IMG/VR virus record: IMGVR_UViG_3300049427_000004
Span: 1-64,000 of that record
Origin: a virus
Length of the DNA stretch: 64,000 bases
Strand: one strand, 5' to 3'
Position 1 is the stretch's first letter, and the number at the start of each line of letters is the position of its first letter. Below, in pieces: positions 1 through 64,000 of the stretch. The translations under genes and the position numbers were made by a program. The notes below the pieces were generated by a model. The model was not told where the DNA came from. It did not search any database and saw only the letters and a list, made by a program, of their open reading frames with translations.

Positions 1-528
1 CCAAACGAAGCGGTTGTGATGACAGGTGGCGCACTAGCTGCTTCTGGCATTTTATTGCCTATACCTGCATTTATCATGACCTTCCTCGGTATTTGCTCAG
101 CAATGACATTTGGTTACAGCATCGGAAGATTTGCGGGAAGCAAGCTCTCTGATTGGTTTAAAAGAAAAAAGAATATCGGCAAATTTGTTGCCAAGTCTGA
201 ACAGCTGAGCGAACGCTACGGCGGATATGCAATCAGCCTAAGCCTTTGCCTTCCTTTCTTGAGACATGTCACGCCTTATGTGATGGGCATGAACCGAATG
301 CCTTACAAACGTTTTGTCCTTTTTGCATATCCATCAGCATTTATCTGGACGCTCATATACTTCATTATCGGTTCCATAGTTGGAGATCAAGTGCAGGATC
401 TATCCGATCACATTTACCGCTACGGCATGTGGATCATATACGTTCTCGCTGCAGTCGTTGTTGGCTTTATCGCTTATAAATACATTAAAGGCAAGAACAA
501 AGAGGATCAGATCGAACGGCCGATGTAG
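1..528 (+). CDS. DedA-family membrane protein (5' end cut by window edge)
   Basis: The frame is open from base 1, so the N-terminus lies outside the window. The visible part has glycine-rich membrane segments and the DedA C-terminal signature: an LPFLRHVTPYVMGMNRMPY stretch (conserved F-x-R-x-x-P type motif), then a further hydrophobic segment and a basic tail ending KGKNKEDQ. DedA proteins are polytopic inner-membrane proteins linked to undecaprenyl-phosphate or phospholipid flipping and membrane homeostasis; the substrate cannot be told here. A strong terminator follows. Base composition is that of the host, not of the prophage to the right. Confidence 0.8.
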   Translation, partial: PNEAVVMTGGALAASGILLPIPAFIMTFLGICSAMTFGYSIGRFAGSKLSDWFKRKKNIGKFVAKSEQLSERYGGYAISLSLCLPFLRHVTPYVMGMNRMPYKRFVLFAYPSAFIWTLIYFIIGSIVGDQVQDLSDHIYRYGMWIIYVLAAVVVGFIAYKYIKGKNKEDQIERPM

Positions 529-543
529 CCGCTCCCTATCCAG

Positions 544-573
544 AACCATCGCAAACAGCGATGGTTCTTTTTG
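544..573 (+). terminator. Rho-independent terminator after the DedA gene
   Basis: A perfect 9-bp stem (AACCATCGC / GCGATGGTT) with a 5-nt AAACA loop is followed by CTTTTTG. It lies 16 nt after the DedA stop codon and points in that gene's direction. Confidence 0.9.
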
Positions 574-798
574 ATTTTCACAACATTTTATCCAATGTGA
601 AGCTATCTAGCGATAGAGGGTGAAATGAGATGATGTAAGCGCATAACCGGACGTTCGATCTAAAATATCACATCTTTATTTGTTGTATAATTACGCACAG
701 TGTGCATCGGCCCCGACTTTCCTGAGAGTGGAACGTCAACGTAAGAAATAACATCAACTAAAGCTTTTCAAACTACTATCCAAGGAGGCTTTTTTGCT
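574..798 (+). promoter_or_regulatory. Leader region of the SulP gene with a possible -10 box
   Basis: TATAAT at 686-691 fits a sigma-A -10 element, but no good -35 is visible 17 nt upstream. About 100 nt of leader with small complementary stretches (CCGACTTTCCTGAGAGTGG; ACGTCAACGT) follow before the AAGGAGG site at 782-788. It matches no riboswitch I recognise. Confidence 0.3.
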
Positions 799-2250
799 TT
801 GCTCTTACAGCTAAAAAAATCATGGTTTTCTAACGTGCGCGGCGACGTATTGGCTGGAATTACGGTTGCCTTAGCACTCATTCCCGAATCGATCTCATTC
901 TCGCTAATGGTCGGCGTGGGTCCGATGGTTGGATTATACGCTTCGTTCTGCATCGCAGTCATTATCTCGATTGTTGGCGGAAGGCCCGGCATGATCTCAG
1001 CTGCAACAGGCGCGATGGCATTGCTCATGGTTTCGCTTGTCAAAGACCATGGTATCGAGTACCTTTTTGCCGCTACGATTTTGGCTGGCGTACTGCAATA
1101 TGTGATGGGTGTTTTAAAGCTCGGGCAGCTTATTCAATTCGTGCCGCAATCCGTCATGCTCGGCTTTGTGAATGCGCTTGGCATTCTCATCTTCACTACG
1201 CAGCTCGTTCATTTTGTAGGGGCGAGCTGGATCATGTACGCGCTCGTTGCACTAACACTCGTCATCATCTATACGCTGCCAAAGTTCACAAAGATCATCC
1301 CGTCACCGCTCGCTGCAATTATTATCGTATCTCTCATTGCAGTTGCGATAGGCGCCGATCTTAAAACCGTTGGGGATAGAGGCTTAATCGAGAGTACATT
1401 GCCCTTGTTTCACATTCCAGATGTGCTGTTCTCGTTCAAAACGTTGTGGATCATTTTGCCATACTCGTTCTCCCTTTCGATCGTCGGCATTTTGGAGTCG
1501 CTGTTAACGGCCTCGGTGCTTGATGAAATGACGGATACGACTAGCAATAAAAATAAAGAGGTTCGGGGTCAAGGCATCGCGAATATCGCAACAGGCTTCT
1601 TTGGCGGTATGGCAGGCTGCGCTTTGATTGGACAATCGGTCATTAACACGAAATCCGGAGGCCGTTCAAGACTATCCACTTTTGTTGCCGGCTCCTTCCT
1701 GCTCTTTCTCATTATGGCTTTAAGTGATGTCGTCAACAAAATCCCGATGGCTGCTCTGGTGGGCGTTATGATTATGGTCGCCATCAGCACCTTCGACTGG
1801 AAATCTGTTTATCAAATTCACAAGGTACCGCGAACGGATGCATTGATTATGATCGTTACGGTCGTAATCGTGCTGATCACGCATGATTTGTCCAAAGGCG
1901 TTTTTGCCGGCGTCGTGCTGAGCGCATTTGTTTTTGTTGGGAAAATGGCAAAAATACGTGTCTCTACTGCTGTCGACAAATCAAATACACTTACGTATCG
2001 AATTTCCGGCCAGTTGTTTTTTGGAACGACAAGCCGCTTCGTATCCCTTTTCGATTATCAAGAAGACCCTAGTAAGGTCACCCTTGATTTCAGCGGCTCG
2101 CATGTTTGGGATCAATCCGCAGTAACAGCAATTGCAAAGGTTAAGAGCAAGTACGAGCAATTAAATAAACAAGTAACGTTCATCGGTCTTAATGAAGAGA
2201 GCAAGCTCATTATCCGCAATCTTGGCCTAACCTCTTCAAGCGGCCATTAA
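799..2250 (+). CDS. SulP-family anion transporter with STAS domain
   Basis: This integral membrane transporter probably carries sulfate, bicarbonate or a related anion. The N-terminal part holds the SulP signature (DVLAGITVALALIPESISFS, GVGPMVGLYAS, GGRPGMISAATGAMA) and about 10-12 hydrophobic segments up to residue 385. A C-terminal STAS-like domain follows (SGQLFFGTTSRFVSLFDY ... LDFSGSHVWDQSAVTAI). The start is TTG, chosen because AAGGAGG sits 10 nt upstream and no ATG precedes the conserved N-terminus. At 483 aa it has normal length for a bacterial SulP protein. Substrate assignment is not possible from sequence alone. It is monocistronic, ending in a strong terminator. Confidence 0.9.
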   Translation: MLLQLKKSWFSNVRGDVLAGITVALALIPESISFSLMVGVGPMVGLYASFCIAVIISIVGGRPGMISAATGAMALLMVSLVKDHGIEYLFAATILAGVLQYVMGVLKLGQLIQFVPQSVMLGFVNALGILIFTTQLVHFVGASWIMYALVALTLVIIYTLPKFTKIIPSPLAAIIIVSLIAVAIGADLKTVGDRGLIESTLPLFHIPDVLFSFKTLWIILPYSFSLSIVGILESLLTASVLDEMTDTTSNKNKEVRGQGIANIATGFFGGMAGCALIGQSVINTKSGGRSRLSTFVAGSFLLFLIMALSDVVNKIPMAALVGVMIMVAISTFDWKSVYQIHKVPRTDALIMIVTVVIVLITHDLSKGVFAGVVLSAFVFVGKMAKIRVSTAVDKSNTLTYRISGQLFFGTTSRFVSLFDYQEDPSKVTLDFSGSHVWDQSAVTAIAKVKSKYEQLNKQVTFIGLNEESKLIIRNLGLTSSSGH

Positions 2251-2253
2251 GCT

Positions 2254-2306
2254 CAAAAAAAGCTCATGCTAGTACACCTTTAAGGTGTACTGGCATGAGC
2301 TTTTTC
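2254..2306. terminator. Bidirectional terminator between convergent genes
   Basis: AAAAAAAGCTCATGC and GCATGAGCTTTTT, with AGTACACC/GGTGTACT completing the stem, form a long near-perfect hairpin. An A-run on one side and a T-run on the other let it serve the SulP gene and the convergent small gene alike. Confidence 0.9.
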
Positions 2307-2316
2307 TCACGGCGTC

Positions 2317-2592
2317 TTATTCGGCTTTAACTAGCTTCTCTTTCGCTGTTTCAACGAGGAAGTCAAACAGCTCGTCATCCTCTTCCAGCAGATCCTCTAA
2401 TGCAAGCAGTTGTTCCTCTTTGCCTGATTCATGCAAGAAAAACAAGCCATAACCCCACTCTTTGCCTTTCTTGCTGTGCAAGGCGATTTCGTATTCATTT
2501 ACATGTCCTTCTACTCCAAAATGAACCTTGCCCACATAACCGTCTTCCTTCGAATACGTCATGGATGCCTCTAATACATTGATGTTAATCAC
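2317..2592 (-). CDS. Small acidic cytosolic protein, function unknown
   Basis: A 91-aa protein with no signal peptide or membrane segment, and an acidic helical C-terminus (LEDLLEEDDELFDFLVETAKEKL). The N-terminal half looks like beta strands (VGKVHFGVEGHVNEYEIALHS). It is probably a conserved Bacillales protein of unknown role. It lies just downstream of the lipoprotein gene on the same strand with a short gap, so the two may be cotranscribed. Confidence 0.7.
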   Translation of the reverse strand: MININVLEASMTYSKEDGYVGKVHFGVEGHVNEYEIALHSKKGKEWGYGLFFLHESGKEEQLLALEDLLEEDDELFDFLVETAKEKLVKAE

Positions 2593-2618
2593 TGCTATTC
2601 TTCCTTCCTATCTGTTCG

Positions 2619-3074
2619 TTACGGCGTGAGCTGGTTGATTTGGCCTAACAGCTCGTTAATTTTGTTAATCGTATCCGGAATACCCGTTGATTCAAATGCA
2701 GCTCTTCCTTGCTCTATATTCGTGAGAGCTTGATCGAGACCCTTCTGAAGCGTCGTATTGTATTCGGCAATCGAATGGTGAAGATCCTTGGCGTAGTCTG
2801 GCACCTGGAGCCCCTCATAATTCACGACCTGCTCCTTCAGTGCGAGCAGCCGCTCCTTCAGATCGGTTCTTGCATCCAGGTCAGTCATCGCTTTCTCTGC
2901 AAGTGCATTCATATCTTGTCCGAAGTCCGTTAACGATTGTAAGTAATCCGTCGTTTCTGTTGCAAAATTTACCGTTTGACCTACTTCATTCATAATACCA
3001 CAGCCGGCTGTAAGAAGCATTATAGAGAGCATAAGCAACGTTACACTTCGTTTAATCATCCGAACCCTCCTCAT
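2619..3074 (-). CDS. DUF6376-like lipoprotein
   Basis: The N-terminus has a basic patch (MRRVRMIKR), a hydrophobic core and the lipobox LTAGC, so the protein should be lipidated at Cys and held on the outer face of the membrane. The mature part is helical with NEVGQTVNFATETTDYLQSL, typical of the small Bacillus lipoproteins classed as DUF6376. Family assignment is from memory of that pattern; no function is known. Gene order and composition mark it as host chromosome. Confidence 0.75.
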   Translation of the reverse strand: MRRVRMIKRSVTLLMLSIMLLTAGCGIMNEVGQTVNFATETTDYLQSLTDFGQDMNALAEKAMTDLDARTDLKERLLALKEQVVNYEGLQVPDYAKDLHHSIAEYNTTLQKGLDQALTNIEQGRAAFESTGIPDTINKINELLGQINQLTP

Positions 3075-3167
3075 TATCTAGTGGCGCCGCCGCAGGGCGA
3101 ACGCCTATCCCTGTTCATGCATACATTACAGTACGAAATTTGCTTACTCTGGTTTCGTGTATGTCAC

Positions 3168-3173
3168 AAGGAG
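3168..3173 (+). promoter_or_regulatory. Ribosome binding site fixing the permease start
   Basis: AAGGAG lies 9 nt before ATG 3183. This start is preferred over the open frame extending upstream to 2976, which would overlap the divergent lipoprotein gene and add a non-membrane, low-complexity leader. Confidence 0.75.
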
Positions 3174-3182
3174 ATGATCGGG

Positions 3183-4595
3183 ATGGTAATTCAATTATCG
3201 GCGCTTCACTGGGTTTATTTAGGCTTTATTATCGCCATTATTGGATTTATGCTGATGCGGCGCGATACTACGCTTATATGTATTGCGGGGATTTTAGGAA
3301 TCGGCATTCTTGCAACCACATCGGCAAGCGGTTCTGTAAGCGGTATTTTTAACAGCTTTATTTTTGCGATAAAAGAATTGCTAGGCACGATCTTAATCAT
3401 ATCTATCATCGTTGCCATGAGCCGCGTGCTCATTCGAACCGGCATAAACGAGATTATGATATCACCCTTCACCCGTTTCCTCCGCACCCCTACACTTGCC
3501 TTCTGGGGAATTGGGCTCATTATGATGGTAACCTCGTTCTTCTTCTGGCCTTCTCCAGCGGTTGCCCTCATAGGAGCTGTGCTGCTGCCCGTTGCCATAA
3601 GAGTCGGCTTGCCGGCGCTTGGAGCCGCGGTAGCGATGAACCTGTTCGGTCACGGCATTGCCCTGTCGGGCGATTATATCATTCAGGGAGCGCCAAAACT
3701 CACAGCGGATGCCGCTGGAATACCTGTTAGCTCGGTTATGCAAGCCAGCATTCCATTAGTCATAGTGATGGGTGCTGTTACGACGGTAGCTGCTTTCTGG
3801 TTTATGCGGCGGGATCAAAAACTAGGAACGTGGCGTGATGGGCTTATTGCCGCGACGGATGTCAAAACGAGTGTCTCAGACATGAGTGAAGAGTCCGACC
3901 GCAATGCATTGTCTTTGGGAACCAAACGCTTGCTAGCAGCCATTATTCCCCTCCTGTTTGCTCTTGATGTGGTTGCCATGTTCGTGCTTAATCTTCAAGG
4001 CGGTGATGCAACGGCTCTTATCGGCGGAACTGCCATTTTAATTATGCTTCTTATTACGATGATGACGCATAAGGGCAAAGGCTTCGAGAAAACGACCAGC
4101 TATTTAATAGAAGGTTTCGTATTCGGCTTTAAAGTGTTTGGCCCCGTTATTCCGATTGCGGCATTCTTCTATTTGGGCGACTCCGGGTTTCTCGCCCTAT
4201 TCGGCGAGAAGCTGCCCGAAGCATCGCATGGTATCGTCAATGACTTGGGTGTAGCGCTTGCTCATGTCGTGCCGGTAAACGGTGTCGTCGGCTCAATCAC
4301 CTTAACGATCGTTGGCGCTGTCACGGGCCTTGACGGCTCAGGCTTCTCCGGCATATCGCTGGCGGGCTCCATCGCTCAGTTATTCGGGCATGCCATTGGA
4401 TCAGGCCTAGCTACATTAACGGCTCTTGGGCAGGTTGCGGCCATTTGGGTGGGCGGCGGTACCATTATACCTTGGGCGCTTCATATAATACATCGCATTA
4501 TGCACAAGGTTAATGACCAATATACACATACAAATCAGCTTCTAGCAAAGATCGCTAGTATTTTACACATTATACCCCTAAAGAAAATTTACTGA
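3183..4595 (+). pseudogene. Polytopic permease truncated and fused to prophage DNA at its 3' end
   Basis: An integral membrane transporter of the ion-transporter/GntP-like kind, with roughly 11-12 hydrophobic segments and re-entrant-type motifs (FFFWPSPAVALIGAVLLP, NLFGHGIALSGDYIIQGAPK, VVPVNGVVGSITLTIVGA). Exact family and substrate are uncertain. Up to about residue 430 (...GGGTIIPWA) it reads as a normal permease. The last 35-40 residues (IHRIMHKVNDQYTHTNQ...) are polar, AT-rich and unlike a transporter C-terminus. The reading frame ends inside the convergent integrase gene. The native C-terminus should lie at the right end of the prophage, so the gene is probably non-functional while lysogenised, and may be restored on excision as in other SPbeta-type insertions. 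Confidence 0.7.
4465..4505. other. Predicted left attachment site (attL)
   Basis: Within about 40 bases, GC-rich permease coding sequence (GGTGGGCGGCGGTACC) changes to AT-rich DNA (ATATAATACATCGC). A large serine recombinase gene starts its 3' end 80-100 bp further on. Large serine recombinases cut around a 2-bp core, so no long repeat is expected. The exact crossover cannot be fixed without the right end or an empty site. Confidence 0.5.
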
Positions 4596-6083
4596 TATTG
4601 TTGGTTGCTCATCCATACTAATTCTTCGCCACTCTATCCTGTTTATAATACTTTTAAGTGCTCGATTTTTTTCCTTGATGTCTACTTTATGATTACGCAT
4701 TATCTTGAGTACATCTTCAATATTTAAAAGTAAATCCTCATTCTTTGTATCAGCGGCTCTTTCTATTTGGACTGCCATTAAAGTATACTCGTCTTCTAAA
4801 ATTTTAAGTTCAGCTTTAGCTTTTTTTAGTCTGTCTCTAAATATAGAATCATTTTCGTCTTCATCTTCTGAATACAGCAAATTCTCTTGATTACGATAAA
4901 TTTTCTCGATTCTCTTTTCATGTAGTTTTATGTCTTTTAATTTTGTGTTTGCTATTTTTTGCAGTTCATTGATCTCTTCTCCTGACACACCTTCAGAGAT
5001 AGCTTTCATTATATGCTCTTTTTTTCTGACTAATGCTCCGCTTATTACTTCAGCAATAGCTGTAGAACTTCCACCTAAGTTTAAACACCTAACTCCAAAA
5101 GCATCATGAGTTTTACAAGAACGGATAGAATCATTCGGTCTAGATTTTTGTTTCTGAATTTGCAGTGTTTTACTGCATAATGAACAATAGAGTAATCCAG
5201 AATATATGTGTTTTCCTGCTCTACTTGCTTTACTACTTCTCTTGGATCTATTGGCTAAGAAAACAATTTTATCATGTTCTTCCTGTGTTTTCACTGCCTC
5301 ATGACAATTTTTGTATACAATCCATTTTTCTTTTTCTTTAAAAACCTTGTCTCCATTCACAGTCTTAGAAGACTTACCAACTACCATGTGTCCTAGATGA
5401 ACTTCGTCTTGAAGCAAATTGCCAACCACAACATGACTCCATAGCACACCTTTAGGAGATGGAATAGTTAATTTATTGAGTTCCCATGCAATATCTGTAA
5501 AAGTCCACCCTTGTAAGCACAATTCTACCATCATTCTGTACACTGATTTGTGTTCTGGATTTGGTACGGCTATTTTCTTTTCTTTGTCACGAAAGTAGGG
5601 GTAAGGTGGTATTCCATTTGACCAAAACCCAAGTTTTGCGTTTCTGGCTTTTCCTTGCTTAAAGCGTCTTGAAATTTGTTTATACTCCATACGAGACATT
5701 AAACCTTCAAACTCTGCCATTAACAAATCTGTTTCATTAGTGAAATCATATACCTTTTGAGGAGTTACTAACAGTGTTTCTGTTCTTCCTAATGCTTTTT
5801 GAATTCTTGCTCTATCTACTGCATCACCACGACTTAGCCTATCTATGTGTACAGCACATATGGCATCAAACATGCCGAGTTCTACATCAGATAATAATTC
5901 TGTCATAACAGGCCTTAATTCAATGGAGTCTGCTGTTCCAATCTCACTATAAACTGTATATGTCCAGTTATTTTCTTCGCATAATTTAACTAACTCACCA
6001 AGATGTTTTTCTAGGTCATGCTCGACATCACCTCTAGATTTCCTTACGTAAATTGCTACATATTTTACATTATATTGCGTCAC
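4578..6083 (-). CDS. Large serine recombinase (prophage integrase, SPbeta SprA-like)
   Basis: Catalyses site-specific integration and, with a directionality factor, excision. The N-terminal resolvase domain starts VKYVAIYVRKSRGD with the nucleophilic Ser at residue 16, and continues through HIDRLSRGD and an EYKQISRRFKQG helix. A recombinase domain follows, then a zinc ribbon (YCSLCSKTL at about 294, closing Cys pair at about 325-345) and a long coiled coil (about 375-440) that controls synapsis. The start is GTG, 11 nt after AAAGGAG; an ATG nine codons upstream overlaps that ribosome site. At about 501 aa it is slightly shorter than SprA. Its own promoter lies just upstream, and its 3' end converges on the disrupted permease. 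It contains none of the AATACATA octamers found further on. Confidence 0.92.
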   Translation of the reverse strand: MTQYNVKYVAIYVRKSRGDVEHDLEKHLGELVKLCEENNWTYTVYSEIGTADSIELRPVMTELLSDVELGMFDAICAVHIDRLSRGDAVDRARIQKALGRTETLLVTPQKVYDFTNETDLLMAEFEGLMSRMEYKQISRRFKQGKARNAKLGFWSNGIPPYPYFRDKEKKIAVPNPEHKSVYRMMVELCLQGWTFTDIAWELNKLTIPSPKGVLWSHVVVGNLLQDEVHLGHMVVGKSSKTVNGDKVFKEKEKWIVYKNCHEAVKTQEEHDKIVFLANRSKRSSKASRAGKHIYSGLLYCSLCSKTLQIQKQKSRPNDSIRSCKTHDAFGVRCLNLGGSSTAIAEVISGALVRKKEHIMKAISEGVSGEEINELQKIANTKLKDIKLHEKRIEKIYRNQENLLYSEDEDENDSIFRDRLKKAKAELKILEDEYTLMAVQIERAADTKNEDLLLNIEDVLKIMRNHKVDIKEKNRALKSIINRIEWRRISMDEQPTISVNFL

Positions 6084-6130
6084 GTTGAAAGTAACTCCTT
6101 TCGTTGTCATTTACGAAACTATTAGATTGA

Positions 6131-6159
6131 ATTATACAACATCCAGTATCTATGTTCAA
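6131..6159 (-). promoter_or_regulatory. Sigma-A-type promoter of the integrase gene
   Basis: On the minus strand TTGAAC (6154-6159) and TATAAT (6131-6136) are separated by 17 nt. The RBS AAAGGAG and GTG start of the recombinase follow about 40 nt downstream. Confidence 0.7.
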
Positions 6160-6186
6160 TGATATGTCATCATATGCATAAAGTGA

Positions 6187-6210
6187 AAAGCACATATAAT
6201 TATGTGCTTT
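6187..6210 (-). terminator. Hairpin ending the small gene upstream of the integrase
   Basis: A perfect 10-bp stem (AAAGCACATA / TATGTGCTTT) with a 4-nt loop is followed by TTTTC on the minus strand. It overlaps the stop codon of the 54-aa gene. The T-run is short, so termination may be partial. Confidence 0.6.
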
Positions 6211-6364
6211 CATGTTTGGCTTTACTATTTGCTTTTAGCAATATTTTTATGAATTCTTTACAATTTTCAATACTAGGAGTTCCATTAATAATCATTTTCA
6301 CACCTGAAGGTAGTACCTCGATAATTTGGTCTACGTCTTGTTGTAAATTAGCTTCGTCCATCAT
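6200..6364 (-). CDS. 54-aa protein of unknown function, next to integrase
   Basis: The gene starts ATGATG behind AGGAGG and encodes MMDEANLQQDVDQIIEVLPS followed by GVKMIINGTP and a basic C-terminus (KILLKANSKAKHEST). It is small, acidic at the N-terminus and basic at the C-terminus. It sits where a recombination directionality factor could lie, but SPbeta SprB-like factors are too short to assign by eye, so this role is only a guess. A hairpin ends the gene before the integrase promoter. Confidence 0.65.
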   Translation of the reverse strand: MMDEANLQQDVDQIIEVLPSGVKMIINGTPSIENCKEFIKILLKANSKAKHEST

Positions 6365-6575
6365 CCATACACAACCTCCTGCACGGTGTTAGTTGTGTAT
6401 GGATATGATGAAAGCAGTATTTTTTTGTCTGTCCAACTAAAATAATGTTTATTCTTCTCTATCATTTAATAATCCCTTCTTTATAGGATAAAAATGTTTT
6501 AAACACACTCTTCTCGAATTAATAAATGTATTTTCATATTTCACACTTTAATGGGTTTCTTTTAAAAGATCTGTC

Positions 6576-7211
6576 TTATGTTACTAACTCATTAATCCAA
6601 TCTCGTGTCTGAATCAAACTTTCTTTGTTTATGTATCCTCTATGTAGATATAATTTTGGAGATTCTAAACTAAATCCATCAATATCATATTTATAGTTTG
6701 TTCTTAATAATTTACTTTTAATTTCTATTCCAATCATTTCACAGTCTTCTCTACTTAGGCTAGATTTGTCATAGGCTTCAGCAAACTTGATAAAATCATT
6801 TATATGTATAAAGTAAGTTATATTTGGATAGTTCTTCTTCTTAGTATTTCGTTCTCTGAAATTGACCACAAATCCACCAATGACTCCATGTACTTCAACT
6901 GCGTTCATCAATTCTTCAACCTGTTTAGCCTTAATCATTACTTGAGTTTTTTTGTTCTCTGGTTTTTCATATGGTTTCTTTGGATTAAAGCTCACACCTG
7001 TTCCCTTAGTACTTTTTAGTTCAAGCACCCAAATGAATGGCGATTTGAACTGTAGTGAATCAAAAGGGTTTTCGGGAGTAAAGGTTGAACCTTCACCCCT
7101 TTGCCATTTAGCAGCATCTTTTAATCTTAAATAGTAAATGGGTAATTTCCCATAGCTATTCTTCCAACATGTTTCAAATATTTTACCTGCGTTTGTTTTA
7201 CTATTACTCAC
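6576..7211 (-). CDS. RecU-like Holliday-junction resolvase family nuclease
   Basis: A predicted structure-specific nuclease for recombination intermediates. The start region has the RecU-type pattern SNSKTNAGKIFETCWKNS, followed by a DAAKWQRG stretch, then a PFDSL-to-FIWVLELKSTKGTGVSF segment in which E-x-K is the metal-binding PD-(D/E)XK core. The C-terminal half (VEVHGVIGGFVVNFRERN) matches the RecU beta sheet. The GTG start follows AGGTGG and overlaps the stop of the preceding gene; an in-frame ATG 13 codons upstream would overlap that gene further. Typical RecU is about 200 aa, as here. It probably acts with the polymerase just upstream in the operon. Confidence 0.75.
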   Translation of the reverse strand: MSNSKTNAGKIFETCWKNSYGKLPIYYLRLKDAAKWQRGEGSTFTPENPFDSLQFKSPFIWVLELKSTKGTGVSFNPKKPYEKPENKKTQVMIKAKQVEELMNAVEVHGVIGGFVVNFRERNTKKKNYPNITYFIHINDFIKFAEAYDKSSLSREDCEMIGIEIKSKLLRTNYKYDIDGFSLESPKLYLHRGYINKESLIQTRDWINELVT

Positions 7212-7407
7212 CTTCCACCTCTTCTCCTGCCACTCTCCGTACCAGACCATACTTTTCTATTAGCGCTTCAATGTCATCCTTAACCACATCTCCATCTGGT
7301 GTTTCGAGATAGAAATTCCCTTCATAGATTTCCTCACCTGTGACTGCACAATTATGTATTACCTCGGCTTCCTGCAAATCCTTAATGCCAAACGAAAATC
7401 GATCCAT
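7204..7407 (-). CDS. 67-aa acidic protein, function unknown
   Basis: The sequence contains NCAVTGEEIYEGNFYLETPD, a Cys-x-x-Thr-Gly-Glu pattern that recurs in the 185-aa protein at 31.9 kb (CNVTGE). Only one Cys is present. The gene ends overlapping the RecU-like start by a few bases, suggesting translational coupling. Confidence 0.6.
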   Translation of the reverse strand: MDRFSFGIKDLQEAEVIHNCAVTGEEIYEGNFYLETPDGDVVKDDIEALIEKYGLVRRVAGEEVEGE

Positions 7408-7408
7408 T

Positions 7409-7669
7409 TTATGCTCCTCCGATACTTCTTTTTGTCGTGTGAAAAAAATTCACATTACTCTTAATACCATTCCCAAAAGATCCCAAAGTATAAGCGTTTC
7501 TTGGTCTAATATATGATTTATATATGATTCTATCTTTTGATATTTTACTGTTTAAAATATGTTTGTCGAATGATTTTTCATTTCTAAATGAAAGTGTGAT
7601 TTTATCACCTTTTAGATCTAAATACTGAATATAAAACTTAGTGTTATCAAGGGTTTTAAGCTTGCTCAT
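7409..7669 (-). CDS. 86-aa basic protein, function unknown
   Basis: Starts ATG behind GAGGAG. It is Lys/Ser/Asn-rich with predicted strands (KFYIQYLDLKGDKITLSFRN) and lacks membrane segments and Cys motifs. It sits between the polymerase and a small acidic gene with almost no spacing, so it is part of that operon. Confidence 0.55.
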   Translation of the reverse strand: MSKLKTLDNTKFYIQYLDLKGDKITLSFRNEKSFDKHILNSKISKDRIIYKSYIRPRNAYTLGSFGNGIKSNVNFFHTTKRSIGGA

Positions 7670-7683
7670 TCCAACATCTCCTC

Positions 7684-10600
7684 TTATATTTTTGTTCGTT
7701 CGGATTTTGTCTTGAATGAACCATCTATTAAGACATCAGTAATCAGCATTGTTGTATGTTCAATTTTTTTATCATTTATCTTTGTGTCTTTATAAACTTT
7801 TGGAACAAATTGTGATCCTCTACGATATCCGAAAATGACTAACTTGTTCCCTCGTGTAAACCAACTTTTTTCCAATATTTCTTTTTTATCCTGAGTGATA
7901 GGTTTAGATACTTGCTTGTTGTATTGTGCAAATGCTCCATCATAATACTTGACTGTAACAACTCCATCAGGAGTGAGCAGAGTAACAGTATGCTTGTTCT
8001 TATCTCTATCCAATACTGTTCCGACGATTGCACTTATCTTAAACTTCGGTCTTGTTCCACCATCACGGAATTGAAAATAATCAACTATTTCAACTTCTTC
8101 AGGTAAATTCGAAAAACTACTAATACCTAACATTTCATTCTTGATGTTTAAAAGTTCATGCTCACCATAATAAAAAGACAATGAATCCATTTCCCATTTA
8201 CTTGTTGAACCTGATGCATTTGAGTTCCATTCTTCATTGAATAAATGTCTGTTAACAAGTTCAAGTGTTTGTGGATTTGTTAACCAATCTTTAATTCCAT
8301 CCATCTTTTTATCATACTCTTTTTTAAATAACTTCTCTGAAATAAGCGCATAACCTCGAAGATAATCAACTACTGATCCATCAGAGAAGTGTTCATCAAA
8401 ATAAGGTTGTGACTTTGAATCTAGAAGATACTGCTTATCTTTCTTATCAGTGGTGCTATGTATTTTCTTTATTACATACTTTCTAAATTTGTATAGACTT
8501 GCGTATGACTTTAACTCATCAGGAATCAAATTATTCTCAACAAGCATATTAAAATTTTGCATGTTCAACTTTTCTTTAGGTGAGAATATTTTATTAATGA
8601 ATTTTCTCATCACTGCAAAACGATCATCGAAAGAGTCAAAGCAACCTGCTTTAATCAATTGTATAACATGAGATTTCTTTACTGTGGATGTATCGTACAA
8701 TCTAATTAAGAAGTCTTCGAAAGATGAATATGGTCTTTTTGAAACAATATGCTGTACAATATCATCACCAATTCCAACCACGCCCTTTAATCCATAAACA
8801 ATTTCGTTTGCTTCGGTGTCAGGTTTGAAACCAAAAGCAGCTTTATTGATATCAGGTAAACCAATGTTAACATTATGTGATTTTAACATTCCGATTGCTG
8901 AGGCCACTTTTCCATAATCAGTGGATTTATTTTTTCGATCCTCTTCATCAATATCCTCTTGTTCATCACTACTTGAGGAGTTGACTGTTAAAACAGCTGT
9001 ATTCCAATATAGCGGATTGTATTTGTTAAATAAATTAACCTCTTGTATTCCGATGATGGTATACACAATATTATGTAAATCAGAGAAAGAGTATCCAATT
9101 TGCCGTTTAACTTGAACGTTCCAAACGTAGTTGAGCAAATGAATTGATGTTCCAGCCTTTTCTCCACTACTGTAAAACAAATCCTTAGCAGTTTCCAAAT
9201 AGTCTTTATCCTTTTTAGCTATAGCTTTTCTTAGAACGTTGGCATCAGCTACAGAACAATTGCCTATCTTTACATCCATTACAATAATCATAATAGACTC
9301 TTGTGAATCAGCTACACCATACTTAGCAAGCAAATGTTTTTCCATAATGGTGATTTCATCGACTGTTAAATTTGCTTCTCGCATTTCTTCATACCAGAAC
9401 TCAATATTTTCTTTGTGTTTTACATATAGATCAACTGGTTGAATTGCTCCACTTTCAGCCATCAGCCTCATTAGTGAATTGGCTACAGACATTTCTAGTA
9501 CGTTTGTTGGTTTGGTTTTTCGTATTGTCTCAATTCCAATTTGAGTATTAAACTGAAATAAATCGATTACTTCATTATTACCTATTCTATTCCACACTTC
9601 AGGACTCTTATAGTCTAGTGTGTCAGGATGGATATACTTTTTATAGGTTTGCTTAAGACTTCCTTGCCATTCAATTTCATTGTATTCTACTAGTAAGTTT
9701 AATGTTTCTCGCATTTTATCCATACCTTCAACCGTAAGGAAATCATACTTTATTCCACCCATATACTCACTATCTGACATAGAAAATTGAGTTGTCCACT
9801 GACCACTAGGTGCTCTCATCATGGCATTCTTTTTTGTGAAGTCTTCATTATACACAAATACACCACTAGCATGAATACTTCGTTTATTGACTAAACCTTC
9901 TATTTTTAATGCAGTTTCCTTTAATCTGTCGTGTTTTTCTATTTCGTTTATAAATTCAACAACAGGCTTCCTGTTTTCATTTTCATCCCCATATAAGCAA
10001 TCTGATAAACTCCAATTTTGACCCCTTTCCCATGGAATTAGTGAAGCAATATGAGCAGCAGTATCGCTATCTATGCCCAACCCCCTACAAGACGTTAGAA
10101 CAGCACTCTTAGACTTTTCAGTTCCGAATGTCGCTATATTCAATACCTTTCTCTCTCCAAAACGATCCTTTAAAGCCTTGAGTATCGTTTGACGCTTTGA
10201 CGCTTCACTATCTATATCAATATCAGGAAAGTCAGGTCTACTCTTATGTAAATGTCTCCAGTGTGGCAAATCGTATTTCATAGGATCTACTTGTGTAATA
10301 TCTAACAGGTAGTTGATGTAGAAACCAGCTGCCGAACCACGACCTGCACCAACTATAGAGTTTCCTCCACAATCGTCCCATATGATATTTATGATTTCAC
10401 GGATGGTTACATAGTAAGCTGACATCGCTTGGTTCATAGACAGTGATATGTGCCACAACTCTTCTAGTTCAATGTTGATTCGACTTAATATTTTATAAAA
10501 GTATTCTTTGGAAAGTGTATTTCTTGGTACTTTCTCGTCAAATCCATCTTCAATCAATTTCACCAGAAAACGGTCTTGATCTTCTTTAGAGTTTGACATT

Positions 10601-11658
10601 TTTTCTATGTATTCAAATTTCTTATATGCTGGTTTGAATAGGTGACGAACTGTAAATTCAGGTAGCTCGATTTTTGGAATCGAAACATCCTGCTTCAAGT
10701 CATAATCCTCCACCATTTCACCGATAAGCATTGTGTTTGCAATGGCTTCATTAATCTGCACTTCTGTCAGGTTGTCATTTATGCTTAATCGTTCTACAAT
10801 CTCTTCTGTTTTTTGAACAAAACAGGCTTCATAGAAACTCTCTGTTTCACGATCTCCATCTTTTGAGTTTAAGTATGCTTTATGTACTAACAAATCTTCA
10901 GGTCTTAAAAAGTGAGCATCAGTTGCAACAATTGTTTTTATATTATAAAAAGAAGCAATGCTAACTGCTCTTTTGTTAAACGCGATTTGCTCAGCTGATA
11001 ATGCTGGCTGCAATTCAACAAAGAACTTATCTTTTCCAAATACGTCTATACACCATTTCATAAACACATCAATCTCTATCTTTAACTTACTAATTTTCTC
11101 ATTGTCACCTTCATTTTCAGCATCAATCAGTTTTAATGTATTAATTGCCAGCTCTGATCCTAAACATGCTGTAGTAGCAATCAGATGACCTTTATTACTC
11201 CCTATCACTTCTTTTAGAATGTGCTTCTCAGTTGGAACACGCTCCATTAATCCAGTTACAAACCTATTCTCCCATGCGATTGATGACAATTCTTTCAATT
11301 GTTCATATCCAATTTCATCACAGGCCAATAAAATGAAATGAGGGAATTTTGTAATACCCCCCTTTTGATAATTATCTCTTACATCAATCAAACTATTTAC
11401 AAGATAAATTTCATTTCCAAGAATAAGTTTAAAATCTTGAGGCATAATTTTATCTTTTTTCATACTCTTAACTGTTTTTAGAGCTTCTACATGTGATGAT
11501 AAGCACTCATGATCCGTCACTGCGATGCCCTTATAGCCCAAATCCACGGCAGTTTTTATCAAGTCGTTTGTTTTATTTATCGAGTCAAGTAGCCTGATAT
11601 TTGAACCCTTCGCTGTATGACAGTGACATCCAATAAATTGATGTTCCAGTCTCACCAC
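7684..11658 (-). CDS. DNA polymerase III alpha subunit, DnaE type (SPbeta YorL-like)
   Basis: Replicative C-family polymerase, about 1320 aa. An N-terminal PHP domain is intact in its visible His motifs (HCHTAKGS near 12, VTDHECLSSH near 46). The palm shows GRGSAAGF near 437 and the catalytic pair in PDFPDIDID near 478. The third acidic residue is in IKYDFLTVEG near 638. Helix-hairpin-helix sequence (GIGDDIVQHIVS) and a C-terminal OB-like part (ISAIVGTVLDRDKNKHTV) follow. There is no exonuclease insertion, so it is DnaE- rather than PolC-like. GTG or CTG codons behind GGAAGGAG could serve as start. With the DnaB helicase and Toprim primase in this window it forms a phage replisome. Confidence 0.92.
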   Translation of the reverse strand: MVRLEHQFIGCHCHTAKGSNIRLLDSINKTNDLIKTAVDLGYKGIAVTDHECLSSHVEALKTVKSMKKDKIMPQDFKLILGNEIYLVNSLIDVRDNYQKGGITKFPHFILLACDEIGYEQLKELSSIAWENRFVTGLMERVPTEKHILKEVIGSNKGHLIATTACLGSELAINTLKLIDAENEGDNEKISKLKIEIDVFMKWCIDVFGKDKFFVELQPALSAEQIAFNKRAVSIASFYNIKTIVATDAHFLRPEDLLVHKAYLNSKDGDRETESFYEACFVQKTEEIVERLSINDNLTEVQINEAIANTMLIGEMVEDYDLKQDVSIPKIELPEFTVRHLFKPAYKKFEYIEKMSNSKEDQDRFLVKLIEDGFDEKVPRNTLSKEYFYKILSRINIELEELWHISLSMNQAMSAYYVTIREIINIIWDDCGGNSIVGAGRGSAAGFYINYLLDITQVDPMKYDLPHWRHLHKSRPDFPDIDIDSEASKRQTILKALKDRFGERKVLNIATFGTEKSKSAVLTSCRGLGIDSDTAAHIASLIPWERGQNWSLSDCLYGDENENRKPVVEFINEIEKHDRLKETALKIEGLVNKRSIHASGVFVYNEDFTKKNAMMRAPSGQWTTQFSMSDSEYMGGIKYDFLTVEGMDKMRETLNLLVEYNEIEWQGSLKQTYKKYIHPDTLDYKSPEVWNRIGNNEVIDLFQFNTQIGIETIRKTKPTNVLEMSVANSLMRLMAESGAIQPVDLYVKHKENIEFWYEEMREANLTVDEITIMEKHLLAKYGVADSQESIMIIVMDVKIGNCSVADANVLRKAIAKKDKDYLETAKDLFYSSGEKAGTSIHLLNYVWNVQVKRQIGYSFSDLHNIVYTIIGIQEVNLFNKYNPLYWNTAVLTVNSSSSDEQEDIDEEDRKNKSTDYGKVASAIGMLKSHNVNIGLPDINKAAFGFKPDTEANEIVYGLKGVVGIGDDIVQHIVSKRPYSSFEDFLIRLYDTSTVKKSHVIQLIKAGCFDSFDDRFAVMRKFINKIFSPKEKLNMQNFNMLVENNLIPDELKSYASLYKFRKYVIKKIHSTTDKKDKQYLLDSKSQPYFDEHFSDGSVVDYLRGYALISEKLFKKEYDKKMDGIKDWLTNPQTLELVNRHLFNEEWNSNASGSTSKWEMDSLSFYYGEHELLNIKNEMLGISSFSNLPEEVEIVDYFQFRDGGTRPKFKISAIVGTVLDRDKNKHTVTLLTPDGVVTVKYYDGAFAQYNKQVSKPITQDKKEILEKSWFTRGNKLVIFGYRRGSQFVPKVYKDTKINDKKIEHTTMLITDVLIDGSFKTKSERTKI

Positions 11659-11694
11659 TCCTTCCCTTTTAAATCTATCATTTCAATCTTTGTA

Positions 11695-11952
11695 TTAACT
11701 CGTTAAACTGACGATATGTCCCAAAGTCTCCCTAATTATTCTCTCTGTAATTTCTTCACCTTTTTCGAAATATCTGTTACCGTGTTTTCGTTCATAGTCG
11801 ATCCAAGTTTCCAAACGGAATGTATCATAGCGGTCTGACTCTTTTTGCACCTCAGATAAGGATACTGCTTTTAGTATGGTGTCTCCTAAACTACTACTTT
11901 CAGAAATTAACTCCTCATCAAGTCCTAATTGAAACAACTTATATTTTGTCAT
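11695..11952 (-). CDS. 85-aa protein, function unknown
   Basis: Starts ATG behind AAAGGAAA. It is predicted soluble and mostly helical (DRYDTFRLETWIDYERKHGN, ERIIRETLGHIVSL). It is the first minus-strand gene left of the divergent plus-strand gene, so its promoter may share the 70-bp intergenic region. Confidence 0.55.
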   Translation of the reverse strand: MTKYKLFQLGLDEELISESSSLGDTILKAVSLSEVQKESDRYDTFRLETWIDYERKHGNRYFEKGEEITERIIRETLGHIVSLTS

Positions 11953-11981
11953 GTCATATTTCCTTTCGAATAATCAGAATG

Positions 11982-11987
11982 TATAAT
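11982..11987 (+). promoter_or_regulatory. -10 element of the only plus-strand prophage gene
   Basis: TATAAT lies 37 nt before the ATG of the plus-strand gene. No consensus -35 is visible at the right distance (TTTCGA region), so the promoter may need an activator or be weak. Confidence 0.4.
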
Positions 11988-12024
11988 TAGCTCGTATGTA
12001 ATGTAATAGTAAAGGTGTGATGCT

Positions 12025-12609
12025 ATGCTAAATGTAAAAATCACAATAGACGATGGAAAAGGTAAGAAAGCTGAACTTGAATTAAACGAAGATGAACAAC
12101 TACCAAAGTTAGTGATTATTCAAAATGTATTCAAACTGTTTGGAATCGATAATGATTTGTTAGATCAAATTAAAACATTTGACAATGCATCGAAGGCATA
12201 TTCTTCATTCTTCAGTGAAACAATTCCAGTTGAACCTGAATGGATAAAAGAGAAAGCTACGGATACTGACATTAGACAGAAGCTAATTGAATCATATGAA
12301 CAGAACAGAATTGAATTACAGAATACATATAAAGAAACTAAAGATCAACAACCTGAATTTGTGAGAACAGGAATTAAAATTAATAACGATGGCACAAAAA
12401 GATATAAGCTATATTACATATGTTCGAAATGTGACCATACTGGAAATCATTATATTTACGATTTTTCAAAGCATACATGGTGTCACAGTTGTAAGTTTGA
12501 AATGTTAGTCTATCCTGCAACACCTGATTACTTAACCAGAGATACAAAAGGTAATTTCTTTAGAGCTGGAGAGTATAAGGATATAAATTTAGCATGGACA
12601 ATTGGATAA
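12025..12609 (+). CDS. 194-aa zinc-ribbon protein, sole plus-strand prophage gene
   Basis: The N-terminal half is acidic and helical. The C-terminal part carries a four-Cys ribbon (YYICSKCDHTGNHY ... TWCHSCKFEMLVYP, about residues 132-160), likely to bind zinc and perhaps nucleic acid or protein. The start is ATG behind AAAGGTGTG. The gene has its own -10 element and its own terminator. Transcription opposite to about 120 neighbouring genes suggests separate control, for instance expression in the lysogen, but no regulator domain such as a helix-turn-helix is recognisable. Confidence 0.8.
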   Translation: MLNVKITIDDGKGKKAELELNEDEQLPKLVIIQNVFKLFGIDNDLLDQIKTFDNASKAYSSFFSETIPVEPEWIKEKATDTDIRQKLIESYEQNRIELQNTYKETKDQQPEFVRTGIKINNDGTKRYKLYYICSKCDHTGNHYIYDFSKHTWCHSCKFEMLVYPATPDYLTRDTKGNFFRAGEYKDINLAWTIG

Positions 12610-12628
12610 TCCCAATTGTCTTTTTTTG
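12596..12628 (+). terminator. Terminator of the plus-strand gene
   Basis: GACAATTGG / CCAATTGTC forms a 9-bp stem around ATAATC... and is followed by TTTTTTTG. It overlaps the end of the plus-strand coding sequence and also separates it from the convergent minus-strand gene. Confidence 0.85.
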
Positions 12629-12654
12629 TAATGAAAGTGTTCTTATATTTCCAT

Positions 12655-13641
12655 TTAAAAATCATAGTGCGAAGCATCTTCAACATTATCCATTTCACCA
12701 TCATTGAATTGATATTTATTAATATTTATCAATAATTTTGATTGTTCATGCTTCTGTATTTTCCAACCACTTTCAATAAGCTTTGCCATTCTATATGCTG
12801 AAGTTATTGGTGTTGTTGATGTGATATTGTAGATCAAAATTTTTCTCTCAGCCGAGATTTTTGTATCCAGTGTTACATTTAACTCATTGTTGCTTGGAAA
12901 GTAATATCCCATACAATGAACATAATCAAATCTGCTGCACACTTCCTCTGGATCTCCATAATCTTTGAGTATTATTTGAAAATCTTCACACAGGCTAATT
13001 GCTCTATCCGTATAGAACATTGGCACATCATCATATCCATTTAAAAGAGTAATTGGACGATGATTTTCTCGCTGATACATTTGACTAATCTCATACCTCT
13101 TCTTAAAGTATTCTTGGATAGCGTCCAGTGCTTCTTTATTTGAAACGAAGTAATCAATGTCTTTTGGTTTTTCATCACGGATAATTGAAGATAGCGATCC
13201 TCCAGCTATGTAACAGTTCTTATTGATGATATCTTTAATTTCATCACTTTCAATAAGATTGATAAATTCTTTGTGCTTCATTGATAATTTACTCTTTAGA
13301 TTAGCTTCCCATGATTCTTCTACAATATCTTCATCATCATATACAGGTTCGATTGGTTGAAAATTATATGGATTTATCCAGCCAATAATATATGTATTAT
13401 TGTCACTTTCAAATTTGGTTGCCTTCTCATGAAGATATAAAAAATACTCATATGCTGTTTCCTTCTCAAATGGAAAACTTTTAGTATATTTAAATATCTG
13501 CTTATTGGATGGATATGTGTTGATGCTCGTGTCATAACCAATAACTGCTTGACTAAAAGGATCATATACGAAGGAGAAGTTTTTCCTTGTTCCTATATCT
13601 TCAACCTCAAAACCTTGCTTGTAAAATTGATTCTTAAGCAA
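12655..13641 (-). CDS. Nucleotidyltransferase-fold protein (GGS...DID motif)
   Basis: Around residues 143-165 the sequence NCYIAGGSLSSIIRDEKPKD followed by IDYFVSN carries the Pol-beta/NTase signature: GGS, then a D-x-D metal pair. A third acidic residue may be in YDDVPMFYTD. Such domains transfer NMPs to proteins, RNA or small molecules; the substrate here is unknown. The TTG start stands 7 nt after GGAGG. The gene follows the GH15-like gene with a 14-nt gap, so the pair is probably translated together. No fused partner domain is visible in the N-terminal 130 residues. Confidence 0.7.
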   Translation of the reverse strand: MLKNQFYKQGFEVEDIGTRKNFSFVYDPFSQAVIGYDTSINTYPSNKQIFKYTKSFPFEKETAYEYFLYLHEKATKFESDNNTYIIGWINPYNFQPIEPVYDDEDIVEESWEANLKSKLSMKHKEFINLIESDEIKDIINKNCYIAGGSLSSIIRDEKPKDIDYFVSNKEALDAIQEYFKKRYEISQMYQRENHRPITLLNGYDDVPMFYTDRAISLCEDFQIILKDYGDPEEVCSRFDYVHCMGYYFPSNNELNVTLDTKISAERKILIYNITSTTPITSAYRMAKLIESGWKIQKHEQSKLLININKYQFNDGEMDNVEDASHYDF

Positions 13642-13655
13642 TAGTCAACCTCCTT

Positions 13656-14717
13656 TTATCTATTTACTCTATTTTCGTATTTCTCCACACTCAGAATATG
13701 CAAGGCATGTGACCATCCAAGCGGATTGTTAGGACATGGTTTCCCATCAGCCATATACCCTTCAGGTAAATATCCGTTTTCATCAAACAATTCTTCAGTC
13801 ATATCTATGTATTCTTTTGCCTTTTCAATATTACCTAATTCAAGGTGACATATCGCTAACCAAGGAATAAACATAGTCCATTGCATTTCAGTCTGATCGT
13901 AAAATTCCTTATGATGGTTTCTACCATGATCCTTTTCTAGAGTCGAGTAGTAGGAGTCGAATTTATAGCGTAGACATCCTTTATCTCGAACAAGTTCGGA
14001 TTCAACGTTCTTGATGATGGTTTCTGCCATATTCCGATCTACAATCTGAAACGGATAAATCAACGATAGTTGAGCTGCATCAACTGTCTTTGAGATGCTT
14101 TCATTAGTAAGTAGTTGTGAGAGAGCATCGATACCTTTTTGAATTAGCTCATCTGGAACATTGACGATATCTTTGACTTTAATTAATGATGAGACACATG
14201 CTCCAATTGAAGAAGCATGGATTTCAAGATCTTCTTCCCATAGCGAGTTGTCATGGTCATGCCAATATTCAATACAGTATAAATAGTCTACCAACATTTG
14301 AATAATTTCTAAATCTTCATCATTTCTAATGAGATTCATATCACGAGAAATTGCTTCCCCAAACATCCATAGGATAGCTGCTGTTGAATCATTTTGAGCA
14401 TTTCCCCACTCTACATCTACTTCGTATCCTTCAATTGTATAACGAGGATGAAGATATTCATAAGTGTAGATAGGTTTCTGGTATGTATGTATTTTCAATT
14501 TACTTTTATACCGTTTTAGAATATCTAAGATGGCGTGACAAGTTTTCAAATATCGACCACACGATTTATCAAGGTAAGGCATCACCTCGTAAAATGTATC
14601 ACGGAGCCAGATGAAATTGTATGTTGAGGAGAATGACGCCTTATACATATTGTTTGATAGTCTCAACTTATCCAAAATTACATAGCTTTGCTCAATACGA
14701 TCATCCACTTTAATCAT
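13656..14717 (-). CDS. GH15/glucoamylase-like (alpha/alpha)6-barrel protein
   Basis: Predicted soluble, about 353 aa, with the ordered landmarks of the GH15 family: FIWLRDTFYEV (about residue 35), EWGNAQNDSTAAILWMFGEA (about 103-120), SLWEEDLEIHASS (about 160) carrying a candidate catalytic Glu, YPFQIVD, EMQWTMFIPWLAICHLELGN and NPLGWSHALHI near the end. GH15 enzymes hydrolyse alpha-glucosides; phosphorylase-kinase-like relatives bind glycans without activity. There is no signal peptide, so any substrate is cytoplasmic. The ATG was chosen because AAAGGATG lies 8 nt upstream. It sits with a nucleotidyltransferase-fold gene in an early phage operon, an unusual place for a glycosidase. Confidence 0.7.
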   Translation of the reverse strand: MIKVDDRIEQSYVILDKLRLSNNMYKASFSSTYNFIWLRDTFYEVMPYLDKSCGRYLKTCHAILDILKRYKSKLKIHTYQKPIYTYEYLHPRYTIEGYEVDVEWGNAQNDSTAAILWMFGEAISRDMNLIRNDEDLEIIQMLVDYLYCIEYWHDHDNSLWEEDLEIHASSIGACVSSLIKVKDIVNVPDELIQKGIDALSQLLTNESISKTVDAAQLSLIYPFQIVDRNMAETIIKNVESELVRDKGCLRYKFDSYYSTLEKDHGRNHHKEFYDQTEMQWTMFIPWLAICHLELGNIEKAKEYIDMTEELFDENGYLPEGYMADGKPCPNNPLGWSHALHILSVEKYENRVNR

Positions 14718-14742
14718 TAAAATCACATCCTTTTTTCATATT

Positions 14743-14919
14743 TTAGTCTACTACAACAGTGTCTTTAATAACAGTAATTGCATCGATTGACCAATTTAAA
14801 AGTGATTCGTATGCTGATATATGTATGTATTCGTTGCCAACCTTAAGTTCGTTCAATTGTAGGCCTAAATTATGTAGATTGAAAATAGCTTCCTCCATCG
14901 AGAGCTTTTCCCTATTCAT
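14743..14919 (-). CDS. 58-aa protein, function unknown
   Basis: The ATG behind AGAGGTG gives MNREKLSMEEAIFNLHNLGL, an acidic mostly helical protein ending in TVIKDTVVVD. An upstream ATG in frame lacks a ribosome site and would overlap the preceding gene more. Confidence 0.6.
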   Translation of the reverse strand: MNREKLSMEEAIFNLHNLGLQLNELKVGNEYIHISAYESLLNWSIDAITVIKDTVVVD

Positions 14920-14938
14920 TTTTTCACCTCTTTGAGAT

Positions 14939-15323
14939 CTAGATTTCATCAACCTTTATTACTTCAACATTGATAATCTGACCGAAATCTGGAACTTCGT
15001 TAGCCTCAACTAAAAATTCATTGAAAAGAGTGTTTAGTTTAGCATTATATTTCTCTAGCACTTCTTTTGATATGTATTTAAAATTCAACCAAGATTCCGA
15101 TATTTCACCACAATCGTCATATGCTTGCTCGGCAGCATTCTCAATTGTAATATCTAAGTATACACTTGGCTCATATTTAGACAACTGACCAATTTGGAAT
15201 TCTTCTCTATCCAATTCATTTTCTAAAATCTCATCTTTAGCTGCTTGAATAGCTTCCTCTCTTGAATCAAACCAACTACATTGCCAAACATCATAATTAT
15301 TAATATTGTATCCCCATTGCATA
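14939..15323 (-). CDS. 127-aa acidic protein, function unknown
   Basis: Starts at ATG (MQWGYNINNYDVWQCSWFDS) 7 nt after AAGGGAG; a longer frame upstream overlaps the neighbouring gene's end. It is acidic, predicted alpha/beta, and has no membrane segment. It resembles small conserved phage proteins with an N-terminal WGY motif, but I do not know a function. Confidence 0.65.
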
Positions 15324-15345
15324 TTCTTCATCTCCCTTATGAAAT

Positions 15346-15546
15346 TTAACATTTATCGTCTGTGTTCTCAAAATTATATAATTTTCTGCCAGTTGGTTTT
15401 GATAGTTTATTTATAACCTCAGTATGTATTTCGATTTCTTCATCTGTAAAACTGCGCATCTCAGGAAAGAGATGTAAAGCATTACTACAATATTGAAAAT
15501 CTAATGCATTCCCACACGTTGGACAAATAATTTTGTTATCTCTGAT
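15346..15546 (-). CDS. 66-aa zinc-finger protein with probable ATC start
   Basis: The coding part IRDNKIICPTCGNALDFQYC has a CPTCG knuckle and a third Cys; the last residue is also Cys. GGAGG lies exactly 8 nt before an ATC codon. The only canonical codon further up is TTG, which lies in front of that ribosome site and cannot be reached from it. The gene is therefore read as starting at ATC. It lies tightly between two other small genes. Confidence 0.6.
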   Translation of the reverse strand: MRDNKIICPTCGNALDFQYCSNALHLFPEMRSFTDEEIEIHTEVINKLSKPTGRKLYNFENTDDKC

Positions 15547-15574
15547 ACTTATTCCCTCCAATAAACATCACATT

Positions 15575-15876
15575 TCATCGCAATTCTGAAAAATCAATTG
15601 ACCATACTGGAAAACTTCCTTTGGAATCTTTTTTGCAATAGGTGTAACATCCACCTTCTCCGTCATAGCCACAGTATTCAGGTACTTTGATAAAGTACTT
15701 CACTGTTCTTTCATCGATGTCTGAAATAGTAGGCGTCCTCAACCCACCATCCTCAAATCGATAATCATTTTCGCCAATACAAAGCTCTATGGTTTGCTCC
15801 TTGCTATACTTCTTCGCATGTGCAACAAACTCCGTATCATTCCCTCCACTAAAACTCATGTAATCAAATTTTGACA
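15575..15876 (-). CDS. 100-aa protein, function unknown
   Basis: The GTG start is preceded by AAAGGGAG at good spacing (product begins SKFDYMSFSGGNDTEFVAH). It has a Cys-rich patch near the C-terminus (PEYCGYDGEGGCYTYCKKDS). Longer in-frame extensions lack a ribosome site and read as the 5' neighbour's membrane segment. Confidence 0.6.
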
Positions 15877-15912
15877 CTCTCTCACTCCCTTTCTTTTTAA
15901 ATTGCATCGAAA

Positions 15913-16032
15913 TTAATGTTTCAATTGCTCTAGCATATTTGTATAAGTAACAAATCCAGCACAAAAGCAAAAGATTGCTATGGCTACAATGCTGCCTATT
16001 TTTTCAACTCTTGTTTTTGCTTTATAATTCAT
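15913..16032 (-). CDS. 39-aa single-pass membrane peptide
   Basis: Starting at ATG the frame gives a basic N-terminus (MNYKAKTRVEKIG) followed by a hydrophobic segment (SIVAIAIFCFCAGFVTY). No clear ribosome site precedes this ATG; a GTG eleven codons upstream would add a second hydrophobic stretch. It could be real but weakly expressed. Confidence 0.35.
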   Translation of the reverse strand: MNYKAKTRVEKIGSIVAIAIFCFCAGFVTYTNMLEQLKH

Positions 16033-16124
16033 TGTGGCAAACATAATGACGAAGATAATTAGCACTTCATAGCTGGCACTTCAATAGGAATATTCATACT
16101 TCACCTACACTTTAAAATGGGTTT

Positions 16125-16328
16125 CTATAAACTGTTCTTTAACAAACTCCGCATAAACCAATAAGCAGGCCAAGCAAACAATGCAATGAGCATTACGACG
16201 ATCATCTGATAATCAAATCCATTTTCCTTTGTCTCTTCAAAAACAAAATCTTTTATATAGAAAATCAACGACCAAGTCCCAGCAGCTAAGTATAAAATTC
16301 CTATGGCAGCCAATGAAGTTATAAGCAT
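16125..16328 (-). CDS. 67-aa membrane protein with two transmembrane segments
   Basis: The ATG follows GGGGGAGATAATAA. Two hydrophobic stretches (LITSLAAIGILYLAAGTWSL and MIVVMLIALFAWPAYWFM) flank a charged loop (KDFVFEETKENGFDY). It has no known domain, though holin-like topology is possible. Location among early replication genes argues against a lysis role. Confidence 0.6.
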   Translation of the reverse strand: MLITSLAAIGILYLAAGTWSLIFYIKDFVFEETKENGFDYQMIVVMLIALFAWPAYWFMRSLLKNSL

Positions 16329-16366
16329 TTATTATCTCCCCCTTCCCCATCAAATGGAGTTTTTAT

Positions 16367-16792
16367 TTACTCTTTCCAATTAATAAACATATCTTTTGGA
16401 AAATATCCTATCGGAGTATCATTTACATATCTGCTTCCCTCAAAAGCTTTTAATAGCTTCAGCATTTCTTGACCATCTCTTTGACTTAGATTGAAGAATT
16501 TCACTACATTATACTTACCTTCAACACATACGACTGCCCAACTCTGGCCTCTGTTGGAGAGAGTGTCTATATCACTCCCTAGAGAAACGACATTACTAAT
16601 CGTAGTGTGTAGCGCTTCAATTTTATAATCGTGATTATTTAATATTTGAGCATGTGATTGAGATTTAGTTTCGCAAGATGAAACTCGACTATTGCTATCA
16701 AATATGTATTTTTGAAAATCAATTTGCATCTTATCTAATTCCAAGAAGGTTCGAAGCATATTCTTAAGTTTTCGTTTTAACTTTTTTATCAT
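16367..16792 (-). CDS. 141-aa protein with basic N-terminus and coiled coil
   Basis: Strongly basic start (MIKKLKRKLKNMLRTFLELD), then a helical, coiled-coil-prone stretch (about 20-75), then a compact C-terminal part (GQSWAVVCVEGKYNVVKFFN ... MFINWKE). No recognised family. It may associate with nucleic acid or membrane through the basic helix. Confidence 0.6.
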   Translation of the reverse strand: MIKKLKRKLKNMLRTFLELDKMQIDFQKYIFDSNSRVSSCETKSQSHAQILNNHDYKIEALHTTISNVVSLGSDIDTLSNRGQSWAVVCVEGKYNVVKFFNLSQRDGQEMLKLLKAFEGSRYVNDTPIGYFPKDMFINWKE

Positions 16793-16826
16793 TTTCCAAT
16801 CATCGCCTCTCTATGTATGTCGCCTT

Positions 16827-17090
16827 TCATCGTCTTAAAAAACCATCACAGTACTGTCCAAGACCACACCATATATTGTGCTTATTACATTTACCACTTG
16901 GGTAACTCATCATGTTAGTTGTAAAGAACTCACAGATATCACAATCAATTTTCGATCTGACAGAATGAGATGTTAGTGATTTATTACAAGTATCGCAGTG
17001 AGGTTTATTGTCCTCGCCAAATATCTGATAAGGGATTTCTAAATCACAAGTTGGACATACAGCTAGACTAGTTGAATTTTTAAGCTCAAT
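16827..17090 (-). CDS. 87-aa multi-zinc-ribbon protein with ATT start
   Basis: An uninterrupted frame carries repeated Cys pairs: AVCPTCDLEIPYQ, KPHCDTCNKS, IDCDICEFF, then GKCNKHNIWCGLGQYCDGF. It probably binds two zincs. GGAGG lies 8 nt before ATT, and there is no ATG, GTG or TTG in frame between that site and the first Cys motif, so ATT is taken as the start. The frame is clearly coding: conserved Cys spacing, no stops, and it fills what would otherwise be a 380-bp gap. Confidence 0.7.
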   Translation of the reverse strand: MELKNSTSLAVCPTCDLEIPYQIFGEDNKPHCDTCNKSLTSHSVRSKIDCDICEFFTTNMMSYPSGKCNKHNIWCGLGQYCDGFLRR

Positions 17091-17179
17091 AACAATTCCC
17101 TCCTTTGAAATACATCTTTTATCACCTTTTTACATTTAAAAAACGTAGCATTAACGAGCATTCGAGAGTATTTGGAAGG

Positions 17180-17509
17180 TTATTTTTGAATAGATTTCCA
17201 TTTATCAATTGGGCATTCTGGAAAATTCCCAAAATTATTAATTGCCCAATTAAGATCACTGAAAATTAATTTGTCATTTTGTAGATTACAGTGATAGTCA
17301 ATACAATCTATAGTCCCTGTTTCATAAACCTTTGCATTTGCGAATTGACAATTATAACATGAATAAGATTTAGTATAATCTTCGCACGGCGTTTCATCTG
17401 GAATAAGTTTATTATGTTTCTTACAATGCGAACGAATATCCCAAACTTCATTCTGTTCACAGTATGTATCAATTAAATATCTACATTCTTTATCAGAACA
17501 TGTACTCAT
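17180..17509 (-). CDS. 109-aa Cys-rich protein
   Basis: Ten Cys residues are spread over the protein (MSTCSDKECRYLIDTYCEQN, SHCKKHNKL, TPCEDYTKSYSCYNCQFANA, DCIDYHCN, PECPIDKW). The pattern suggests one or more zinc or iron-sulfur sites, but matches no family I can name. Good AGGAG site and ATG start. It is one of a cluster of small Cys-rich genes here. Confidence 0.65.
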   Translation of the reverse strand: MSTCSDKECRYLIDTYCEQNEVWDIRSHCKKHNKLIPDETPCEDYTKSYSCYNCQFANAKVYETGTIDCIDYHCNLQNDKLIFSDLNWAINNFGNFPECPIDKWKSIQK

Positions 17510-17524
17510 TTTTTCTCCTCTTTC

Positions 17525-17764
17525 TTACCGATTATTGATGAACACTACGTTCCCATGCGCTTTCTCGTATAGCGCCATTTTCTCTTTCAGTTTTTCGTTT
17601 TCACTTTTCAAATTCTGAAGCTCTTCGTCTGTGTTGTCATATGCAAGATCAAACGCTGCTATATCCTCTACGATGTCAAGTTGTTCTTGTGTTCCAGTGT
17701 CAAGTAGCATTTCAGACAATCGATCAAGTTTTTCGAGAATAGATGATTTGGTATTTTTATTCAT
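17525..17764 (-). CDS. 79-aa coiled-coil protein
   Basis: Predicted nearly all helical, with a heptad-like C-terminal stretch (NTDEELQNLKSENEKLKEKM) ending AHGNVVFINNR. Its stop and start codons overlap or abut the neighbours (ATGA junction with the preceding gene), so translation is coupled. Confidence 0.6.
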   Translation of the reverse strand: MNKNTKSSILEKLDRLSEMLLDTGTQEQLDIVEDIAAFDLAYDNTDEELQNLKSENEKLKEKMALYEKAHGNVVFINNR

Positions 17765-18027
17765 TATAAGCCTCCGTTTTTGTTTTCTAGATAATTATTT
17801 TGGACTACTGGAACTATATCATAGCCATTTCCATCTACGCCTTCAATGTTTTTAATTTCGATAATCTGAATTCTTCTTCCATGCATTTTCACTCTAAATT
17901 CATCTTCAAAAAATTCGGGAAATTGAAGAGCTATCTGTTCCTCATTTTCAGCAATAAAAAACTCTTCATGCGGAGAGAACTCAGGGTCATAGATATCTGT
18001 AATAAAATTACACTTGAATAATTTCAT
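17764..18027 (-). CDS. 87-aa protein, function unknown
   Basis: The ATG giving MKLFKCNFITDIYDPEFSPH stands 8 nt after AAGGAG; a GTG three codons earlier overlaps that site. Predicted mainly beta with a FFIAENEEQIALQFPEFFED segment. Its stop overlaps the following coiled-coil gene's ATG. Confidence 0.6.
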   Translation of the reverse strand: MKLFKCNFITDIYDPEFSPHEEFFIAENEEQIALQFPEFFEDEFRVKMHGRRIQIIEIKNIEGVDGNGYDIVPVVQNNYLENKNGGL

Positions 18028-18065
18028 TTTTTTCACTCCTTATAAAATTTAATTTAACTGTTGTT

Positions 18066-18103
18066 GATTAAGGACACCCACCACTGTCATCTCCTCCAAA
18101 ATA
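18066..18103. repeat. 38-bp duplicated segment, copy A
   Basis: This sequence matches 18878-18915 at 36 of 38 positions in the same orientation. Here it codes for the last residues (FGGDDSGGCP) and stop of a 70-aa protein. In the other copy the same bases are the ribosome site and first codons of a gene. Confidence 0.8.
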
Positions 18104-18280
18104 ATCTGGATAAGACACGTTAATATCAATCTCCTCATCAATTCGGAACACTCTAAAGTTTTTACAATTCATCTCTTTCATATATGCAACAAAATTCGAG
18201 ATGACTTTTACCCCATTTTCTTCATGATAAATGGCGCGCTCTTTCTCTTCTTCGTCCGTATAGGTGAGAATCCATTTCAT
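18068..18280 (-). CDS. 70-aa protein, function unknown
   Basis: Starts MKWILTYTDEEEKERAIYHE behind GAGGAGG. Its C-terminal residues (GGDDSGGCP) are encoded by a near-copy of another gene's translation start region 0.8 kb away, so its 3' end may have been remodelled by recombination. Confidence 0.6.
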   Translation of the reverse strand: MKWILTYTDEEEKERAIYHEENGVKVISNFVAYMKEMNCKNFRVFRIDEEIDINVSYPDYFGGDDSGGCP

Positions 18281-18311
18281 AACCTCTATTCCTCCTCATA
18301 AATTGTATATT

Positions 18312-18407
18312 TTATTTATATATCGTTACTGCAATAATAGTTATCAAACTACATATAATCGTTATGATGCTGCATGTGTTAATAATGACAAATTGCTTCT
18401 TACTCAT
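18312..18407 (-). CDS. 31-aa single-pass membrane peptide
   Basis: MSKKQFVIINTCSIITIICS followed by LITIIAVTIYK: a short polar N-terminus and one hydrophobic span. AAGGAGTG precedes the ATG, and the ATG overlaps the previous gene's stop (ATGA), both good signs of expression. Confidence 0.6.
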   Translation of the reverse strand: MSKKQFVIINTCSIITIICSLITIIAVTIYK

Positions 18408-18697
18408 TCAATCACTCCTTTTGATTGTCTATGATTACTCATTAACTCTCTCATGCGCTGCATTCCCTCCGACTGATCTTTTTCAGTTGATGTTACATAT
18501 TTAATAAAATCATCATATTCCTCATCAGTTTCAAATTCGATTACAGTTGGTCGAATAGGTTTTACTTCTTCCTTTATATCAAATTTCCCTTTTTCAATTT
18601 GATATGCAACCCATTTCATTGCTGCACGATATCCTTGTGAATTATCTTCCATTTCGTCTTCAAGCCATTCCAGTAATTTTTTCTTGTCGAGTTTCAC
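18404..18697 (-). CDS. 97-aa acidic protein, function unknown
   Basis: GTG start behind GGAGG (product begins KLDKKKLLEWLEDEMEDNSQ). Helical N-terminal 45 residues, then VIEFETDEEYDDFIKYVTST and a basic tail. No known domain. Coupled by overlap to the 31-aa membrane peptide gene. Confidence 0.6.
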   Translation of the reverse strand: MKLDKKKLLEWLEDEMEDNSQGYRAAMKWVAYQIEKGKFDIKEEVKPIRPTVIEFETDEEYDDFIKYVTSTEKDQSEGMQRMRELMSNHRQSKGVIE

Positions 18698-18698
18698 T

Positions 18699-18896
18699 TC
18701 AATCCTCCATCTTTGTTAAGTTTCCATTAGCATCCATTTTGAATCGTGGTCGAAACTTTTCTTCATTCAATCTCTCTGCATATTCATCAAATCTACCTTG
18801 ATCGTAAGCTGCTTTATAATGTTTTGCTCTGATGACTTTCATTTCTTCTGAGTAAAACAAATCATGCAATTGTTTTTGATTAAGGACATCCACCAC
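18699..18896 (-). CDS. 65-aa charged protein, function unknown
   Basis: GTG (VDVLNQKQLHDLFYSEEMKV) lies 8 nt after GGAGG; earlier TTG and ATG codons overlap the ribosome site. Helical and charged, ending FKMDANGNLTKMED. Its start region is duplicated at 18066-18103. Confidence 0.55.
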   Translation of the reverse strand: MVDVLNQKQLHDLFYSEEMKVIRAKHYKAAYDQGRFDEYAERLNEEKFRPRFKMDANGNLTKMED

Positions 18897-18915
18897 TATC
18901 ATCTCCTCCAAAATA
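18878..18915. repeat. 38-bp duplicated segment, copy B
   Basis: Same-orientation copy of 18066-18103 with two mismatches. Here it contains the GGAGGAG ribosome site and the first codons of the 65-aa gene. Confidence 0.8.
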
Positions 18916-18927
18916 CCTCAAATGAAT

Positions 18928-19101
18928 TTATAATCCAAGAATTTCTTTAATCTCATTGAATGTTTCATCGTCAACATCAAAACGTATCTCACCATCTTTA
19001 ACATAATAACTATCTGGCTCAAATATTAAGATTGGAGTTCCATCATCTTGATTGTAAATTGTGATGTTCGAATCACCTACTGGAGCAACCGTAAATTTCA
19101 T
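18928..19101 (-). CDS. 57-aa acidic protein, function unknown
   Basis: ATG start behind GGAGGGGG gives MKFTVAPVGDSNITIYNQDD and ends FDVDDETFNEIKEILGL. The alternation of strands and a terminal helix suggest a small folded domain. It fits neatly between neighbours, which supports it. Confidence 0.6.
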   Translation of the reverse strand: MKFTVAPVGDSNITIYNQDDGTPILIFEPDSYYVKDGEIRFDVDDETFNEIKEILGL

Positions 19102-19137
19102 TTATTCTTCCCCCTCCTATGAAATCTGAATTTCATT

Positions 19138-19437
19138 TCATTTTGTTAGTGTTGTAATCATCTGCCAGACAATATTTGAAATCACACCAATGCCAATACT
19201 AATGATAATAGGTTTAAGAATTTTCAAAGAATGTTTTAGCTTTATCTTCAAATCATTCATCTTAGTGCTTTTGCCTTGTAGCTGTCTAACCATACAATTA
19301 ATACAAGGCATGTATGCTTTATAGTCTCCATTCCTAATCTTATAAATCTCCCCACACGCACATGCAACATTGACTAATGTGTTCTTGCTAGGTTTTTTAT
19401 TACCTATTATTCTTCTATCTTCGAAGAATACATTCAT
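19138..19437 (-). CDS. 99-aa zinc-ribbon protein with C-terminal membrane anchor
   Basis: The N-terminal half has CACGEIYKIRNGDYKAYMPC followed by INC, a four-Cys ribbon. The C-terminus is hydrophobic (LKPIIISIGIGVISNIVWQM) and should insert in the membrane. Good GGAGGTGAG site. The combination suggests a membrane-tethered adaptor, role unknown. Confidence 0.6.
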   Translation of the reverse strand: MNVFFEDRRIIGNKKPSKNTLVNVACACGEIYKIRNGDYKAYMPCINCMVRQLQGKSTKMNDLKIKLKHSLKILKPIIISIGIGVISNIVWQMITTLTK

Positions 19438-19476
19438 ATCAACTCACCTCCTCAATAAATTAGATATCTCATAACC

Positions 19477-19656
19477 TCAATGCTCTACCTTTCTCCATTC
19501 ACCTGAAATCTCAAAATCATAGCCGTCATCATCAGTTCTACTTATGTCTAGTAAATAGAAGCCATCTTCAGCTGCACGAACTACATACTTCTCATCCTGT
19601 AGTTCATTCCAAGAGATTAGTCGATTTTCTTCACTATCCCAAAATCCATATTTCAT
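19477..19656 (-). CDS. 59-aa protein, function unknown
   Basis: MKYGFWDSEENRLISWNELQ ... YDFEISGEWRKVEH. It is predicted beta-rich, with alternating aromatic and acidic residues. A GAGGG-type site precedes the ATG. No family recognised. Confidence 0.6.
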   Translation of the reverse strand: MKYGFWDSEENRLISWNELQDEKYVVRAAEDGFYLLDISRTDDDGYDFEISGEWRKVEH

Positions 19657-19668
19657 GTTTACCCTCCC

Positions 19669-19857
19669 CTATTTTATGAATTTAATCTCTTTAATATCTT
19701 TCGACCTAACATCATACATATCTGCTTCAATTACCTCTTTTTCTCCATTAATCCAATCCGCTACTATGATCGCTGCATCTAAAGAATCAATTTCTGTTCC
19801 GAATGTTGCACCATCATGAAACTCAAACAATACTTTCACAGAATCCTGCAAATTCAT
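19669..19857 (-). CDS. 62-aa protein, function unknown
   Basis: Begins MNLQDSVKVLFEFHDGATFG; ribosome site AAAGGGGG. An alternating strand-helix-strand pattern (FGTEIDSLDAAIIVADWING) suggests a compact alpha/beta domain. No family recognised. Confidence 0.55.
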   Translation of the reverse strand: MNLQDSVKVLFEFHDGATFGTEIDSLDAAIIVADWINGEKEVIEADMYDVRSKDIKEIKFIK

Positions 19858-19873
19858 TGCCCCCTTTCCTCAT

Positions 19874-20029
19874 TTAATCATTCAAATCCAATTCTTCCGT
19901 ATTAACATACAACAACTTCTCAGAGAATTTTCCGTTTATTTTTGTTCCGATTACAACCAATCCTTCATATTCTGCTAAAACTTCAACTTCGAGTTTAATT
20001 TTAATCTTATCGAACTTAGAACTACTCAT
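19874..20029 (-). CDS. 51-aa protein, function unknown
   Basis: MSSSKFDKIKIKLEVEVLAE ... FSEKLLYVNTEELDLND, with GAGGG upstream. Predicted mostly beta. Fills the space between two genes without overlap. Confidence 0.55.
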   Translation of the reverse strand: MSSSKFDKIKIKLEVEVLAEYEGLVVIGTKINGKFSEKLLYVNTEELDLND

Positions 20030-20060
20030 TGCCTTCCCCCTCATGAAACGTGTCTTTCAT

Positions 20061-20234
20061 CTAGAACTTTTTGTATCTTCTGTGCCAGCCACAGCTCCTA
20101 CAAGTCGCTGATACTCTTCTCGAATATGTAGTTATATTATTATAATCAGCCCATATCGTACCAACTTCTTTTTCTTCATAATTCCACTCATGTTTACAGA
20201 ACCAGCTTCTTATTGACCAGACTATCCAACTCAT
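20061..20234 (-). CDS. 57-aa protein with C-terminal Cys pair
   Basis: Starts MSWIVWSIRSWFCKHEWNYE behind GAGGAGT and ends with ATCRSCGWHRRYKKF. The CKHxW and CxxC-G-x-H/R pattern is common in short phage zinc proteins. Function unknown. Confidence 0.6.
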   Translation of the reverse strand: MSWIVWSIRSWFCKHEWNYEEKEVGTIWADYNNITTYSRRVSATCRSCGWHRRYKKF

Positions 20235-20268
20235 ACCAAGTACTCCTCACCATAAAATAATACATTTA

Positions 20269-20910
20269 TCAAACGACCATTCTTCTATCACTTAGAATTT
20301 TACTAATACATCTTTTGTAAATAAGATGTGCTCCTTGCCTTGTCATCTTCAAATCTCTGCCGATATCTGATATGGCCTTTCCTTTGAAAAAATAATCACG
20401 AACTACTTTTCTTTCATTTTTATTAAATTGATTGCTGTTTCGTATGTACTTTTTGAATTTATTTTCATATATTTCATTTTCTACTTCTATGTATTCATTA
20501 GTTGTATTATTATCAGCAAGTACTTCATGCCAAGACGATGCATCCGATTCTTCTGGTAATGGCTCATCAATGCTAAACGAATAATACTTACTCCTACATT
20601 TCATGCTATTCGCTCTAGCTACTTTAATAAATTCTTGCCAAACTAGTCTTCCTGCATATGTAGTAAATTTAGTGTTTTTAGAGCTATCAAAATTGTTGTA
20701 TGCTAATGTTAATCCAATGTACCCTATACTCATTAAGTCTTCAATACTTTCATGTGAACCGTTTGATTTCCACTTATGTGCTAACTTCCTGATAAGCGCT
20801 ATGTTGTTTTCGAATAAAATAGTTTTAGAGACATTGCAGCCCAATTTAGCTAAAGTCATCATTTCTTCATTGTTTATACTTTTATCATATTTTTTGTTAT
20901 AAAGATCCAC
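20269..20910 (-). CDS. Phage sigma-70-family RNA polymerase sigma factor
   Basis: A 213-aa protein with region 2 (SIEDLMSIGYIGLTLAYNNF ... TKFTTYAGRLVWQEFIKVAR, about 55-100), which binds core and -10 DNA, and region 4 with a helix-turn-helix (KAISDIGRDLKMTRQGAHLI, about 176-196), which binds -35 DNA. There is no region 1.1 and a short linker, as in SigF/SigK-like or phage sigma factors. The GTG start has GGAGG upstream. It probably directs middle or late phage transcription; its target promoters are not known from this window. Confidence 0.85.
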   Translation of the reverse strand: MDLYNKKYDKSINNEEMMTLAKLGCNVSKTILFENNIALIRKLAHKWKSNGSHESIEDLMSIGYIGLTLAYNNFDSSKNTKFTTYAGRLVWQEFIKVARANSMKCRSKYYSFSIDEPLPEESDASSWHEVLADNNTTNEYIEVENEIYENKFKKYIRNSNQFNKNERKVVRDYFFKGKAISDIGRDLKMTRQGAHLIYKRCISKILSDRRMVV

Positions 20911-21126
20911 CTAGCGACCTCCAATCCCATGTATGTCTACTTGTCTATCAGTTTGATTTGACACTTTAACCAATTTTGATTGAATTATCTCTTCTAAAAT
21001 TCCTTCAGAAAATTTCACTTTGTCTTGACCAAATTGATATTCCATTTTAAATATTGGACGACATCCAACAGGTAATCCGTTTTTGTAACAATGATTAATG
21101 AAATGCATTGCTTCCTTTGAAATCAT
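20911..21126 (-). CDS. 71-aa protein upstream of the sigma factor
   Basis: MISKEAMHFINHCYKNGLPV ... VDIHGIGGR. Soluble, alpha/beta, no motif recognised. Its stop abuts the sigma factor's ribosome site, so the two are cotranslated; a regulatory partner is possible but unproven. Confidence 0.55.
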   Translation of the reverse strand: MISKEAMHFINHCYKNGLPVGCRPIFKMEYQFGQDKVKFSEGILEEIIQSKLVKVSNQTDRQVDIHGIGGR

Positions 21127-21132
21127 TATGAT

Positions 21133-21741
21133 TTAACCTCCGAATGTCATATAAATCGATTGTGAGAATAAGGCAAAAAAATTAAGAAACATGTGAGCCA
21201 AGATTACAACATGTAGTCTCCTAGTTTTGAAGTAGAAGTAGCATAACACAAACCCTACTGCAAAGTAACCTAATATGTATGGTAAATTCATGTGTGAGGA
21301 TGCGAATAATAATGAACTTATGGTTGCTGCTAAGATTGAAAACTTTTCGTTGTCTCGCTGCAACCAACCAAAGATAATCTTTCGGAAGATTAGTTCCTCT
21401 AGGATCGGAGCAAATAATACAGTGTATATTGGTACTATAGGAATCAATGTCGTGATTGTGATTTGCTGATTTGGAACGAATATCCGAATTCCAACTAAGT
21501 TAAAAATTGCTTGCACGATGATGCAAATGAAGAATGCTGAGAAAGCTAAGTTGGTGTTTTCGTTGTTTAATGCTTCTGAATCATATGTAATTTCATTTCT
21601 GAGAAGCAGGTATGAGATGATTAGGTTGACTGGAGTGGCGAACAATTGGATGTATGCGATTGGGATAGTCAGTGACGAAATTATGGTCAAGGTGAATATT
21701 GCTGTTATTAATATGTATTTTTGATTTATTGTTTTAATCAT
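21133..21741 (-). CDS. CPBP-family intramembrane metalloprotease (CAAX/Abi type)
   Basis: About six hydrophobic segments carry the CPBP motifs in order: EELIFRKIIFGWLQR (EExxxR, near 112), LLFASSHMN (FxxxH, near 150) and HMFLNFFAL (HxxxN/D type, near 186). These Glu and His residues make the intramembrane zinc site. Bacterial CPBP proteins process prenylated or other membrane peptides and some give bacteriocin self-immunity or phage exclusion. Located between the sigma-factor gene and a coiled-coil gene, it may act in lysogenic conversion or superinfection control. Confidence 0.8.
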   Translation of the reverse strand: MIKTINQKYILITAIFTLTIISSLTIPIAYIQLFATPVNLIISYLLLRNEITYDSEALNNENTNLAFSAFFICIIVQAIFNLVGIRIFVPNQQITITTLIPIVPIYTVLFAPILEELIFRKIIFGWLQRDNEKFSILAATISSLLFASSHMNLPYILGYFAVGFVLCYFYFKTRRLHVVILAHMFLNFFALFSQSIYMTFGG

Positions 21742-22068
21742 TTATTGATATATATACTCCTTATAAATTTCGTTATCAGGGAAATACTTTTTCTCGTTTG
21801 AATCTAGCTTTTGTTTTACGTTATGTAGACTGTGTAATATTGGATCTATTTGAAATGCTTCGAATTTCAGCTTTCTTCTGTAACGTACAATTTTTTGAAG
21901 TTCTTTTGTAAACTTAAATGCTGCTTCCTTATTCATTTCTTCAATCTCTAGTCTGTGATAGGCTTCACTCATCAATTTATCCTGAGTTGAAATGTCCTTC
22001 CACAGTTCTTCTTTTTTGATTTTTAGTTTAGTTATTTCCTCATCAACATACTGCAATGAAAAGTACAT
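21742..22068 (-). CDS. 108-aa coiled-coil protein
   Basis: Nearly all helical and charged (DEEITKLKIKKEELWKDIST ... FTKELQKIVRYRRKLKFEAF). First gene after a strong promoter. Its end abuts the CPBP protease gene. No family recognised. Confidence 0.6.
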   Translation of the reverse strand: MYFSLQYVDEEITKLKIKKEELWKDISTQDKLMSEAYHRLEIEEMNKEAAFKFTKELQKIVRYRRKLKFEAFQIDPILHSLHNVKQKLDSNEKKYFPDNEIYKEYIYQ

Positions 22069-22122
22069 TGTATTCTCCTCCTTTAATATAAAAAATGGGA
22101 TAACTTATTTCTAATTTATCCT

Positions 22123-22152
22123 CATGATATCATGGTAATTTTTATGTGTCAA
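22123..22152 (-). promoter_or_regulatory. Strong sigma-A promoter with palindromic -10 region
   Basis: On the minus strand TTGACA (22147-22152), a 17-nt spacer and TATCAT (22124-22129) form a near-consensus promoter. CATGATATCATG (22123-22134) is a perfect 12-bp palindrome covering the -10, a possible operator. It drives the coiled-coil, CPBP and sigma-factor genes. Confidence 0.75.
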
Positions 22153-22181
22153 TTGCAATATTTTCGTTTAGAGAAAAGTGA

Positions 22182-23054
22182 CTAAATAGCCACTTCCATT
22201 TCAATCTTCGGATGGTATTTATAGTCGATCAATTTGAAATCTTCAATAGTGAAGTCATCAAATTTCTTGACTTCAGGATTAATCCACAGCTCAGGCGCCT
22301 CAAACGGTTCTCTGCCGATCTGTTCTGTTAGTGGATCAATATGACGCTCATACACATGTGAATCGTTTATATTGAATGTGAGAGTACCTAGTTCATATCC
22401 TGTGACTTGTGCTATCATTCGCTGCAATACGTAGTATTGGAATACATTAAAGGGATTGCCTAATCCAATGTCATTTGAGCGCACTCCTACAATCAAGTGT
22501 AACTTACCCTCTTTAACTAACCATTGATTGTGCCAAACGCAAGGATATAGGCTCATGTCGTGTAAATCATCAATGTTCCATAGAGAAATGATATGCCGAC
22601 GAGATGATGGATTATTTTTCAGGTTGTTAATAAGCAAATTCACCTGATTATCTTGAAGGTAAGCTCTTGAATTATTGTGATGTGAAACAATAGTTGCTTC
22701 ACCATAGTTAATATTCTTTCCTAATTGATACCCATATGCCTTACCAATATCTCCAGTAGGCCGTGTCCACTCCTCCCAAATTTTCACTTTGTTCTCACGA
22801 AGGTACGAGACATCACTAGTTCGTTTAATGTAAAACCAGATAAGTTCATGAATAGCCGATTTCCAAGCGACACGTTTTGATGTAAGAATAGGAACTTCTG
22901 ATGTATCAATAGACAATTGTTTCGAGATTAATGATTTTGTGTATGCTGGAGTTCCATCGATCCATTGAGTCCGAACATTTTGGTCTTTATCCCATACCCC
23001 ATTTGAAATGATGTCTGAAACAAGCTGATTGTACTGAATATCGAATTTACTCAT
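22182..23054 (-). CDS. thyA: Thymidylate synthase, ThyA (phi3T/B. subtilis ThyA type)
   Basis: Converts dUMP to dTMP with methylene-tetrahydrofolate. Diagnostic stretches are WEEWTRPTGDIGKAYGYQL (substrate loop), SRRHIISLWN (phosphate-binding Arg pair), SLYPCVWHNQW with the catalytic Cys near residue 171, RSNDIGLGNPFNVFQYYVLQ, and the NINDSHVYERHI tail. The PCVW-type active site in place of PCHQ resembles B. subtilis ThyA and its phi3T relative. Length (290 aa) and start (ATG behind AAGGGAG) are normal. With the reductase upstream it supplies dTTP for phage replication. A hairpin separates it from the preceding gene. Confidence 0.95.
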   Translation of the reverse strand: MSKFDIQYNQLVSDIISNGVWDKDQNVRTQWIDGTPAYTKSLISKQLSIDTSEVPILTSKRVAWKSAIHELIWFYIKRTSDVSYLRENKVKIWEEWTRPTGDIGKAYGYQLGKNINYGEATIVSHHNNSRAYLQDNQVNLLINNLKNNPSSRRHIISLWNIDDLHDMSLYPCVWHNQWLVKEGKLHLIVGVRSNDIGLGNPFNVFQYYVLQRMIAQVTGYELGTLTFNINDSHVYERHIDPLTEQIGREPFEAPELWINPEVKKFDDFTIEDFKLIDYKYHPKIEMEVAI

Positions 23055-23078
23055 TGTATTCTCCCTTATAATAAGTTC

Positions 23079-23105
23079 AGAGGACTATTGGTTAGATAGT
23101 CCTCT
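23079..23105. other. Intergenic hairpin before thyA
   Basis: A perfect 10-bp stem (AGAGGACTAT / ATAGTCCTCT) with a 7-nt loop lies between the pyrophosphatase-like gene and thyA. There is no T-run on the minus strand, so mRNA processing or stability is more likely than termination. Confidence 0.7.
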
Positions 23106-23115
23106 GTGATATGTA

Positions 23116-23637
23116 TCATTGCTGTGCTGCTTCGATTTGACGTTGAATTTCTTTTTTAATCAGTGGTTCAGGAGCAAAATCTTTCACCCAATTATCAGGT
23201 TTAATTATTTTCCCTACCTCATTGTATCTCGGTTTACCATCCTCATGCAATTTCCCCATATTGGCATTGTGTACGATTGAAAAAATAGGATCAGGTTCAA
23301 CTTTGATCAGTGTAAAGTCACCGTTATTGAAATATCTTAAATCAGTTAGGGCATCTACTTGATTAATCAAAACCTCTTCTTGAGTTTCAGGATATTTTTT
23401 ATCCATTTGTTTAATGTATGTGCTATTCATTCGCTTCAACAAACTCAAATATGCATCATAAAATTCAGCTTCAGAATATGAAGTACCATGAAGCGCTTCA
23501 ATCATTTCCTCTGCTGAAAAACTCATTCGAGTAACTAATGCATCTAGTGAAAGGGGTGTAGGAGAAGATGGCATTAAAACTCCAAAAGCCTCGTGAAATT
23601 CTTCTACCTGCTCATAATTTGTTTTTTTGATATTCAC
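23116..23637 (-). CDS. Phosphoribosyl-ATP-pyrophosphohydrolase-like (MazG-fold) protein
   Basis: All-alpha NTP-pyrophosphatase fold: EQVEEFHEAFGV (helix 1), RMSFSAEEMIEALHG (E-x-x-E metal motif), and QVDALTDLRYFNNGDF with E/D-x-x-x-D character, followed by IFSIVHNANMGKL and the conserved GKPRYNEVGKIIKPDNW tail. Relatives hydrolyse non-canonical or excess dNTPs to dNMPs. The GTG start has AAAGGAGAG upstream at good spacing. Its place between reductase and ThyA genes suits dUTP or dNTP pool control, since no trimeric dUTPase is visible in the window. Confidence 0.75.
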   Translation of the reverse strand: MNIKKTNYEQVEEFHEAFGVLMPSSPTPLSLDALVTRMSFSAEEMIEALHGTSYSEAEFYDAYLSLLKRMNSTYIKQMDKKYPETQEEVLINQVDALTDLRYFNNGDFTLIKVEPDPIFSIVHNANMGKLHEDGKPRYNEVGKIIKPDNWVKDFAPEPLIKKEIQRQIEAAQQ

Positions 23638-23658
23638 TTGAAACTCTCCTTTCATGGT

Positions 23659-23698
23659 AAACCTCACACTATATGCGACCGCTACATGTGTGAGGTTT
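23659..23698. other. Intergenic hairpin after the reductase large-subunit gene
   Basis: A perfect 11-bp stem (AAACCTCACAC / GTGTGAGGTTT) with an 18-nt loop separates the large-subunit gene from the pyrophosphatase-like gene. Without a following T-run on the minus strand it may be an attenuator or RNA-stability element. Confidence 0.7.
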
Positions 23699-23724
23699 TG
23701 TCTAAATTAAATTATTATAGCTTA

Positions 23725-25395
23725 TTACGCTTCACAGTTTGTGCAGAGTTTATCCTTACTAAATTGTTGCGCAGCGTTTGTACTGTGTTGGTAGTATAGT
23801 GTTTTAATGTTGTTTTCCCAAGCAAATAAATACAATTCGTTGATCTTTTTGGCAGACATTTTTGGATTAATCATTAAATTTAATGACTGACTTTGATCTA
23901 AGAATAGTTGTCTAGTGGAAGCTTGATCTAGAACAACATACTGATCAATTTCACTAAATGTCTTAAATACTTCTCTTTCTTTATCTGTTAAGAAATTAAG
24001 ATGTTGAACAGATCCATCATTGTCACGAATACTATTCCAAACTTCTCTAGTATCTTTATCATAAGACCCAAGAACTTTCTTTAAGTAGGGATTTCGGATG
24101 GTCACTTTGGCTTTAGCTACATCTTTTACGTATATATTTGACCAAATAGGCTCAATGCTTTGTGAAACTTGTTCTAGAATAAAAGCAGAGCTTGTTGTTG
24201 GTGCAATAGCTGTCAAGGTTGTATTACGTCTTCCATAACCCTTCAAAACCTCTGGTTCTCCATATAATTTCGCCAAATCTTCCGATGCTTTATATGCTTG
24301 TTTCTGAATAAAGCTAAACATTCTAGCATTTAATTTGATTGCATCCATGCTTTCAAATGGAATCATATTAGATTGCAAGTAAGAATGCCATCCTAAAGCA
24401 CCTAATCCTAAAGCGCGATTTTCTTTTGCGAAACTATAGGCCCTTTCCATAAAAAAGAAGGCTAAATTATCTTCATTGTCTTTAGAATCACGAAACTTTT
24501 CAAGTTTTGATATGAATTCAGTCATAACCGCATCTAGGAAAAACACCATTGTTTCGACAGCATCTGTTTCTTTCCATTCGTCATAATACAATAGATTCAT
24601 TGATGACAAATTACAAACAAACGACCACTTTTCATTGTTCGGCAATGCAATTTCTTGGCACATGTTGGAATGATTGATTTTTAAATTTTTATCCTTATAA
24701 ACATCTACTGTATTTTTATTAACTGTATCAGTAAAGAAAATATATGGGTATCCGATTTCAGAGCGAGACTTTATAATCTTAGCCCATACTGTGCGTTTTT
24801 CTTTATCTCCATCAACCATTTCTTTCATCCATTGATTGGTAACAGTTACACCATGAATTAATTTTTGAATTTCGTTTCCCTCTGTACCAATTTCTAAAAA
24901 TTCTAAAATATCTGGATGCTCTACTGGTAGAGACGGAGAGAACATTCCACGTCTCGAAGATCCTTGGCTGACAACATCGACAATCGAATCAAACAATTTC
25001 ATAAAATGAACTGCTCCAGAAGATTGACCATTGTCCTTAATATCCGCACCTCTATGACGCAAATCACCGAAGTATCCAGATGTTCCTCCACCAAACTTAC
25101 TCATTACCCCAACTTCGGATTGCGAATATAGAATTCCTCCCATATGGTCTGGAAGATAACTACCAAAACATGAGATTGGCAATCCCTTATTATTTCCAAA
25201 ATTCACCCAAACTGGAGTTGACAATGAGTAATATCCTTTTTCCATGTAGTTATAAAATTTATCAGCAAATCCCTTAATTCCAAGAATGGATTCCGCCGTA
25301 TCTGCAATTATGCGGATGCGTTGTTCAGGTGTGACTCCCTCAGTTAAATACCCACGAGATAAAAAGTTTCTGCTGTTTTCATTAAGCCATTTCAT
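23725..25395 (-). CDS. nrdE: Class I ribonucleotide reductase large subunit without ATP cone
   Basis: Reduces ribonucleotides to deoxyribonucleotides. The catalytic Cys residues are visible: ISCFGSYLPD (Cys76, redox pair), SNMCQEIALP (Cys246, thiyl radical) and SFVCNLSSMNLL (Cys261, redox partner). The C-terminal shuttle pair is CTNCEA at the very end. RRGMFSPSLP, APTTSSAFI and TLYYQHSTN are family landmarks. At 556 aa it lacks the N-terminal ATP-cone domain; that domain is instead on the small subunit encoded just upstream. No intron or intein interrupts it, unlike some SPbeta-group reductase genes. ATG start behind AGGAGG. Confidence 0.93.
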   Translation of the reverse strand: MKWLNENSRNFLSRGYLTEGVTPEQRIRIIADTAESILGIKGFADKFYNYMEKGYYSLSTPVWVNFGNNKGLPISCFGSYLPDHMGGILYSQSEVGVMSKFGGGTSGYFGDLRHRGADIKDNGQSSGAVHFMKLFDSIVDVVSQGSSRRGMFSPSLPVEHPDILEFLEIGTEGNEIQKLIHGVTVTNQWMKEMVDGDKEKRTVWAKIIKSRSEIGYPYIFFTDTVNKNTVDVYKDKNLKINHSNMCQEIALPNNEKWSFVCNLSSMNLLYYDEWKETDAVETMVFFLDAVMTEFISKLEKFRDSKDNEDNLAFFFMERAYSFAKENRALGLGALGWHSYLQSNMIPFESMDAIKLNARMFSFIQKQAYKASEDLAKLYGEPEVLKGYGRRNTTLTAIAPTTSSAFILEQVSQSIEPIWSNIYVKDVAKAKVTIRNPYLKKVLGSYDKDTREVWNSIRDNDGSVQHLNFLTDKEREVFKTFSEIDQYVVLDQASTRQLFLDQSQSLNLMINPKMSAKKINELYLFAWENNIKTLYYQHSTNAAQQFSKDKLCTNCEA

Positions 25396-25410
25396 TATTA
25401 TAAATTCCTC

Positions 25411-26694
25411 CTAAAATAAGTCATCACCAGTGATGCTTTGCATTCTTTTGCTATAGTTAATTTGTCTCTTAACAAAAAAGTCTCCGTGTTTTGTTGCTAT
25501 AATCTCAGTATCAAACCATTCCGTTTGTTCGACAACATCTTCATCAATATTGAAAATCGAATTGTAGCCAATACTACGAAGTGAACTATTAAGGCGATTT
25601 TTAACAAATTCTTTGACAAGAGATTTTGGTAGAAAATCTAAGTCTCCTGATTCGTAAATCCAATCAATAACAATTTCTTCTGATTCATACGCTTCTCTAC
25701 ATGCCTGAATTACCATTTTCTCAGTATGCTCATTAAACCACTCAGGATGTTCATTTCGAATAATCTTGATAAGGTCGATGCCGAACAGTCCATGTATTTG
25801 CTCTTCTTTAGAAGTGGCTTCAATAACATTTGACATACCTTTGAAAATATTTTTATGTTTATTAAATGACATGATAATTAAAAATTGTGAGAATAGTGAT
25901 ACATGCTCGATGAACAATGAGAACAAAAGAATAGACAATGCATAGTCCTTATTTTCTCCAGTACGTGCTAGAGCTACGCCTTTTGTCAAATATTCTACAC
26001 GTTGAAATAATTCAGGGATTTTTTCAATCTTCTTGAATTCGTCATTTAACCCTAAAATTTCAAGCAAATGAGAGTATGCGTCTTGATGTCGAACTTCACT
26101 TTCTGCGAATGTGTATCCAACAGAACCTACCTCTGGTTTTGGAAGGCGATGATATAAATCACCCCAAAAAGATTTAACTGCAACTTCAACTTGGGCAATT
26201 GCAAGCATTGCATTTTTAATTACATTTCTTTCTTTATCCGATACATTAACCTTAAAATCTTGAATGTCCGATGTGTAATTGAACTCAGTATGTAACCAAT
26301 ATGAATGTTGTATGGCTTCTTTATATTGAGAAAGTTCTGGATACTCGTAAGGCTTCAAATTTAAACGATGCTTAAAAATATTAGGTCGCCTTTCTTGGTT
26401 TCGTTTATCGCGGTAGAGGATATATGCTTTTGCTGTAGATTTGTGTTCCGATTTCAGTAGAGCTGTTTCAACTAGATCTTGCACTAACTCAACAGTTAAT
26501 TTTTCATAATCGCTGCACTCTATTAACTCCAATACGTCTTGAGTCAACTTCGCTGCTTCAGTGTCGTTAAATTCTCCTGTTTGTGCTCCTGCTTTCTCAA
26601 TAGCGCTTGTAATCTTCTCAGAATTAAATTCAACTTCTATTCCATTACGCTTCGTAATTATGTTTGACAACCCCATCTTCCCTTCCAATATCAC
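25411..26694 (-). CDS. Ribonucleotide reductase small subunit with N-terminal ATP cone
   Basis: Residues about 8-95 form an ATP cone (IITKRNGIEVEFNSEKITSA ... LVQDLVETALLK ... AKAYILYRDKRNQER). The diiron/radical domain follows, with AESEVRHQDAYSHLLEIL (E-x-x-H and the likely radical Tyr) and a second Glu/His set in SKEEQIHGLFGID. The cone normally sits on the large subunit and sets overall activity by dATP/ATP binding; here the large subunit lacks it, so activity control should act through this subunit. Start is uncertain: the ATG used lacks a good ribosome site; ATG six codons later or TTG two codons after that follow GGAAGGGAAG. Confidence 0.88.
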   Translation of the reverse strand: MILEGKMGLSNIITKRNGIEVEFNSEKITSAIEKAGAQTGEFNDTEAAKLTQDVLELIECSDYEKLTVELVQDLVETALLKSEHKSTAKAYILYRDKRNQERRPNIFKHRLNLKPYEYPELSQYKEAIQHSYWLHTEFNYTSDIQDFKVNVSDKERNVIKNAMLAIAQVEVAVKSFWGDLYHRLPKPEVGSVGYTFAESEVRHQDAYSHLLEILGLNDEFKKIEKIPELFQRVEYLTKGVALARTGENKDYALSILLFSLFIEHVSLFSQFLIIMSFNKHKNIFKGMSNVIEATSKEEQIHGLFGIDLIKIIRNEHPEWFNEHTEKMVIQACREAYESEEIVIDWIYESGDLDFLPKSLVKEFVKNRLNSSLRSIGYNSIFNIDEDVVEQTEWFDTEIIATKHGDFFVKRQINYSKRMQSITGDDLF

Positions 26695-26737
26695 ACTATG
26701 TATTTATTACTCATAAAATAAATATTTGATTGGCTTT

Positions 26738-26914
26738 CTAAGAAATCAAATTAATAATATCTTCAATGACCCAACCAAAGAATGTCATCATTACAATAAT
26801 CCCGTACATAACCAGAGTAAATTTATCAACCGTCTTATTTTTAATAATATTAACAAAGACATAAACTGATCCAGTGAAAGCTAGCAAGCTAATAATCAAC
26901 CATACGATATCCAT
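26738..26914 (-). CDS. 58-aa membrane protein with two transmembrane segments
   Basis: MDIVWLIISLLAFTGSVYVF and a second hydrophobic stretch (FTLVMYGIIVMMTFFGWVI) flank a basic loop (KNKTVDK). GAGGG precedes the ATG. Function unknown. Confidence 0.6.
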   Translation of the reverse strand: MDIVWLIISLLAFTGSVYVFVNIIKNKTVDKFTLVMYGIIVMMTFFGWVIEDIINLIS

Positions 26915-26945
26915 CTATTTCCCTCATTTCATAATATTTTATTTC

Positions 26946-27097
26946 CTATTCTTCATCAATTTCTTCATACATCTCGTAAGCATCACTATATCCTTGCCAG
27001 TTATCCACTCCACAAGCCTCAAGACACTCAAGAAAATGCTACTCTATCTAATATCATATTCTTCTTCACTAATTGTCACTGTTAACTGATTGTTCAA
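26946..27097 (-). pseudogene. Broken small gene (frameshifted)
   Basis: A GGAGGTGAG site and TTG open a frame reading LNNQLTVTISEEEYDI, then TAG. Coding-like sequence resumes in another frame as ECLEACGVDNWQGYSDAYEM to EEIDEE and a stop at the normal distance from the next gene. The two parts look like one acidic protein of about 50 aa interrupted by one or more indels. A sequencing error is the alternative. Confidence 0.4.
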
Positions 27098-27146
27098 TAT
27101 CTCACCTCCTTTCAACACCATTTAAAAGCACAATTTGATTGTGTAT

Positions 27147-27368
27147 TTATTTCCGATCAGTAAGAACTTCTGACACTTGCTGTTGAAGTTCTTCGGTAAC
27201 ATCCGACCATACGCCACTGATCTTGGTAAAAACTTGTTCAACTGTAGTGGCTTCGCCATTAGCGACATCGACTCCAATAAATTCATACACTTGCTGGTTT
27301 TTTAAGTAATCATCGGTAACGACTCTACTTAAGACACTCTTCAGTGCATTTCCAATCACTTCACTCAT
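27147..27368 (-). CDS. 73-aa protein, function unknown
   Basis: ATG behind AAGGGAG gives MSEVIGNALKSVLSRVVTDD and continues EFIGVDVANGEATTVEQVFT to EEL-rich end. A longer frame upstream lacks a ribosome site. Predicted helical; no family recognised. Confidence 0.6.
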   Translation of the reverse strand: MSEVIGNALKSVLSRVVTDDYLKNQQVYEFIGVDVANGEATTVEQVFTKISGVWSDVTEELQQQVSEVLTDRK

Positions 27369-27522
27369 ATAAAATATCTCCCTTTTTATATTATTGACCA
27401 CCCTCACCCAATACGAGGTAATTTCGCTCTGGTAGTCGTGTGTACTCCCCACTTATCGTCGTGTTTTCCTCAACTCTATATAGAGCCGACATAGCATTTC
27501 TGAGTACCTTGCCCAATATGTA

Positions 27523-27759
27523 TTAATTAACTTTTTTCAAACCACCATGAACATTTAATACATGGCCATCAGGAACCTTATCTATAATATTAAATTGATT
27601 CATTACTTCTTCCTCTGACAACGCGAGCGACTTACCCAATACTTCTCCGTATTCCTCATCATAAAGCCAACTATGAATGCTATAGCCGAATGAAGAGTAT
27701 TCTACAGTTCCGTAATTTTTTGATAATTTATCTTGAACAATTGTACCGAGTGGGATAAT
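27523..27759 (-). CDS. 78-aa protein with probable ATT start
   Basis: The protein (IIPLGTIVQDKLSKNYGTVE ... VLNVHGGLKKVN) is beta-rich with an SH3/KOW-like appearance. GGAGG lies 8 nt before ATT. The only canonical codon nearby, GTG three codons upstream, is part of the ribosome site itself, so ATT is the more likely initiator. Confidence 0.55.
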   Translation of the reverse strand: MIPLGTIVQDKLSKNYGTVEYSSFGYSIHSWLYDEEYGEVLGKSLALSEEEVMNQFNIIDKVPDGHVLNVHGGLKKVN

Positions 27760-27822
27760 TACAATCACCTCCCTACCTCATAAATGAACTGATTTATAGT
27801 CACATGTAATTTTATTAATGAA

Positions 27823-28455
27823 TTAATTGTCAAACCAAAATACAACTCTCACATCATCTGGTCTTACTTGATATTTTGGGATATCATGCTCCTTCAAGTA
27901 GCTCTTTAATTTATTGATAGTTCCTTCATAGAACTCAGAGCACAATTCTTTGATTGAAGTGTGATAATATACTTTATAACCGATACCGCCTTTTTCGGTT
28001 TTAATAAATTTAGCACCAAGTTCACTTCGAACTTTAGCCAACCTGTCTTCATCAAAAGCGAATTCAGTTCCTTCTTCTGGAATATCCCAACCATCATAAT
28101 TAAGGAGTTCTTCTAATGTCAAATAAGTGTGGGAATGACCATCTACTCCATAGTCGTCTGATTCATGCTTTGTTTCAAGGGATACATCATCTGGCAACCC
28201 TTTTGGCTCGCTAATCGGTTTTATATCCCAATAATTCCTTACATTTGCCAAGATAGCAAACAGGCAATAGTTGCGACCTTTATAAATCCTATCTTCATAA
28301 TCTACATGGAATCTTCGGTTGTAATCCTCTGGGTATTTAATGTGGTCTTCATTGACAGTCCATTTATCAGCATTAATCCAAATACCGTTTTCTCGCTTAT
28401 CATCATCATATGTATAGCGTCTTACTTCAAGATGTGCGTGAATATCGCAACCCAT
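27823..28455 (-). CDS. 210-aa conserved phage protein of the MGCDIH type
   Basis: Starts MGCDIHAHLEVRRYTYDDDK, a hallmark N-terminus of a widespread, uncharacterised phage protein family. The middle part has DYEDRIYKGRNYCLFAILAN and GHSHTYLTLEELLNYD, with several His, Cys and Asp residues that could bind metal. Good AGGGAG site. No function is known to me; an enzymatic role is only suggested by the conserved CDIH and GHSH motifs. Confidence 0.7.
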   Translation of the reverse strand: MGCDIHAHLEVRRYTYDDDKRENGIWINADKWTVNEDHIKYPEDYNRRFHVDYEDRIYKGRNYCLFAILANVRNYWDIKPISEPKGLPDDVSLETKHESDDYGVDGHSHTYLTLEELLNYDGWDIPEEGTEFAFDEDRLAKVRSELGAKFIKTEKGGIGYKVYYHTSIKELCSEFYEGTINKLKSYLKEHDIPKYQVRPDDVRVVFWFDN

Positions 28456-28505
28456 ATATTCATCTCCCTATTTTTAATTGTCCCATAAAAGGACGATTTC
28501 AATTA

Positions 28506-28901
28506 CTATTTTATTTTTTCAATTCGGATCAAATAGTTTTCCATAACTCCATCAATAAATTCCATTTCTACTACATCGCCAATATGGAAATCGGTGAGAT
28601 CTGTTTTATGTATTTTGCTTACTTTTTTGTTCGAAGTAACTTCATGCCCATCGACATGAATACTGTTTTCTGAGATAGATGTTACAACTCCATAATCTTT
28701 TATCAGTGAATGTTTATTTAAAGCTCTCTGTTCATCTGTATTTGAGATTATCATCCAAGTTGAAATACTAATTATGAACAGTATTAGGAAGAGATAAAAG
28801 AGCTTCCATTCCGCGACAACCAAACACATGAACGTCAGTAAGATAGAAATAATTCCTAATACTAAGGCAATCAACAGTAGAAGATCGTATATGATATACA
28901 T
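28506..28901 (-). CDS. 131-aa membrane protein with soluble C-terminal domain
   Basis: Two or three hydrophobic segments occupy residues 1-55 (DLLLLIALVLGIISILLTFM, LFYLFLILFIISISTWMI). A hydrophilic, beta-rich C-terminal part follows (YGVVTSISENSIHVDGHEVT). Good GGAGGTG site. No family recognised. Confidence 0.6.
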   Translation of the reverse strand: MYIIYDLLLLIALVLGIISILLTFMCLVVAEWKLFYLFLILFIISISTWMIISNTDEQRALNKHSLIKDYGVVTSISENSIHVDGHEVTSNKKVSKIHKTDLTDFHIGDVVEMEFIDGVMENYLIRIEKIK

Positions 28902-28945
28902 TTTTCACCTCCAGTCATCTATTGAAATGAGCATTTTAATATCTA

Positions 28946-29113
28946 TTACTTCCAGAACTGATACCATTTCTTTGCTGGCGCAACGAATGCTTCCTCAATT
29001 TCAATGCTTTCTTCAGAATTCATTTGCATCTGTTCTTTTCTCTTCTCAAGAACAAGTTTCCTCGCCTCTAAATCAGTCTCGGCTATTCGCTTAGATTCTT
29101 CATCGTTTATCAC
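28946..29113 (-). CDS. 55-aa charged helical protein, function unknown
   Basis: GTG start gives INDEESKRIAETDLEARKLV and ends EAFVAPAKKWYQFWK. The helical, charged body and amphipathic aromatic tail suggest a membrane-surface or protein-binding peptide. Ribosome site is weak (AAGAAAA). Confidence 0.5.
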   Translation of the reverse strand: MINDEESKRIAETDLEARKLVLEKRKEQMQMNSEESIEIEEAFVAPAKKWYQFWK

Positions 29114-29120
29114 ATTTTTC

Positions 29121-29246
29121 TTATCTATGCGATAAAATCGAATCTACGCTTAATTTTACAGGCTCAAATCCAAAATAGTTGTAAATGAAGTGTGAGCCAA
29201 GAAAATAATTACGACTTATCTTTTGTTCAAAGACAATTGCCTTCAT
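29121..29246 (-). CDS. 41-aa protein, function unknown
   Basis: MKAIVFEQKISRNYFLGSHF ... VDSILSHR behind GAGGAG at good spacing. Too short for family assignment. Confidence 0.5.
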   Translation of the reverse strand: MKAIVFEQKISRNYFLGSHFIYNYFGFEPVKLSVDSILSHR

Positions 29247-29267
29247 ATGTTCAACTCCTCTTAAAAT

Positions 29268-29552
29268 CTATATTTTATTTTCTTTGTGCTCTGTGATAAT
29301 CTTCTTCCAATCACTATCATCAACTTCTTTATTAATGTATTTTAAAGCAGTTTCTTTGCTAATTAAAACATCCACCTGATTGTCGTAATCGTAATCTTCA
29401 TCAGAGTTGGAGATGTTGTTTATAGCCATGCTAATAAACCAATTTTTCATGAAATTCTCATCGTCTGCATGTTTTTTATCTACCATTCCATCAATATTAA
29501 TTCTCAAAGTTACTGTGCCTTGAACTAAGGACATTTCCACTTTTTCGTTCAT
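29268..29552 (-). CDS. 94-aa protein, function unknown
   Basis: ATG (MNEKVEMSLVQGTVTLRINI) follows GGGAG by 9 nt. Beta strands at the N-terminus, then helices (NFMKNWFISMAINNISNSDE) and a charged C-terminus. No known domain. Confidence 0.6.
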   Translation of the reverse strand: MNEKVEMSLVQGTVTLRINIDGMVDKKHADDENFMKNWFISMAINNISNSDEDYDYDNQVDVLISKETALKYINKEVDDSDWKKIITEHKENKI

Positions 29553-29604
29553 ATTACACATCTCCCTGTAATGTTATTTTGTATTGAAACTTGTAATTCA
29601 TAAC

Positions 29605-29898
29605 CTATTTAATAATTACCTTTTCACCAAAAGCACCAAATTCCCATCCAGTTTTACCTGTTCCGTAGCAATCAGGGCATCCATAGCCAGTATCACTAGG
29701 ATGATCACGATATGTACCACCGCCACCACACCAAATGCAATTTGGCAGAGCGTCAAACTTCCATCTGTACATATCTTCCTTTGTTGGTTGACCAATTAAA
29801 TCATAAATATCTCTAGCTGCCTTCTTTGTTTTTCTAGATACCTTACTTAGATCATGTTCATGTTTCTCAAGCCATTTCCAATGTCTCCATCTATTCAA
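29605..29898 (-). CDS. 97-aa DnaJ-type zinc-finger protein
   Basis: Contains CIWCGGGGTYRDHPSDTGYG then CPDCYGTGKTGWEF, a pair of CxxCxGxG-like knuckles as in the DnaJ Cys-rich domain. The basic, aromatic N-terminus (NRWRHWKWLEKHEHDL) may bind nucleic acid. TTG start 10 nt after GGGAGG; the more upstream frame overlaps that site. A gene this small with this pattern is common in Bacillus phages; role unknown. Confidence 0.6.
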   Translation of the reverse strand: MNRWRHWKWLEKHEHDLSKVSRKTKKAARDIYDLIGQPTKEDMYRWKFDALPNCIWCGGGGTYRDHPSDTGYGCPDCYGTGKTGWEFGAFGEKVIIK

Positions 29899-29932
29899 AT
29901 AAAATTCACCTCCCATTGAAATTCAAATTTGA

Positions 29933-31624
29933 TTATCTATTAACAACTCTCAGATCTTCGATGAACACTTGATTTGTTTTCTCAATATGATATTTCGGTT
30001 TATAACGTGGGAACAAATTGAGATTAAGTGATCCAACCACATCTATCTTGTCTCCAACCATTACCCCTTCAATAAATGTTTCGTCTGCCTTAAACTTCAT
30101 AATCACCAGTGAAGGCTTAGCAGTCTCCAAGTCTTGCTCATCCACAAACCAAGTATCTGATTCTAACAAGCATCCTAGCTTCAGCGTATCTCCACTACCC
30201 ATTACTTTCTTCTGACTTACAACTAAATCCTTAATCAGAAACTTTGCTTCTTCAAATCCTGTTCCAGACACTCTACAGAAATTTTGAACTTGAGTGATAA
30301 GTTTTTCATTAATTTTATCTGCCTGTAACTCGATATCAAAGTAAGTAATTTGTTCGAATTTTTCATTTTTAAGTTTATTGTTTAGAGTCATTTTGAATAA
30401 TTCGAAGTCATTCTTTAATACGGAAACACCACCAGCTTCTGCGTGACCTCCGCTGTTAGTCACCATATCCAGCTTTGATGCAAATTCTAAGAAGTTAAAT
30501 CCACCATATGAGCGATAACTCCCTACATATTCTGTAGTTGTCTCTCCTTGAATGATTACTGGTCTTTGGTATATTCCTGATAAGTCATTAGCAATAAGAC
30601 CGTTATAGCCCTTTCCAAGTGATGAATCAATTAAGACAATACATTTATCATCTTCATTGACCAATGGCTTAAGCCTTTTAACTGCTTCTTTTTGAGTCTT
30701 TTTCCGAACTTCGTTTAAACTATGTATTTCTTTAGCAAGTTCTAGAGCAATTACAGGATCATCTGTTGTAAGCAGCTCTAGAGGCAACTCAATTTTATCT
30801 AACCTCGTAGGAGCGTTTATAAAAGGTGTTATATTGTATCCTATTGTAGATGAGTATAATTTTTCTTTTTCCTTTTTAATGACCATTAGTATCGATCTCA
30901 AACCCACATTATGTATGTTGTCGAGCATCGTATTTACCATGAATCTGTTTTCTGGTTCTGACATACTCTGCATATCACTATATAACCCAAACGCAGCCAA
31001 ATCAATAAGTGAATCTGAGTAGTCTTCGTGGAAATGATCATCTAATGTCTGACAAACTTTCCATGTAAGTAGTGAGCCTGATGATTGCTTATTAGGATAA
31101 GAACAATCTTCCTGTTGAGGATTAACCAAAATGCAATATTCATTTTTATCTGTGATTTGGTGATGATCAATAATTACAATATCAATCTCACGCTCTGTAA
31201 TGGTTTTGCAAGCTTCCCATTCGTTACTCGATGAGTCAACAATAATTAACAAGTCTGTATCATCTGGAATGTCGTTGACTACATGTTGTACTCCGTGTCC
31301 TACACTCCTCTGTTTGTATAGGTAGGATAACCTATCTGTGTAATTGAGTAAGTATTGATATAACAGTGAGGTGCTGGAAATTCCATCTGGATCTGGATCG
31401 CATAATATTTCAATATTTTGTTTTAGTTCAATTGCTTGAATAATTCGATCTCTTGCCAGTTCTACATTTTTCAAAAGGTAAGGATTATGTAATTCTTCTT
31501 CTGTTGGATAAACGAATCTGAACATGTCTTCAATTCCGTTTATCGCTGCAAGCTTATCGATCACACTGTATGTATCTTCATAAGGAATCTTTGGTGCTCT
31601 TTGTTTCCATTCTCGCTTCACCAT
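29933..31624 (-). CDS. RecJ-like single-strand DNA exonuclease (SPbeta YorK-like)
   Basis: DHH-family 5'-3' ssDNA exonuclease used in recombination and repair. Motifs in order: CDPDPDGISSTSLL (about residues 75-88), LIIVDSSSNEW (about 125), IVIIDHHQITD (DHH, about 151) and a DHHA1 substrate-binding site NSGGHAEAGGVSV (about 390). The C-terminal 150 residues form an OB-like part (GDTLKLGCLLESDTWFVDEQ ... GDKIDVVGSLNLN). At 563 aa it matches RecJ and the SPbeta homologue YorK. ATG start behind GAGGAG, with a promoter upstream. Confidence 0.9.
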   Translation of the reverse strand: MVKREWKQRAPKIPYEDTYSVIDKLAAINGIEDMFRFVYPTEEELHNPYLLKNVELARDRIIQAIELKQNIEILCDPDPDGISSTSLLYQYLLNYTDRLSYLYKQRSVGHGVQHVVNDIPDDTDLLIIVDSSSNEWEACKTITEREIDIVIIDHHQITDKNEYCILVNPQQEDCSYPNKQSSGSLLTWKVCQTLDDHFHEDYSDSLIDLAAFGLYSDMQSMSEPENRFMVNTMLDNIHNVGLRSILMVIKKEKEKLYSSTIGYNITPFINAPTRLDKIELPLELLTTDDPVIALELAKEIHSLNEVRKKTQKEAVKRLKPLVNEDDKCIVLIDSSLGKGYNGLIANDLSGIYQRPVIIQGETTTEYVGSYRSYGGFNFLEFASKLDMVTNSGGHAEAGGVSVLKNDFELFKMTLNNKLKNEKFEQITYFDIELQADKINEKLITQVQNFCRVSGTGFEEAKFLIKDLVVSQKKVMGSGDTLKLGCLLESDTWFVDEQDLETAKPSLVIMKFKADETFIEGVMVGDKIDVVGSLNLNLFPRYKPKYHIEKTNQVFIEDLRVVNR

Positions 31625-31650
31625 TCATCTCCTCTCTTTACCGCTTCATT

Positions 31651-31680
31651 ATCTTATCAAACCTGACTACCAATAGTCAA
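31651..31680 (-). promoter_or_regulatory. Probable sigma-A promoter for the RecJ-like gene
   Basis: On the minus strand TTGACT (31675-31680) and TAAGAT (31651-31656) are 18 nt apart, about 25 nt before the ATG. The -10 is imperfect. Confidence 0.5.
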
Positions 31681-31715
31681 CGTTTTTTATTTTGTATTTT
31701 TAATATTTTATATAT

Positions 31716-31868
31716 TTATACTCTTAACTCAACTTTATATTGTGGAGGCAGATTCATCCCCTCAACATCTTCGAATAGTAGATAATCATTATATGCTTTA
31801 GTCCAATTATCATGCACTTTGCCATTCACTCTATCGACAACTAAAAATTCATATATATGTTTACTCAT
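31716..31868 (-). CDS. 50-aa protein, function unknown
   Basis: MSKHIYEFLVVDRVNGKVHD ... PQYKVELRV. The ATG overlaps the stop of the previous gene (ATGA), a coupling signal. No motif recognised. Confidence 0.55.
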   Translation of the reverse strand: MSKHIYEFLVVDRVNGKVHDNWTKAYNDYLLFEDVEGMNLPPQYKVELRV

Positions 31869-32422
31869 ACTTGAAAACCAATCTTATTATTTAAGAGTAT
31901 ATGTATAAGTTCGTCCTTGCTTAAGCTCTGCAAGTGTTCTATGTAACTTTGCTCACCAGTTTCTTTCTTATATGGATTATGTTTATCAGGGAACCGTCTT
32001 GAGATAATTTCACACATTTTTTCATCATCAAAGTTATAATAAAATGCCAAATCTAATATCCGTTCATAATCAACATACTCAAAGATATCTATTCCTTTAT
32101 TGTCCCACATCCACTGCTCCTCTTCATATGTATGTTGTAGCCAACTAAAGTTGTAATAACCTTTCGGTACATATTTGAATGTCTGGATCAATTCATATAT
32201 TTCTCTGCTGGTAAACCATTTATCATGTTGTTTTGTGTAATCATCTCTGTTTAAATTAACGACGATATCTCTTCCTTTGCTCATGAAATCCTTATATTGA
32301 GCTTCACAAAGATAAAATTCAAATTCGTCAGCAACAAAATATTCTGCTTTCTGTCCAAAATCACCATTGATATAAAAACCGAATAAGTTCTCAGTCTCAC
32401 CTGTAACATTGCATCTATCCAT
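31865..32422 (-). CDS. 185-aa protein with CNVTGE motif, function unknown
   Basis: ATG behind CGGAGG gives MDRCNVTGETENLFGFYING. The Cys-x-x-Thr-Gly-Glu start recalls the 67-aa protein near 7.3 kb. The middle is aromatic and charged (WFTSREIYELIQTFKYVPKG), with helices to the end. No catalytic motif is recognisable. A longer frame upstream would overlap the neighbouring gene. Confidence 0.6.
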   Translation of the reverse strand: MDRCNVTGETENLFGFYINGDFGQKAEYFVADEFEFYLCEAQYKDFMSKGRDIVVNLNRDDYTKQHDKWFTSREIYELIQTFKYVPKGYYNFSWLQHTYEEEQWMWDNKGIDIFEYVDYERILDLAFYYNFDDEKMCEIISRRFPDKHNPYKKETGEQSYIEHLQSLSKDELIHILLNNKIGFQV

Positions 32423-32426
32423 ATAA

Positions 32427-32786
32427 TTACCTCCGATTGGATAATTTATTTTTAATACGTGTTTCAATTTCTTGCTGTTTATCTATGTATTCGTCATCAC
32501 CAAATGTTTTATATAAGTCTCTATAGTTCCTATACATATCAAGCAGCTCATCATATGTAAAATTACCTTTAACTTCTACGGTATCGGATGTGTCTTTAAG
32601 TCGAACAAGACTGTGATCTACTTGCCATATAAAGCCATCCTTTCGCTTAATGGTATACATTATCGACTCTGCATATGTTCCATCTCGAATCACCGTTTTC
32701 CAGCAATAACCTTCAATCGTAAATTCATCAAAATTGAAACTTTTTACAAGGATCGTCGAACCATTAGGATAAGGTTTTAGGCTCAT
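32427..32786 (-). CDS. 119-aa protein, function unknown
   Basis: Starts MSLKPYPNGSTILVKSFNFD. N-terminal beta-rich half (YGSILV-, YTIKRKDGFIWQVDHSLVRL) then a helical C-terminus (NFTYDELLDMYRNYRDLYKT). Overlaps the start of the preceding gene's 3' end by about 20 bases, showing tight packing. Confidence 0.6.
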   Translation of the reverse strand: MSLKPYPNGSTILVKSFNFDEFTIEGYCWKTVIRDGTYAESIMYTIKRKDGFIWQVDHSLVRLKDTSDTVEVKGNFTYDELLDMYRNYRDLYKTFGDDEYIDKQQEIETRIKNKLSNRR

Positions 32787-33018
32787 AATTCACCATCTCA
32801 TCAAACTTCTTTGACAACCGCTTGTAACTTTCGGTTGCTATGTATTTTAGAGCTTTAGCGACTTGCTCACCGTCATTCACACAAGGAAAATCTTCAGTGT
32901 AACTGTTAAATTTATCTCTGTCGAAGTTATGCACATAATCAGAAATATCCCTATTTGTACCTTTAAGAAAATTACTAATCAAGCCTAAGATAATTGCATC
33001 CTTTTCATAGTTTCTCAT
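32764..33018 (-). CDS. 84-aa helical protein, function unknown
   Basis: ATG behind GGGAGGG gives MRNYEKDAIILGLISNFLKG. Helical throughout, ending VNYEPKTLS. A longer upstream frame would include the ribosome site. Confidence 0.55.
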   Translation of the reverse strand: MRNYEKDAIILGLISNFLKGTNRDISDYVHNFDRDKFNSYTEDFPCVNDGEQVAKALKYIATESYKRLSKKFDEMVNYEPKTLS

Positions 33019-33041
33019 ATGCACCCTCCCTATAAATGAGA

Positions 33042-33170
33042 TCATTTATCTAATAAATTCAACAAAAAGCTAAATACTAACCACAATATAATAAATATCA
33101 ACCACCCTATTTTAGTTTTAGGTGTTCCCTCTCTTACAAACTCCTTGTAAACTTCAGACCACTTTTTCAA
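33042..33170 (-). CDS. 42-aa protein with C-terminal membrane anchor
   Basis: TTG-initiated frame: LKKWSEVYKEFVREGTPKTK, then IGWLIFIILWLVFSFLLNLL and DK. A ribosome-like GAGGAG lies 13 nt upstream, longer than ideal. The tail-anchor layout supports a real peptide. Confidence 0.45.
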   Translation of the reverse strand: MKKWSEVYKEFVREGTPKTKIGWLIFIILWLVFSFLLNLLDK

Positions 33171-33209
33171 AAACTCTCTTCATCTCCTCATTAAAATATC
33201 TTTTATCTG

Positions 33210-33752
33210 CTATTCCTTCCTCGACAATTTTGGTTGGTTAACTCTAAACCGTTCAATAACTTCATCGATGCTAATTGGCGTGTAGTTAATGTTCTCAACT
33301 GACACACATTGGTATTTCGCTTGATCAAAACCATCAATTTGGGAATGAACATGACCATGAATGTTAAATCTGATTCCAGATGCGTTTAAATGATTCATAT
33401 TGTCTTCCGAAACAGGTTCATGGGTTAGTAGGGCATTATTATATTGCAACATCTTATACGGCTTAAATCCTAGTTTAATGAACTTTCCATTAGTAATATC
33501 TTTATCGTGATTTCCTCGAATCACAATATTTCTTCCTTTGCTTACTCGTTGAGCTATGTATTCCATCCTAGCTGCTTTACAGAAAAACATATCACCCAAC
33601 CAATAAACCGTGTCACCTTCAAAAACAACTTTTTTGTAATTTTCGATGATTACATTGTCCATATGTTCTGTATCAATGAACGGTCTGGATTCATATTTCA
33701 TGATGTTTTTGTGGCTGAAATGTGGATCGGAAATAAACCAATCTTTACTCAA
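33210..33752 (-). CDS. Calcineurin-like metallophosphatase
   Basis: All hallmark motifs are present: FISDPHFSH (D-x-H, residues 7-12), YWLGDMFF (GD, about 52), VIRGNHDKD (GNHD, about 78), LLTHEP (about 108) and FNIHGHVHSQ (GHxH, about 132). This binuclear-metal fold cleaves phosphoesters: nucleic acids, nucleotides or phosphoproteins. At 180 aa it is the short single-domain form common in phages and mobile elements. TTG start behind GGAGGTG. The substrate is unknown; RNA or nucleotide repair is possible given the RNA ligase elsewhere in the operon. Confidence 0.88.
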   Translation of the reverse strand: MSKDWFISDPHFSHKNIMKYESRPFIDTEHMDNVIIENYKKVVFEGDTVYWLGDMFFCKAARMEYIAQRVSKGRNIVIRGNHDKDITNGKFIKLGFKPYKMLQYNNALLTHEPVSEDNMNHLNASGIRFNIHGHVHSQIDGFDQAKYQCVSVENINYTPISIDEVIERFRVNQPKLSRKE

Positions 33753-33764
33753 AATAACACCTCC

Positions 33765-33935
33765 TCACACAAATGGTTTAATAATTTCGTCTTTGTATTC
33801 TGGAAATCTACGTTCAATCGCCTCTTGCACTTTCACGATATCCGAATCAATAAATTTTCCACCATAGTTCATTTTCATTTCTACATAAATAAAATTGTAC
33901 ATCCAATTTAAAAGTCCAACCTGCTTTTCGTCCAT
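33765..33935 (-). CDS. 56-aa protein, function unknown
   Basis: MDEKQVGLLNWMYNFIYVEM ... KVQEAIERRFPEYKDEIIKP. Helical; starts behind AGGAGTG. Its stop lies next to the ribosome site of the metallophosphatase gene. Confidence 0.6.
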   Translation of the reverse strand: MDEKQVGLLNWMYNFIYVEMKMNYGGKFIDSDIVKVQEAIERRFPEYKDEIIKPFV

Positions 33936-33946
33936 TTCTCACACTC

Positions 33947-33974
33947 CTTATGAATCTGTTATTTCGTTGCCTTA
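33947..33974. repeat. Intergenic repeat element, example 1
   Basis: On the minus strand the stop codon is followed by ATAAGGCAACGAAAT and, after six bases, ATTCATAAGGAG. It is one of more than 20 related spacers in which a short repeat pairs around the ribosome site. Confidence 0.6.
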
Positions 33975-34292
33975 TTTATACATTTCCTGAATTTGTTCTT
34001 CATATCTTTTCCAATCATCTTCATCGAAGCAGTTTCTATATGCAAGTAGTTCGTGCCCATCGTTTTCAATAATGTCATTAAGCTCTATTGCAATTGTATT
34101 CTCAAACATTCTTACTTCTAAGCCGCCTTCATCGAATGGGGAACTACCTACAATTTTGACGAAATCACTTAAATCAAAATGCCACACATGAACATAAGTA
34201 TAAACTGTTTTATCTTTTTCATAGTTTTTGGTGTATAGTCCAGTTTCATTGTTTCTTAGAAATTCATATAAATCAGCATCAACTAATTTCAA
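33972..34292 (-). CDS. 106-aa acidic protein, function unknown
   Basis: TTG start behind GGGAG (KLVDADLYEFLRNNETGLYT). Predicted beta sandwich with helices (AIELNDIIENDGHELLAYRN). Ends ERYEEQIQEMYK-like. No family recognised. Confidence 0.6.
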   Translation of the reverse strand: MKLVDADLYEFLRNNETGLYTKNYEKDKTVYTYVHVWHFDLSDFVKIVGSSPFDEGGLEVRMFENTIAIELNDIIENDGHELLAYRNCFDEDDWKRYEEQIQEMYK

Positions 34293-34461
34293 CTGCCCAT
34301 TCTCCCTTCTTCTCTACATCTGTCATTCCAAACGTTTTAAATGACGCATAATGCTCTCCAAACCATTTAGGCTGCAACATATCATATGTATAAGTTCGAC
34401 CTGTACAGGAGACAATTGTGGCTCCCTGAGATAGTTTAGTGATTGCTTTGTTAAGGTTCAT
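34279..34461 (-). CDS. 60-aa protein, function unknown
   Basis: MNLNKAITKLSQGATIVSCT ... KKGEWAVEIS. Overlaps the next gene by 14 bases. The LSQGATIVSCTGRTYTYD motif resembles small conserved phage proteins; function unknown. Confidence 0.55.
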   Translation of the reverse strand: MNLNKAITKLSQGATIVSCTGRTYTYDMLQPKWFGEHYASFKTFGMTDVEKKGEWAVEIS

Positions 34462-34697
34462 TTTGACAGTTCCTCATATTGATTTAGATAAACTGGATCT
34501 ATGTATTGTAAAAACTCTGTTGCAAATGTACCACTAAAACCTTCTAGAAATACTACGCCATGTTCACCATTTCCGCGCTCATATTCATCTGAGCCACAAA
34601 TCCACACTCTGCCGAAGTACTTAGGATTATCATGCTCCATGCATGTGTGCATAACCACAGGATCACCTTTTTTAAGTCGATATTCTCCTCGCCTCAA
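34458..34697 (-). CDS. 79-aa protein, function unknown
   Basis: A TTG start 8 nt after GGGAGG gives RRGEYRLKKGDPVVMHTCME and FGRVWICGSDEYERGNGEHG, suggesting a small beta barrel. A longer frame upstream would overlap the preceding gene and run through the ribosome site. Stop and next start overlap (ATGA type). Confidence 0.55.
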   Translation of the reverse strand: MRRGEYRLKKGDPVVMHTCMEHDNPKYFGRVWICGSDEYERGNGEHGVVFLEGFSGTFATEFLQYIDPVYLNQYEELSK

Positions 34698-34734
34698 TGA
34701 ACTTACCTCCCAATGAAAATCATGTTTTATTAGC

Positions 34735-35190
34735 TTACATCCATATGATATTTCCTTCTTTGTGATAGACAATATCGTCGTTTAGCATTTTCATCCACTC
34801 ATCTTTTGTAGCCATGTAATCAGCAAAAGTTGATACATTATCCGCTGCATACTCACACAATTCATCCAATGTCTCAAAAACTGGAGTCATAGGATGCCCC
34901 TCAGAAGTAGTGCTCCAAATTTGAAATCCTTCTCCCACAGGAGGTTCATAATACCAATGTTTCTTTAATTCTGAATTATTCCATACGCAATATCTTGCTT
35001 CTTCATCACAATTATTAAAAATTCGGTCACATTCTTTGCAAATAATTCCATCATACTGTAAAATTTCAGGAACTTGTTTGGTGATTTCCTTCATATGCTG
35101 GAAATCATCGAGAGTCGGAGCAAATCCCTTCCATACCTCTCCAATCTCATACTCGTAATCCAATGGAACTCTCTTCAATTCTCTTCCCAT
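34735..35190 (-). CDS. 151-aa protein, conserved in phages, function unknown
   Basis: ATG behind AAAGGAG gives MGRELKRVPLDYEYEIGEVW. The middle has a Cys set (IICKECDRIFNNCDEEARYC) that may bind zinc, then YEPPVGEGFQIWSTTSEGHP. I recognise the layout as common in Bacillales phages, but no activity is known. Confidence 0.65.
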   Translation of the reverse strand: MGRELKRVPLDYEYEIGEVWKGFAPTLDDFQHMKEITKQVPEILQYDGIICKECDRIFNNCDEEARYCVWNNSELKKHWYYEPPVGEGFQIWSTTSEGHPMTPVFETLDELCEYAADNVSTFADYMATKDEWMKMLNDDIVYHKEGNIIWM

Positions 35191-35234
35191 TTCATTTATC
35201 TCCTTTGCCAATCAAATCATTGTTTTATTACTTC

Positions 35235-35513
35235 TCACTTCATAAAGAATTCCATGTCATAGAAATTATCAAAGTTATCCATTCGAATATAGTTAACGAA
35301 GCCATCAGGAAATTCAACTTTATATCTAGGAATTGTTTTTGCAGCCACAGATGCATCTAACAAAGTAACTAAGCCGACAATAATTGGTGATCCTCCGTGA
35401 TTGGCATGAAAGTCATTTAGCTCCCACAAGGCATTATTCGCCTCAAACTCTTTTGAATCGTCACGATTTAACATAGGTTTTTTAGCTACTACTTTAATTT
35501 TTCCTTCTCTCAT
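35235..35513 (-). CDS. 92-aa protein, function unknown
   Basis: MREGKIKVVAKKPMLNRDDS behind AAGGAGG. The middle (GSPIIVGLVTLLDASVAAKT) is hydrophobic but short; the end is acidic and aromatic (MDNFDNFYDMEFFMK). Start overlaps the previous gene's stop. Confidence 0.55.
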   Translation of the reverse strand: MREGKIKVVAKKPMLNRDDSKEFEANNALWELNDFHANHGGSPIIVGLVTLLDASVAAKTIPRYKVEFPDGFVNYIRMDNFDNFYDMEFFMK

Positions 35514-35911
35514 TTTATTTCCTCCTTCGATTTCAGACTATCGGTATCAATCTGTTCTTTATAAAGTTTCTCATAATCCTTAATCATAGCGTCTACATAT
35601 CTCCAGCTGCATTCATCATCACTGTTCCAAAAATCTTTAATTTCGTTATAGTATTTCTGCCTGTATCCATGTTGCAATACATATTCTTGAATCACATAAA
35701 TACTTTCTTCTGGGTCTTCATAAGAGCCGTTATGTCGATAAATTAAAGGGAGCAAAATTTCTGCATCTTCAGTTTTCAACTCTCCAAGATTGTCAATAAT
35801 CTCTAAACTACCGACATCGATTCTTGAATCATTCCAATGGGATTCAATAACTTCGATGATATCTCCTTTCGAATCTGTAATTACTCTTGCAAAACCATCA
35901 ATATTAACCAT
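35510..35911 (-). CDS. 133-aa acidic protein, function unknown
   Basis: MVNIDGFARVITDSKGDIIE with alternating strands, then a helical half (YVLQHGYRQKYYNEIKDFWN). Good AAAGGTG site. No domain recognised. Confidence 0.55.
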   Translation of the reverse strand: MVNIDGFARVITDSKGDIIEVIESHWNDSRIDVGSLEIIDNLGELKTEDAEILLPLIYRHNGSYEDPEESIYVIQEYVLQHGYRQKYYNEIKDFWNSDDECSWRYVDAMIKDYEKLYKEQIDTDSLKSKEEIK

Positions 35912-35950
35912 TAGCGTATCACCTTTCTTTGAAATCGCCGTTTGATTGGC

Positions 35951-36379
35951 TTATACATTTAAAACTTTCCACTTGCTATCTCTGAGTGTTAAGTAAACCT
36001 TGTCACCGTGTAAGAAGGTTGTAACTGCTCTATTATGCTTTTTAAGTTTTATGTAGATAGAGCCACCATGAACCACAATGATTTCACCCATTCTGCAATA
36101 TGCACCTGAATTAACTTTGATTCCTAATTTAAGAAGAGCCTCGATTTGTATATGTATGTTTTCATTTAAGATACCGTGTTTCTCTAGAAATTCAATAGCC
36201 AATTTATCTTCTTCTTTTCGCTTATTTTCATAGAAATCACTATACATCTTTGATTGAACATCGTTTAACTTATTTTTCAGAACCCTCCCGTCTACAACAA
36301 ATGTGTGACCATCAATATGTAAATTAACCAAACATTGACTCTCATCAATACAATTCTCGCTAAACTCAATATTTTGTAT
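35951..36379 (-). CDS. 142-aa protein with probable ATA start
   Basis: GGAGG stands 8 nt before ATA, from which an open frame runs IQNIEFSENCIDESQCLVNL into the body of the protein (HIDGHTFVVDGRVLKNKLND). A TTG 16 codons inside has no ribosome site, and no ATG or GTG occurs between. The C-terminal part is beta-rich (VVHGGSIYIKLKKHNRAVTT). Function unknown. Confidence 0.6.
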   Translation of the reverse strand: MQNIEFSENCIDESQCLVNLHIDGHTFVVDGRVLKNKLNDVQSKMYSDFYENKRKEEDKLAIEFLEKHGILNENIHIQIEALLKLGIKVNSGAYCRMGEIIVVHGGSIYIKLKKHNRAVTTFLHGDKVYLTLRDSKWKVLNV

Positions 36380-36415
36380 AACAAACTCCTCCTAATGAAA
36401 ACTCAATTTACCCCA

Positions 36416-36877
36416 TTACCAACTACTGACTTTCTCAAGTCTCCCTTTTCTACAGTGAATGCAAGTTGACCTTTTTATTTCTTTACTTGAACCAGTTACT
36501 GTTTTACATGAGAGACAAGCATATCTGTAATCTAGAGATAGTTTTCTAACTTGATCTAATTGCCTCTGGCGACTTGTTCTTTCAGATTTCTCTCTTGCTT
36601 CATTATCAGATACGCACAATTTTCCACTGCGTCCTGCAAAATAGGGCGAATATTTCGCTCTGCCAGCCTCTTGTAACTTCTCATCTAATTCAAAACTAAT
36701 TTCATTTCGTGGAACACGTACTCCGTCCAATTGAACCAATTCGGTTTCTCTTTTTGATTTAACTGTTGCGTAGCCTACTATTTCACGCTCATGCAGATAG
36801 ACAGGAATTACTTGCTCCAACACATATGTATGATTTTGCCCCAAGCAAAAATTCGCAGTACTTAATTGGTTTTTCAT
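36416..36877 (-). CDS. 153-aa protein with C-terminal zinc ribbon
   Basis: N-terminal beta region (HTYVLEQVIPVYLHEREIVG), a basic helix (NEAREKSERTSRQRQLDQVR) and a C-terminal four-Cys ribbon (YACLSCKTVTGSSKEIKRST, CIHCRKG). Probably a nucleic-acid-binding protein. ATG behind AAGGAGTG. Confidence 0.65.
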   Translation of the reverse strand: MKNQLSTANFCLGQNHTYVLEQVIPVYLHEREIVGYATVKSKRETELVQLDGVRVPRNEISFELDEKLQEAGRAKYSPYFAGRSGKLCVSDNEAREKSERTSRQRQLDQVRKLSLDYRYACLSCKTVTGSSKEIKRSTCIHCRKGRLEKVSSW

Positions 36878-36907
36878 TGTATCACTCCTTATAAAACTCT
36901 TTTTGTT

Positions 36908-37123
36908 CTAATAGTCTGCATTCCAATTCATTAGAGAATCTGTAAACCAACTCACAAATATTCTCCATAGAAGAATTGGTAAACCAATAGGATTTCCTCC
37001 CATTACAGTTATGATAAACAACATTGTAATGAATCCTAAAATCAATGCAATCTGTGTTTCTTGTTTTCTAGTAAACAGAAAAACTAACACTAAAACAGTC
37101 ACTATAGTGTGCCATATATACAT
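36908..37123 (-). CDS. 71-aa membrane protein
   Basis: Two hydrophobic segments (MYIWHTIVTVLVLVFLF and IALILGFITMLFIITVM) separated by RKQETQ, then an amphipathic tail. The ATG has a poor ribosome site; an in-frame ATT/ATC pair a few codons upstream sits nearer to AGGAGAAGAG, so the start is uncertain. Confidence 0.5.
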   Translation of the reverse strand: MYIWHTIVTVLVLVFLFTRKQETQIALILGFITMLFIITVMGGNPIGLPILLWRIFVSWFTDSLMNWNADY

Positions 37124-37192
37124 CCATACGGTTTCGATAATTCCGTTTAACTCTTCTCCTAATAAAAACTCTCTTTCGTCGTGTCACAGACT

Positions 37193-37588
37193 CTATTTGC
37201 TTGTCTGCAAATCTATGTCTGGAATGATGGATTCAGGACGAAACACCATACGGTAATGAAATGGGTCTGCATTAATTGCATCAGTTTGCTCCACAAGAAA
37301 ACTAACGTTGTCGCTTAATCCCAGATAGTGTTTCTTGTATGAATTTTCCCCCACCTTACAAGTGACGCTCAGTCTCCTTGGATCGTCGTTATTTCCTAAT
37401 GCGCAAAGTCCCTCAACTGTAAGCAAATATTTGTCAGTAATGCCGTTGAAAAATACGATCCTACGTTGTACTTCAAATGAATCAGCAGACTTTGAAAGGT
37501 TTTGTGACACTGTATCTGCTTCTGTTGTACACGCTGCTAATAAAATTACCATAATACTTACAAGAATGATTGCTAGTTTCTTTCTCAT
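37193..37588 (-). CDS. 131-aa lipoprotein
   Basis: Signal peptide with lipobox: MRKKLAIILVSIMVILLAAC, Cys20 as lipid attachment site. The mature domain (SVTCKVGENSYKKHYLGLSD) is beta-rich and exported to the cell surface. Lipoproteins in phage early regions can act in superinfection exclusion, but nothing here proves it. ATG behind AAAGGGAG. Confidence 0.7.
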   Translation of the reverse strand: MRKKLAIILVSIMVILLAACTTEADTVSQNLSKSADSFEVQRRIVFFNGITDKYLLTVEGLCALGNNDDPRRLSVTCKVGENSYKKHYLGLSDNVSFLVEQTDAINADPFHYRMVFRPESIIPDIDLQTSK

Positions 37589-37644
37589 TTATTATCTCCC
37601 TTTCTTGGTTCGCAATATATTTTTTAAATGTTGGCGCGTATCTT

Positions 37645-37845
37645 TTATTCAAAAACAATAAATTTCGTTTTCTGTAACTTATCCCATTCAGTAAACCGCT
37701 TTTCTTTCTCAATTTTCAATAATTTAAAAGCCAATGAATTTGCATCCACCTCATTCATAGCTTCTTCAAATTCGTTCATTTCCAACTTCAATCGATCCAT
37801 TTCCCAATGAATATAATACCCTGAATATGTCTTTTCTTTTTCCAT
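37645..37845 (-). CDS. 66-aa helical protein
   Basis: The ATG giving MEKEKTYSGYYIHWEMDRLK follows GGGAGG by 9 nt. Long charged helix. A further upstream ATG would overlap the ribosome site. Possibly a regulator of the large ATPase encoded just upstream. Confidence 0.55.
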   Translation of the reverse strand: MEKEKTYSGYYIHWEMDRLKLEMNEFEEAMNEVDANSLAFKLLKIEKEKRFTEWDKLQKTKFIVFE

Positions 37846-37897
37846 CTCCTTGAACCTCCCCTCCTCTCCCACCCAATAATTCTAATATTTCAAGTGC

Positions 37898-39724
37898 TTA
37901 CGCTACAGCCAAAGTGTTGATAATACATCCATATAAATCATCTGGTTTGTCAAAATTCATCAAATTTAGCTCTCTAACAATCTCTTTTAAATTCAAGAGA
38001 ATAAATTTGTAATCCTCTAGATCTAAATTTTCGTCCAAGTCGATTCGTAGCTTTCCTTTATCGATAGTTGTTCTATCTATGTATATTTTATCGTTTGCAA
38101 AATCATGTATTGCGACAAACTCATCTTCAATTTTTTCGATTGTGTGATTTAACACTTCAACTGACGTTTCCTTAAGAACCATCAAATCTCCTACCGCAAA
38201 TACATTGCGAGTAAATCCAACAATTCTACTAATCATATCGAGCAACATCATAGCACGTTGTTCCTTATTGGAGAGTTCAGTGTTTGATATGGTTGCTTTG
38301 ATTTTAGTTTTTTCTGTTAGTGCTGAGATATGTACAATATTCTGTTCCATTCCTAGCATTTCAAGTACGCTGCTTTCAAACTTGTTGCGAGATACAATAA
38401 TTTTTAATTTATAGTGCTTTGCAATATTGAATTTTGCTTCTTGTTCTATTACCTCATCGAACCCTAACCAGAATACAGGCTCAGAGTCAAAGTCGATTTG
38501 TTTACCTCGTCTCTCATTTAGTCGCTCTTCATCTATCTCGGGTTCTTCATATCCACCAGAACTTCCCCCACTTCTACTCCATGAAGAAATTCCTTCTGCA
38601 TTTGGCGCTCTTTCTTTTACATCATTTTCAATTGACACTTCAGTAAAGTTAGATTCAGTCTGTTTGGACGCACTAGATTTGACAAATACTTCGTAATCAT
38701 TCAATGTTCTCATCTCTTTATTGTCTCGTTTAGCCAACGCAATACCGTTCAGATACTTGGAATCATTCTCTTCCTCTGTATCGAAAATTAGAAATGTCAT
38801 TTCATTTTTTAGTTTATTTTTGTCTGCGTAGTATGAAATCGCATCAATATGGCGGTTAATATCTTTCTGATTTCCTGTTAGAAAACTTGTGTTAGCTAAT
38901 TTCTCAATACACTTTTTCACACTGTTGATGAAGTCAAAATATTTATTGTCTCGAATGATATCCTTGCGATCAGGAGAAGTCAGATTTAATGCTTTGTCAG
39001 TTATATGTATGTCACCTTTTAAATAATACAGATTATCTAGTTTTGTAACCAATCGACCTTTATAGAAAACTTTTAAATCCTGACTAAAACCTGTGTTAAG
39101 CGCAATCCATCCCTTGAATGTCGATCCATCTTCAATCTTAGTCATGAAAACACTATCGTCGCCTTCAGTTAAATCTTTCTTCTGCTGCAACACATCGTCA
39201 CAGTAGATGTCGAGTTCGTGTATATACTTACCTAGAATTTGAACTCTTTCACGGATTAAACCAGATGATACTTGGTCGAAATCAAAATTATTCAGAACTA
39301 ATTTAAATCCTTCACATTTATCCTCTACTTCATATACTTCGATGTTTGTATTATTACTTTGAATCATCTCAGCAACGTTGAATACAATATGCTTGTTTCC
39401 AGAATAAACCTCGATATTGTCACTAACAGTTATATTGCTGAAGAAACCCATTCCAAAAGGTGATTCAGTTCTTTGGATATCTTCATCCCATTTCGATTCT
39501 GCAATTGAAAATAATGCTTGTGGATTCTGAAGTGTTTTACCGTTATTTTCAATGGTCACTCGCTTATTAGAGTAATCGATATTAACATCTACTCTTGATG
39601 ATTTAGCCCTCTGAGCATTCTGAATATCTTCATCTAAAAATGATAGTTTATCTTTGAATGTGCTTTGTCGAAGTAGCTTTAGTTGGTTGATTACATTCAC
39701 CTGAACCTTTACTTGGTTATCCAT
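37898..39724 (-). CDS. GHKL-type ATPase (Hsp90/MutL-like fold), 608 aa
   Basis: The N-terminal 150 residues show the ATPase motifs: DEDIQNAQRAKSSRVDVNID (N-box, catalytic Glu/Asp and Asn near 27-32), VTIENNGKTLQN (degenerate DxGxG) and ESPFGMGFFSNITVSDN (lid/G2). A second domain follows (KGWIALNTGFSQDLKVFYKG), then a charged linker and a C-terminal region (FDEVIEQEAKFNIAKHYKLK ... DKIYIDRTT) of unknown fold. It is not a canonical Hsp90, MutL or histidine kinase and lacks their middle and dimerisation signatures. Located in the recombination/replication stretch, it may remodel nucleoprotein or act in defence, both inferred. Confidence 0.7.
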   Translation of the reverse strand: MDNQVKVQVNVINQLKLLRQSTFKDKLSFLDEDIQNAQRAKSSRVDVNIDYSNKRVTIENNGKTLQNPQALFSIAESKWDEDIQRTESPFGMGFFSNITVSDNIEVYSGNKHIVFNVAEMIQSNNTNIEVYEVEDKCEGFKLVLNNFDFDQVSSGLIRERVQILGKYIHELDIYCDDVLQQKKDLTEGDDSVFMTKIEDGSTFKGWIALNTGFSQDLKVFYKGRLVTKLDNLYYLKGDIHITDKALNLTSPDRKDIIRDNKYFDFINSVKKCIEKLANTSFLTGNQKDINRHIDAISYYADKNKLKNEMTFLIFDTEEENDSKYLNGIALAKRDNKEMRTLNDYEVFVKSSASKQTESNFTEVSIENDVKERAPNAEGISSWSRSGGSSGGYEEPEIDEERLNERRGKQIDFDSEPVFWLGFDEVIEQEAKFNIAKHYKLKIIVSRNKFESSVLEMLGMEQNIVHISALTEKTKIKATISNTELSNKEQRAMMLLDMISRIVGFTRNVFAVGDLMVLKETSVEVLNHTIEKIEDEFVAIHDFANDKIYIDRTTIDKGKLRIDLDENLDLEDYKFILLNLKEIVRELNLMNFDKPDDLYGCIINTLAVA

Positions 39725-39778
39725 ATTGTCCTCCTTTTAATGGTCTTGAATGTGATATTTCATCGGTGTTCATACTTA

Positions 39779-39958
39779 TTAATCATTAATTCCGTCAATT
39801 TCTTCTTTACAGGAGGGGCAAACGTGGGTGGCGCAATCTCTATATTCGGGATCTGATACACTTCCAATCTCACCTTTAAAAACTTCATTCGTCGCTCTGT
39901 CCCATTCTCGATTCCAGTTCTTAACTCCGCATTTTGGACATTTCGCTTTTAGCTTCAT
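39779..39958 (-). CDS. 59-aa zinc-ribbon protein
   Basis: MKLKAKCPKCGVKNWNREWD and, near the end, CATHVCPSCKEEIDGIND: two CxxC knuckles in a typical rubredoxin-like ribbon. The ATG behind AGGAGGAG overlaps another short ATG in a different frame. Function unknown. Confidence 0.65.
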   Translation of the reverse strand: MKLKAKCPKCGVKNWNREWDRATNEVFKGEIGSVSDPEYRDCATHVCPSCKEEIDGIND

Positions 39959-39986
39959 TCATTCTCCTCCTTATTTCCTTCAGTAT

Positions 39987-40181
39987 TCATTCAGATACTT
40001 GAGCCAATTTCTCTTCAAGTTCTGATACTGTCGATTCCAACATTTCAATATCTTGAGTCAGTACCTTAATTTTCGACACAAGATGGTTCCATATCTCCTG
40101 TAGTTCTTCGCATTCTTGTTCCATGCCAGCAGAATAGATAATCTCTGTTAAGTTTGCGAATCTTTCTGTCATATCTTTCAT
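39987..40181 (-). CDS. 64-aa coiled-coil protein
   Basis: MKDMTERFANLTEIIYSAGM ... DIEMLESTVSELEEKLAQVS: heptads of Leu and Val through the C-terminal half. GAGGAG site. Probably dimerises; role unknown. Confidence 0.6.
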   Translation of the reverse strand: MKDMTERFANLTEIIYSAGMEQECEELQEIWNHLVSKIKVLTQDIEMLESTVSELEEKLAQVSE

Positions 40182-40267
40182 TTCTTATCTCCTCCTTTAA
40201 TATAAAAATATCGTATTCAATATTTCTCTTATATCTTTCACTCGGTATATCCTTTGAAATTTAGTTT

Positions 40268-40705
40268 TTATGAGCCTGTTGGCTTCCATTCTGGATACTG
40301 TTTGTAGAACTCAGCAATGTACTTCTTGAAATATTCATCCATTCCTGTGCGCTTTAAGCAATCAACGGATTGAACATCTGACCCACAAAAATATTCCCAA
40401 TTTAAGTATAAGTCAACTTGTGCAGCCCTAGTACGCTTGATTCGTTTACAGTCATATAATTTTTCGAGAATTTCAATAACCTCTTCTTGATCGATTGAAT
40501 AAGATTGTTCTATTTCAGAACATTCAAATTGAATATATGCACAAATTGCTTCAAATTCATCTGCGTCATAAGGTGCTTCAATATATGACCTTCGCTTAGT
40601 TTCATCGTATGTATGAGTAAGACAATATTGATGATTGAAAGTTGATCTTGGTAATTGATTAACTTCTTTTAGCTTAGCTACAATTTCTTTTTCGTATTTC
40701 CCCAT
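40268..40705 (-). CDS. 145-aa protein, function unknown
   Basis: MGKYEKEIVAKLKEVNQLPR, then mainly helical (DEFEAICAYIQFECSEIEQS) with an aromatic C-terminus. No catalytic motif visible. AAGGAG site at good spacing. Confidence 0.6.
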   Translation of the reverse strand: MGKYEKEIVAKLKEVNQLPRSTFNHQYCLTHTYDETKRRSYIEAPYDADEFEAICAYIQFECSEIEQSYSIDQEEVIEILEKLYDCKRIKRTRAAQVDLYLNWEYFCGSDVQSVDCLKRTGMDEYFKKYIAEFYKQYPEWKPTGS

Positions 40706-40748
40706 TTTTCATTTCTCCTTTTTATTAGGCTTTAAATCCTACATTTCA

Positions 40749-41477
40749 TTACCCAATCCTCTCAAGATTTCCGTTGCGCTCCATCTTAAACTTTGCTACC
40801 TCATCTTTATCTGTACCAGTGAACATCTTACGTGCTTTATTGAACAAGTTCATAATTGTATTGTTTTCATTCATATATTCTTCTTTTTCATTTTTAAGTC
40901 TTTCATTTTCTTTTTTATAGTGAGTAATCATAGCTTCTGATCCATCAAGTTTTTCTTGTAATTTCTTCAATTTACTTTCATGTATTTCCTTTTGGCTTTC
41001 AAGCTTTCGATTCTCTTCTATGTATTTTGTTTGTTCACTCATTGATGTTTCAACTAATGCAGCAAACTGTTCAACCTGATATTCAAGATTCTCTCTGTCA
41101 TTGTTATTTTGAGAAAGCTGGAACTCAAGATCAAAAATCGTTCCTTCCTTTTCCCTAACTAATGTAGTTAACTCTACAACTTGAGCAGTTTTAAATTTAT
41201 TGTCCTCAATAATTTTATTTATTTCTGAGATTACATCATATTCAACTTTAATTTCAGTTGAAGTAGCATCTTCAACAATTGCTTCTATTGATCCTTGAGT
41301 ATCAAAAAAGTTTTCTGGCAAATCCTTTTTCAATACTCTCCAGCGTTCTGCACAAGCTCCCTCCGATCTCTCAATTTTCTTGGACGTGTTTACAAATGCC
41401 TCAATTCTTGTTGCTGCATTTTTAATATTATCAAGTAGAGTATTATCTTCTTTTGTAGTCCACACTTTAACTTTCAT
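40749..41477 (-). CDS. Myb/SANT-like (RsfA-type) DNA-binding protein with coiled coil
   Basis: Residues 5-55 (WTTKEDNTLLDNIKNAATRI ... RSEGACAERWRVLKKDLP) match the Trp-spaced Myb-like domain of the B. subtilis RsfA/YlbO group of prespore regulators. The remaining 180 residues are a long coiled coil (EKEGTIFDLEFQLSQNNNDR ... ENERLKNEKEEYMNENN). It should bind DNA as a dimer or oligomer. RsfA relatives modulate sporulation sigma regulons; SPbeta-type prophages may use such a protein to tie induction to host development, which is inference. Confidence 0.7.
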   Translation of the reverse strand: MKVKVWTTKEDNTLLDNIKNAATRIEAFVNTSKKIERSEGACAERWRVLKKDLPENFFDTQGSIEAIVEDATSTEIKVEYDVISEINKIIEDNKFKTAQVVELTTLVREKEGTIFDLEFQLSQNNNDRENLEYQVEQFAALVETSMSEQTKYIEENRKLESQKEIHESKLKKLQEKLDGSEAMITHYKKENERLKNEKEEYMNENNTIMNLFNKARKMFTGTDKDEVAKFKMERNGNLERIG

Positions 41478-41528
41478 AATATCATCTCCCTTTTAATTTT
41501 TACTTTTTATTCATCAATTTTTATGTAT

Positions 41529-41831
41529 TTACCAAGCATTTGCAGCCATTTTTACTTGTTGATTGTATTTTTCTTTAACTGATTCATCTATTTCAACTGT
41601 TTTCTTTTCTCTAAATATTTGCATATTTACGATTACATTCTTATGTACGGTGAAATCAAAATCATAGTACCTCACTACTAATGTATCTCCGCCGTTTTGA
41701 ATATCTGTTACTTGACCAAGAGTAACTGCTCTATGTATTTTAAAATTAACTTCTTCATTATTATTACATTTGGATGCACTAACTGAACAAAACTTTTTGT
41801 ATTGTTCGACAACACATGATTTAATTTTCAT
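41529..41831 (-). CDS. 100-aa protein, function unknown
   Basis: MKIKSCVVEQYKKFCSVSAS, then beta strands (VTDIQNGGDTLVVRYYDFDF) and a helical end. Its ATG overlaps the stop of the upstream membrane peptide gene. Confidence 0.55.
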   Translation of the reverse strand: MKIKSCVVEQYKKFCSVSASKCNNNEEVNFKIHRAVTLGQVTDIQNGGDTLVVRYYDFDFTVHKNVIVNMQIFREKKTVEIDESVKEKYNQQVKMAANAW

Positions 41832-41952
41832 TTTTCATTTTCACCTTTTCGTTATGTATTTTTCTTATCTTCTTCCTTGAGACTTTTATGTAAGCAAGCG
41901 CAATGAGCGATAATGTAGTATAGATAATGCAAGAAGATACTAACACACTTAT
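41821..41952 (-). CDS. 43-aa membrane peptide with probable ATA start
   Basis: From ATA the frame reads ISVLVSSCIIYTTLSLIALA and a strongly basic tail (KVSRKKIRKIHNEKVKMKNE): one membrane span with positive cytoplasmic end. The AAGGAG site is 9 nt upstream. In-frame TTG lies on that site; GTG lies 15 nt away. The first gene after a terminator-promoter junction. Confidence 0.5.
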   Translation of the reverse strand: MSVLVSSCIIYTTLSLIALAYIKVSRKKIRKIHNEKVKMKNEN

Positions 41953-41998
41953 ACCAATCAACTCCTTGTTATATTTCCATTTTTTACTTTGTGAGATT

Positions 41999-42028
41999 AT
42001 GATAGCATGGCTATACAGAAAAACGCAA
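41999..42028 (-). promoter_or_regulatory. Promoter overlapping a terminator hairpin
   Basis: On the minus strand TTGCGT (42023-42028) and TATCAT (41999-42004) are 18 nt apart. The -35 hexamer lies inside the second arm of the terminator just upstream. It would restart transcription for the membrane peptide, Myb-like and ATPase genes. Confidence 0.5.
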
Positions 42029-42056
42029 GTACAATTTTTAATATTTTGCACTTGCG
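42018..42056 (-). terminator. Terminator after the primase gene
   Basis: CGCAAGT / ACTTGCG form the outer stem, with AAAATATT / AATATTTT pairing inside. TTTTTC follows on the minus strand. It ends the helicase-primase transcript about 120 nt after the primase stop codon. Confidence 0.7.
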
Positions 42057-42176
42057 TCTGGATTCTGATCATTTTTACAAATTTCTGAAATTTGACCTTA
42101 AAAAAAGCTAGTGTTTATAAGGGTTTTTTAGTGCCAATTTCCCCATGAAAGGGTAGTTTTATCGGATGGGCGGTTT

Positions 42177-43259
42177 TTAAGTCATACGGTGCTGAAAACA
42201 GGTGTTATAGAGCTTCAGGAACGTCTCTACACCATTATCAACTGGAGACTGCTTTAATTCCTTAGAGAGCAAATTGTGAGTGTCATAAAGCGCATAAACC
42301 TGCCGAGATTGCCCAAACTTCCTCCCCTGTTTCTTGAATTCATCTACTGTCTTATCTTTATCAAGGGCAACGATGATTTTTATTTCGATTCCTAAATCCT
42401 TAATCATCTTTACTTGAAATTCACTTAGATCATCACCACTGATTGCGATGCAATTTAAGAATCCAAATTGAGCAGCCCACCAACAAGATTTTTCCCCTTC
42501 AAAAATGATTACTTCCTTTTTTTCAAGTATGTAATATAGAGCATTATGCCAGTTATAAATCTCAATCATTTTATTAAAGCCATAGAGGTATATGAATTTA
42601 TATATCCTCTTCTCTTTATACATTGGATCAGTAGTTCTACCTTTGACAGAAATGATATCTCCGTATTGATTATGTATAGGATAAATCACTCGCTCTGAAT
42701 GAACATCGAAACCAACTTGAAATTCAACTTGAGTCTGATAATCTAAACCTTGTTCTATGTATTGATAGTAAGGATACATAACAAATTGATTCATAATCGA
42801 ATCAGGAAATATTTCATTTTGACTGAATTCTCGTAGCGACTGCTTATTCCTTTTTTTCTTCAAATCCTTAAGCCATTGCAAAGGGTCTTCTTTCTTTGTC
42901 TCTCTGTTACCATTAGTCACCAAAAATTCAGTATAACCAAGTATCTCACATATCCATTTTTTAGATTTAAATAAATTATTAGTATGTAGTGACTCATCAT
43001 AGATATCAAATACCAAAAAAGACACAAGTCCGTATATGTCTATGTTGGTCATACCCATATTTCTGATTCTGCATGATAAATACTCATTTAGATAAATTTG
43101 TACGGCTCTTGGATTATTCGAGTCAAACTTAACAGGGAGTTGAGCTTCGTATCTGTTAGACTTGGGTTTGACTTGTTGGCAATTCATTGCATTTAATAAA
43201 TCTTCAACTTTTCCTTCTTCAAGAATCTTCTGTTTAATGTCCCACAGGTCATTGCTCAT
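42177..43259 (-). CDS. Toprim-domain DNA primase-like protein
   Basis: About 360 aa. The Toprim domain has KEVIIFEGEKSCWWAAQFG (catalytic Glu near 255) and IEIKIIVALDKDKTVDEF (D-x-D near 302). Upstream, VGFDVHSERVIYPIHNQYGD followed by IISVKGR resembles the DnaG RNA-polymerase core start. No N-terminal zinc-binding motif is visible, so priming may depend on a partner such as the Cys-containing 192-aa protein encoded nearby. It directly follows the DnaB-like helicase gene, as in SPbeta-type replication modules. ATG behind GGAGG. Confidence 0.82.
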   Translation of the reverse strand: MSNDLWDIKQKILEEGKVEDLLNAMNCQQVKPKSNRYEAQLPVKFDSNNPRAVQIYLNEYLSCRIRNMGMTNIDIYGLVSFLVFDIYDESLHTNNLFKSKKWICEILGYTEFLVTNGNRETKKEDPLQWLKDLKKKRNKQSLREFSQNEIFPDSIMNQFVMYPYYQYIEQGLDYQTQVEFQVGFDVHSERVIYPIHNQYGDIISVKGRTTDPMYKEKRIYKFIYLYGFNKMIEIYNWHNALYYILEKKEVIIFEGEKSCWWAAQFGFLNCIAISGDDLSEFQVKMIKDLGIEIKIIVALDKDKTVDEFKKQGRKFGQSRQVYALYDTHNLLSKELKQSPVDNGVETFLKLYNTCFQHRMT

Positions 43260-43276
43260 CTAACCTCCTCTCCTTC

Positions 43277-44809
43277 TTACTTGTTAAAGCCGTTATTTTT
43301 CACCTTGGCATAACAAACTTCTTCCCAAACATTTAAATCAGAAATAACTCTAAAAACAATCTGCTCATCTTCGGAGCCTTCACGGTTTTTTGGTAAGAAG
43401 AGAATCAGATATTTCTTCTCTGGATCTAATTCAAATTCTTTTTTTTGCCATTTCCCATGAGAATCTTTTTCATAGTTAAAGCAAAAAACCTTGTTCTTCC
43501 CTTCGAATTCATCATCGAACATTAATCTTCCTGCCATTACAACAGCTGCTACTTCAACAATTTCCATGGATTTACCAATGCTGTCCAAGTCAAGATAACG
43601 AAACTCTTTACCTATTTTCATTTGAACTGTTGCTAGTGTTGCACAGTTGTAATTTTCGTCCTTAATACAATCATGCAAGTCTTGAGCTGAATTAGAGAAA
43701 GCCAGCCATCTATCTGTTTGTTGAGACAAGTCAGGTTTGAAGGTATCAAAATAAATATGAGCGTAACCAAGTGGTCTATGTAATTCGATATTACTAATAA
43801 CATCCTCGATGCGATACTTTTTTAGAACAACTAATTTAATAAAGTCAGGTTGGTTTTGTTTTAACCATTTAGCTGCTTTAACAAGTGTTTTTCTATGTTC
43901 AGGACTGTATTTTCCTTTATTAACTACATCTCTCGCTATTGGCTCTTTAAGTATTCTTGAAGCAACAGTAGCCAAAAGCCTTGCTTGCCAACGTTTTTTC
44001 CCTTCCTCGTTTACAAAGATAAGTGCCTTTTCAAAATCCAAATCATTATCAGGATCTAATGCCTTTACATTGTGATCAAAAATAGAAAGAACAAATTTTT
44101 CAGTTACGATACTACTTTTACCAACACCTGATGAGAGGACTAAATACATCAGGTTACCTAGTTTCTGACCATTAATCCTCTTGGTTAATCGTGGAGAATC
44201 GAACAGAGGCAAGCCAACTTCTTCCCCTTGATCAAGCTCATCAATCACTTCCTCTATATCTTCAGTAAGATTGTATATAATTACATCGCCTGAATTGATA
44301 TGAGAAAAGGATGTCTTAAACTTATGCTGACAGAAAGTGTGTAATTGTTTTAAGTTCATGTTCGCAAGTTTTTTAATAAATTCTGTGCTATGTATATTCA
44401 ACAAGTTTTCATCCTGTAATATCCGTAAGCTTTCATACTTTTGGACTTCACTAAAATGATAGTCATCATTACTACTGTCTTTAGTACATTCGTTCATTAG
44501 ATCCTGAATCGTTGCAAAGCCGCCAGATTCATCATAAAATTCGAAATATGATTTTTTATTTTGTTCCTTTGGCTTAGTTGTTAAGTATGAATAGACCGAT
44601 GTATCTTCAAAACTTCGGATGCTATTGTCGTACATCTCTTTACCGATATGATAATAAAAGTACCAGATAGGTTTCGTAAATGTGCCTTGCTCAATTTTAT
44701 GAGACTTGTATTTTGAATACAGATTAGGGTTTTTCCACAGGTTCCCTACAAACAAACTTTCGTGAACCTCAGATGGTAACACAAACTCATCAATATATTT
44801 CGTGCTAAT
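43277..44809 (-). CDS. Replicative DnaB-type helicase (SPbeta YorI-like), probable ATT start
   Basis: RecA-fold hexameric helicase. The N-terminal region runs STKYIDEFVLPSEVHESLFV, then VVLSSGVGKSSIVTEKFV-type Walker A near residue 228 (SGVGKSS), FVNEEGKKRWQARLLATVAS, Walker B in YIYFDTFKPD near 355, and a sensor region with KIGKEFRYLDLDSIGKS. It unwinds the fork for the polymerase and primase. AGGAG lies 7 nt before ATT; starting there adds nine residues that look like a normal helicase N-terminus. The first canonical codon is GTG nine codons inside, with no ribosome site. Confidence 0.88.
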   Translation of the reverse strand: MSTKYIDEFVLPSEVHESLFVGNLWKNPNLYSKYKSHKIEQGTFTKPIWYFYYHIGKEMYDNSIRSFEDTSVYSYLTTKPKEQNKKSYFEFYDESGGFATIQDLMNECTKDSSNDDYHFSEVQKYESLRILQDENLLNIHSTEFIKKLANMNLKQLHTFCQHKFKTSFSHINSGDVIIYNLTEDIEEVIDELDQGEEVGLPLFDSPRLTKRINGQKLGNLMYLVLSSGVGKSSIVTEKFVLSIFDHNVKALDPDNDLDFEKALIFVNEEGKKRWQARLLATVASRILKEPIARDVVNKGKYSPEHRKTLVKAAKWLKQNQPDFIKLVVLKKYRIEDVISNIELHRPLGYAHIYFDTFKPDLSQQTDRWLAFSNSAQDLHDCIKDENYNCATLATVQMKIGKEFRYLDLDSIGKSMEIVEVAAVVMAGRLMFDDEFEGKNKVFCFNYEKDSHGKWQKKEFELDPEKKYLILFLPKNREGSEDEQIVFRVISDLNVWEEVCYAKVKNNGFNK

Positions 44810-44821
44810 ATGACCACTCCT

Positions 44822-45400
44822 CTATAGTAGATGCGAAATATCTCCATTGTCTTTTTTTCTTTTAGTTTTAATTGGCTCATCAATTGACATATCGGTGTCA
44901 ATTAATCTAGTCATTTCTTTTTGTAAATGCAGCTCTTGCTTCAATTTAATTTGTCGATTTTGCCATGCAGTATTTAATCCATTTAGCATCATCGAAATAC
45001 ATTTATTAATGTCGCTTGCGTCTTTACCATCATTCAGCACATCTTTAATGAACCATTTAATCTTATCTTCTTGAAGTTTGTAAGCTTCCAGCATCAAGTC
45101 AAACTCTACGCCAATTCGGTAACGCTGATATTTTTTTCCTTCTTTTATGTCAAACCCACCACGCAGCTCTTGAAGTCGTTTAATATTACGTGTAGGAATA
45201 ACAATAATCTCGTGCAGTTCTTTTATGTATTCAAATAAATCAGACCACTTTTTATTCTCTTGCTTTTGGTATTCCTGTTGCTCTATGTATTTTTGATGGC
45301 ATATTTCAATATGGTAGAACTTTTTATCGGTTTCTTGTGTCATTGTGGATTTTATTCCAAATTGCTCACATATCTGACACTTAACTTTCCTTTCAGCCAC
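44822..45400 (-). CDS. 192-aa zinc-finger/helical protein, possible replication accessory factor
   Basis: Begins KVKCQICEQFGIKSTMTQET then FYHIEICHQKYIEQ: a C-x-x-C ... C-H zinc site within the first 45 residues. The rest is helical (NIKRLQELRGGFDIKEGKKY). It lies between the UvrD-like and DnaB-like helicase genes in the position of SPbeta yorH-type genes, so a helicase-loading or primase-partner role is plausible but unproven. GTG start behind GAGGTG. Confidence 0.6.
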   Translation of the reverse strand: MAERKVKCQICEQFGIKSTMTQETDKKFYHIEICHQKYIEQQEYQKQENKKWSDLFEYIKELHEIIVIPTRNIKRLQELRGGFDIKEGKKYQRYRIGVEFDLMLEAYKLQEDKIKWFIKDVLNDGKDASDINKCISMMLNGLNTAWQNRQIKLKQELHLQKEMTRLIDTDMSIDEPIKTKRKKDNGDISHLL

Positions 45401-45409
45401 TTAATCACC

Positions 45410-47392
45410 TCAAATGTAATCCTGAATAAACCTTGACGGTATAGCAACTTTTCCTCGATATGTATTAACGTAACTCAAATTCAACTGTTCTTCTGCTCTA
45501 GTCATTAATACGTAGGCGAGTCTTCGCTCCTCCTCCAAAGCCTCGTTAACCCCATTTCCTATATTGTCAGAGCATGGTTCTAGAGAAGATTTATGAGGTA
45601 GCAAACCGTCGTTCACAGTCAGTGCAAAAACCACAGGAAACTCCAATCCTTTCGACTTATGAATAGTCATCAGCTTAACACCATTAGAATTGTTTTTACT
45701 TTTATTTTCTTTCTGAATTTTCGCCTGTTTAATAATTCTTTCAATGTGTCGTACATACTCACCAATCTCATTGAACTTTTTCGAACTATTCTCAAGTTCA
45801 TTCAATGTTTCTCTAATAATTTCTCGATGTAAACTTGTCGATTCACTTTCTGCTGCATCACCAATTAAATATGATTCATAATCCTCACGTAATGCACGAA
45901 TAGCCAACATCGGTCTAAGTCCTGCAATACGTTTCATATGATTAATTTTTTCTGCAATTTTTCGTTTCTGGTAAGCACTACTCACTATGTCACTTGCATA
46001 TTCAATCGGATTTGCAATTGGATTCGCTTGTTGTAACTTACCTAATTCTTTCAATTTATCTTTAGCTATGTATAGAGTTGGAAGCACATCTCCCATTGAA
46101 CTAAAGTCATATGGATCAACAATTATACGTAAATATGAAAGTATCGGCTTGACTGTTCCATTGTCGTAGAATACTTCTCCTCCTGAGAAACTTGTGAATG
46201 GAACCTCATTCAAAAGAAGTGACTCAAAGATTGACCTAGAGATTGAGTTTGTTCTATACAGAACAGCAAAATCAGAGTATTTTCGTTTTTCTTGCTTAAC
46301 TTGACTCTTTATGTATTCAACAATTGCCTCTGCTTCATCCTCTGTTGTTTCATATTTATTAATGACAGGATATAAATCAGATTCTTTAATTGCAAATGAT
46401 TCTTTTGGAATTCTCAGTATATTTTTCTTAATTGCATCATTTGCCATGCCTAAAATTGGTGATGTACAACGATAATTAACTTTTAACTCAATAGTTTTCA
46501 CGTTTTCATACTTCTTGGGAAACTCTAAAATATTATTTAGTTTGGCTCCAGAAAAACTGTACACGCACTGGTCAGCATCTCCAATTATACAAATGTTATT
46601 TCTAGGATGGGCTATCATTTCGATGAGTTTAAATTGTAGATCGGAGGTGTCCTGAGCTTCGTCTACCATGATGTAATGCCATCTATCTCTTACAGATTCA
46701 AGCAAATCTTCATCATCGGATAGTTTCTGATATGCAAGAAGTAACATGTCATCAAAATCAATCAATGATTTATCATTCTTGTGGGCCTCATACTGCTGCC
46801 ATATTTCATGAAACTCTTTATCATACTTATCCGAATATCTATAATCAAATACATCGATTGCATTTTGCTTATAATGTGAAATCAACGCAAGAATATCCTC
46901 GGGGCGATGTTTTTTGTCTATTTTCATTGCTCTCAAAATAGTTTTAATAGTAATTTGGCGACCTTTATCGCTTGAGAATACCTCTCTGTCTTCTCCATTT
47001 TCACGTAGAATATCTAAAAACACTTTATGAAATGTTCCTGCTGTAACTTTTTTTAATTTATCTTTACTGGTCATTCCAAGTTTTGATGCTTTAGCCAACA
47101 TCTCTTCCGCTGCTTTACTGGTAAAGGTTATGAGTAGTACTTTTTCAAGGTCTATTTTATGCACTTGGTCTAGATATGACAGTCTCGCCACTACAGAGGA
47201 TGATTTACCTGCTCCTGCTCCGCTGTTAACCTGAGTGGCTCCTTCTTTGTGGCGTACCAAAATAATCTGATCTTCGTTAAGTTTTACCCCTTTCTCTTCG
47301 AGTTTTCTGAAGAAAAAGGAATCACTCATTGAATCTGAAACTAATTCAATTGATGTCAGATTGCTTGCTATTTTAGCTTTAGTGTAATTCAA
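45410..47392 (-). CDS. UvrD/PcrA-like superfamily 1 helicase
   Basis: 3'-5' DNA helicase, about 660 aa. Motifs: Walker A VNSGAGAGKSSSVVARLSYL (near 60), motif II in YIMVDEAQDTSDLQF (near 240), motif III GDADQCVYSFSGA, motif IV VNYRCTSPILGMAN and motif V VKLMTIHKSKGLEFPVVFAL (near 580), then VLMTRAEEQL. Used in repair, recombination or replication restart. The TTG start with GAGGTG 11 nt upstream is preferred, since a longer frame runs back through a stem-loop repeat. Confidence 0.92.
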   Translation of the reverse strand: MNYTKAKIASNLTSIELVSDSMSDSFFFRKLEEKGVKLNEDQIILVRHKEGATQVNSGAGAGKSSSVVARLSYLDQVHKIDLEKVLLITFTSKAAEEMLAKASKLGMTSKDKLKKVTAGTFHKVFLDILRENGEDREVFSSDKGRQITIKTILRAMKIDKKHRPEDILALISHYKQNAIDVFDYRYSDKYDKEFHEIWQQYEAHKNDKSLIDFDDMLLLAYQKLSDDEDLLESVRDRWHYIMVDEAQDTSDLQFKLIEMIAHPRNNICIIGDADQCVYSFSGAKLNNILEFPKKYENVKTIELKVNYRCTSPILGMANDAIKKNILRIPKESFAIKESDLYPVINKYETTEDEAEAIVEYIKSQVKQEKRKYSDFAVLYRTNSISRSIFESLLLNEVPFTSFSGGEVFYDNGTVKPILSYLRIIVDPYDFSSMGDVLPTLYIAKDKLKELGKLQQANPIANPIEYASDIVSSAYQKRKIAEKINHMKRIAGLRPMLAIRALREDYESYLIGDAAESESTSLHREIIRETLNELENSSKKFNEIGEYVRHIERIIKQAKIQKENKSKNNSNGVKLMTIHKSKGLEFPVVFALTVNDGLLPHKSSLEPCSDNIGNGVNEALEEERRLAYVLMTRAEEQLNLSYVNTYRGKVAIPSRFIQDYI

Positions 47393-47428
47393 TTTTAATA
47401 TTTCACCTCTTAAATTTATTTTTATACC

Positions 47429-47450
47429 CAACGAAATTTAAGTTTCGTTG
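47429..47450. repeat. Intergenic hairpin element, example 2
   Basis: CAACGAAA and TTTCGTTG form a perfect 8-bp stem with a 6-nt loop. It overlaps the stop codon of the 58-aa gene and stands before the UvrD-like gene. It shares the GGCAACGAAA core with other spacers. Confidence 0.75.
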
Positions 47451-47614
47451 CCTTTTTCACTCTGTTCGAACCTGCTATTCAATATTTCATTTTGTATGTA
47501 TAGCATCTTAGCATACTCTTGTAGTAGCACTATGTCCTGTGTAAACGTCTTAACGCTCACTTTTGCCCATCCTTTAGGACTTCTGTTTATTAACTCCTGA
47601 ATTCTTGGTAACAT
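47438..47614 (-). CDS. 58-aa protein, function unknown
   Basis: MLPRIQELINRSPKGWAKVS ... NSRFEQSEKGNET. Helical; ATG behind GAGGTG. Its last codons are inside the hairpin element. Confidence 0.6.
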   Translation of the reverse strand: MLPRIQELINRSPKGWAKVSVKTFTQDIVLLQEYAKMLYIQNEILNSRFEQSEKGNET

Positions 47615-47617
47615 ATT

Positions 47618-47860
47618 TCACCTCATATTCGTTGCCTTATTTAGAAGTTTTGGCTTATAAATAGATTTATCATACAAAACACACTGGCCTGTTTCCAAAA
47701 TTTCTTCTATGTATGACCAACTACTTACTAAATATTGACTTCCATTCGAATAGTATAGTTTAATACCATCTGTTACATTTCGGATTTTGACACCTTTTAG
47801 TTTTGCAATTTTTCTAATACTCTTTTCTCTCTCATCTAACATTCCAATAATCGTATACAT
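47618..47860 (-). CDS. 80-aa protein, function unknown
   Basis: MYTIIGMLDEREKSIRKIAK, then beta strands (RNVTDGIKLYYSNGSQYLVS). AAAGGAG site. Basic C-terminus. No family recognised. Confidence 0.55.
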   Translation of the reverse strand: MYTIIGMLDEREKSIRKIAKLKGVKIRNVTDGIKLYYSNGSQYLVSSWSYIEEILETGQCVLYDKSIYKPKLLNKATNMR

Positions 47861-47861
47861 T

Positions 47862-48062
47862 CTATTGTATCTCCTTTCTAATCAGCCCCTCAATATTCTT
47901 AGGATCATACCAATCAATAACCCAATGCACACCAAAAGGCGATGCAGCATTATGCATAATACCCACTCGTTTGCCTGATTTAGACCACGAATGAAATGAT
48001 GCTTCATGTAGTTTTTTATTTTTATGTTTTACAGATTGTTTTGGATAGTATGTATTATTCAT
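47862..48062 (-). CDS. 66-aa basic protein, function unknown
   Basis: MNNTYYPKQSVKHKNKKLHE ... GVHWVIDWYDPKNIEGLIRK. Rich in His and Lys, possibly nucleic-acid binding. ATG behind GGGG-type site. No domain recognised. Confidence 0.55.
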   Translation of the reverse strand: MNNTYYPKQSVKHKNKKLHEASFHSWSKSGKRVGIMHNAASPFGVHWVIDWYDPKNIEGLIRKEIQ

Positions 48063-48075
48063 TTATTATCAACCC

Positions 48076-48273
48076 CTATCTTAAATCCATGTATTTTACA
48101 TATCTAGTAATTGTCTTCGAAACCAGATACCTATTCCCTTTAGAGCTTTTAGGAGCCAACTTCACTTCTGCGATGTCTTGCTCAGTTTTCAAGTCAACTG
48201 CATAAGCAAAATATTCCTCTCCAACATTTAACTCTTTTCTAACTCTTTGTTCCAACTTATCCCATAGATTCAT
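48076..48273 (-). CDS. 65-aa protein, function unknown
   Basis: MNLWDKLEQRVRKELNVGEE ... RYLVSKTITRYVKYMDLR. One amphipathic helix then beta strands. AGGAGG site. No family recognised. Confidence 0.55.
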   Translation of the reverse strand: MNLWDKLEQRVRKELNVGEEYFAYAVDLKTEQDIAEVKLAPKSSKGNRYLVSKTITRYVKYMDLR

Positions 48274-48287
48274 TTACAATTCTCCTC

Positions 48288-48310
48288 CTCATGAAAGACT
48301 TCTTTTATGA
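48288..48310. repeat. Intergenic repeat element, example 3
   Basis: On the minus strand ATAAAAGAAGTCTTTCATGAGGAG: ATAAAAGA pairs with TCTTTCAT directly in front of the ribosome site. Same design as the other spacers. Confidence 0.6.
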
Positions 48311-48553
48311 CCTATTAATGCTCCAATTCTTGGTATGATCATCTAACCATTCTTTTAATTCGTTCTCATTTTCTATGTACTTCACATCAATCAGTGAAAC
48401 TTTTTCTCCTATATCCCAACTGAATGACTTTATGGATTTGAATTTAATATTTTCTATTTTTGAACTTTTCCCCACTTCTTTAGCATATACCACTTGCTCA
48501 CTTGTTGTTATATTTCTCATAACATAAACTGCATAGTTGCTTGGATATTTCAA
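48305..48553 (-). CDS. 82-aa protein, function unknown
   Basis: TTG start behind GAGGTG (KYPSNYAVYVMRNITTSEQV). Predicted beta domain with an acidic helix at the end (NENELKEWLDDHTKN). No family recognised. Confidence 0.55.
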   Translation of the reverse strand: MKYPSNYAVYVMRNITTSEQVVYAKEVGKSSKIENIKFKSIKSFSWDIGEKVSLIDVKYIENENELKEWLDDHTKNWSINRS

Positions 48554-48564
48554 ATTTTCTCACC

Positions 48565-49020
48565 TCATCCATTATATTTGTATAAAGTTACTTCATAATC
48601 CTCAAACACTTTGTCGATTATTCCATATACTTCATTCCAGTCTGCCCCACCTCTATCACTGCCAATTTTATATGGAAGAGCAACGGAATATTTGTGATCA
48701 ACTGCAAAACTTTTAAGTAAACCAAGAGACTCTTTGATTGCAGTGTAACTTGTGAATTGACCATTATAGCCATAATCGAGTTGACCAAATAAGTTAGCAA
48801 TGATTTTACCATCGACTACAGAAACGAAGAGACATTTGCCCAATGCATACTTACCATAACCATATGTGTTCAAATAGGCTTTATACTCTCTAAATAAGCC
48901 ACCGTACTTATCTCTTAGTTGTTTAGCTACACCAGATCCCATAACACCCTTGCAGTTCACTTGATGACCAATAATGTCTTCTGTTGCATCGAGCAAGTTT
49001 CCTTCAACCACTTTAATCAT
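48565..49020 (-). CDS. Macro-domain protein (ADP-ribose/Appr-1"-p processing)
   Basis: A 151-aa single macro domain: MIKVVEGNLLDATEDIIGHQ, NCKGVMGSGVAKQLRDKY with the ADP-ribose-binding GSG loop, and SVALPYKIGSDRGGADWNEV for the second phosphate loop. Such domains hydrolyse ADP-ribose 1''-phosphate or remove ADP-ribose from proteins or nucleic acids. GAGGAG precedes the ATG chosen; a longer frame overlaps the ligase gene. The RNA ligase encoded directly upstream suggests a joint role in RNA end repair, since Appr-1''-p arises when a 2'-phosphate is removed from ligated RNA. Confidence 0.88.
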   Translation of the reverse strand: MIKVVEGNLLDATEDIIGHQVNCKGVMGSGVAKQLRDKYGGLFREYKAYLNTYGYGKYALGKCLFVSVVDGKIIANLFGQLDYGYNGQFTSYTAIKESLGLLKSFAVDHKYSVALPYKIGSDRGGADWNEVYGIIDKVFEDYEVTLYKYNG

Positions 49021-49105
49021 ATATTTTCTCCTCTTGTATGCCATTGAAAAGATTGTTTTATTTCCTATTGCTTGGGTAATAGCATATTTCGCATTGTTTC
49101 GACAA

Positions 49106-49987
49106 TTAAGCAGCTTGACGTTCATTCAAAATAGACTTAACAATCACAGGCAACTTCTTTCCAATGCATTTACGAATGTCTTTTTCTTCATATGTATTAA
49201 GTGAATCTGACTCTTCTTTCATGATATCATCATAAACTCGATTGCCAAGATGTTTCAGAATCAATCCCATATCTTCAATCCCAAATTGTTCATCAAGAAT
49301 ATTTTCATCAACCAGCTTATATAGTAATTTTTCTACTCTTGCCTTAGTCATACACTCATTAATAAATGTCATCTCAACTGATTGAAAATTAGGATCTTTA
49401 GGAGCTTTCTGTTTTTGGACTTCTCTGAAACCATCAGAAACTAATTTAACAAAACATTGTTTTTCATATCTATCTTTATAATTTACGTTTTTAACAACTA
49501 CTCCTTCGCCCTCAGAACCTAGAACTGACTGACCGACAAATGATTGCAGATGTTCAAATGATTGATATTTACCCTCGTAGAATAATGGAATCAAGTTCAT
49601 AGAAAGTCGATGCGACTCATCTTTTACCATAGAGAAGTTAACATACTCTCCAATAAATTCATTGTAAATATCGAATAGGTAAAATTGATTCATATTGCTA
49701 CCATAATCCAACTTGTGTTTAACTAGCCATTCTCCATAATAAATTACACCATCAAGCAATTTCGCAGGATTTAGCGTCTGTGTCCATTCGTAAAAACCTC
49801 TGAGATTGTTTTCGGCACTAAGATGAGTATTACGAGAGAATGCCAGAATAGCACCTTCATGCAGCTTAAATGACGCATTGGCTCCATCCAACTTTTCTTG
49901 AATTACAATGTCGTCACCTTCATTTAGTACCCCTACTGTTGTCTTATGGCCTAGACGAATAATATCAGTATACTTCTTCATTTCCAT
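49106..49987 (-). CDS. RNA ligase, Rnl2-like family
   Basis: ATP-dependent nucleotidyltransferase-fold ligase. Motif I is IQEKLDGANASF (adenylated Lys near 31). LAFSRNTHL matches motif Ia. Motif III is in YLFDIYN, motif IV SEGEGVVVKNVNY (near 158) and motif V CFVKLVSDGF (near 181). The C-terminal 100 residues are helical and shared with Rnl2-type RNA ligases rather than DNA ligases. Residue pattern favours RNA nick or tRNA repair. ATG behind AAAGGAG. It overlaps nothing and is followed by the macro-domain gene. DNA ligase activity cannot be excluded without assay. Confidence 0.82.
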   Translation of the reverse strand: MEMKKYTDIIRLGHKTTVGVLNEGDDIVIQEKLDGANASFKLHEGAILAFSRNTHLSAENNLRGFYEWTQTLNPAKLLDGVIYYGEWLVKHKLDYGSNMNQFYLFDIYNEFIGEYVNFSMVKDESHRLSMNLIPLFYEGKYQSFEHLQSFVGQSVLGSEGEGVVVKNVNYKDRYEKQCFVKLVSDGFREVQKQKAPKDPNFQSVEMTFINECMTKARVEKLLYKLVDENILDEQFGIEDMGLILKHLGNRVYDDIMKEESDSLNTYEEKDIRKCIGKKLPVIVKSILNERQAA

Positions 49988-50047
49988 TTTGTATATCTCC
50001 TTTTTATTTTTTTGTTTTATAATCAATGAATTGATGATTTCGCCACC

Positions 50048-50326
50048 TTAAGCAAATAATTCATATTCTTCATCTCGCTCATCTTTTGTTTCATCGACGT
50101 ATTCTACATTTTTATTTTTATCCAGCCACTCTATATGAGCATCACACTGTTCAGGAGTTAAAAACTTCACTTCATCTAGACCGACAACAACCCAACCTTT
50201 ACCTGCACTCACTTTATACATGGATTTTTCTCTGTCGTATTCATGCAACTCACCAATTGTACTAGAGAAAAATCCAACCTCAACACTGACCAATTTACCT
50301 AAATAGTCATCATAATTATTAACTAT
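50048..50326 (-). CDS. 92-aa protein with probable ATA start
   Basis: The site AAGGAGGTGA is a perfect match to the 16S 3' end, and ATA follows GGAGG by 8 nt. The sole canonical codon (GTG) is inside that site. The product (IVNNYDDYLGKLVSVEVGFF, SSTIGELHEYDREKSMYKVS) is beta-rich with an acidic tail. It probably has an Sm/SH3-like fold; function unknown. Confidence 0.55.
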   Translation of the reverse strand: MVNNYDDYLGKLVSVEVGFFSSTIGELHEYDREKSMYKVSAGKGWVVVGLDEVKFLTPEQCDAHIEWLDKNKNVEYVDETKDERDEEYELFA

Positions 50327-50339
50327 ATTAATCACCTCC

Positions 50340-50723
50340 TTATGGATCAGTTAGTTGATCAGATTCATCTATATTTAAATACAGTCCTACCCTTTTATCT
50401 ATATCTGCTTTCAAGTGCTTAATCAGAATATTCATCTCTTGTTGATATCCTCGACACATAAATGAGATGGTTATTCTGTCTTCAACACGTTTATCTTCAA
50501 TTATTTTAATTCCATTATTCCACATCAATTTTTTATTGTTTGTGAAACTCTCGGATACTTTATTCTGTATGCTTCTAAGATGTCTAGCATAAAGATTTCC
50601 CATTTTCATATCGGATTTCGTCATTATTTTAATGTCATGTTCAATTGTACTATATAAGCAAGGTAGCAATATTGCTTCTCTGACAAGATTGAAATCGTCG
50701 TCTCCAACTGGCTTCGCTGTCAT
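50340..50723 (-). CDS. 127-aa protein of the uvrX operon, function unknown
   Basis: Helical at the N-terminus (DDDFNLVREAILLPCLYSTI) and basic in the middle (KMGNLYARHLRSIQNKVSES). Third gene after uvrX and the YolD-like gene, overlapping the latter's stop. Probably SOS-induced with them; activity unknown. The ATG lacks a strong ribosome site. Confidence 0.6.
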   Translation of the reverse strand: MTAKPVGDDDFNLVREAILLPCLYSTIEHDIKIMTKSDMKMGNLYARHLRSIQNKVSESFTNNKKLMWNNGIKIIEDKRVEDRITISFMCRGYQQEMNILIKHLKADIDKRVGLYLNIDESDQLTDP

Positions 50724-51055
50724 AGTAATGTCACACTCACAACTTCAGAATAATCCACCCATTCGAACCCATCATCAAACTCAACTTTGAACTTTTTCTG
50801 ATATTGATTGAATGCTGTGACAACGCCAACAACTTCACGAAAATTAAACTTCCCAAACAACTCGACCTTGATTTCATCCTTTTGAATATACGACTGATTC
50901 AAATTGGAAAGCATTATTTCCCATTCATCTTCATGAATCTCTGGTCGTGTTTTTAGTTTATGATCACCCAAATATTTATTGATAGTCTCTTTATGTTCTG
51001 GTAGCATCATTCTGCTGCTCTCCCACAGACCATTTCCAGTTAGCTTTTTACTCAT
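50720..51055 (-). CDS. YolD-like protein, partner of UvrX
   Basis: Has the YolD-family order: SRMMLPEHKETINKYLGDHK near the N-terminus, HEDEWEIMLSNLNQSYIQKD, then a beta-rich end with KFNFREVVGVVTAFNQYQKK. YolD proteins are encoded beside UvrX/ImuB-type Y-family polymerases and are thought to assist them. The ATG overlaps the stop of the polymerase gene (ATGA), and GGAGG precedes it. Confidence 0.8.
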   Translation of the reverse strand: MSKKLTGNGLWESSRMMLPEHKETINKYLGDHKLKTRPEIHEDEWEIMLSNLNQSYIQKDEIKVELFGKFNFREVVGVVTAFNQYQKKFKVEFDDGFEWVDYSEVVSVTLL

Positions 51056-52293
51056 TTGTAATGTCCTCCGATTTTAGCGTTTCTGTCTACCGCTTGACCA
51101 GCGCTGGTTAATGAACTTGCTCTCAGTATTGACACTTCTCCGAATCGATCTTTGATGTCATCCATAACCTTATCAACAGCTCTCTTCTTCTCAGTGTCAT
51201 CAAACAAGGAAAGTTGATAAGTGTCAGCACTAGTCAAGTTGGAGATTGCAACGCTTAACCTTCGAACAGGCATTCTATCCCAATGAGTGTAAAAAAGTTT
51301 CTTTACAGCAGCATAGACATCTACCGTAACGTTCGTAGGATCGACTAACTTCATTTGTCTGCTGAATCCAGTAGGATTATCCCAGTCTGCTCCAGACAGC
51401 CCCATTGATACGACAGAACCCATTAAACCCTTTTCTCTCGTCCTTCTACAAATCTGTGAGCATAAATCCAGTAACACCACTTCAATCTCCCATGCTTCCC
51501 TGTAGTCCCTAGGAAGCGTCATACCATTGCCAATTACCTTCTGATGGCTATGAGTGCTTGGAGTCACTGGTGAGTCATCTATGCCGTTCGCAACCCTCCA
51601 GATGACCTGACCATTAACACCCCATTTGCTGAGTCTTTTTATTGGAGTCTTGGCTAAATCACCAATTGTTCTGATTCCCATTCTTAGGAGGTGCTGCTCC
51701 ATCCTTGATCCAATGCCCCACATATCTCGAATCGGATTATCCCAAATATGTTTATCTAGCTCATCTTTCTTCAGATAAAAAAATCCATCAGCATTCTTCT
51801 TAGCTATCATGTCACAGCAAAGTTTTGCAATTACCTTGTTTTCTCCAATTCCAGCTCTTGCATATATTCCAGTTTCGGTCATGATTCTTTTCTGAATGAG
51901 CTTTGCCATTTCAGTTATCGAATTTCCAAACAAATGTAACGAACCAGAGCAGTCAACAAATAATTCATCTATACTATATGGTTCAACCAAATCACTGTAA
52001 GTCTCAAGAATTCGGGTGATTTGCATAGAAACTTTAATGTATTGCTCCATATGTGGTCGAACAATAACCAAATCAGGACACTTTTTCAAAGCTTGCCATA
52101 GAGCTTCAGCTGTAGTAACACCAAACTTTTTTGCAAGTGGGCATGCCGCCAAGACAATTCCACTGCGTCTTTCTGGATCTCCAGCTACTACAAGAGGTTT
52201 GTCTTTATACTCAGGGTAGTTTGCCTTCTCGACAGACGCATAAAAACTTTGCATGTCGATTAGCATAATGGATCGTTTGTTTTTCTGAGTCAC
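51052..52293 (-). CDS. uvrX: UvrX, Y-family DNA polymerase for lesion bypass
   Basis: Translesion polymerase of the SPbeta UvrX/DinB-like group, 414 aa. The palm carries IMLIDMQSFYASVEKANYPE (first catalytic Asp) and VEPYSIDELFVDCSG (second Asp-Glu pair near 108). Fingers motif is ERRSGIVLAACPLAKKFGV. The thumb HhH is WGIGSRMEQHLLRMGIRTIG, and a little-finger domain follows (VISMGLSG... FSRQMKLVDPTNVTV). No typical C-terminal beta-clamp motif was identified, though QLSLFDD is a good QLxLF clamp-binding peptide. GTG start behind CGGAGG. A LexA-type box sits in its promoter. Confidence 0.93.
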   Translation of the reverse strand: MTQKNKRSIMLIDMQSFYASVEKANYPEYKDKPLVVAGDPERRSGIVLAACPLAKKFGVTTAEALWQALKKCPDLVIVRPHMEQYIKVSMQITRILETYSDLVEPYSIDELFVDCSGSLHLFGNSITEMAKLIQKRIMTETGIYARAGIGENKVIAKLCCDMIAKKNADGFFYLKKDELDKHIWDNPIRDMWGIGSRMEQHLLRMGIRTIGDLAKTPIKRLSKWGVNGQVIWRVANGIDDSPVTPSTHSHQKVIGNGMTLPRDYREAWEIEVVLLDLCSQICRRTREKGLMGSVVSMGLSGADWDNPTGFSRQMKLVDPTNVTVDVYAAVKKLFYTHWDRMPVRRLSVAISNLTSADTYQLSLFDDTEKKRAVDKVMDDIKDRFGEVSILRASSLTSAGQAVDRNAKIGGHYK

Positions 52294-52334
52294 ATTGATT
52301 CCTCCGAATAAGAACATTTGTTTGCGTAATAGCT

Positions 52335-52365
52335 ATTATACTACAAACATACGTTCGTTATGCAA
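52335..52365 (-). promoter_or_regulatory. uvrX promoter
   Basis: On the minus strand TTGCAT (52360-52365) and TATAAT (52335-52340) are 19 nt apart, with the LexA-type box between them. The spacing is long but the hexamers are good. Confidence 0.65.
52344..52357 (-). promoter_or_regulatory. LexA (DinR) SOS box
   Basis: CGAACGTATGTTTG on the minus strand matches 13 of 14 positions of the Bacillus SOS box CGAACRNRYGTTYC. It lies between the -35 and -10 of uvrX, the usual position for repression and induction by DNA damage. Confidence 0.85.
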
Positions 52366-52446
52366 GAGAAATAATTTTACAGCTTCATTTATTTAAATAT
52401 ATATGTATTTTTAATTTTTTTGTTTATAAAATCATGCTTTCGTTGG

Positions 52447-52653
52447 CTACCATTCGCCTGTTTCATGAAATTCATCAATGCACGGATAGCAATAAATCAT
52501 ATCCTCATTTTCGTCGGATGAATATGGAGCTTTTGATTCCATATTTTTCGGTTCTAAACAATGGTCGCAAATAAAATCATACTTCTTATTCTTCTCATTT
52601 AAGTATTTGTCCTTATTATTTTCGATATAATTCATTGTTTTTTTAATACTCAT
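52447..52653 (-). CDS. 68-aa zinc-finger protein
   Basis: Cys pairs CDHCLEPKN and YCYPCIDEFHETGEW, with a basic helical N-terminus (MSIKKTMNYIENNKDKYLNE). GAGGAGG site. Typical small phage zinc-knuckle protein; role unknown. Confidence 0.6.
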   Translation of the reverse strand: MSIKKTMNYIENNKDKYLNEKNKKYDFICDHCLEPKNMESKAPYSSDENEDMIYCYPCIDEFHETGEW

Positions 52654-52676
52654 AACTCGTCACCTCCTCATGAAAG

Positions 52677-52925
52677 CTATGTTTTATCATCTATAAGTCC
52701 TTCAATTTCAATTATGAAATCATCGGAATATTTTTCGAAAAATGATAATTCATATTTATATCTAGTCCTCTCCCAAAACGGGCATTTAATTACACCAGCA
52801 AAATATGTCCCTCTGTATTGGGCAGCTTCTTTGTTTTTACACCACCAAGTACCAATTCCGCCTTCGCAATGAAGACAATCATAACATGATTTCTTATTGT
52901 TATCTGCCTTGCCATTTACAATCAC
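52677..52925 (-). CDS. 82-aa Cys-rich protein, uncertain start
   Basis: SCYDCLHCEGGIGTWWCKNK then KCPFWERTR: at least five Cys near the N-terminus, probably a zinc site. The GTG used lies 18 nt from AGGGGG, so the real start may be an unusual codon a little upstream. C-terminal half is acidic and helical. Confidence 0.55.
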   Translation of the reverse strand: MIVNGKADNNKKSCYDCLHCEGGIGTWWCKNKEAAQYRGTYFAGVIKCPFWERTRYKYELSFFEKYSDDFIIEIEGLIDDKT

Positions 52926-52960
52926 TTTTTTAAACGTTTTCTTCCCCCTATTAAATTGTG

Positions 52961-53146
52961 CTAAATATATAATCTGTCTTCAGTTACCATATCAGATAAA
53001 CTAACTCCGTCAACCAACAATTTATCCAATAATGCTCTTGCTTCTTCAATGCGTAAGGATTTAGTCTCTTTGTTTTGTCGGTAAGTATATTTCTTCTGAA
53101 GGTTTTGCTTAGATTGGTTTAGAAATTCAGGTATATTATTCATCAT
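52961..53146 (-). CDS. 61-aa protein, function unknown
   Basis: MMNNIPEFLNQSKQNLQKKY, strongly helical and basic, ending DMVTEDRLYI. No family recognised. Confidence 0.5.
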   Translation of the reverse strand: MMNNIPEFLNQSKQNLQKKYTYRQNKETKSLRIEEARALLDKLLVDGVSLSDMVTEDRLYI

Positions 53147-53182
53147 TTCACCGACACTCCATCCTCATGAAACATTCATTTG

Positions 53183-53371
53183 CTACTTCCAACGATCAAT
53201 CCACTTATAGAAATCCATGATGTTGCAAATTCCTAAAATGTGTCCACCGTCTGGATTCTCAATGTACTTCAAGCTATCAGTTTTGAGTGAGATATCCTCG
53301 ATACGTCTGATTGAAATTCCATCTGTATATGATTCGCCAACTACTAAGTCAAATGGTTCTGTGTATGGCAT
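53183..53371 (-). CDS. 62-aa protein, function unknown
   Basis: MPYTEPFDLVVGESYTDGIS ... NIMDFYKWIDRWK. Beta-rich start, aromatic C-terminus. GGAAGGTG site. No family recognised. Confidence 0.5.
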   Translation of the reverse strand: MPYTEPFDLVVGESYTDGISIRRIEDISLKTDSLKYIENPDGGHILGICNIMDFYKWIDRWK

Positions 53372-53400
53372 TTTTTCACCTTCCTAATGAAACAGAGTTT

Positions 53401-53607
53401 TTAACCGATGTATTTGTGCCATAGCGCAGCAAATGTTTTTGACCATTTACCATTTTTAAATTCATATCCATCAATGTATATTTTATTATTAATTGTTGTA
53501 ATGCTGAAACCCATCATATTTTCATGAAACGGAATTATCTTATCACCAAACACAACAACTCTTTTGTGCTGATTAACAAAAACTGATCCATTAATAAAAG
53601 CACCCAC
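53401..53607 (-). CDS. 68-aa protein, function unknown
   Basis: GTG start 6 nt after GAGG: GAFINGSVFVNQHKRVVVFG, beta-rich with an aromatic C-terminus (KTFAALWHKYIG). A longer frame upstream overlaps the ribosome site. Confidence 0.5.
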   Translation of the reverse strand: MGAFINGSVFVNQHKRVVVFGDKIIPFHENMMGFSITTINNKIYIDGYEFKNGKWSKTFAALWHKYIG

Positions 53608-53644
53608 TTTACACCTCGATCCCAATTAATAAGTTTTTATGATC

Positions 53645-53905
53645 TCATTTTATCTCAAATGATATTGCTGCTGGCTTATTGCTCTCATACAGTTCCATGT
53701 GTTGCTCAACAAATTTATCCCATACTGTAGCCGTTAGTTCATATTGCCCATCTACTTCTTCTGCATCAGTAACAATACCAATCGCCTTGGAATTATCGTT
53801 AATATCTGCACTGAATCCAAAGCCCTTAACAGTTTTGTCTAGAACAGGAAGATTGATATAATCTCTCAGACTTCCATTTTTATTAACCTTCACTTTAATT
53901 ATCAT
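53645..53905 (-). CDS. 86-aa protein, function unknown
   Basis: ATG behind GAGGGAAG gives MIIKVKVNKNGSLRDYINLP, then beta strands and a helix (YELTATVWDKFVEQHMELYE). No family recognised. Confidence 0.55.
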   Translation of the reverse strand: MIIKVKVNKNGSLRDYINLPVLDKTVKGFGFSADINDNSKAIGIVTDAEEVDGQYELTATVWDKFVEQHMELYESNKPAAISFEIK

Positions 53906-53936
53906 GTACACTTCCCTCTCTACATGAAACCGATAT

Positions 53937-54587
53937 TTAATATGTTTTTATATATTTTCTTTTTATGTATTTTTTAACATCAAATCTTATCCATTGATAA
54001 ATTGCCAGATATCTTTCTCTAACAAAGAATGATTGGGTTTTATACCATTCGTTGAGTGTGTATTCTCCTTTTGAACTGTTACAACTATTACAAGCAGGAA
54101 TGCAATTTTTCAGGTCGTTCCTACCGTCAAAAACAACATGATCTCTATGTAAATCTTTATTCGTTTCTTTTTTATTTTCTTCCCAAGACTTGCCACAATA
54201 GGCACATCTGAAATTGAAGTACAATCTGCAATCATACCATTCTCTATCGGTTATCTTGTGTACCTTTGGCTTTCTATCTTTTGTATATTGTCTAGTCTTA
54301 TCTCTGTTGTTTTGCTGCCAATTTAAATATTTTCCACTTTTCCTGTGCTCTTCATTTGCTTTTTTATGTATAATTTTATGCCTTGGGTCTTTATTTCTTT
54401 TTGAATAAATCGTTTTCCATTTTTCAGGATTTCTCTCAATCCATTTAGATGCTTTCATGGCGGTACACTTCTTACATTCGGGATGATAATAGATATACTC
54501 GCCTTTAACTGTAGAATTTTTCTTGTAAGAATAAAAGTCTGATAATTTTTTGTGAGTGCCACAAACTGAACAATTTTTTGATTCTAT
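53937..54587 (-). CDS. HNH endonuclease with N-terminal zinc ribbon, ATA start
   Basis: Predicted nicking/homing-type HNH nuclease, 216 aa. Residues 5-45 form a zinc ribbon (NCSVCGTHKKLSDFYSYKKN ... PECKKCTAMKASKW). The HNH core follows: FRCAYCGKSWEENKKE, DLHRDHVVFDGRNDLKNCIP, ACNSCNSSKG. An in-frame TGA lies two codons before ATA, and no canonical start exists until an ATG 43 codons in, which would cut off the ribbon. The AAAGGAG site stands 9 nt before the ATA, so ATA is the best start. Free-standing HNH nucleases of this type spread in phage genomes. Confidence 0.85.
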   Translation of the reverse strand: MESKNCSVCGTHKKLSDFYSYKKNSTVKGEYIYYHPECKKCTAMKASKWIERNPEKWKTIYSKRNKDPRHKIIHKKANEEHRKSGKYLNWQQNNRDKTRQYTKDRKPKVHKITDREWYDCRLYFNFRCAYCGKSWEENKKETNKDLHRDHVVFDGRNDLKNCIPACNSCNSSKGEYTLNEWYKTQSFFVRERYLAIYQWIRFDVKKYIKRKYIKTY

Positions 54588-54675
54588 TTTTCATCTCTCC
54601 TTTCGTGATCCAATAATAGATTTATTTCAACTGAATCCTATCGTCGCATTTATTTATCAAATTGTTAAGTTGTTC

Positions 54676-54828
54676 TTAATAATTAGTACAATCCCTGTGC
54701 CAGACATCCAATTCTTCATGTGACATTTCAGTATCTGGGTTTTGAAAATATATAAACAAGTGACGTAACCTTCTTAAAGTTGTATCGATTTCAGTAAAAA
54801 ATTTTTCATCTGTGTTTACAGTGAACAT
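54676..54828 (-). CDS. 50-aa protein, function unknown
   Basis: MFTVNTDEKFFTEIDTTLRR ... SHEELDVWHRDCTNY behind GGGAGG. Helical, with WHRDC at the end. No family recognised. Confidence 0.6.
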   Translation of the reverse strand: MFTVNTDEKFFTEIDTTLRRLRHLFIYFQNPDTEMSHEELDVWHRDCTNY

Positions 54829-54867
54829 CGAACTTACCTCCCTTCTTTACCCCATTAAACACTTGAT

Positions 54868-55101
54868 TTATAGCCTTTCTGTCCACACAAATCGCTTACC
54901 TTTGCATTTTAATGCTTGTCGAATCCATGTCTCCGAATCTCTTCTAGAATAAATATTATGACTATTCTCAAAGATCGCTTCATCACCTTTTAAAATTTCT
55001 AAATCGAATAGATGTTCACTTACTGCTGGAGAATATCTACGATTTAAATTAATGATATAAGTAAGTCCTTTGACAACTATCTCTGATTTCCATCTATCCA
55101 T
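54868..55101 (-). CDS. 77-aa protein, function unknown
   Basis: MDRWKSEIVVKGLTYIINLN; beta-rich, with SRRDSETWIRQALKCKGKRF before the end. Strong AAAGGAGTG site. No family recognised. Confidence 0.55.
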   Translation of the reverse strand: MDRWKSEIVVKGLTYIINLNRRYSPAVSEHLFDLEILKGDEAIFENSHNIYSRRDSETWIRQALKCKGKRFVWTERL

Positions 55102-55131
55102 GCTCTCACTCCTTTTAAAGTTGTTGTTTCG

Positions 55132-55272
55132 TTACGAATGATACTTCTCTGTTGGTTCATTTAAAACCCATTCCAGAATGTCGATTTGAAGTCTGATTTC
55201 TTCCATATTAAATTTCTTCTGTAGCTCTTTAAGTTGAATCAGTTTTGTTTTAACTTGATCCGCAGTTCTCAT
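55132..55272 (-). CDS. 46-aa helical protein
   Basis: MRTADQVKTKLIQLKELQKK ... LQIDILEWVLNEPTEKYHS behind GAGGTG. A long helix; possible protein-protein adaptor. Function unknown. Confidence 0.6.
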   Translation of the reverse strand: MRTADQVKTKLIQLKELQKKFNMEEIRLQIDILEWVLNEPTEKYHS

Positions 55273-55303
55273 TACTTATTCACCTCATGAATTTATCTTC
55301 TCA

Positions 55304-55492
55304 TTAATAATCCATTTCGATTATTACTAATGCGTATGAATAAATATCCCCATCTTTTATAATCTGATTATATTTGATGTCAATCAATTTGAACTCATTT
55401 TCATTCTCATGGTTACTGAGAAATATGTTAATATCATCATGTATTCCTCTTCCATACTTGCTCACAAATTCCTTAGTCCTAATTCTTTTCAT
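55304..55492 (-). CDS. 62-aa protein, function unknown
   Basis: MKRIRTKEFVSKYGRGIHDD; basic helical start, then a beta hairpin (YSYALVIIEMDY). GAGAGAATG-type site. No family recognised. Confidence 0.5.
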   Translation of the reverse strand: MKRIRTKEFVSKYGRGIHDDINIFLSNHENENEFKLIDIKYNQIIKDGDIYSYALVIIEMDY

Positions 55493-55530
55493 ATCATTCT
55501 CTCCTTCATGAAATTAACCATTTATCGCCT

Positions 55531-55803
55531 CTAGTCTCTTACTAATTCAGATATTTCCCCTAGGTCTGCTCCATTCATAACTGCCTCTATTGCCATTATT
55601 AGTGCATCCCAATCATAATTTCGTTGAACGGTGTCAATAATTAAATCTTGGAACTCACTACCTTCTGTTTCGTCATATGCTTCATGAGTGTAACCCTTTT
55701 TTATAAGATAGTCTTCAAGTTCTTTAACCATTTGATTCGATTTTTGAGCGTGTTCTGTCATTTTGCGAATATGAATTCTCCATGATTCAGGTAGTTGTTT
55801 CAT
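55531..55803 (-). CDS. 90-aa acidic protein, function unknown
   Basis: MKQLPESWRIHIRKMTEHAQ, helical, with an acidic C-terminal half (DALIMAIEAVMNGADLGEIS). AGGAGG site. No family recognised. Confidence 0.55.
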   Translation of the reverse strand: MKQLPESWRIHIRKMTEHAQKSNQMVKELEDYLIKKGYTHEAYDETEGSEFQDLIIDTVQRNYDWDALIMAIEAVMNGADLGEISELVRD

Positions 55804-55814
55804 TTAATTATCCT

Positions 55815-55837
55815 CCTTATAAAACTAGTCTTTCATT
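55815..55837. repeat. Intergenic repeat element, example 4
   Basis: On the minus strand AATAAGGCAATGAAAGACTAGTTTTATAAGGAGG-type sequence: the GGCAATGAAA core, then TTTTAT directly before AAGGAGG. Same layout as the elements near 33.96, 47.43 and 61.97 kb. Confidence 0.6.
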
Positions 55838-56187
55838 GCCTTATTTTCATCCACTATAGCCTTAATTTTTCTTAGCTGTTCTAAAGTGTATTTTGATTTT
55901 CCATAACCACTGAATGCTGTCCTAATGTCTGAATGCAGATCGTTAGATTCATCTTCATCTAAGATGTCTTGTTTTGAAAGATACAAAGTCCAATCGGCAA
56001 TATAGCCACCCATTTCTTGACTAAGGTCTTCAATATGAAACTTCAGAGGCCTATATCCATTCCCAACTTCAAAGTACTTTCGTCCGACTTTTGAAATAGT
56101 TTCTTCTCTGATAAAGACTTCCTTTCGACCTCTGGCATTATTGCCCACTGCTTTTAAAAAAACCTGTTGCCCTACTTCAAGTTTCAT
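55825..56187 (-). CDS. 120-aa protein, function unknown
   Basis: MKLEVGQQVFLKAVGNNARG: an SH3-like beta barrel at the N-terminus (YFEVGNGYRPLKFHIEDLSQ), then a helical part with an arginine- and lysine-rich end (SKYTLEQLRKIKAIVDENKA). Related in design to small phage DNA-associated proteins, but not identified. Confidence 0.6.
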   Translation of the reverse strand: MKLEVGQQVFLKAVGNNARGRKEVFIREETISKVGRKYFEVGNGYRPLKFHIEDLSQEMGGYIADWTLYLSKQDILDEDESNDLHSDIRTAFSGYGKSKYTLEQLRKIKAIVDENKAMKD

Positions 56188-56291
56188 ATATGTTCACTCC
56201 CTCATAAAATAACCATTTCAAGACCTTTTTTCACCTATATATAGTTAATATTCATATTGATATAACTACATATAGTATGTCTTTTGTTTAT

Positions 56292-56492
56292 TTACTGCTT
56301 ATGTTCTTCTCTAAACTTTCTGATGCACTCCAGCAGCTGACTCTCTTCCATATTCCAAATTTCAGTTCGAGTTTTTCTATTGTTGTATATGAAAATATTG
56401 TCCATCAATTGACCGAATCTCATGTCAGGGAAGTCTCTCCAACACTCTTCAATTGCTTTAGTTACGGCATGAATCCGCTCAGGATCGCGCAT
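56292..56492 (-). CDS. 66-aa helical protein behind a strong promoter
   Basis: ATG 8 nt after GGAGG gives MRDPERIHAVTKAIEECWRD and DNIFIYNNRKTRTEIWNMEE. A DPxRI-x-x-V-x-x-I-E-x-x-W pattern is common in small phage proteins. Its promoter overlaps a 10-bp inverted repeat, so expression is likely regulated. Confidence 0.65.
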   Translation of the reverse strand: MRDPERIHAVTKAIEECWRDFPDMRFGQLMDNIFIYNNRKTRTEIWNMEESQLLECIRKFREEHKQ

Positions 56493-56516
56493 ATGTATTA
56501 CCTCCAAAAACTGAAT

Positions 56517-56555
56517 GTGCTACAATTTCCCTTATTCGTAAGTTCATTGTAGCAC
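56517..56555. promoter_or_regulatory. Operator-like inverted repeat over a -10 box
   Basis: GTGCTACAAT (56517-56526) and ATTGTAGCAC (56546-56555) form a perfect 10-bp inverted repeat with 19 bases between. The right arm contains the -10 box of the promoter. The spacing of about 29 bp between centres suits a dimeric or looping repressor, or an RNA hairpin. Confidence 0.65.
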
Positions 56556-56575
56556 ATCGCTGTTTATATGGTCAA
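56546..56575 (-). promoter_or_regulatory. Sigma-A promoter at 56.6 kb
   Basis: On the minus strand TTGACC (56570-56575) and TACAAT (56546-56551) are 18 nt apart. It lies between the Gam-like gene and the 66-aa gene and should transcribe leftward. Confidence 0.7.
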
Positions 56576-56607
56576 TAATTATGTATTTGTTTTTGATAAT
56601 TTATTTA

Positions 56608-57231
56608 TTATTCTTTGTTCAATGTCCAGTCACATTTCTCAGGACGTTCAATAAGTTGAATAAATTCTAATGGTTGACCAGCGTCATCCACATAAAACAG
56701 TTTACCATCAATATTAGTCTGTTTCAGAATTTTTTTGTAATCTCCCCATCTAACTTCTTCTTTAATGAAGTCAGGGCTGTTTTCTTTTACAAACTGTACA
56801 AAACTAGGATCGTCTTTAGCTTTGGATACTTCTTTACCGTTAACAAGAATCTCTGGCTGTTGTTTTTTGAACGTTAAGCTGCGAGTGGGTAATTTAATCG
56901 TAGAACTAATTTTCTTAGCTTTATTCGCTTTCTCCTCATCAATGACTCGCAGTTGATAAGCATGAAGGTGCTGTTTGAAAAACTCAATATCATTCACATG
57001 CTTTTTAGCAGCTGACTCTTTCCATAGATCCATCTTTGCTTTAAACGAATCCATACGCTCATTGTAAATTTGCTCAATTTCTTCTACTTTCTTTTCTTTC
57101 TCGACTAGGATTCCATCTACCCAAACAGCCATTCCATAATCATAAACTCCCCATGCTTGATCTTGTTGCAGTTGGTAAACCTCATCGTCCTCAAGTAGTG
57201 CTTCTTCAATTTGTTGATTGTAAGTTGTCAT
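56608..57231 (-). CDS. Gam-like host-nuclease inhibitor
   Basis: A 207-aa protein with a long central coiled coil (VEEIEQIYNERMDSFKAKMD), the SSTIKLPTRSLTFKKQQPEI strand typical of the Mu Gam family, and VRWGDYKKILKQTNIDGKLF near the C-terminus. Gam binds dsDNA ends and protects linear phage DNA from RecBCD/AddAB; it resembles Ku. An N-terminal extension (AWGVYDYGMAVWVDGILVEK) is unusual. It is not linked to a recombinase gene in view, but RecJ and UvrD-like proteins share the element. Confidence 0.78.
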   Translation of the reverse strand: MTTYNQQIEEALLEDDEVYQLQQDQAWGVYDYGMAVWVDGILVEKEKKVEEIEQIYNERMDSFKAKMDLWKESAAKKHVNDIEFFKQHLHAYQLRVIDEEKANKAKKISSTIKLPTRSLTFKKQQPEILVNGKEVSKAKDDPSFVQFVKENSPDFIKEEVRWGDYKKILKQTNIDGKLFYVDDAGQPLEFIQLIERPEKCDWTLNKE

Positions 57232-57278
57232 AATTTATTAATCTCCCTTTTTTTTGTTTTCATCATAATACTCTCGTT

Positions 57279-57512
57279 TCAAGACCTTTGCGATTCAATA
57301 AATTTCTTGATTTCTGTCAATTCTCTCATATTTCTTTTATAGAGCAGTGCAACGCACGCATCATGTATAGCATTAAGTTGTTCTTCAAAGTCTTTTCTTA
57401 GTGAAGAAGGACAGTCTAATTGATCTGGAGTAGCACAGTGAAATGCTTCTTCACTATCGGTACAACATGTTCCTTCATAATTCCAGTAGCATAAATCATT
57501 AGCGCAATTCAT
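57279..57512 (-). CDS. 77-aa Cys-rich protein
   Basis: MNCANDLCYWNYEGTCCTDS and HCATPDQLDCPSSL hold seven Cys residues in the first 35 positions. The rest is helical (NAIHDACVALLYKRNMRELT). Probable metal site; role unknown. Confidence 0.6.
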   Translation of the reverse strand: MNCANDLCYWNYEGTCCTDSEEAFHCATPDQLDCPSSLRKDFEEQLNAIHDACVALLYKRNMRELTEIKKFIESQRS

Positions 57513-57548
57513 TTATTTTCTCCCTTCGAAATTACAATTTTAAAAGCT

Positions 57549-57779
57549 CTATCTATTATCTTTCAGTGTAAAAGAATCGCATGTGTCTGCTTCCACTAGT
57601 GTGTTCAATGCAAACTTCAATTCTCCACAGTATGGGACAAATGTATTCTCGTTCCCTGTATTCCTGATTCTTACCCAAGTTGAGTGAATACAATCGGAAC
57701 ATTCTTTCTTTGCAGCTTCATCTGGAAAGTTCTTTGTAAACTCCTGCTGGAGTAATTCCCAATCACTTAACTCTTTCAT
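57549..57779 (-). CDS. 76-aa Cys-containing protein
   Basis: Has CSDCIHSTWVRIRNTGNENT, YCGELKF and ADTCDSF, four to five Cys spaced like a small zinc fold. AGGAG site. Adjacent to another Cys-rich gene. Confidence 0.55.
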   Translation of the reverse strand: MKELSDWELLQQEFTKNFPDEAAKKECSDCIHSTWVRIRNTGNENTFVPYCGELKFALNTLVEADTCDSFTLKDNR

Positions 57780-57806
57780 TTTACATCTCCTAATAAATTC
57801 ACGATT

Positions 57807-58115
57807 TTAAAGTAACTTTTCTTGTACTATTTCCCATGCTTTAACTCCATCTTCATATGCATTTGGATAATTTTGTGCGTAGAGGGAATTATCTCGTTTA
57901 ATTCCATCGAATCCAGCAGCAAAAGATTGAACGTAATTGTCGGTTAGTTCTTGTTCTAAATAATCTTCGACATAGCGTCCGTCTTCGCACATAAATTGAT
58001 AAACTGCACCCAAAGCACAAGCACATCCTTCCTTTGGAAAGAAATCTCCACGCATTGGTTTTAATCCTGTAGCCCTGTACGCTTCAATCACTAGCTCTGG
58101 ATAGACTTGTTTCAT
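57807..58115 (-). CDS. 102-aa protein, function unknown
   Basis: ATG (MKQVYPELVIEAYRATGLKP) follows AAAGGGAG. KEGCACALGAVYQFMCEDGR gives three Cys; the rest is helical (DGVKAWEIVQEKLL). A longer upstream frame overlaps the neighbouring gene. Confidence 0.6.
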   Translation of the reverse strand: MKQVYPELVIEAYRATGLKPMRGDFFPKEGCACALGAVYQFMCEDGRYVEDYLEQELTDNYVQSFAAGFDGIKRDNSLYAQNYPNAYEDGVKAWEIVQEKLL

Positions 58116-58143
58116 ATTTTCATCTCCCTTTGAATTTCTCATT

Positions 58144-58701
58144 TTATAGGCTTTTCGAAATAGCATTTTTACGTTTTATCAATTCCTCTATTTGACCATC
58201 AATGAAATTGATCTGTTCGAGAATATGTTCATTCTCATTGATGCCAATTTCTTTATTCCATTCTTCTTCTAGTCTCCAAAGGTCTCTTTCTAGACCTAAA
58301 AATGTTCCATGAGCTACATTTTTAGTTTTTGAAACATTAAATGAAGGGGTGTAAGAGTCGCAATGAATCCCACAGCAATTATGGATTGGATTATATTCTT
58401 TATCAGATGAGCTACAATCGCAATAACTACCACTCATATTATTACTTGATAATGAGATATGATAATTGAACCTATCTTGATTTGTGTCCATATAGTAAAT
58501 TGAGACAGTGCCATCACTATACCCTTCTGACTGATCAGGTTCATAATGAAAATAGCAGTCATTTGATTCATATGTATTAATTAATTCCTCTAATTTATCT
58601 ATGTTTTGCTCTATGGTGTAAAAATAAGGATACATATCTACCCTTTCATCTTTCTGAACTTTAATCATAAAAGACTTCAAGTGTGTTAAAAATTTAGTCA
58701 T
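58144..58701 (-). CDS. 185-aa protein, function unknown
   Basis: Helical N-terminus, then a Cys-containing middle (SYCDCSSSDKEYNPIHNCCG) and a C-terminal helix (ILEQINFIDGQIEELIKRKN). The C-x-C ... C-C-G-x-H pattern suggests a metal site. Starts ATG behind AGGAGAG. Confidence 0.6.
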   Translation of the reverse strand: MTKFLTHLKSFMIKVQKDERVDMYPYFYTIEQNIDKLEELINTYESNDCYFHYEPDQSEGYSDGTVSIYYMDTNQDRFNYHISLSSNNMSGSYCDCSSSDKEYNPIHNCCGIHCDSYTPSFNVSKTKNVAHGTFLGLERDLWRLEEEWNKEIGINENEHILEQINFIDGQIEELIKRKNAISKSL

Positions 58702-58988
58702 TCAATCTCTCCTTTGGAATGGAAATTTTTCTTTGCTCTTTCACTAGCTGCAATCCTATTCTTCTCGCTCATTACTCGTTTTTTACCTGATCTGAATGAA
58801 ACTTGACTAAAGTCCAACTCATACTTGTGTTGACCATCACTCAAAATCTCTATAGGCTCAACATTAACTCGCTTCAATTTATTGATAACTTTAGATTGAT
58901 AAGTACTTAATTTCCAAATTCCTGATTCATCGTCTGACTGGAGTACACTTTCACGCTCTGCTGCTGAATATGAAATAATAATCACCAT
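58698..58988 (-). CDS. 96-aa basic protein, start uncertain
   Basis: Body IISYSAAERESVLQSDDESG and a basic C-terminus (GKKRVMSEKNRIAASERAKK) that could contact nucleic acid. The listed ATG directly abuts its AAAGGA site; an in-frame ATT three to four codons later is at better spacing and may be the real start. Confidence 0.55.
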   Translation of the reverse strand: MVIIISYSAAERESVLQSDDESGIWKLSTYQSKVINKLKRVNVEPIEILSDGQHKYELDFSQVSFRSGKKRVMSEKNRIAASERAKKNFHSKGEIE

Positions 58989-59013
58989 TCCTTTGAAATG
59001 TCGTTTTTATGGC

Positions 59014-59181
59014 CTATTTGAAAGCCTTAAATCCTAATGTGAAACTCCAGTATAGGAAATTAATATATAGATAAACCTCTTTGTAATGCCCATAGTCCTC
59101 AGATGCTATATTTCCACCAAATGACCATCTATCAAAATTATGATCGCATCTTTGAAAATTAATGATTGGTTCAAATTTCAA
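59014..59181 (-). CDS. 55-aa aromatic protein, TTG start
   Basis: GGAGG lies 9 nt before TTG; product begins KFEPIINFQRCDHNFDRWSF and ends LYINFLYWSFTLGFKAFK. Contains an IINFQRCDHNFDRW stretch, which is rather conserved-looking. Function unknown. Confidence 0.55.
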   Translation of the reverse strand: MKFEPIINFQRCDHNFDRWSFGGNIASEDYGHYKEVYLYINFLYWSFTLGFKAFK

Positions 59182-59229
59182 CTCGTATTACCTCCATTTT
59201 TTATTTATTAAAACTACCTATTTTACGTC

Positions 59230-59295
59230 TTATTGTAAAATCTCTTTTTTCAAGCAGCTTAAACTCTCAGTTCGTTCCTTAGTTTCTCGATCCAA
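59230..59295 (-). CDS. Possible 21-aa peptide
   Basis: GAGGTG, then TTG and MDRETKERTESLSCLKKEIL-type residues to a stop. It is very short; the good ribosome site is the only support. Confidence 0.25.
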   Translation of the reverse strand: MDRETKERTESLSCLKKEILQ

Positions 59296-59433
59296 TTAGT
59301 CACCTCGTTTTATATTTTTGGTTTTAATGAATTTGAAGCACCATTTTCCGTTATCTTTGAGAAGTAATGATTTATCTCTTATGTATAGTCCTAATGCTAT
59401 GCAACTTATTCCCACCAAAGTCCAAGCAGCCAT
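59296..59433 (-). CDS. 45-aa membrane peptide
   Basis: MAAWTLVGISCIALGLYIRD followed by a basic tail (KWCFKFIKTKNIKRGD). Its ATG overlaps the stop of the previous gene (TAATG), so it is probably translated by coupling. Confidence 0.5.
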   Translation of the reverse strand: MAAWTLVGISCIALGLYIRDKSLLLKDNGKWCFKFIKTKNIKRGD

Positions 59434-59777
59434 TATGATACCTCGATTCCTTCAGCTTTCAGTAACAATTCACAAATGTTTTGAGATGTTGCTTCACTTA
59501 TATAATGCTTTCCATCATATAGCTTATCTAGCTTATCAATTAATTCAGGGTTAATTTCTTTTATAATATTGATCATTTTATAGCAGTCCTTAATATCTGT
59601 TGCCGGATTCCAAAAGTTAACTGGCTCAATGGCGATTCCTTGCTCATCCAACCAATATTCAGCAAAGTAAGGCAGTCCTCTATCATTGTTCTGAATTGTA
59701 GCTTTAGTCCATTTCATTAGCTTTTCACTTAATAAGTTATGAATTAACTTATAGTCGGTTTCCAATTCAATTGTCAT
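59433..59777 (-). CDS. 114-aa protein, start uncertain
   Basis: TIELETDYKLIHNLLSEKLM and FAEYWLDEQGIAIEPVNFWN. The listed ATG is fused to the AAGGAG site with no spacing; an ATT two codons later, or a TTG four codons later, is better placed. Helical C-terminus. Function unknown. Confidence 0.55.
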   Translation of the reverse strand: MTIELETDYKLIHNLLSEKLMKWTKATIQNNDRGLPYFAEYWLDEQGIAIEPVNFWNPATDIKDCYKMINIIKEINPELIDKLDKLYDGKHYISEATSQNICELLLKAEGIEVS

Positions 59778-59797
59778 CTCCTTATGAAAATGTGAAT

Positions 59798-60094
59798 TTA
59801 TTTAGATTTCACTACTTCTAATTCTGAAATTTCTCTTTTGTTTAATGGTAAAACATGCTGTTCATATACGTTTCCGATGTCGTAATCAAATCCATACCTT
59901 TCACCACACACTTTACACTCCATAAAGGTTTCTTGCCCTGTTCCATCGCTGTCATAGTGTTCAAGTGAACCATCATCATTTACGTAATATTGATGTACTA
60001 CGCCATCAACTATGTGTAGCACCAGCCTTATGTCTTCTTCATTATGTTCATGTAGTATTTTACACCTTTCATTTTGACACGAAAATTTACTCAT
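59798..60094 (-). CDS. 98-aa zinc-ribbon protein
   Basis: CQNERCKILHEHNEEDIRLV and CKVCGERYGFDYDIGNVYEQ supply two Cys pairs around a beta strand hairpin (VLHIVDGVVHQYYVNDDGSL). Probably a single zinc ribbon. Function unknown. Confidence 0.6.
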   Translation of the reverse strand: MSKFSCQNERCKILHEHNEEDIRLVLHIVDGVVHQYYVNDDGSLEHYDSDGTGQETFMECKVCGERYGFDYDIGNVYEQHVLPLNKREISELEVVKSK

Positions 60095-60242
60095 GATTCA
60101 CCTTACTTTCAATATTTATCTTACTATCAAAATATTCTTTTCCAGGGATTTCGTTAGAAGTGGCTTTACCACATTTTAAGCATCTGCTAATCGATCCTGA
60201 TTCAAATATGTCTTCGTTGCATATTATACATTTATCATTCAA
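60087..60242 (-). CDS. 51-aa zinc-ribbon protein, TTG start
   Basis: NDKCIICNEDIFESGSISRC then LKCGKATS: a CxxC...CxxCG ribbon in a tiny protein, with GAGGAAGTGG upstream. Its 3' end overlaps the next gene's ATG by 8 bases. Confidence 0.55.
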   Translation of the reverse strand: MNDKCIICNEDIFESGSISRCLKCGKATSNEIPGKEYFDSKINIESKVNHE

Positions 60243-60273
60243 TTAAATACCACTTCCTCATAAATGTTCTCTT

Positions 60274-60690
60274 TCATCGAGCACTTTTTAATTTTTCAAT
60301 CTTATTGACCACTGCTTGAATAGATTCTTCTGATTCACGTTTAATTTCATCTAATTCATTTTCCAATTCTTTAATCTGTTTTGCGAAATGGAAATCAGGA
60401 TCAATTGTTACTGTATAGTATTTTTCATTTTCTGGTTTGATTTCTGCAAGAAATTCCAAGTTAGTAGCTCCATATTTAATTTGATTGAAATTTCCAAAAA
60501 GATAAGAATGACTGCTTATATTCTCTTGTTTTCGATCAATAGTTAGAGATGGCTGCTGCATAAAGGGAACGTCTATCGTACAAGGCTCACCGTTCCACAG
60601 TCCTCTAGCCTTAAGCGTGAAACCTTTTCCATCAACTCTTTTAGTGATATGTATTTCTTCAAATCCTACTCCACTATTATCTATGTTCAT
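60274..60690 (-). CDS. 138-aa protein, function unknown
   Basis: Beta-rich first 95 residues (FEEIHITKRVDGKGFTLKAR, FTIDVPFMQQPSLTI-like) and a C-terminal coiled coil (QIKELENELDEIKRESEESI). AAGGGAG site. May oligomerise; no family recognised. Confidence 0.6.
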   Translation of the reverse strand: MNIDNSGVGFEEIHITKRVDGKGFTLKARGLWNGEPCTIDVPFMQQPSLTIDRKQENISSHSYLFGNFNQIKYGATNLEFLAEIKPENEKYYTVTIDPDFHFAKQIKELENELDEIKRESEESIQAVVNKIEKLKSAR

Positions 60691-60718
60691 ATGTCATTCT
60701 CCCTTTAAATTCCATCAT

Positions 60719-61000
60719 TTATTTGATACTGTAAAGACTTAATAATTCATATTTAGTTTTAATCTGCATCTCATTTTTCCCTGCTCTATTCCAACTAAGA
60801 GCATCTTCCTCGCTCATTCTATTTCCTTCGCCATTATCCCATTCATGCAATCGTTGTTCTCCGTATTCCCTTTTGTACCATTCGCGATATGCTTCTAATG
60901 GCAAGGCATATGTAATCGGTGCATCAATTACACTTGACCAATGTAAATACAAATCTTCTTTAGTAACATCATCTTTTAAAACAAGTGTATATCTAGGCAT
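60719..61000 (-). CDS. 93-aa protein, function unknown
   Basis: MPRYTLVLKDDVTKEDLYLH ... NRMSEEDALSWNRAGKNEMQ. Alpha/beta with many aromatic residues. No family recognised. Confidence 0.55.
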   Translation of the reverse strand: MPRYTLVLKDDVTKEDLYLHWSSVIDAPITYALPLEAYREWYKREYGEQRLHEWDNGEGNRMSEEDALSWNRAGKNEMQIKTKYELLSLYSIK

Positions 61001-61044
61001 TTCCTCTTCTCCTTCCTGCCCAATGAATCCCGTATTTCTTCGGG

Positions 61045-61362
61045 TTAAATTTCCTCAGAATCAATTTCTATTTCGTCATTCTCACTTACCACTATAAGAT
61101 TTATTCCTTTTTCAATATATTGTGACCCTGACTCAGTGAAGCATGGCATTTTTCCATTTTGCATGACGTATCCATATCCTTCATAGAAATCATGACCATA
61201 ATGTGCTCTATTCCATGCAATATTTGCAGCATGGTCTTTTAGCGTTTTTAAATTTGTGAAATCCTCACGATAATCTTGCATCCACTTTTCATTTATTACA
61301 TTTTCATCAATTTCTATAATGTACTCATTAGTAGTAGTTACCACGCATTTAAAATTTTTCAT
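61045..61362 (-). CDS. 105-aa protein, function unknown
   Basis: MKNFKCVVTTTNEYIIEIDE ... HAANIAWNRAHYGHDFYEGY ... VVSENDEIEIDSEEI. Beta-rich start, then a His/Tyr-rich stretch. ATG overlaps the previous gene's stop region (coupling). Confidence 0.55.
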   Translation of the reverse strand: MKNFKCVVTTTNEYIIEIDENVINEKWMQDYREDFTNLKTLKDHAANIAWNRAHYGHDFYEGYGYVMQNGKMPCFTESGSQYIEKGINLIVVSENDEIEIDSEEI

Positions 61363-61540
61363 TTAATCCTCCTGATATTTTCTTCTTTAAATCTTTACTC
61401 ATATCCTCAAAATAGTACCGTTGGTAATGAGAGTGGATTGTAATAATATCTTTCAACAATAATTCCTTCTTCATTTCGTCTGGTTCATTTAAGTAATCCT
61501 CACGTATTCTATCTAACATCTCTTGAGCAGTGATGGTCAA
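61349..61540 (-). CDS. 63-aa helical protein, TTG start
   Basis: TITAQEMLDRIREDYLNEPD behind GGAG. Helical, charged, with a basic C-terminus (KDLKKKISGGLNEKF). Function unknown. Confidence 0.5.
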   Translation of the reverse strand: MTITAQEMLDRIREDYLNEPDEMKKELLLKDIITIHSHYQRYYFEDMSKDLKKKISGGLNEKF

Positions 61541-61581
61541 TTTACCACTCCATTCTCCCTATAAATTCTTCATTTTATCTT

Positions 61582-61935
61582 CTAAATCTCCACAATCTTA
61601 ATTGCTTTTCCTTCAAATTTCATAATAAGAGAAACGGCATCCTCATTTCCAACCATATAGCAGCCGTCATATGCATCATATCGCACCACATTATCATCGG
61701 GATACTCTGGTTCTGTAGGCCATTCATCGTTATGTGATTTGCACTCACAAACTTCATTTTCTGTCTCATTAATAAAATCATAGTGACCGTGAGGAATATG
61801 GTATAATGTACTTTCTGTTGGATTACTGGCATTCATTCCAACAATAGTTCCATCAACAAGAATTCCACAAACATCAATTAATCTGCCTGATGGTAAACCA
61901 GATTGAGGTATAGTTACTTTTACTTGCTTGCTGAT
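61582..61935 (-). CDS. 117-aa protein with probable ATC start
   Basis: An open frame starts SKQVKVTIPQSGLPSGRLID followed by VCGILVDGTIVGMNASN, then the acidic half ending AVSLIMKFEGKAIKIVEI. GGAG is 8 nt before ATC. The first ATG is 33 codons in, after clearly coding sequence, and has no ribosome site. No ATG, GTG or TTG exists earlier. ATC is therefore taken as start. Function unknown; the N-terminal beta part looks like a small barrel. Confidence 0.6.
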   Translation of the reverse strand: MSKQVKVTIPQSGLPSGRLIDVCGILVDGTIVGMNASNPTESTLYHIPHGHYDFINETENEVCECKSHNDEWPTEPEYPDDNVVRYDAYDGCYMVGNEDAVSLIMKFEGKAIKIVEI

Positions 61936-61959
61936 ATTATCATCTCCATTCCCAATTAA

Positions 61960-61979
61960 ATTTCCATTTCGTTGCCTTA
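61960..61979. repeat. Intergenic repeat element, example 5
   Basis: On the minus strand TAAATAAGGCAACGAAATGGAAATTT: the same GGCAACGAAAT core as at 33.96 and 47.63 kb, overlapping the stop codon of the 97-aa gene. Confidence 0.6.
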
Positions 61980-62270
61980 TTTAGACTGATTATATTGACT
62001 GATAATTTCTTCTCTAGATTTACCTAGCAGATCAAGGCAATGGTTGAGTAAAGTTAAATCAGAATGCTCTTCTTTTCTACAAAATCCACAACTGGTCTCC
62101 TGACTCCATCGGGAGCCTTCTGGAGTGTATCCCTCTTCCTCTCGTCTATATCCTTCTGATTCAGCACATTTGTCACTACACCAGTGTTCACCACATTCGC
62201 AGCCTACGTAATCACCACAATCAGGAAACGTATCGCTACATTTACTACACGCATACCAATCTACTCCCAT
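61977..62270 (-). CDS. 97-aa Cys-rich zinc protein
   Basis: Twelve Cys or His ligand candidates: YACSKCSDTFPDCGDYVGCE, CGEHWCSDKCAE and TSCGFCRKEEH. Likely two zinc sites of the treble-clef kind; known as a recurring phage protein of unknown role. ATG behind AGGAG. Confidence 0.65.
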   Translation of the reverse strand: MGVDWYACSKCSDTFPDCGDYVGCECGEHWCSDKCAESEGYRREEEGYTPEGSRWSQETSCGFCRKEEHSDLTLLNHCLDLLGKSREEIISQYNQSK

Positions 62271-62319
62271 TTACCTATCTCCTCTCATATTTACCTAATA
62301 AACTTCCAGTTTCAATGCC

Positions 62320-62808
62320 TTAATAATTGTACATTTTCCAAATTACATCCATTCTGTTCTTATCATTAATCTCTGAATTATTTAAAACATCTTCAACTTT
62401 TTTATTTTTATTAATAACCAAGAATAGATCTCCAAACTCATTCTCATATGTATTTTGACATTCATTTGAGTAATCCAATTCGCCTTCCCATGGCACATAG
62501 AAATCTTCACTAGTACCATCCTCGTAATGAACACCAACTGAGACAATATCTCTGGATTGTGTTATGCGTTCAAATTTATTCATCTCCCATTCTTCTTGAT
62601 CAAATGGCAGATATGATATATTATCATTCCTATTTATTGAAAGTGAAAAGTGTTCACAGCATCTCATTTTGCTAACTGAATTTACTGCAATCCTTCGAAT
62701 GCTGTCTTTGATTTCATCAATATGCAGATGACCTATTGACTTGCAGTCAATGGACATCACCTCGCAATTTTCAAACCCTAAATCGATATTTTTTATTTGT
62801 TTAAACAA
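62320..62808 (-). CDS. 162-aa protein, function unknown
   Basis: TTG start 10 nt after GGAGG (FKQIKNIDLGFENCEVMSID). Beta-rich with two His/Cys spots (RCCEHFSLSINRNDNISYLP); ends DRMDVIWKMYNY. No family recognised. Confidence 0.55.
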   Translation of the reverse strand: MFKQIKNIDLGFENCEVMSIDCKSIGHLHIDEIKDSIRRIAVNSVSKMRCCEHFSLSINRNDNISYLPFDQEEWEMNKFERITQSRDIVSVGVHYEDGTSEDFYVPWEGELDYSNECQNTYENEFGDLFLVINKNKKVEDVLNNSEINDKNRMDVIWKMYNY

Positions 62809-62853
62809 TATTTATTAGCCTCCTTTTTCCTCATAAATGTCAAGTTTCATTGC

Positions 62854-63405
62854 TTATTCTTCAAGCTTCTTAAGTACTACTGGAAACATAAAGGTTGCAA
62901 ATTTCTCCGAATATAGCTCTTGAAAATGATACTTATGTTCTGCATTAATTTCCGAATTACCTTTGAATATGATGTCTAGGAAATGATTGTTGATCTCATC
63001 TAATTTTAGAATACTTGCATATTCGCCTGAATCTTGTTTAAATTCCTCATAAAGTAGAATATGCCCTAATTCATGAATGAAATTATAAATAAGTAATGTT
63101 CCATCTGAAAATTCAACATCTATAGCTTTGAAAAATGCTAATACTTCTTCATTTGAGCCTGTGTATATTTCATCTCCAAAATATTCAAACATATTGGAGA
63201 ACAGCATAATTTCGTAAGAAAATGACTTATCTCTTTTAGTTTTAGGCCTCTTGACGGACATTTGAGCAAAAGGAGGATTAGATTTATTACTGTCATACCT
63301 CTGCTCTTTAGGATATTCATAAACGCCATAAGTTATATTTGCTTCCTGAAGGATAGGTTTTATTTCTCTTATTTGCTTTAAGACATTATCTAATACTGGT
63401 GTCAC
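62854..63405 (-). CDS. HExxH metallopeptidase-like protein (ImmA/IrrE-like)
   Basis: Around residues 117-135, TLLIYNFIHELGHILLYEEF holds the zinc motif H-E-x-x-H; a downstream Glu (YSEKFATFMFP) fits the gluzincin third ligand. The domain size and position resemble ImmA/IrrE-type peptidases that cleave phage repressors. No helix-turn-helix is present in the protein and no repressor gene is in view nearby. GTG start behind GAGGGG. Peptidase activity and target are unproven. Confidence 0.6.
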   Translation of the reverse strand: MTPVLDNVLKQIREIKPILQEANITYGVYEYPKEQRYDSNKSNPPFAQMSVKRPKTKRDKSFSYEIMLFSNMFEYFGDEIYTGSNEEVLAFFKAIDVEFSDGTLLIYNFIHELGHILLYEEFKQDSGEYASILKLDEINNHFLDIIFKGNSEINAEHKYHFQELYSEKFATFMFPVVLKKLEE

Positions 63406-63445
63406 TCGATCCCCTCTTTCTAATCCATATGAAAGACAAATTTTA

Positions 63446-63577
63446 TCACCTAAAAATAAGAAACAATCCTCCTGCTGATATTGCGGTAAAAAGGAATCCT
63501 AAAAACAAACCTTCTAATAATCCCTTGGCATGAGCTTGATGTTCGGTGAAAGTCCAATCTTCTATTTTCTTAATCAA
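63446..63577 (-). CDS. 43-aa membrane peptide, TTG start
   Basis: IKKIEDWTFTEHQAHAKGLL, then a hydrophobic span (GLFLGFLFTAISAGGLFLIF). TTG overlaps the stop of the upstream gene (TTGA) and GGAGGAG lies just before. Function unknown. Confidence 0.55.
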   Translation of the reverse strand: MIKKIEDWTFTEHQAHAKGLLEGLFLGFLFTAISAGGLFLIFR

Positions 63578-63762
63578 ACAAACTCCTCCATTCCACGCCA
63601 TAATACGTGATCATCTTCAACACATCTAAAATACTCATTCAGGGGTGCATGATCATTCAACGAACATGAAATTCGATCTCCCCAATATTCACTTACGTTC
63701 ATGGCAACTAATACATCAGCAATAGATTCTCTGCCATAACTGTCTACACATATAATCTTCAT
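63574..63762 (-). CDS. 62-aa protein, function unknown
   Basis: MKIICVDSYGRESIADVLVA ... CVEDDHVLWRGMEEFV. Alpha/beta; AAGGAG site. Overlaps the next gene's TTG start. Confidence 0.55.
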   Translation of the reverse strand: MKIICVDSYGRESIADVLVAMNVSEYWGDRISCSLNDHAPLNEYFRCVEDDHVLWRGMEEFV

Positions 63763-63790
63763 AAGTGCATCTCCTTTTAAAATTGATGAT

Positions 63791-64000
63791 TCAACGCCTC
63801 TTCTTCATACGACCAACATAATCCAAGGCAATAAATACCCAAAAGAAACTCCACAAAATTATCTTATTTCTAATTCCGATATTAAACACTTCTGAGTCGT
63901 CCTTGGTGGTTCGTTTAAAATGCCAACTTAGAATGCTCATAACGATCCAACCAAGGGCAATGTATGCTACTACATTGACTGCAATATTAATTAATATGGA
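63791..64000 (-). CDS. Membrane protein, 5' end beyond window
   Basis: The frame is open to the right edge. The visible part has two hydrophobic segments (INIAVNVVAYIALGWIVM and KIILWSFFWVFIALDYV) around a charged loop, and ends GRMKKRR. Too little is visible to assign. Confidence 0.5.
   Translation of the reverse strand, partial: SILINIAVNVVAYIALGWIVMSILSWHFKRTTKDDSEVFNIGIRNKIILWSFFWVFIALDYVGRMKKRR

What the first reader, a model, noticed from the sequence alone, without database searches (positions are those of the whole stretch)
15346..61935. Systematic use of AUU, AUA and AUC as start codons in a phage genome
At nine genes a strong Shine-Dalgarno sequence is followed 6-9 nt (usually 8 nt after GGAGG) by ATT, ATA or ATC, with no usable ATG, GTG or TTG: 15546 ATC, 17090 ATT, 27759 ATT, 36379 ATA, 41952 ATA, 44809 ATT (replicative helicase), 50326 ATA, 54587 ATA (HNH nuclease) and 61935 ATC. 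The best case is 54587: an in-frame TGA lies two codons upstream and the conserved zinc ribbon starts four codons downstream. Two more genes (58988, 59777) may do the same. In bacteria such starts are rare and rejected by IF3 (infC is the classic exception). Nine in about 58 kb suggests that infection relaxes start selection, or that these genes are deliberately weak or switched on when IF3 function changes.
Basis: partly seen in the sequence, partly recalled or inferred. Interest (0 to 1): 0.85.

Follow-up and report, generated by a model that had tools for sequence, protein, structure and literature searches.

The report
Weak AUU/AUA/AUC start codons, conserved
A large SPbeta-like Paenibacillus phage starts a few of its genes, including its DNA helicase and portal protein, at AUU, AUA or AUC instead of AUG, and its relatives keep the same weak starts, which suggests they are used to hold those proteins at low levels.

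Summary
The core observation holds. The window is part of a 178.9-kb virus record related to SPbeta; its closest relatives are Paenibacillus prophages. All nine SD+ATH sites exist (ATH = ATT, ATA or ATC). Sites 15546, 17090 and 61935 are plausible but unverified; 41952 is doubtful.

Homologues confirm four of the six. The DnaB-like helicase starts with ATT, ATA or ATC at the same column in 20 of 46 scored rows; the other 26 have ATG or TTG. On a tree the class changes only 3 times, while the third base changed at least 5 times among T, A and C. The HNH nuclease is ATA in a 62% homologue; the portal gene outside the window is ATT, ATC or ATA in different phages. Decoy tests give 55 ATH picks against about 17 expected in related phages, with no excess in host DNA.

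Most likely these are SD-dependent weak starts that tune low-copy proteins. A phage-induced relaxation of IF3 is not supported. SPbeta's GenBank record already assigns ATT or CTG starts to 9 of 185 genes, so this is a new variant of a known kind.

The parts
43277..44809 (-). DnaB-like replicative helicase gene starting at ATT 44809; SD AGAGGAG just upstream
   Evidence: Start column is ATT/ATA/ATC in 20 of 46 scored rows, ATG/TTG in the rest; in-frame stop 5 codons upstream with no canonical start between; phrog_19
53937..54587 (-). HNH endonuclease (endonuclease VII-like) gene starting at ATA 54587; SD GAAAGGAG
   Evidence: 62% homologue L138 has ATA at the same column, Goe12 GTG; SPbeta yoqL (38%) is annotated with ATT; PF01844, phrog_1035
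27523..27759 (-). 78-aa gene starting at ATT 27759; SD AGGGAGGTGATT (-23 kcal/mol)
   Evidence: Homologue in the G040 prophage also ATT with SD at the same column; G002 homologue ATG
58698..58976 (-). 92-aa gene (phrog_1709) starting at ATT 58976, not at 58988
   Evidence: Aligns with ATG/TTG/ATG/GTG starts of homologues in G065, G003, G002 and G005
50048..50326 (-). 92-aa gene starting at ATA 50326; SD AAGGAGGTGATT (-23 kcal/mol), coding score high
   Evidence: no homologue found
35951..36379 (-). 142-aa gene starting at ATA 36379; SD AGGAGG (-13 kcal/mol)
   Evidence: no homologue found
61582..61935 (-). 117-aa gene, possible ATC start at 61935 (unverified; modest SD GGAG)
   Evidence: only ATH candidates precede ATG 61836, and the coding signal extends upstream of it
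15346..15546 (-). 66-aa gene, possible ATC start at 15546 (unverified; TTG 15561 competes)
16827..17090 (-). 87-aa Cys-rich frame, possible ATT start at 17090 (unverified; strong SD, no coding signal)
7684..11649 (-). Long gene (about 1322 aa), probable CTG start at 11649 (SD GGGAAGGAG, -16)

Best explanation
A small subset of genes in SPbeta-like phages of Paenibacillus is translated from near-cognate start codons (AUU, AUA, AUC, also CUG) placed 6-9 nt after a good Shine-Dalgarno sequence. The SD docks the 30S subunit, fMet-tRNA pairs with two of the three codon bases, IF3 rejects many of these complexes, and the output is a low, fixed fraction of that of an AUG start. Selection keeps this weak start in genes whose products are needed in small numbers, such as the hexameric helicase and the portal protein, and perhaps the HNH nuclease. 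Shown here: the position, SD spacing and class-level conservation of these starts. Inferred: use of fMet-tRNA, the IF3 step, the low yield and its benefit.
For: Helicase start column: ATT/ATA/ATC in many lineages, 3 class changes on the tree against a shuffled mean of about 15, and at least 5 changes among the three ATH codons. Within the two starred clades that hold nearly all ATH rows, only one ATG row (L181), one TTG branch and three ambiguous rows occur. Portal: ATT in this record and in a 70% homologue, ATC and ATA in others, GTG/ATG/TTG in the rest. HNH: ATA and ATA, GTG in Goe12, annotated ATT in SPbeta yoqL. YomF family: CTG in SPbeta, Goe12 and G003, ATT in G002. Decoy-controlled excess: 55 ATH against about 17 expected in 1597 phage genes (p = 3e-15); host 7 against 5.2. 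Start positions predicted from homologues: about 22 AUH/CUG of 585 phage genes against 0 of 135 host genes. AUU/AUA starts with extended SD give about 10% of AUG expression in S. aureus (PMC13009471).
Against: No expression or N-terminal data. Several families flip between near-cognate and canonical starts (58976, 129988, G002 61330), which fits tolerance rather than selection. SDs of near-cognate genes are only slightly stronger than those of ATG genes (median -12.0 against -11.6, p = 0.046). Seven of the about 22 homology-predicted cases are the same helicase family. Two window genes have no homologues.
Confidence: 0.62

Rival explanations
1. Tolerated drift: in these AT-rich phages a good SD makes the third base of the start codon less constrained, so ATH starts come and go without a function.
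For: Many families switch between ATH and ATG/GTG/TTG. CTG is used as well.
Against: About 95% of genes keep canonical starts, so the base is not free in general. In the helicase the ATH class is deep and clustered (3 changes).
Confidence: 0.22
2. A host translation trait relaxes start selection: most Paenibacillaceae carry a second, divergent IF3, and phages of these hosts exploit it.
For: 95 of 105 family genomes have two IF3 C-domain matches. The paralogue lacks most of the RFRGRE motif of canonical IF3. The unrelated P. larvae phage Tripp has convincing CTG starts for portal and RuvC.
Against: No excess of ATH or CTG starts in Paenibacillus chromosomal genes. SPbeta in B. subtilis, which to my knowledge has only infC, also has annotated ATT/CTG starts.
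Confidence: 0.08
3. IF3-sensing regulation as in infC: the AUH genes rise or fall together when IF3 activity changes, for example after induction.
For: The codon class is the one IF3 discriminates against (established for infC); host infC genes show ATT/ATC starts after a strong SD.
Against: No IF3-like protein found in the phages; the genes are functionally mixed and also occur with ATG or TTG in relatives.
Confidence: 0.05
4. Artefact: the genes start at other, canonical codons, or the sequence has errors at the start codons.
For: 15546, 41952 and 59777 have canonical alternatives.
Against: The same class of codon stands at the same column after an SD in independent assemblies; in the helicase conserved N-terminal residues precede the next canonical codon, and in-frame stops lie just upstream.
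Confidence: 0.03

Closest known systems
SPbeta (SPBc2, NC_001884) annotated starts
   Same: Related phage; its GenBank record assigns ATT to 6 and CTG to 3 of 185 genes, e.g. yomF CTG and yoqL (homologue of the window's HNH) ATT
   Different: Its helicase yorI and portal yonE are not among those nine; ATA/ATC are not annotated, though yoqJ probably starts at ATA 88434; I found no published analysis of their conservation
infC (IF3) AUU/AUC/AUA start codon
   Same: AUH codon after a strong SD; present in the Paenibacillus hosts
   Different: infC uses it for autoregulation by its own product; these phage genes do not encode IF3
S. aureus/B. subtilis ccpN (AUA) and S. aureus cvfC1 (AUU) (PMC13009471)
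   Same: Conserved AUA/AUU start with extended SD; reporter expression about 10% of AUG in poor medium (up to 30% for ccpN in rich medium)
   Different: Single host genes; here a few percent of the genes of a phage group, with interchange of the three AUH codons
E. coli pcnB AUU start (cited in PMC13009471)
   Same: Weak start limits expression of one protein
   Different: Single bacterial gene

Membership tests
Near-cognate (AUH) starts that limit translation, as in infC, pcnB, ccpN | AUU/AUA/AUC at normal spacing after an SD, no usable canonical start | tested here: met
   for six window genes
Near-cognate (AUH) starts that limit translation, as in infC, pcnB, ccpN | Start position conserved in homologues | tested here: met
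   Helicase, HNH, 27759, 58976, portal; could not be tested for 36379 and 50326 (no homologues)
Near-cognate (AUH) starts that limit translation, as in infC, pcnB, ccpN | Lower expression than the AUG version | not testable with these tools
   Needs reporter fusions
IF3-autoregulated start (infC type) | Gene product is IF3 | tested here: not met
   No IF3 match in the record or by own profile in related phages
SPbeta-like phage | SPbeta-type replicative helicase and portal genes | tested here: met
   Helicase 53-54% to Goe12; portal 25% to YonE
SPbeta-like phage | Arbitrium genes, attachment site and gene order of SPbeta | not tested
   -

The most novel reading that the evidence does not exclude
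The AUH/CUG genes form a translationally co-regulated set in Paenibacillus phages whose output is set by the balance of canonical IF3 and the divergent IF3 paralogue of the host, so that helicase and portal synthesis report the state of the host's initiation machinery.
Probability: 0.08. Interest if true: 0.88.

Novelty: new variant of a known kind. Interest (0 to 1): 0.62.

Why it matters
Common gene finders use only ATG, GTG and TTG (my knowledge), so conserved replication and head genes of these phages would be truncated or given wrong starts. The helicase keeps a weak start class across many lineages, which makes the old question of whether AUH starts are selected for low output directly testable in SPbeta-like phages of laboratory B. 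subtilis.

Tried and rejected
Phage-coded IF3: a PF00707 search of the record and a custom IF3 profile on six-frame translations of the phages gave nothing. Phage-coded initiator tRNA: the one tRNA (CAT, 71512-71589) has a fully paired acceptor stem and no GGG/CCC anticodon stem, so it is an elongator, probably tRNA-Ile2 or Met. First SD counts without homology were confounded by neighbouring codons, so decoy and homology tests replaced them. Translational coupling: 48% of near-cognate and 35% of canonical starts lie within 30 nt of the upstream gene (not decisive). Homologue searches for 50326 and 36379 in 105 Paenibacillaceae genomes found nothing. Control phages FADO and BcoS-136 showed no excess. 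Paper searches found no report of conserved AUH starts in phages; the library lacks most subscription papers, so the original SPbeta genome paper was not consulted.

Full report
What the window is. The window is bases 1-64000 of a 178,866-base virus record. Its bases 40000-60000 have no close DNA match among 50,697 annotated phages. Its replicative helicase is 53-54% identical to that of the SPbeta-like phages Goe11, Goe12 and Goe14, and 75-77% identical to helicases of prophages in Paenibacillus oleatilyticus, P. pini, P. radicibacter and a Paenibacillaceae bacterium. The host is therefore probably a Paenibacillus relative, not Bacillus.

The observation. All nine sites are in the sequence as described. 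I scored every gene of the record by coding signal and anti-SD pairing without regard to the start codon. Of 278 genes, 230 have a canonical start with a good SD. In a test where every non-canonical codon competes on equal terms, the window gives 6 ATH picks against 1.2 expected (p = 0.0006) and the whole record 12 against 2.5 (p = 1.7e-6). The six are 27759, 36379, 44809, 50326, 54587 and 58976. Sites 15546, 17090 and 61935 remain plausible but unverified, 41952 is doubtful, and 59777 is undecided.

Helicase. The start in the window is AGAGGAG-TGGTCAT-ATT. The closest relatives have ATT (four more) or ATA after an SD at the same column, Goe12 has ATG and G063/G065 have TTG. A profile search of IMG/VR gave 43 loci. 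With loci already held they make 46 rows with a clear start on the tree: 20 ATH (ATA 10, ATT 7, ATC 3) and 26 ATG or TTG. Three further rows (L166, L167, L175) are ambiguous because their SD is weak. On the tree the ATH/canonical label needs only 3 changes, against a shuffled mean of about 15, while the three ATH codons interchange at least 5 times. One more genome locus, L182, has ATA. I read this as a class-level trait of this gene. Near-identical rows are included, so row counts are not counts of independent events.

Portal, HNH and others. Outside the window, at 132652, the portal gene (phrog_2739) starts at ATT after GGAAAGGAGGT. Homologues have ATT (70% identity), ATC (63%) and ATA (56%), others GTG, ATG or TTG. 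The HNH gene at 54587 is ATA in the window and ATA in a 62% homologue, GTG in Goe12, and its SPbeta relative yoqL is annotated with ATT. The 27759 gene is ATT in the G040 prophage and ATG in G002. The 58976, 129988 and 143439 genes are ATH here and ATG, GTG or TTG in relatives. The YomF family has CTG in SPbeta, Goe12 and G003 and ATT in G002, so CTG belongs to the set.

Is it special to these phages? Using start positions predicted from homologues with confident canonical starts, 556 phage genes are canonical and 29 are not. On inspection about 22 of the 29 are AUH or CUG, some of them printed one codon off, and seven of these are the helicase. Host genes gave 132 canonical and no AUH or CUG; SPbeta with Goe12 gave 181 canonical and one ATA. 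The decoy test gives 55 ATH against about 17 expected in 1597 phage genes (p = 3e-15), 8 against 3.4 in SPbeta and Goe12 (p = 0.02), 7 against 5.2 in host DNA (p = 0.27), and 0 in stretches of the Bacillus phages FADO and BcoS-136. The unrelated P. larvae phage Tripp has convincing CTG starts: its portal and its RuvC match their families well upstream of the annotated starts.

Mechanism. The codons used keep two of three pairs with the initiator anticodon and follow a normal or strong SD at 6-9 nt. In S. aureus, AUU and AUA starts with extended SDs give about 10% of AUG output, and the ccpN AUA start is conserved between S. aureus and B. subtilis (PMC13009471). The simplest account is a weak start that sets low expression. 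That selection maintains it is an inference from the helicase and portal; other families look like drift. I found no IF3 homologue in the record or in the related phages, so a phage-driven relaxation has no support. Most Paenibacillaceae genomes (95 of 105) carry a second, divergent IF3. It is a lead, not an explanation, because host genes show no excess of such starts.

Known or new. SPbeta's own record already annotates 6 ATT and 3 CTG starts among 185 genes. What is new here is the Paenibacillus phage data, the use of ATA and ATC, and the deep class-level conservation at the helicase and portal genes. I found no paper describing it in the open library.

Noticed in passing
L040, L041, L042, L043 (Paenibacillaceae chromosomes): A second, divergent IF3 gene occurs in 95 of 105 Paenibacillaceae genomes searched; the four read here keep at most one arginine of the RFRGRE motif. 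I found no paper on it.
   Followed up: partly
L241:43689-44222 and L241:3131-4639 (P. larvae phage Tripp): RuvC resolvase and portal appear truncated in the annotation: reading from CTG codons after GGAGGTGA adds 101 and 42 N-terminal residues, and the longer proteins match RuvC (phrog_159) and portal families over the added part.
   Followed up: partly
L131:38434-39105 (SPbeta yoqJ): SPbeta yoqJ probably starts at ATA 88434, 52 codons before the annotated ATG; a P. pini prophage homologue has ATG at that column.
   Followed up: partly
L001:7712-7789 (record position 71512-71589): The record's only tRNA gene has a CAT anticodon with an elongator-type body, probably an AUA-reading tRNA-Ile2; the first relatives scanned also showed a tRNA-Leu and a second tRNA-CAT.
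   Followed up: partly
window 11649: A gene of about 1322 aa probably starts at CTG 11649 rather than GTG 11658, judged by SD spacing.
   Followed up: partly
SPbeta record NC_001884, 120481: bnrdI is annotated with an ATT start that has no good SD; this one may be a mis-annotation.
   Followed up: no
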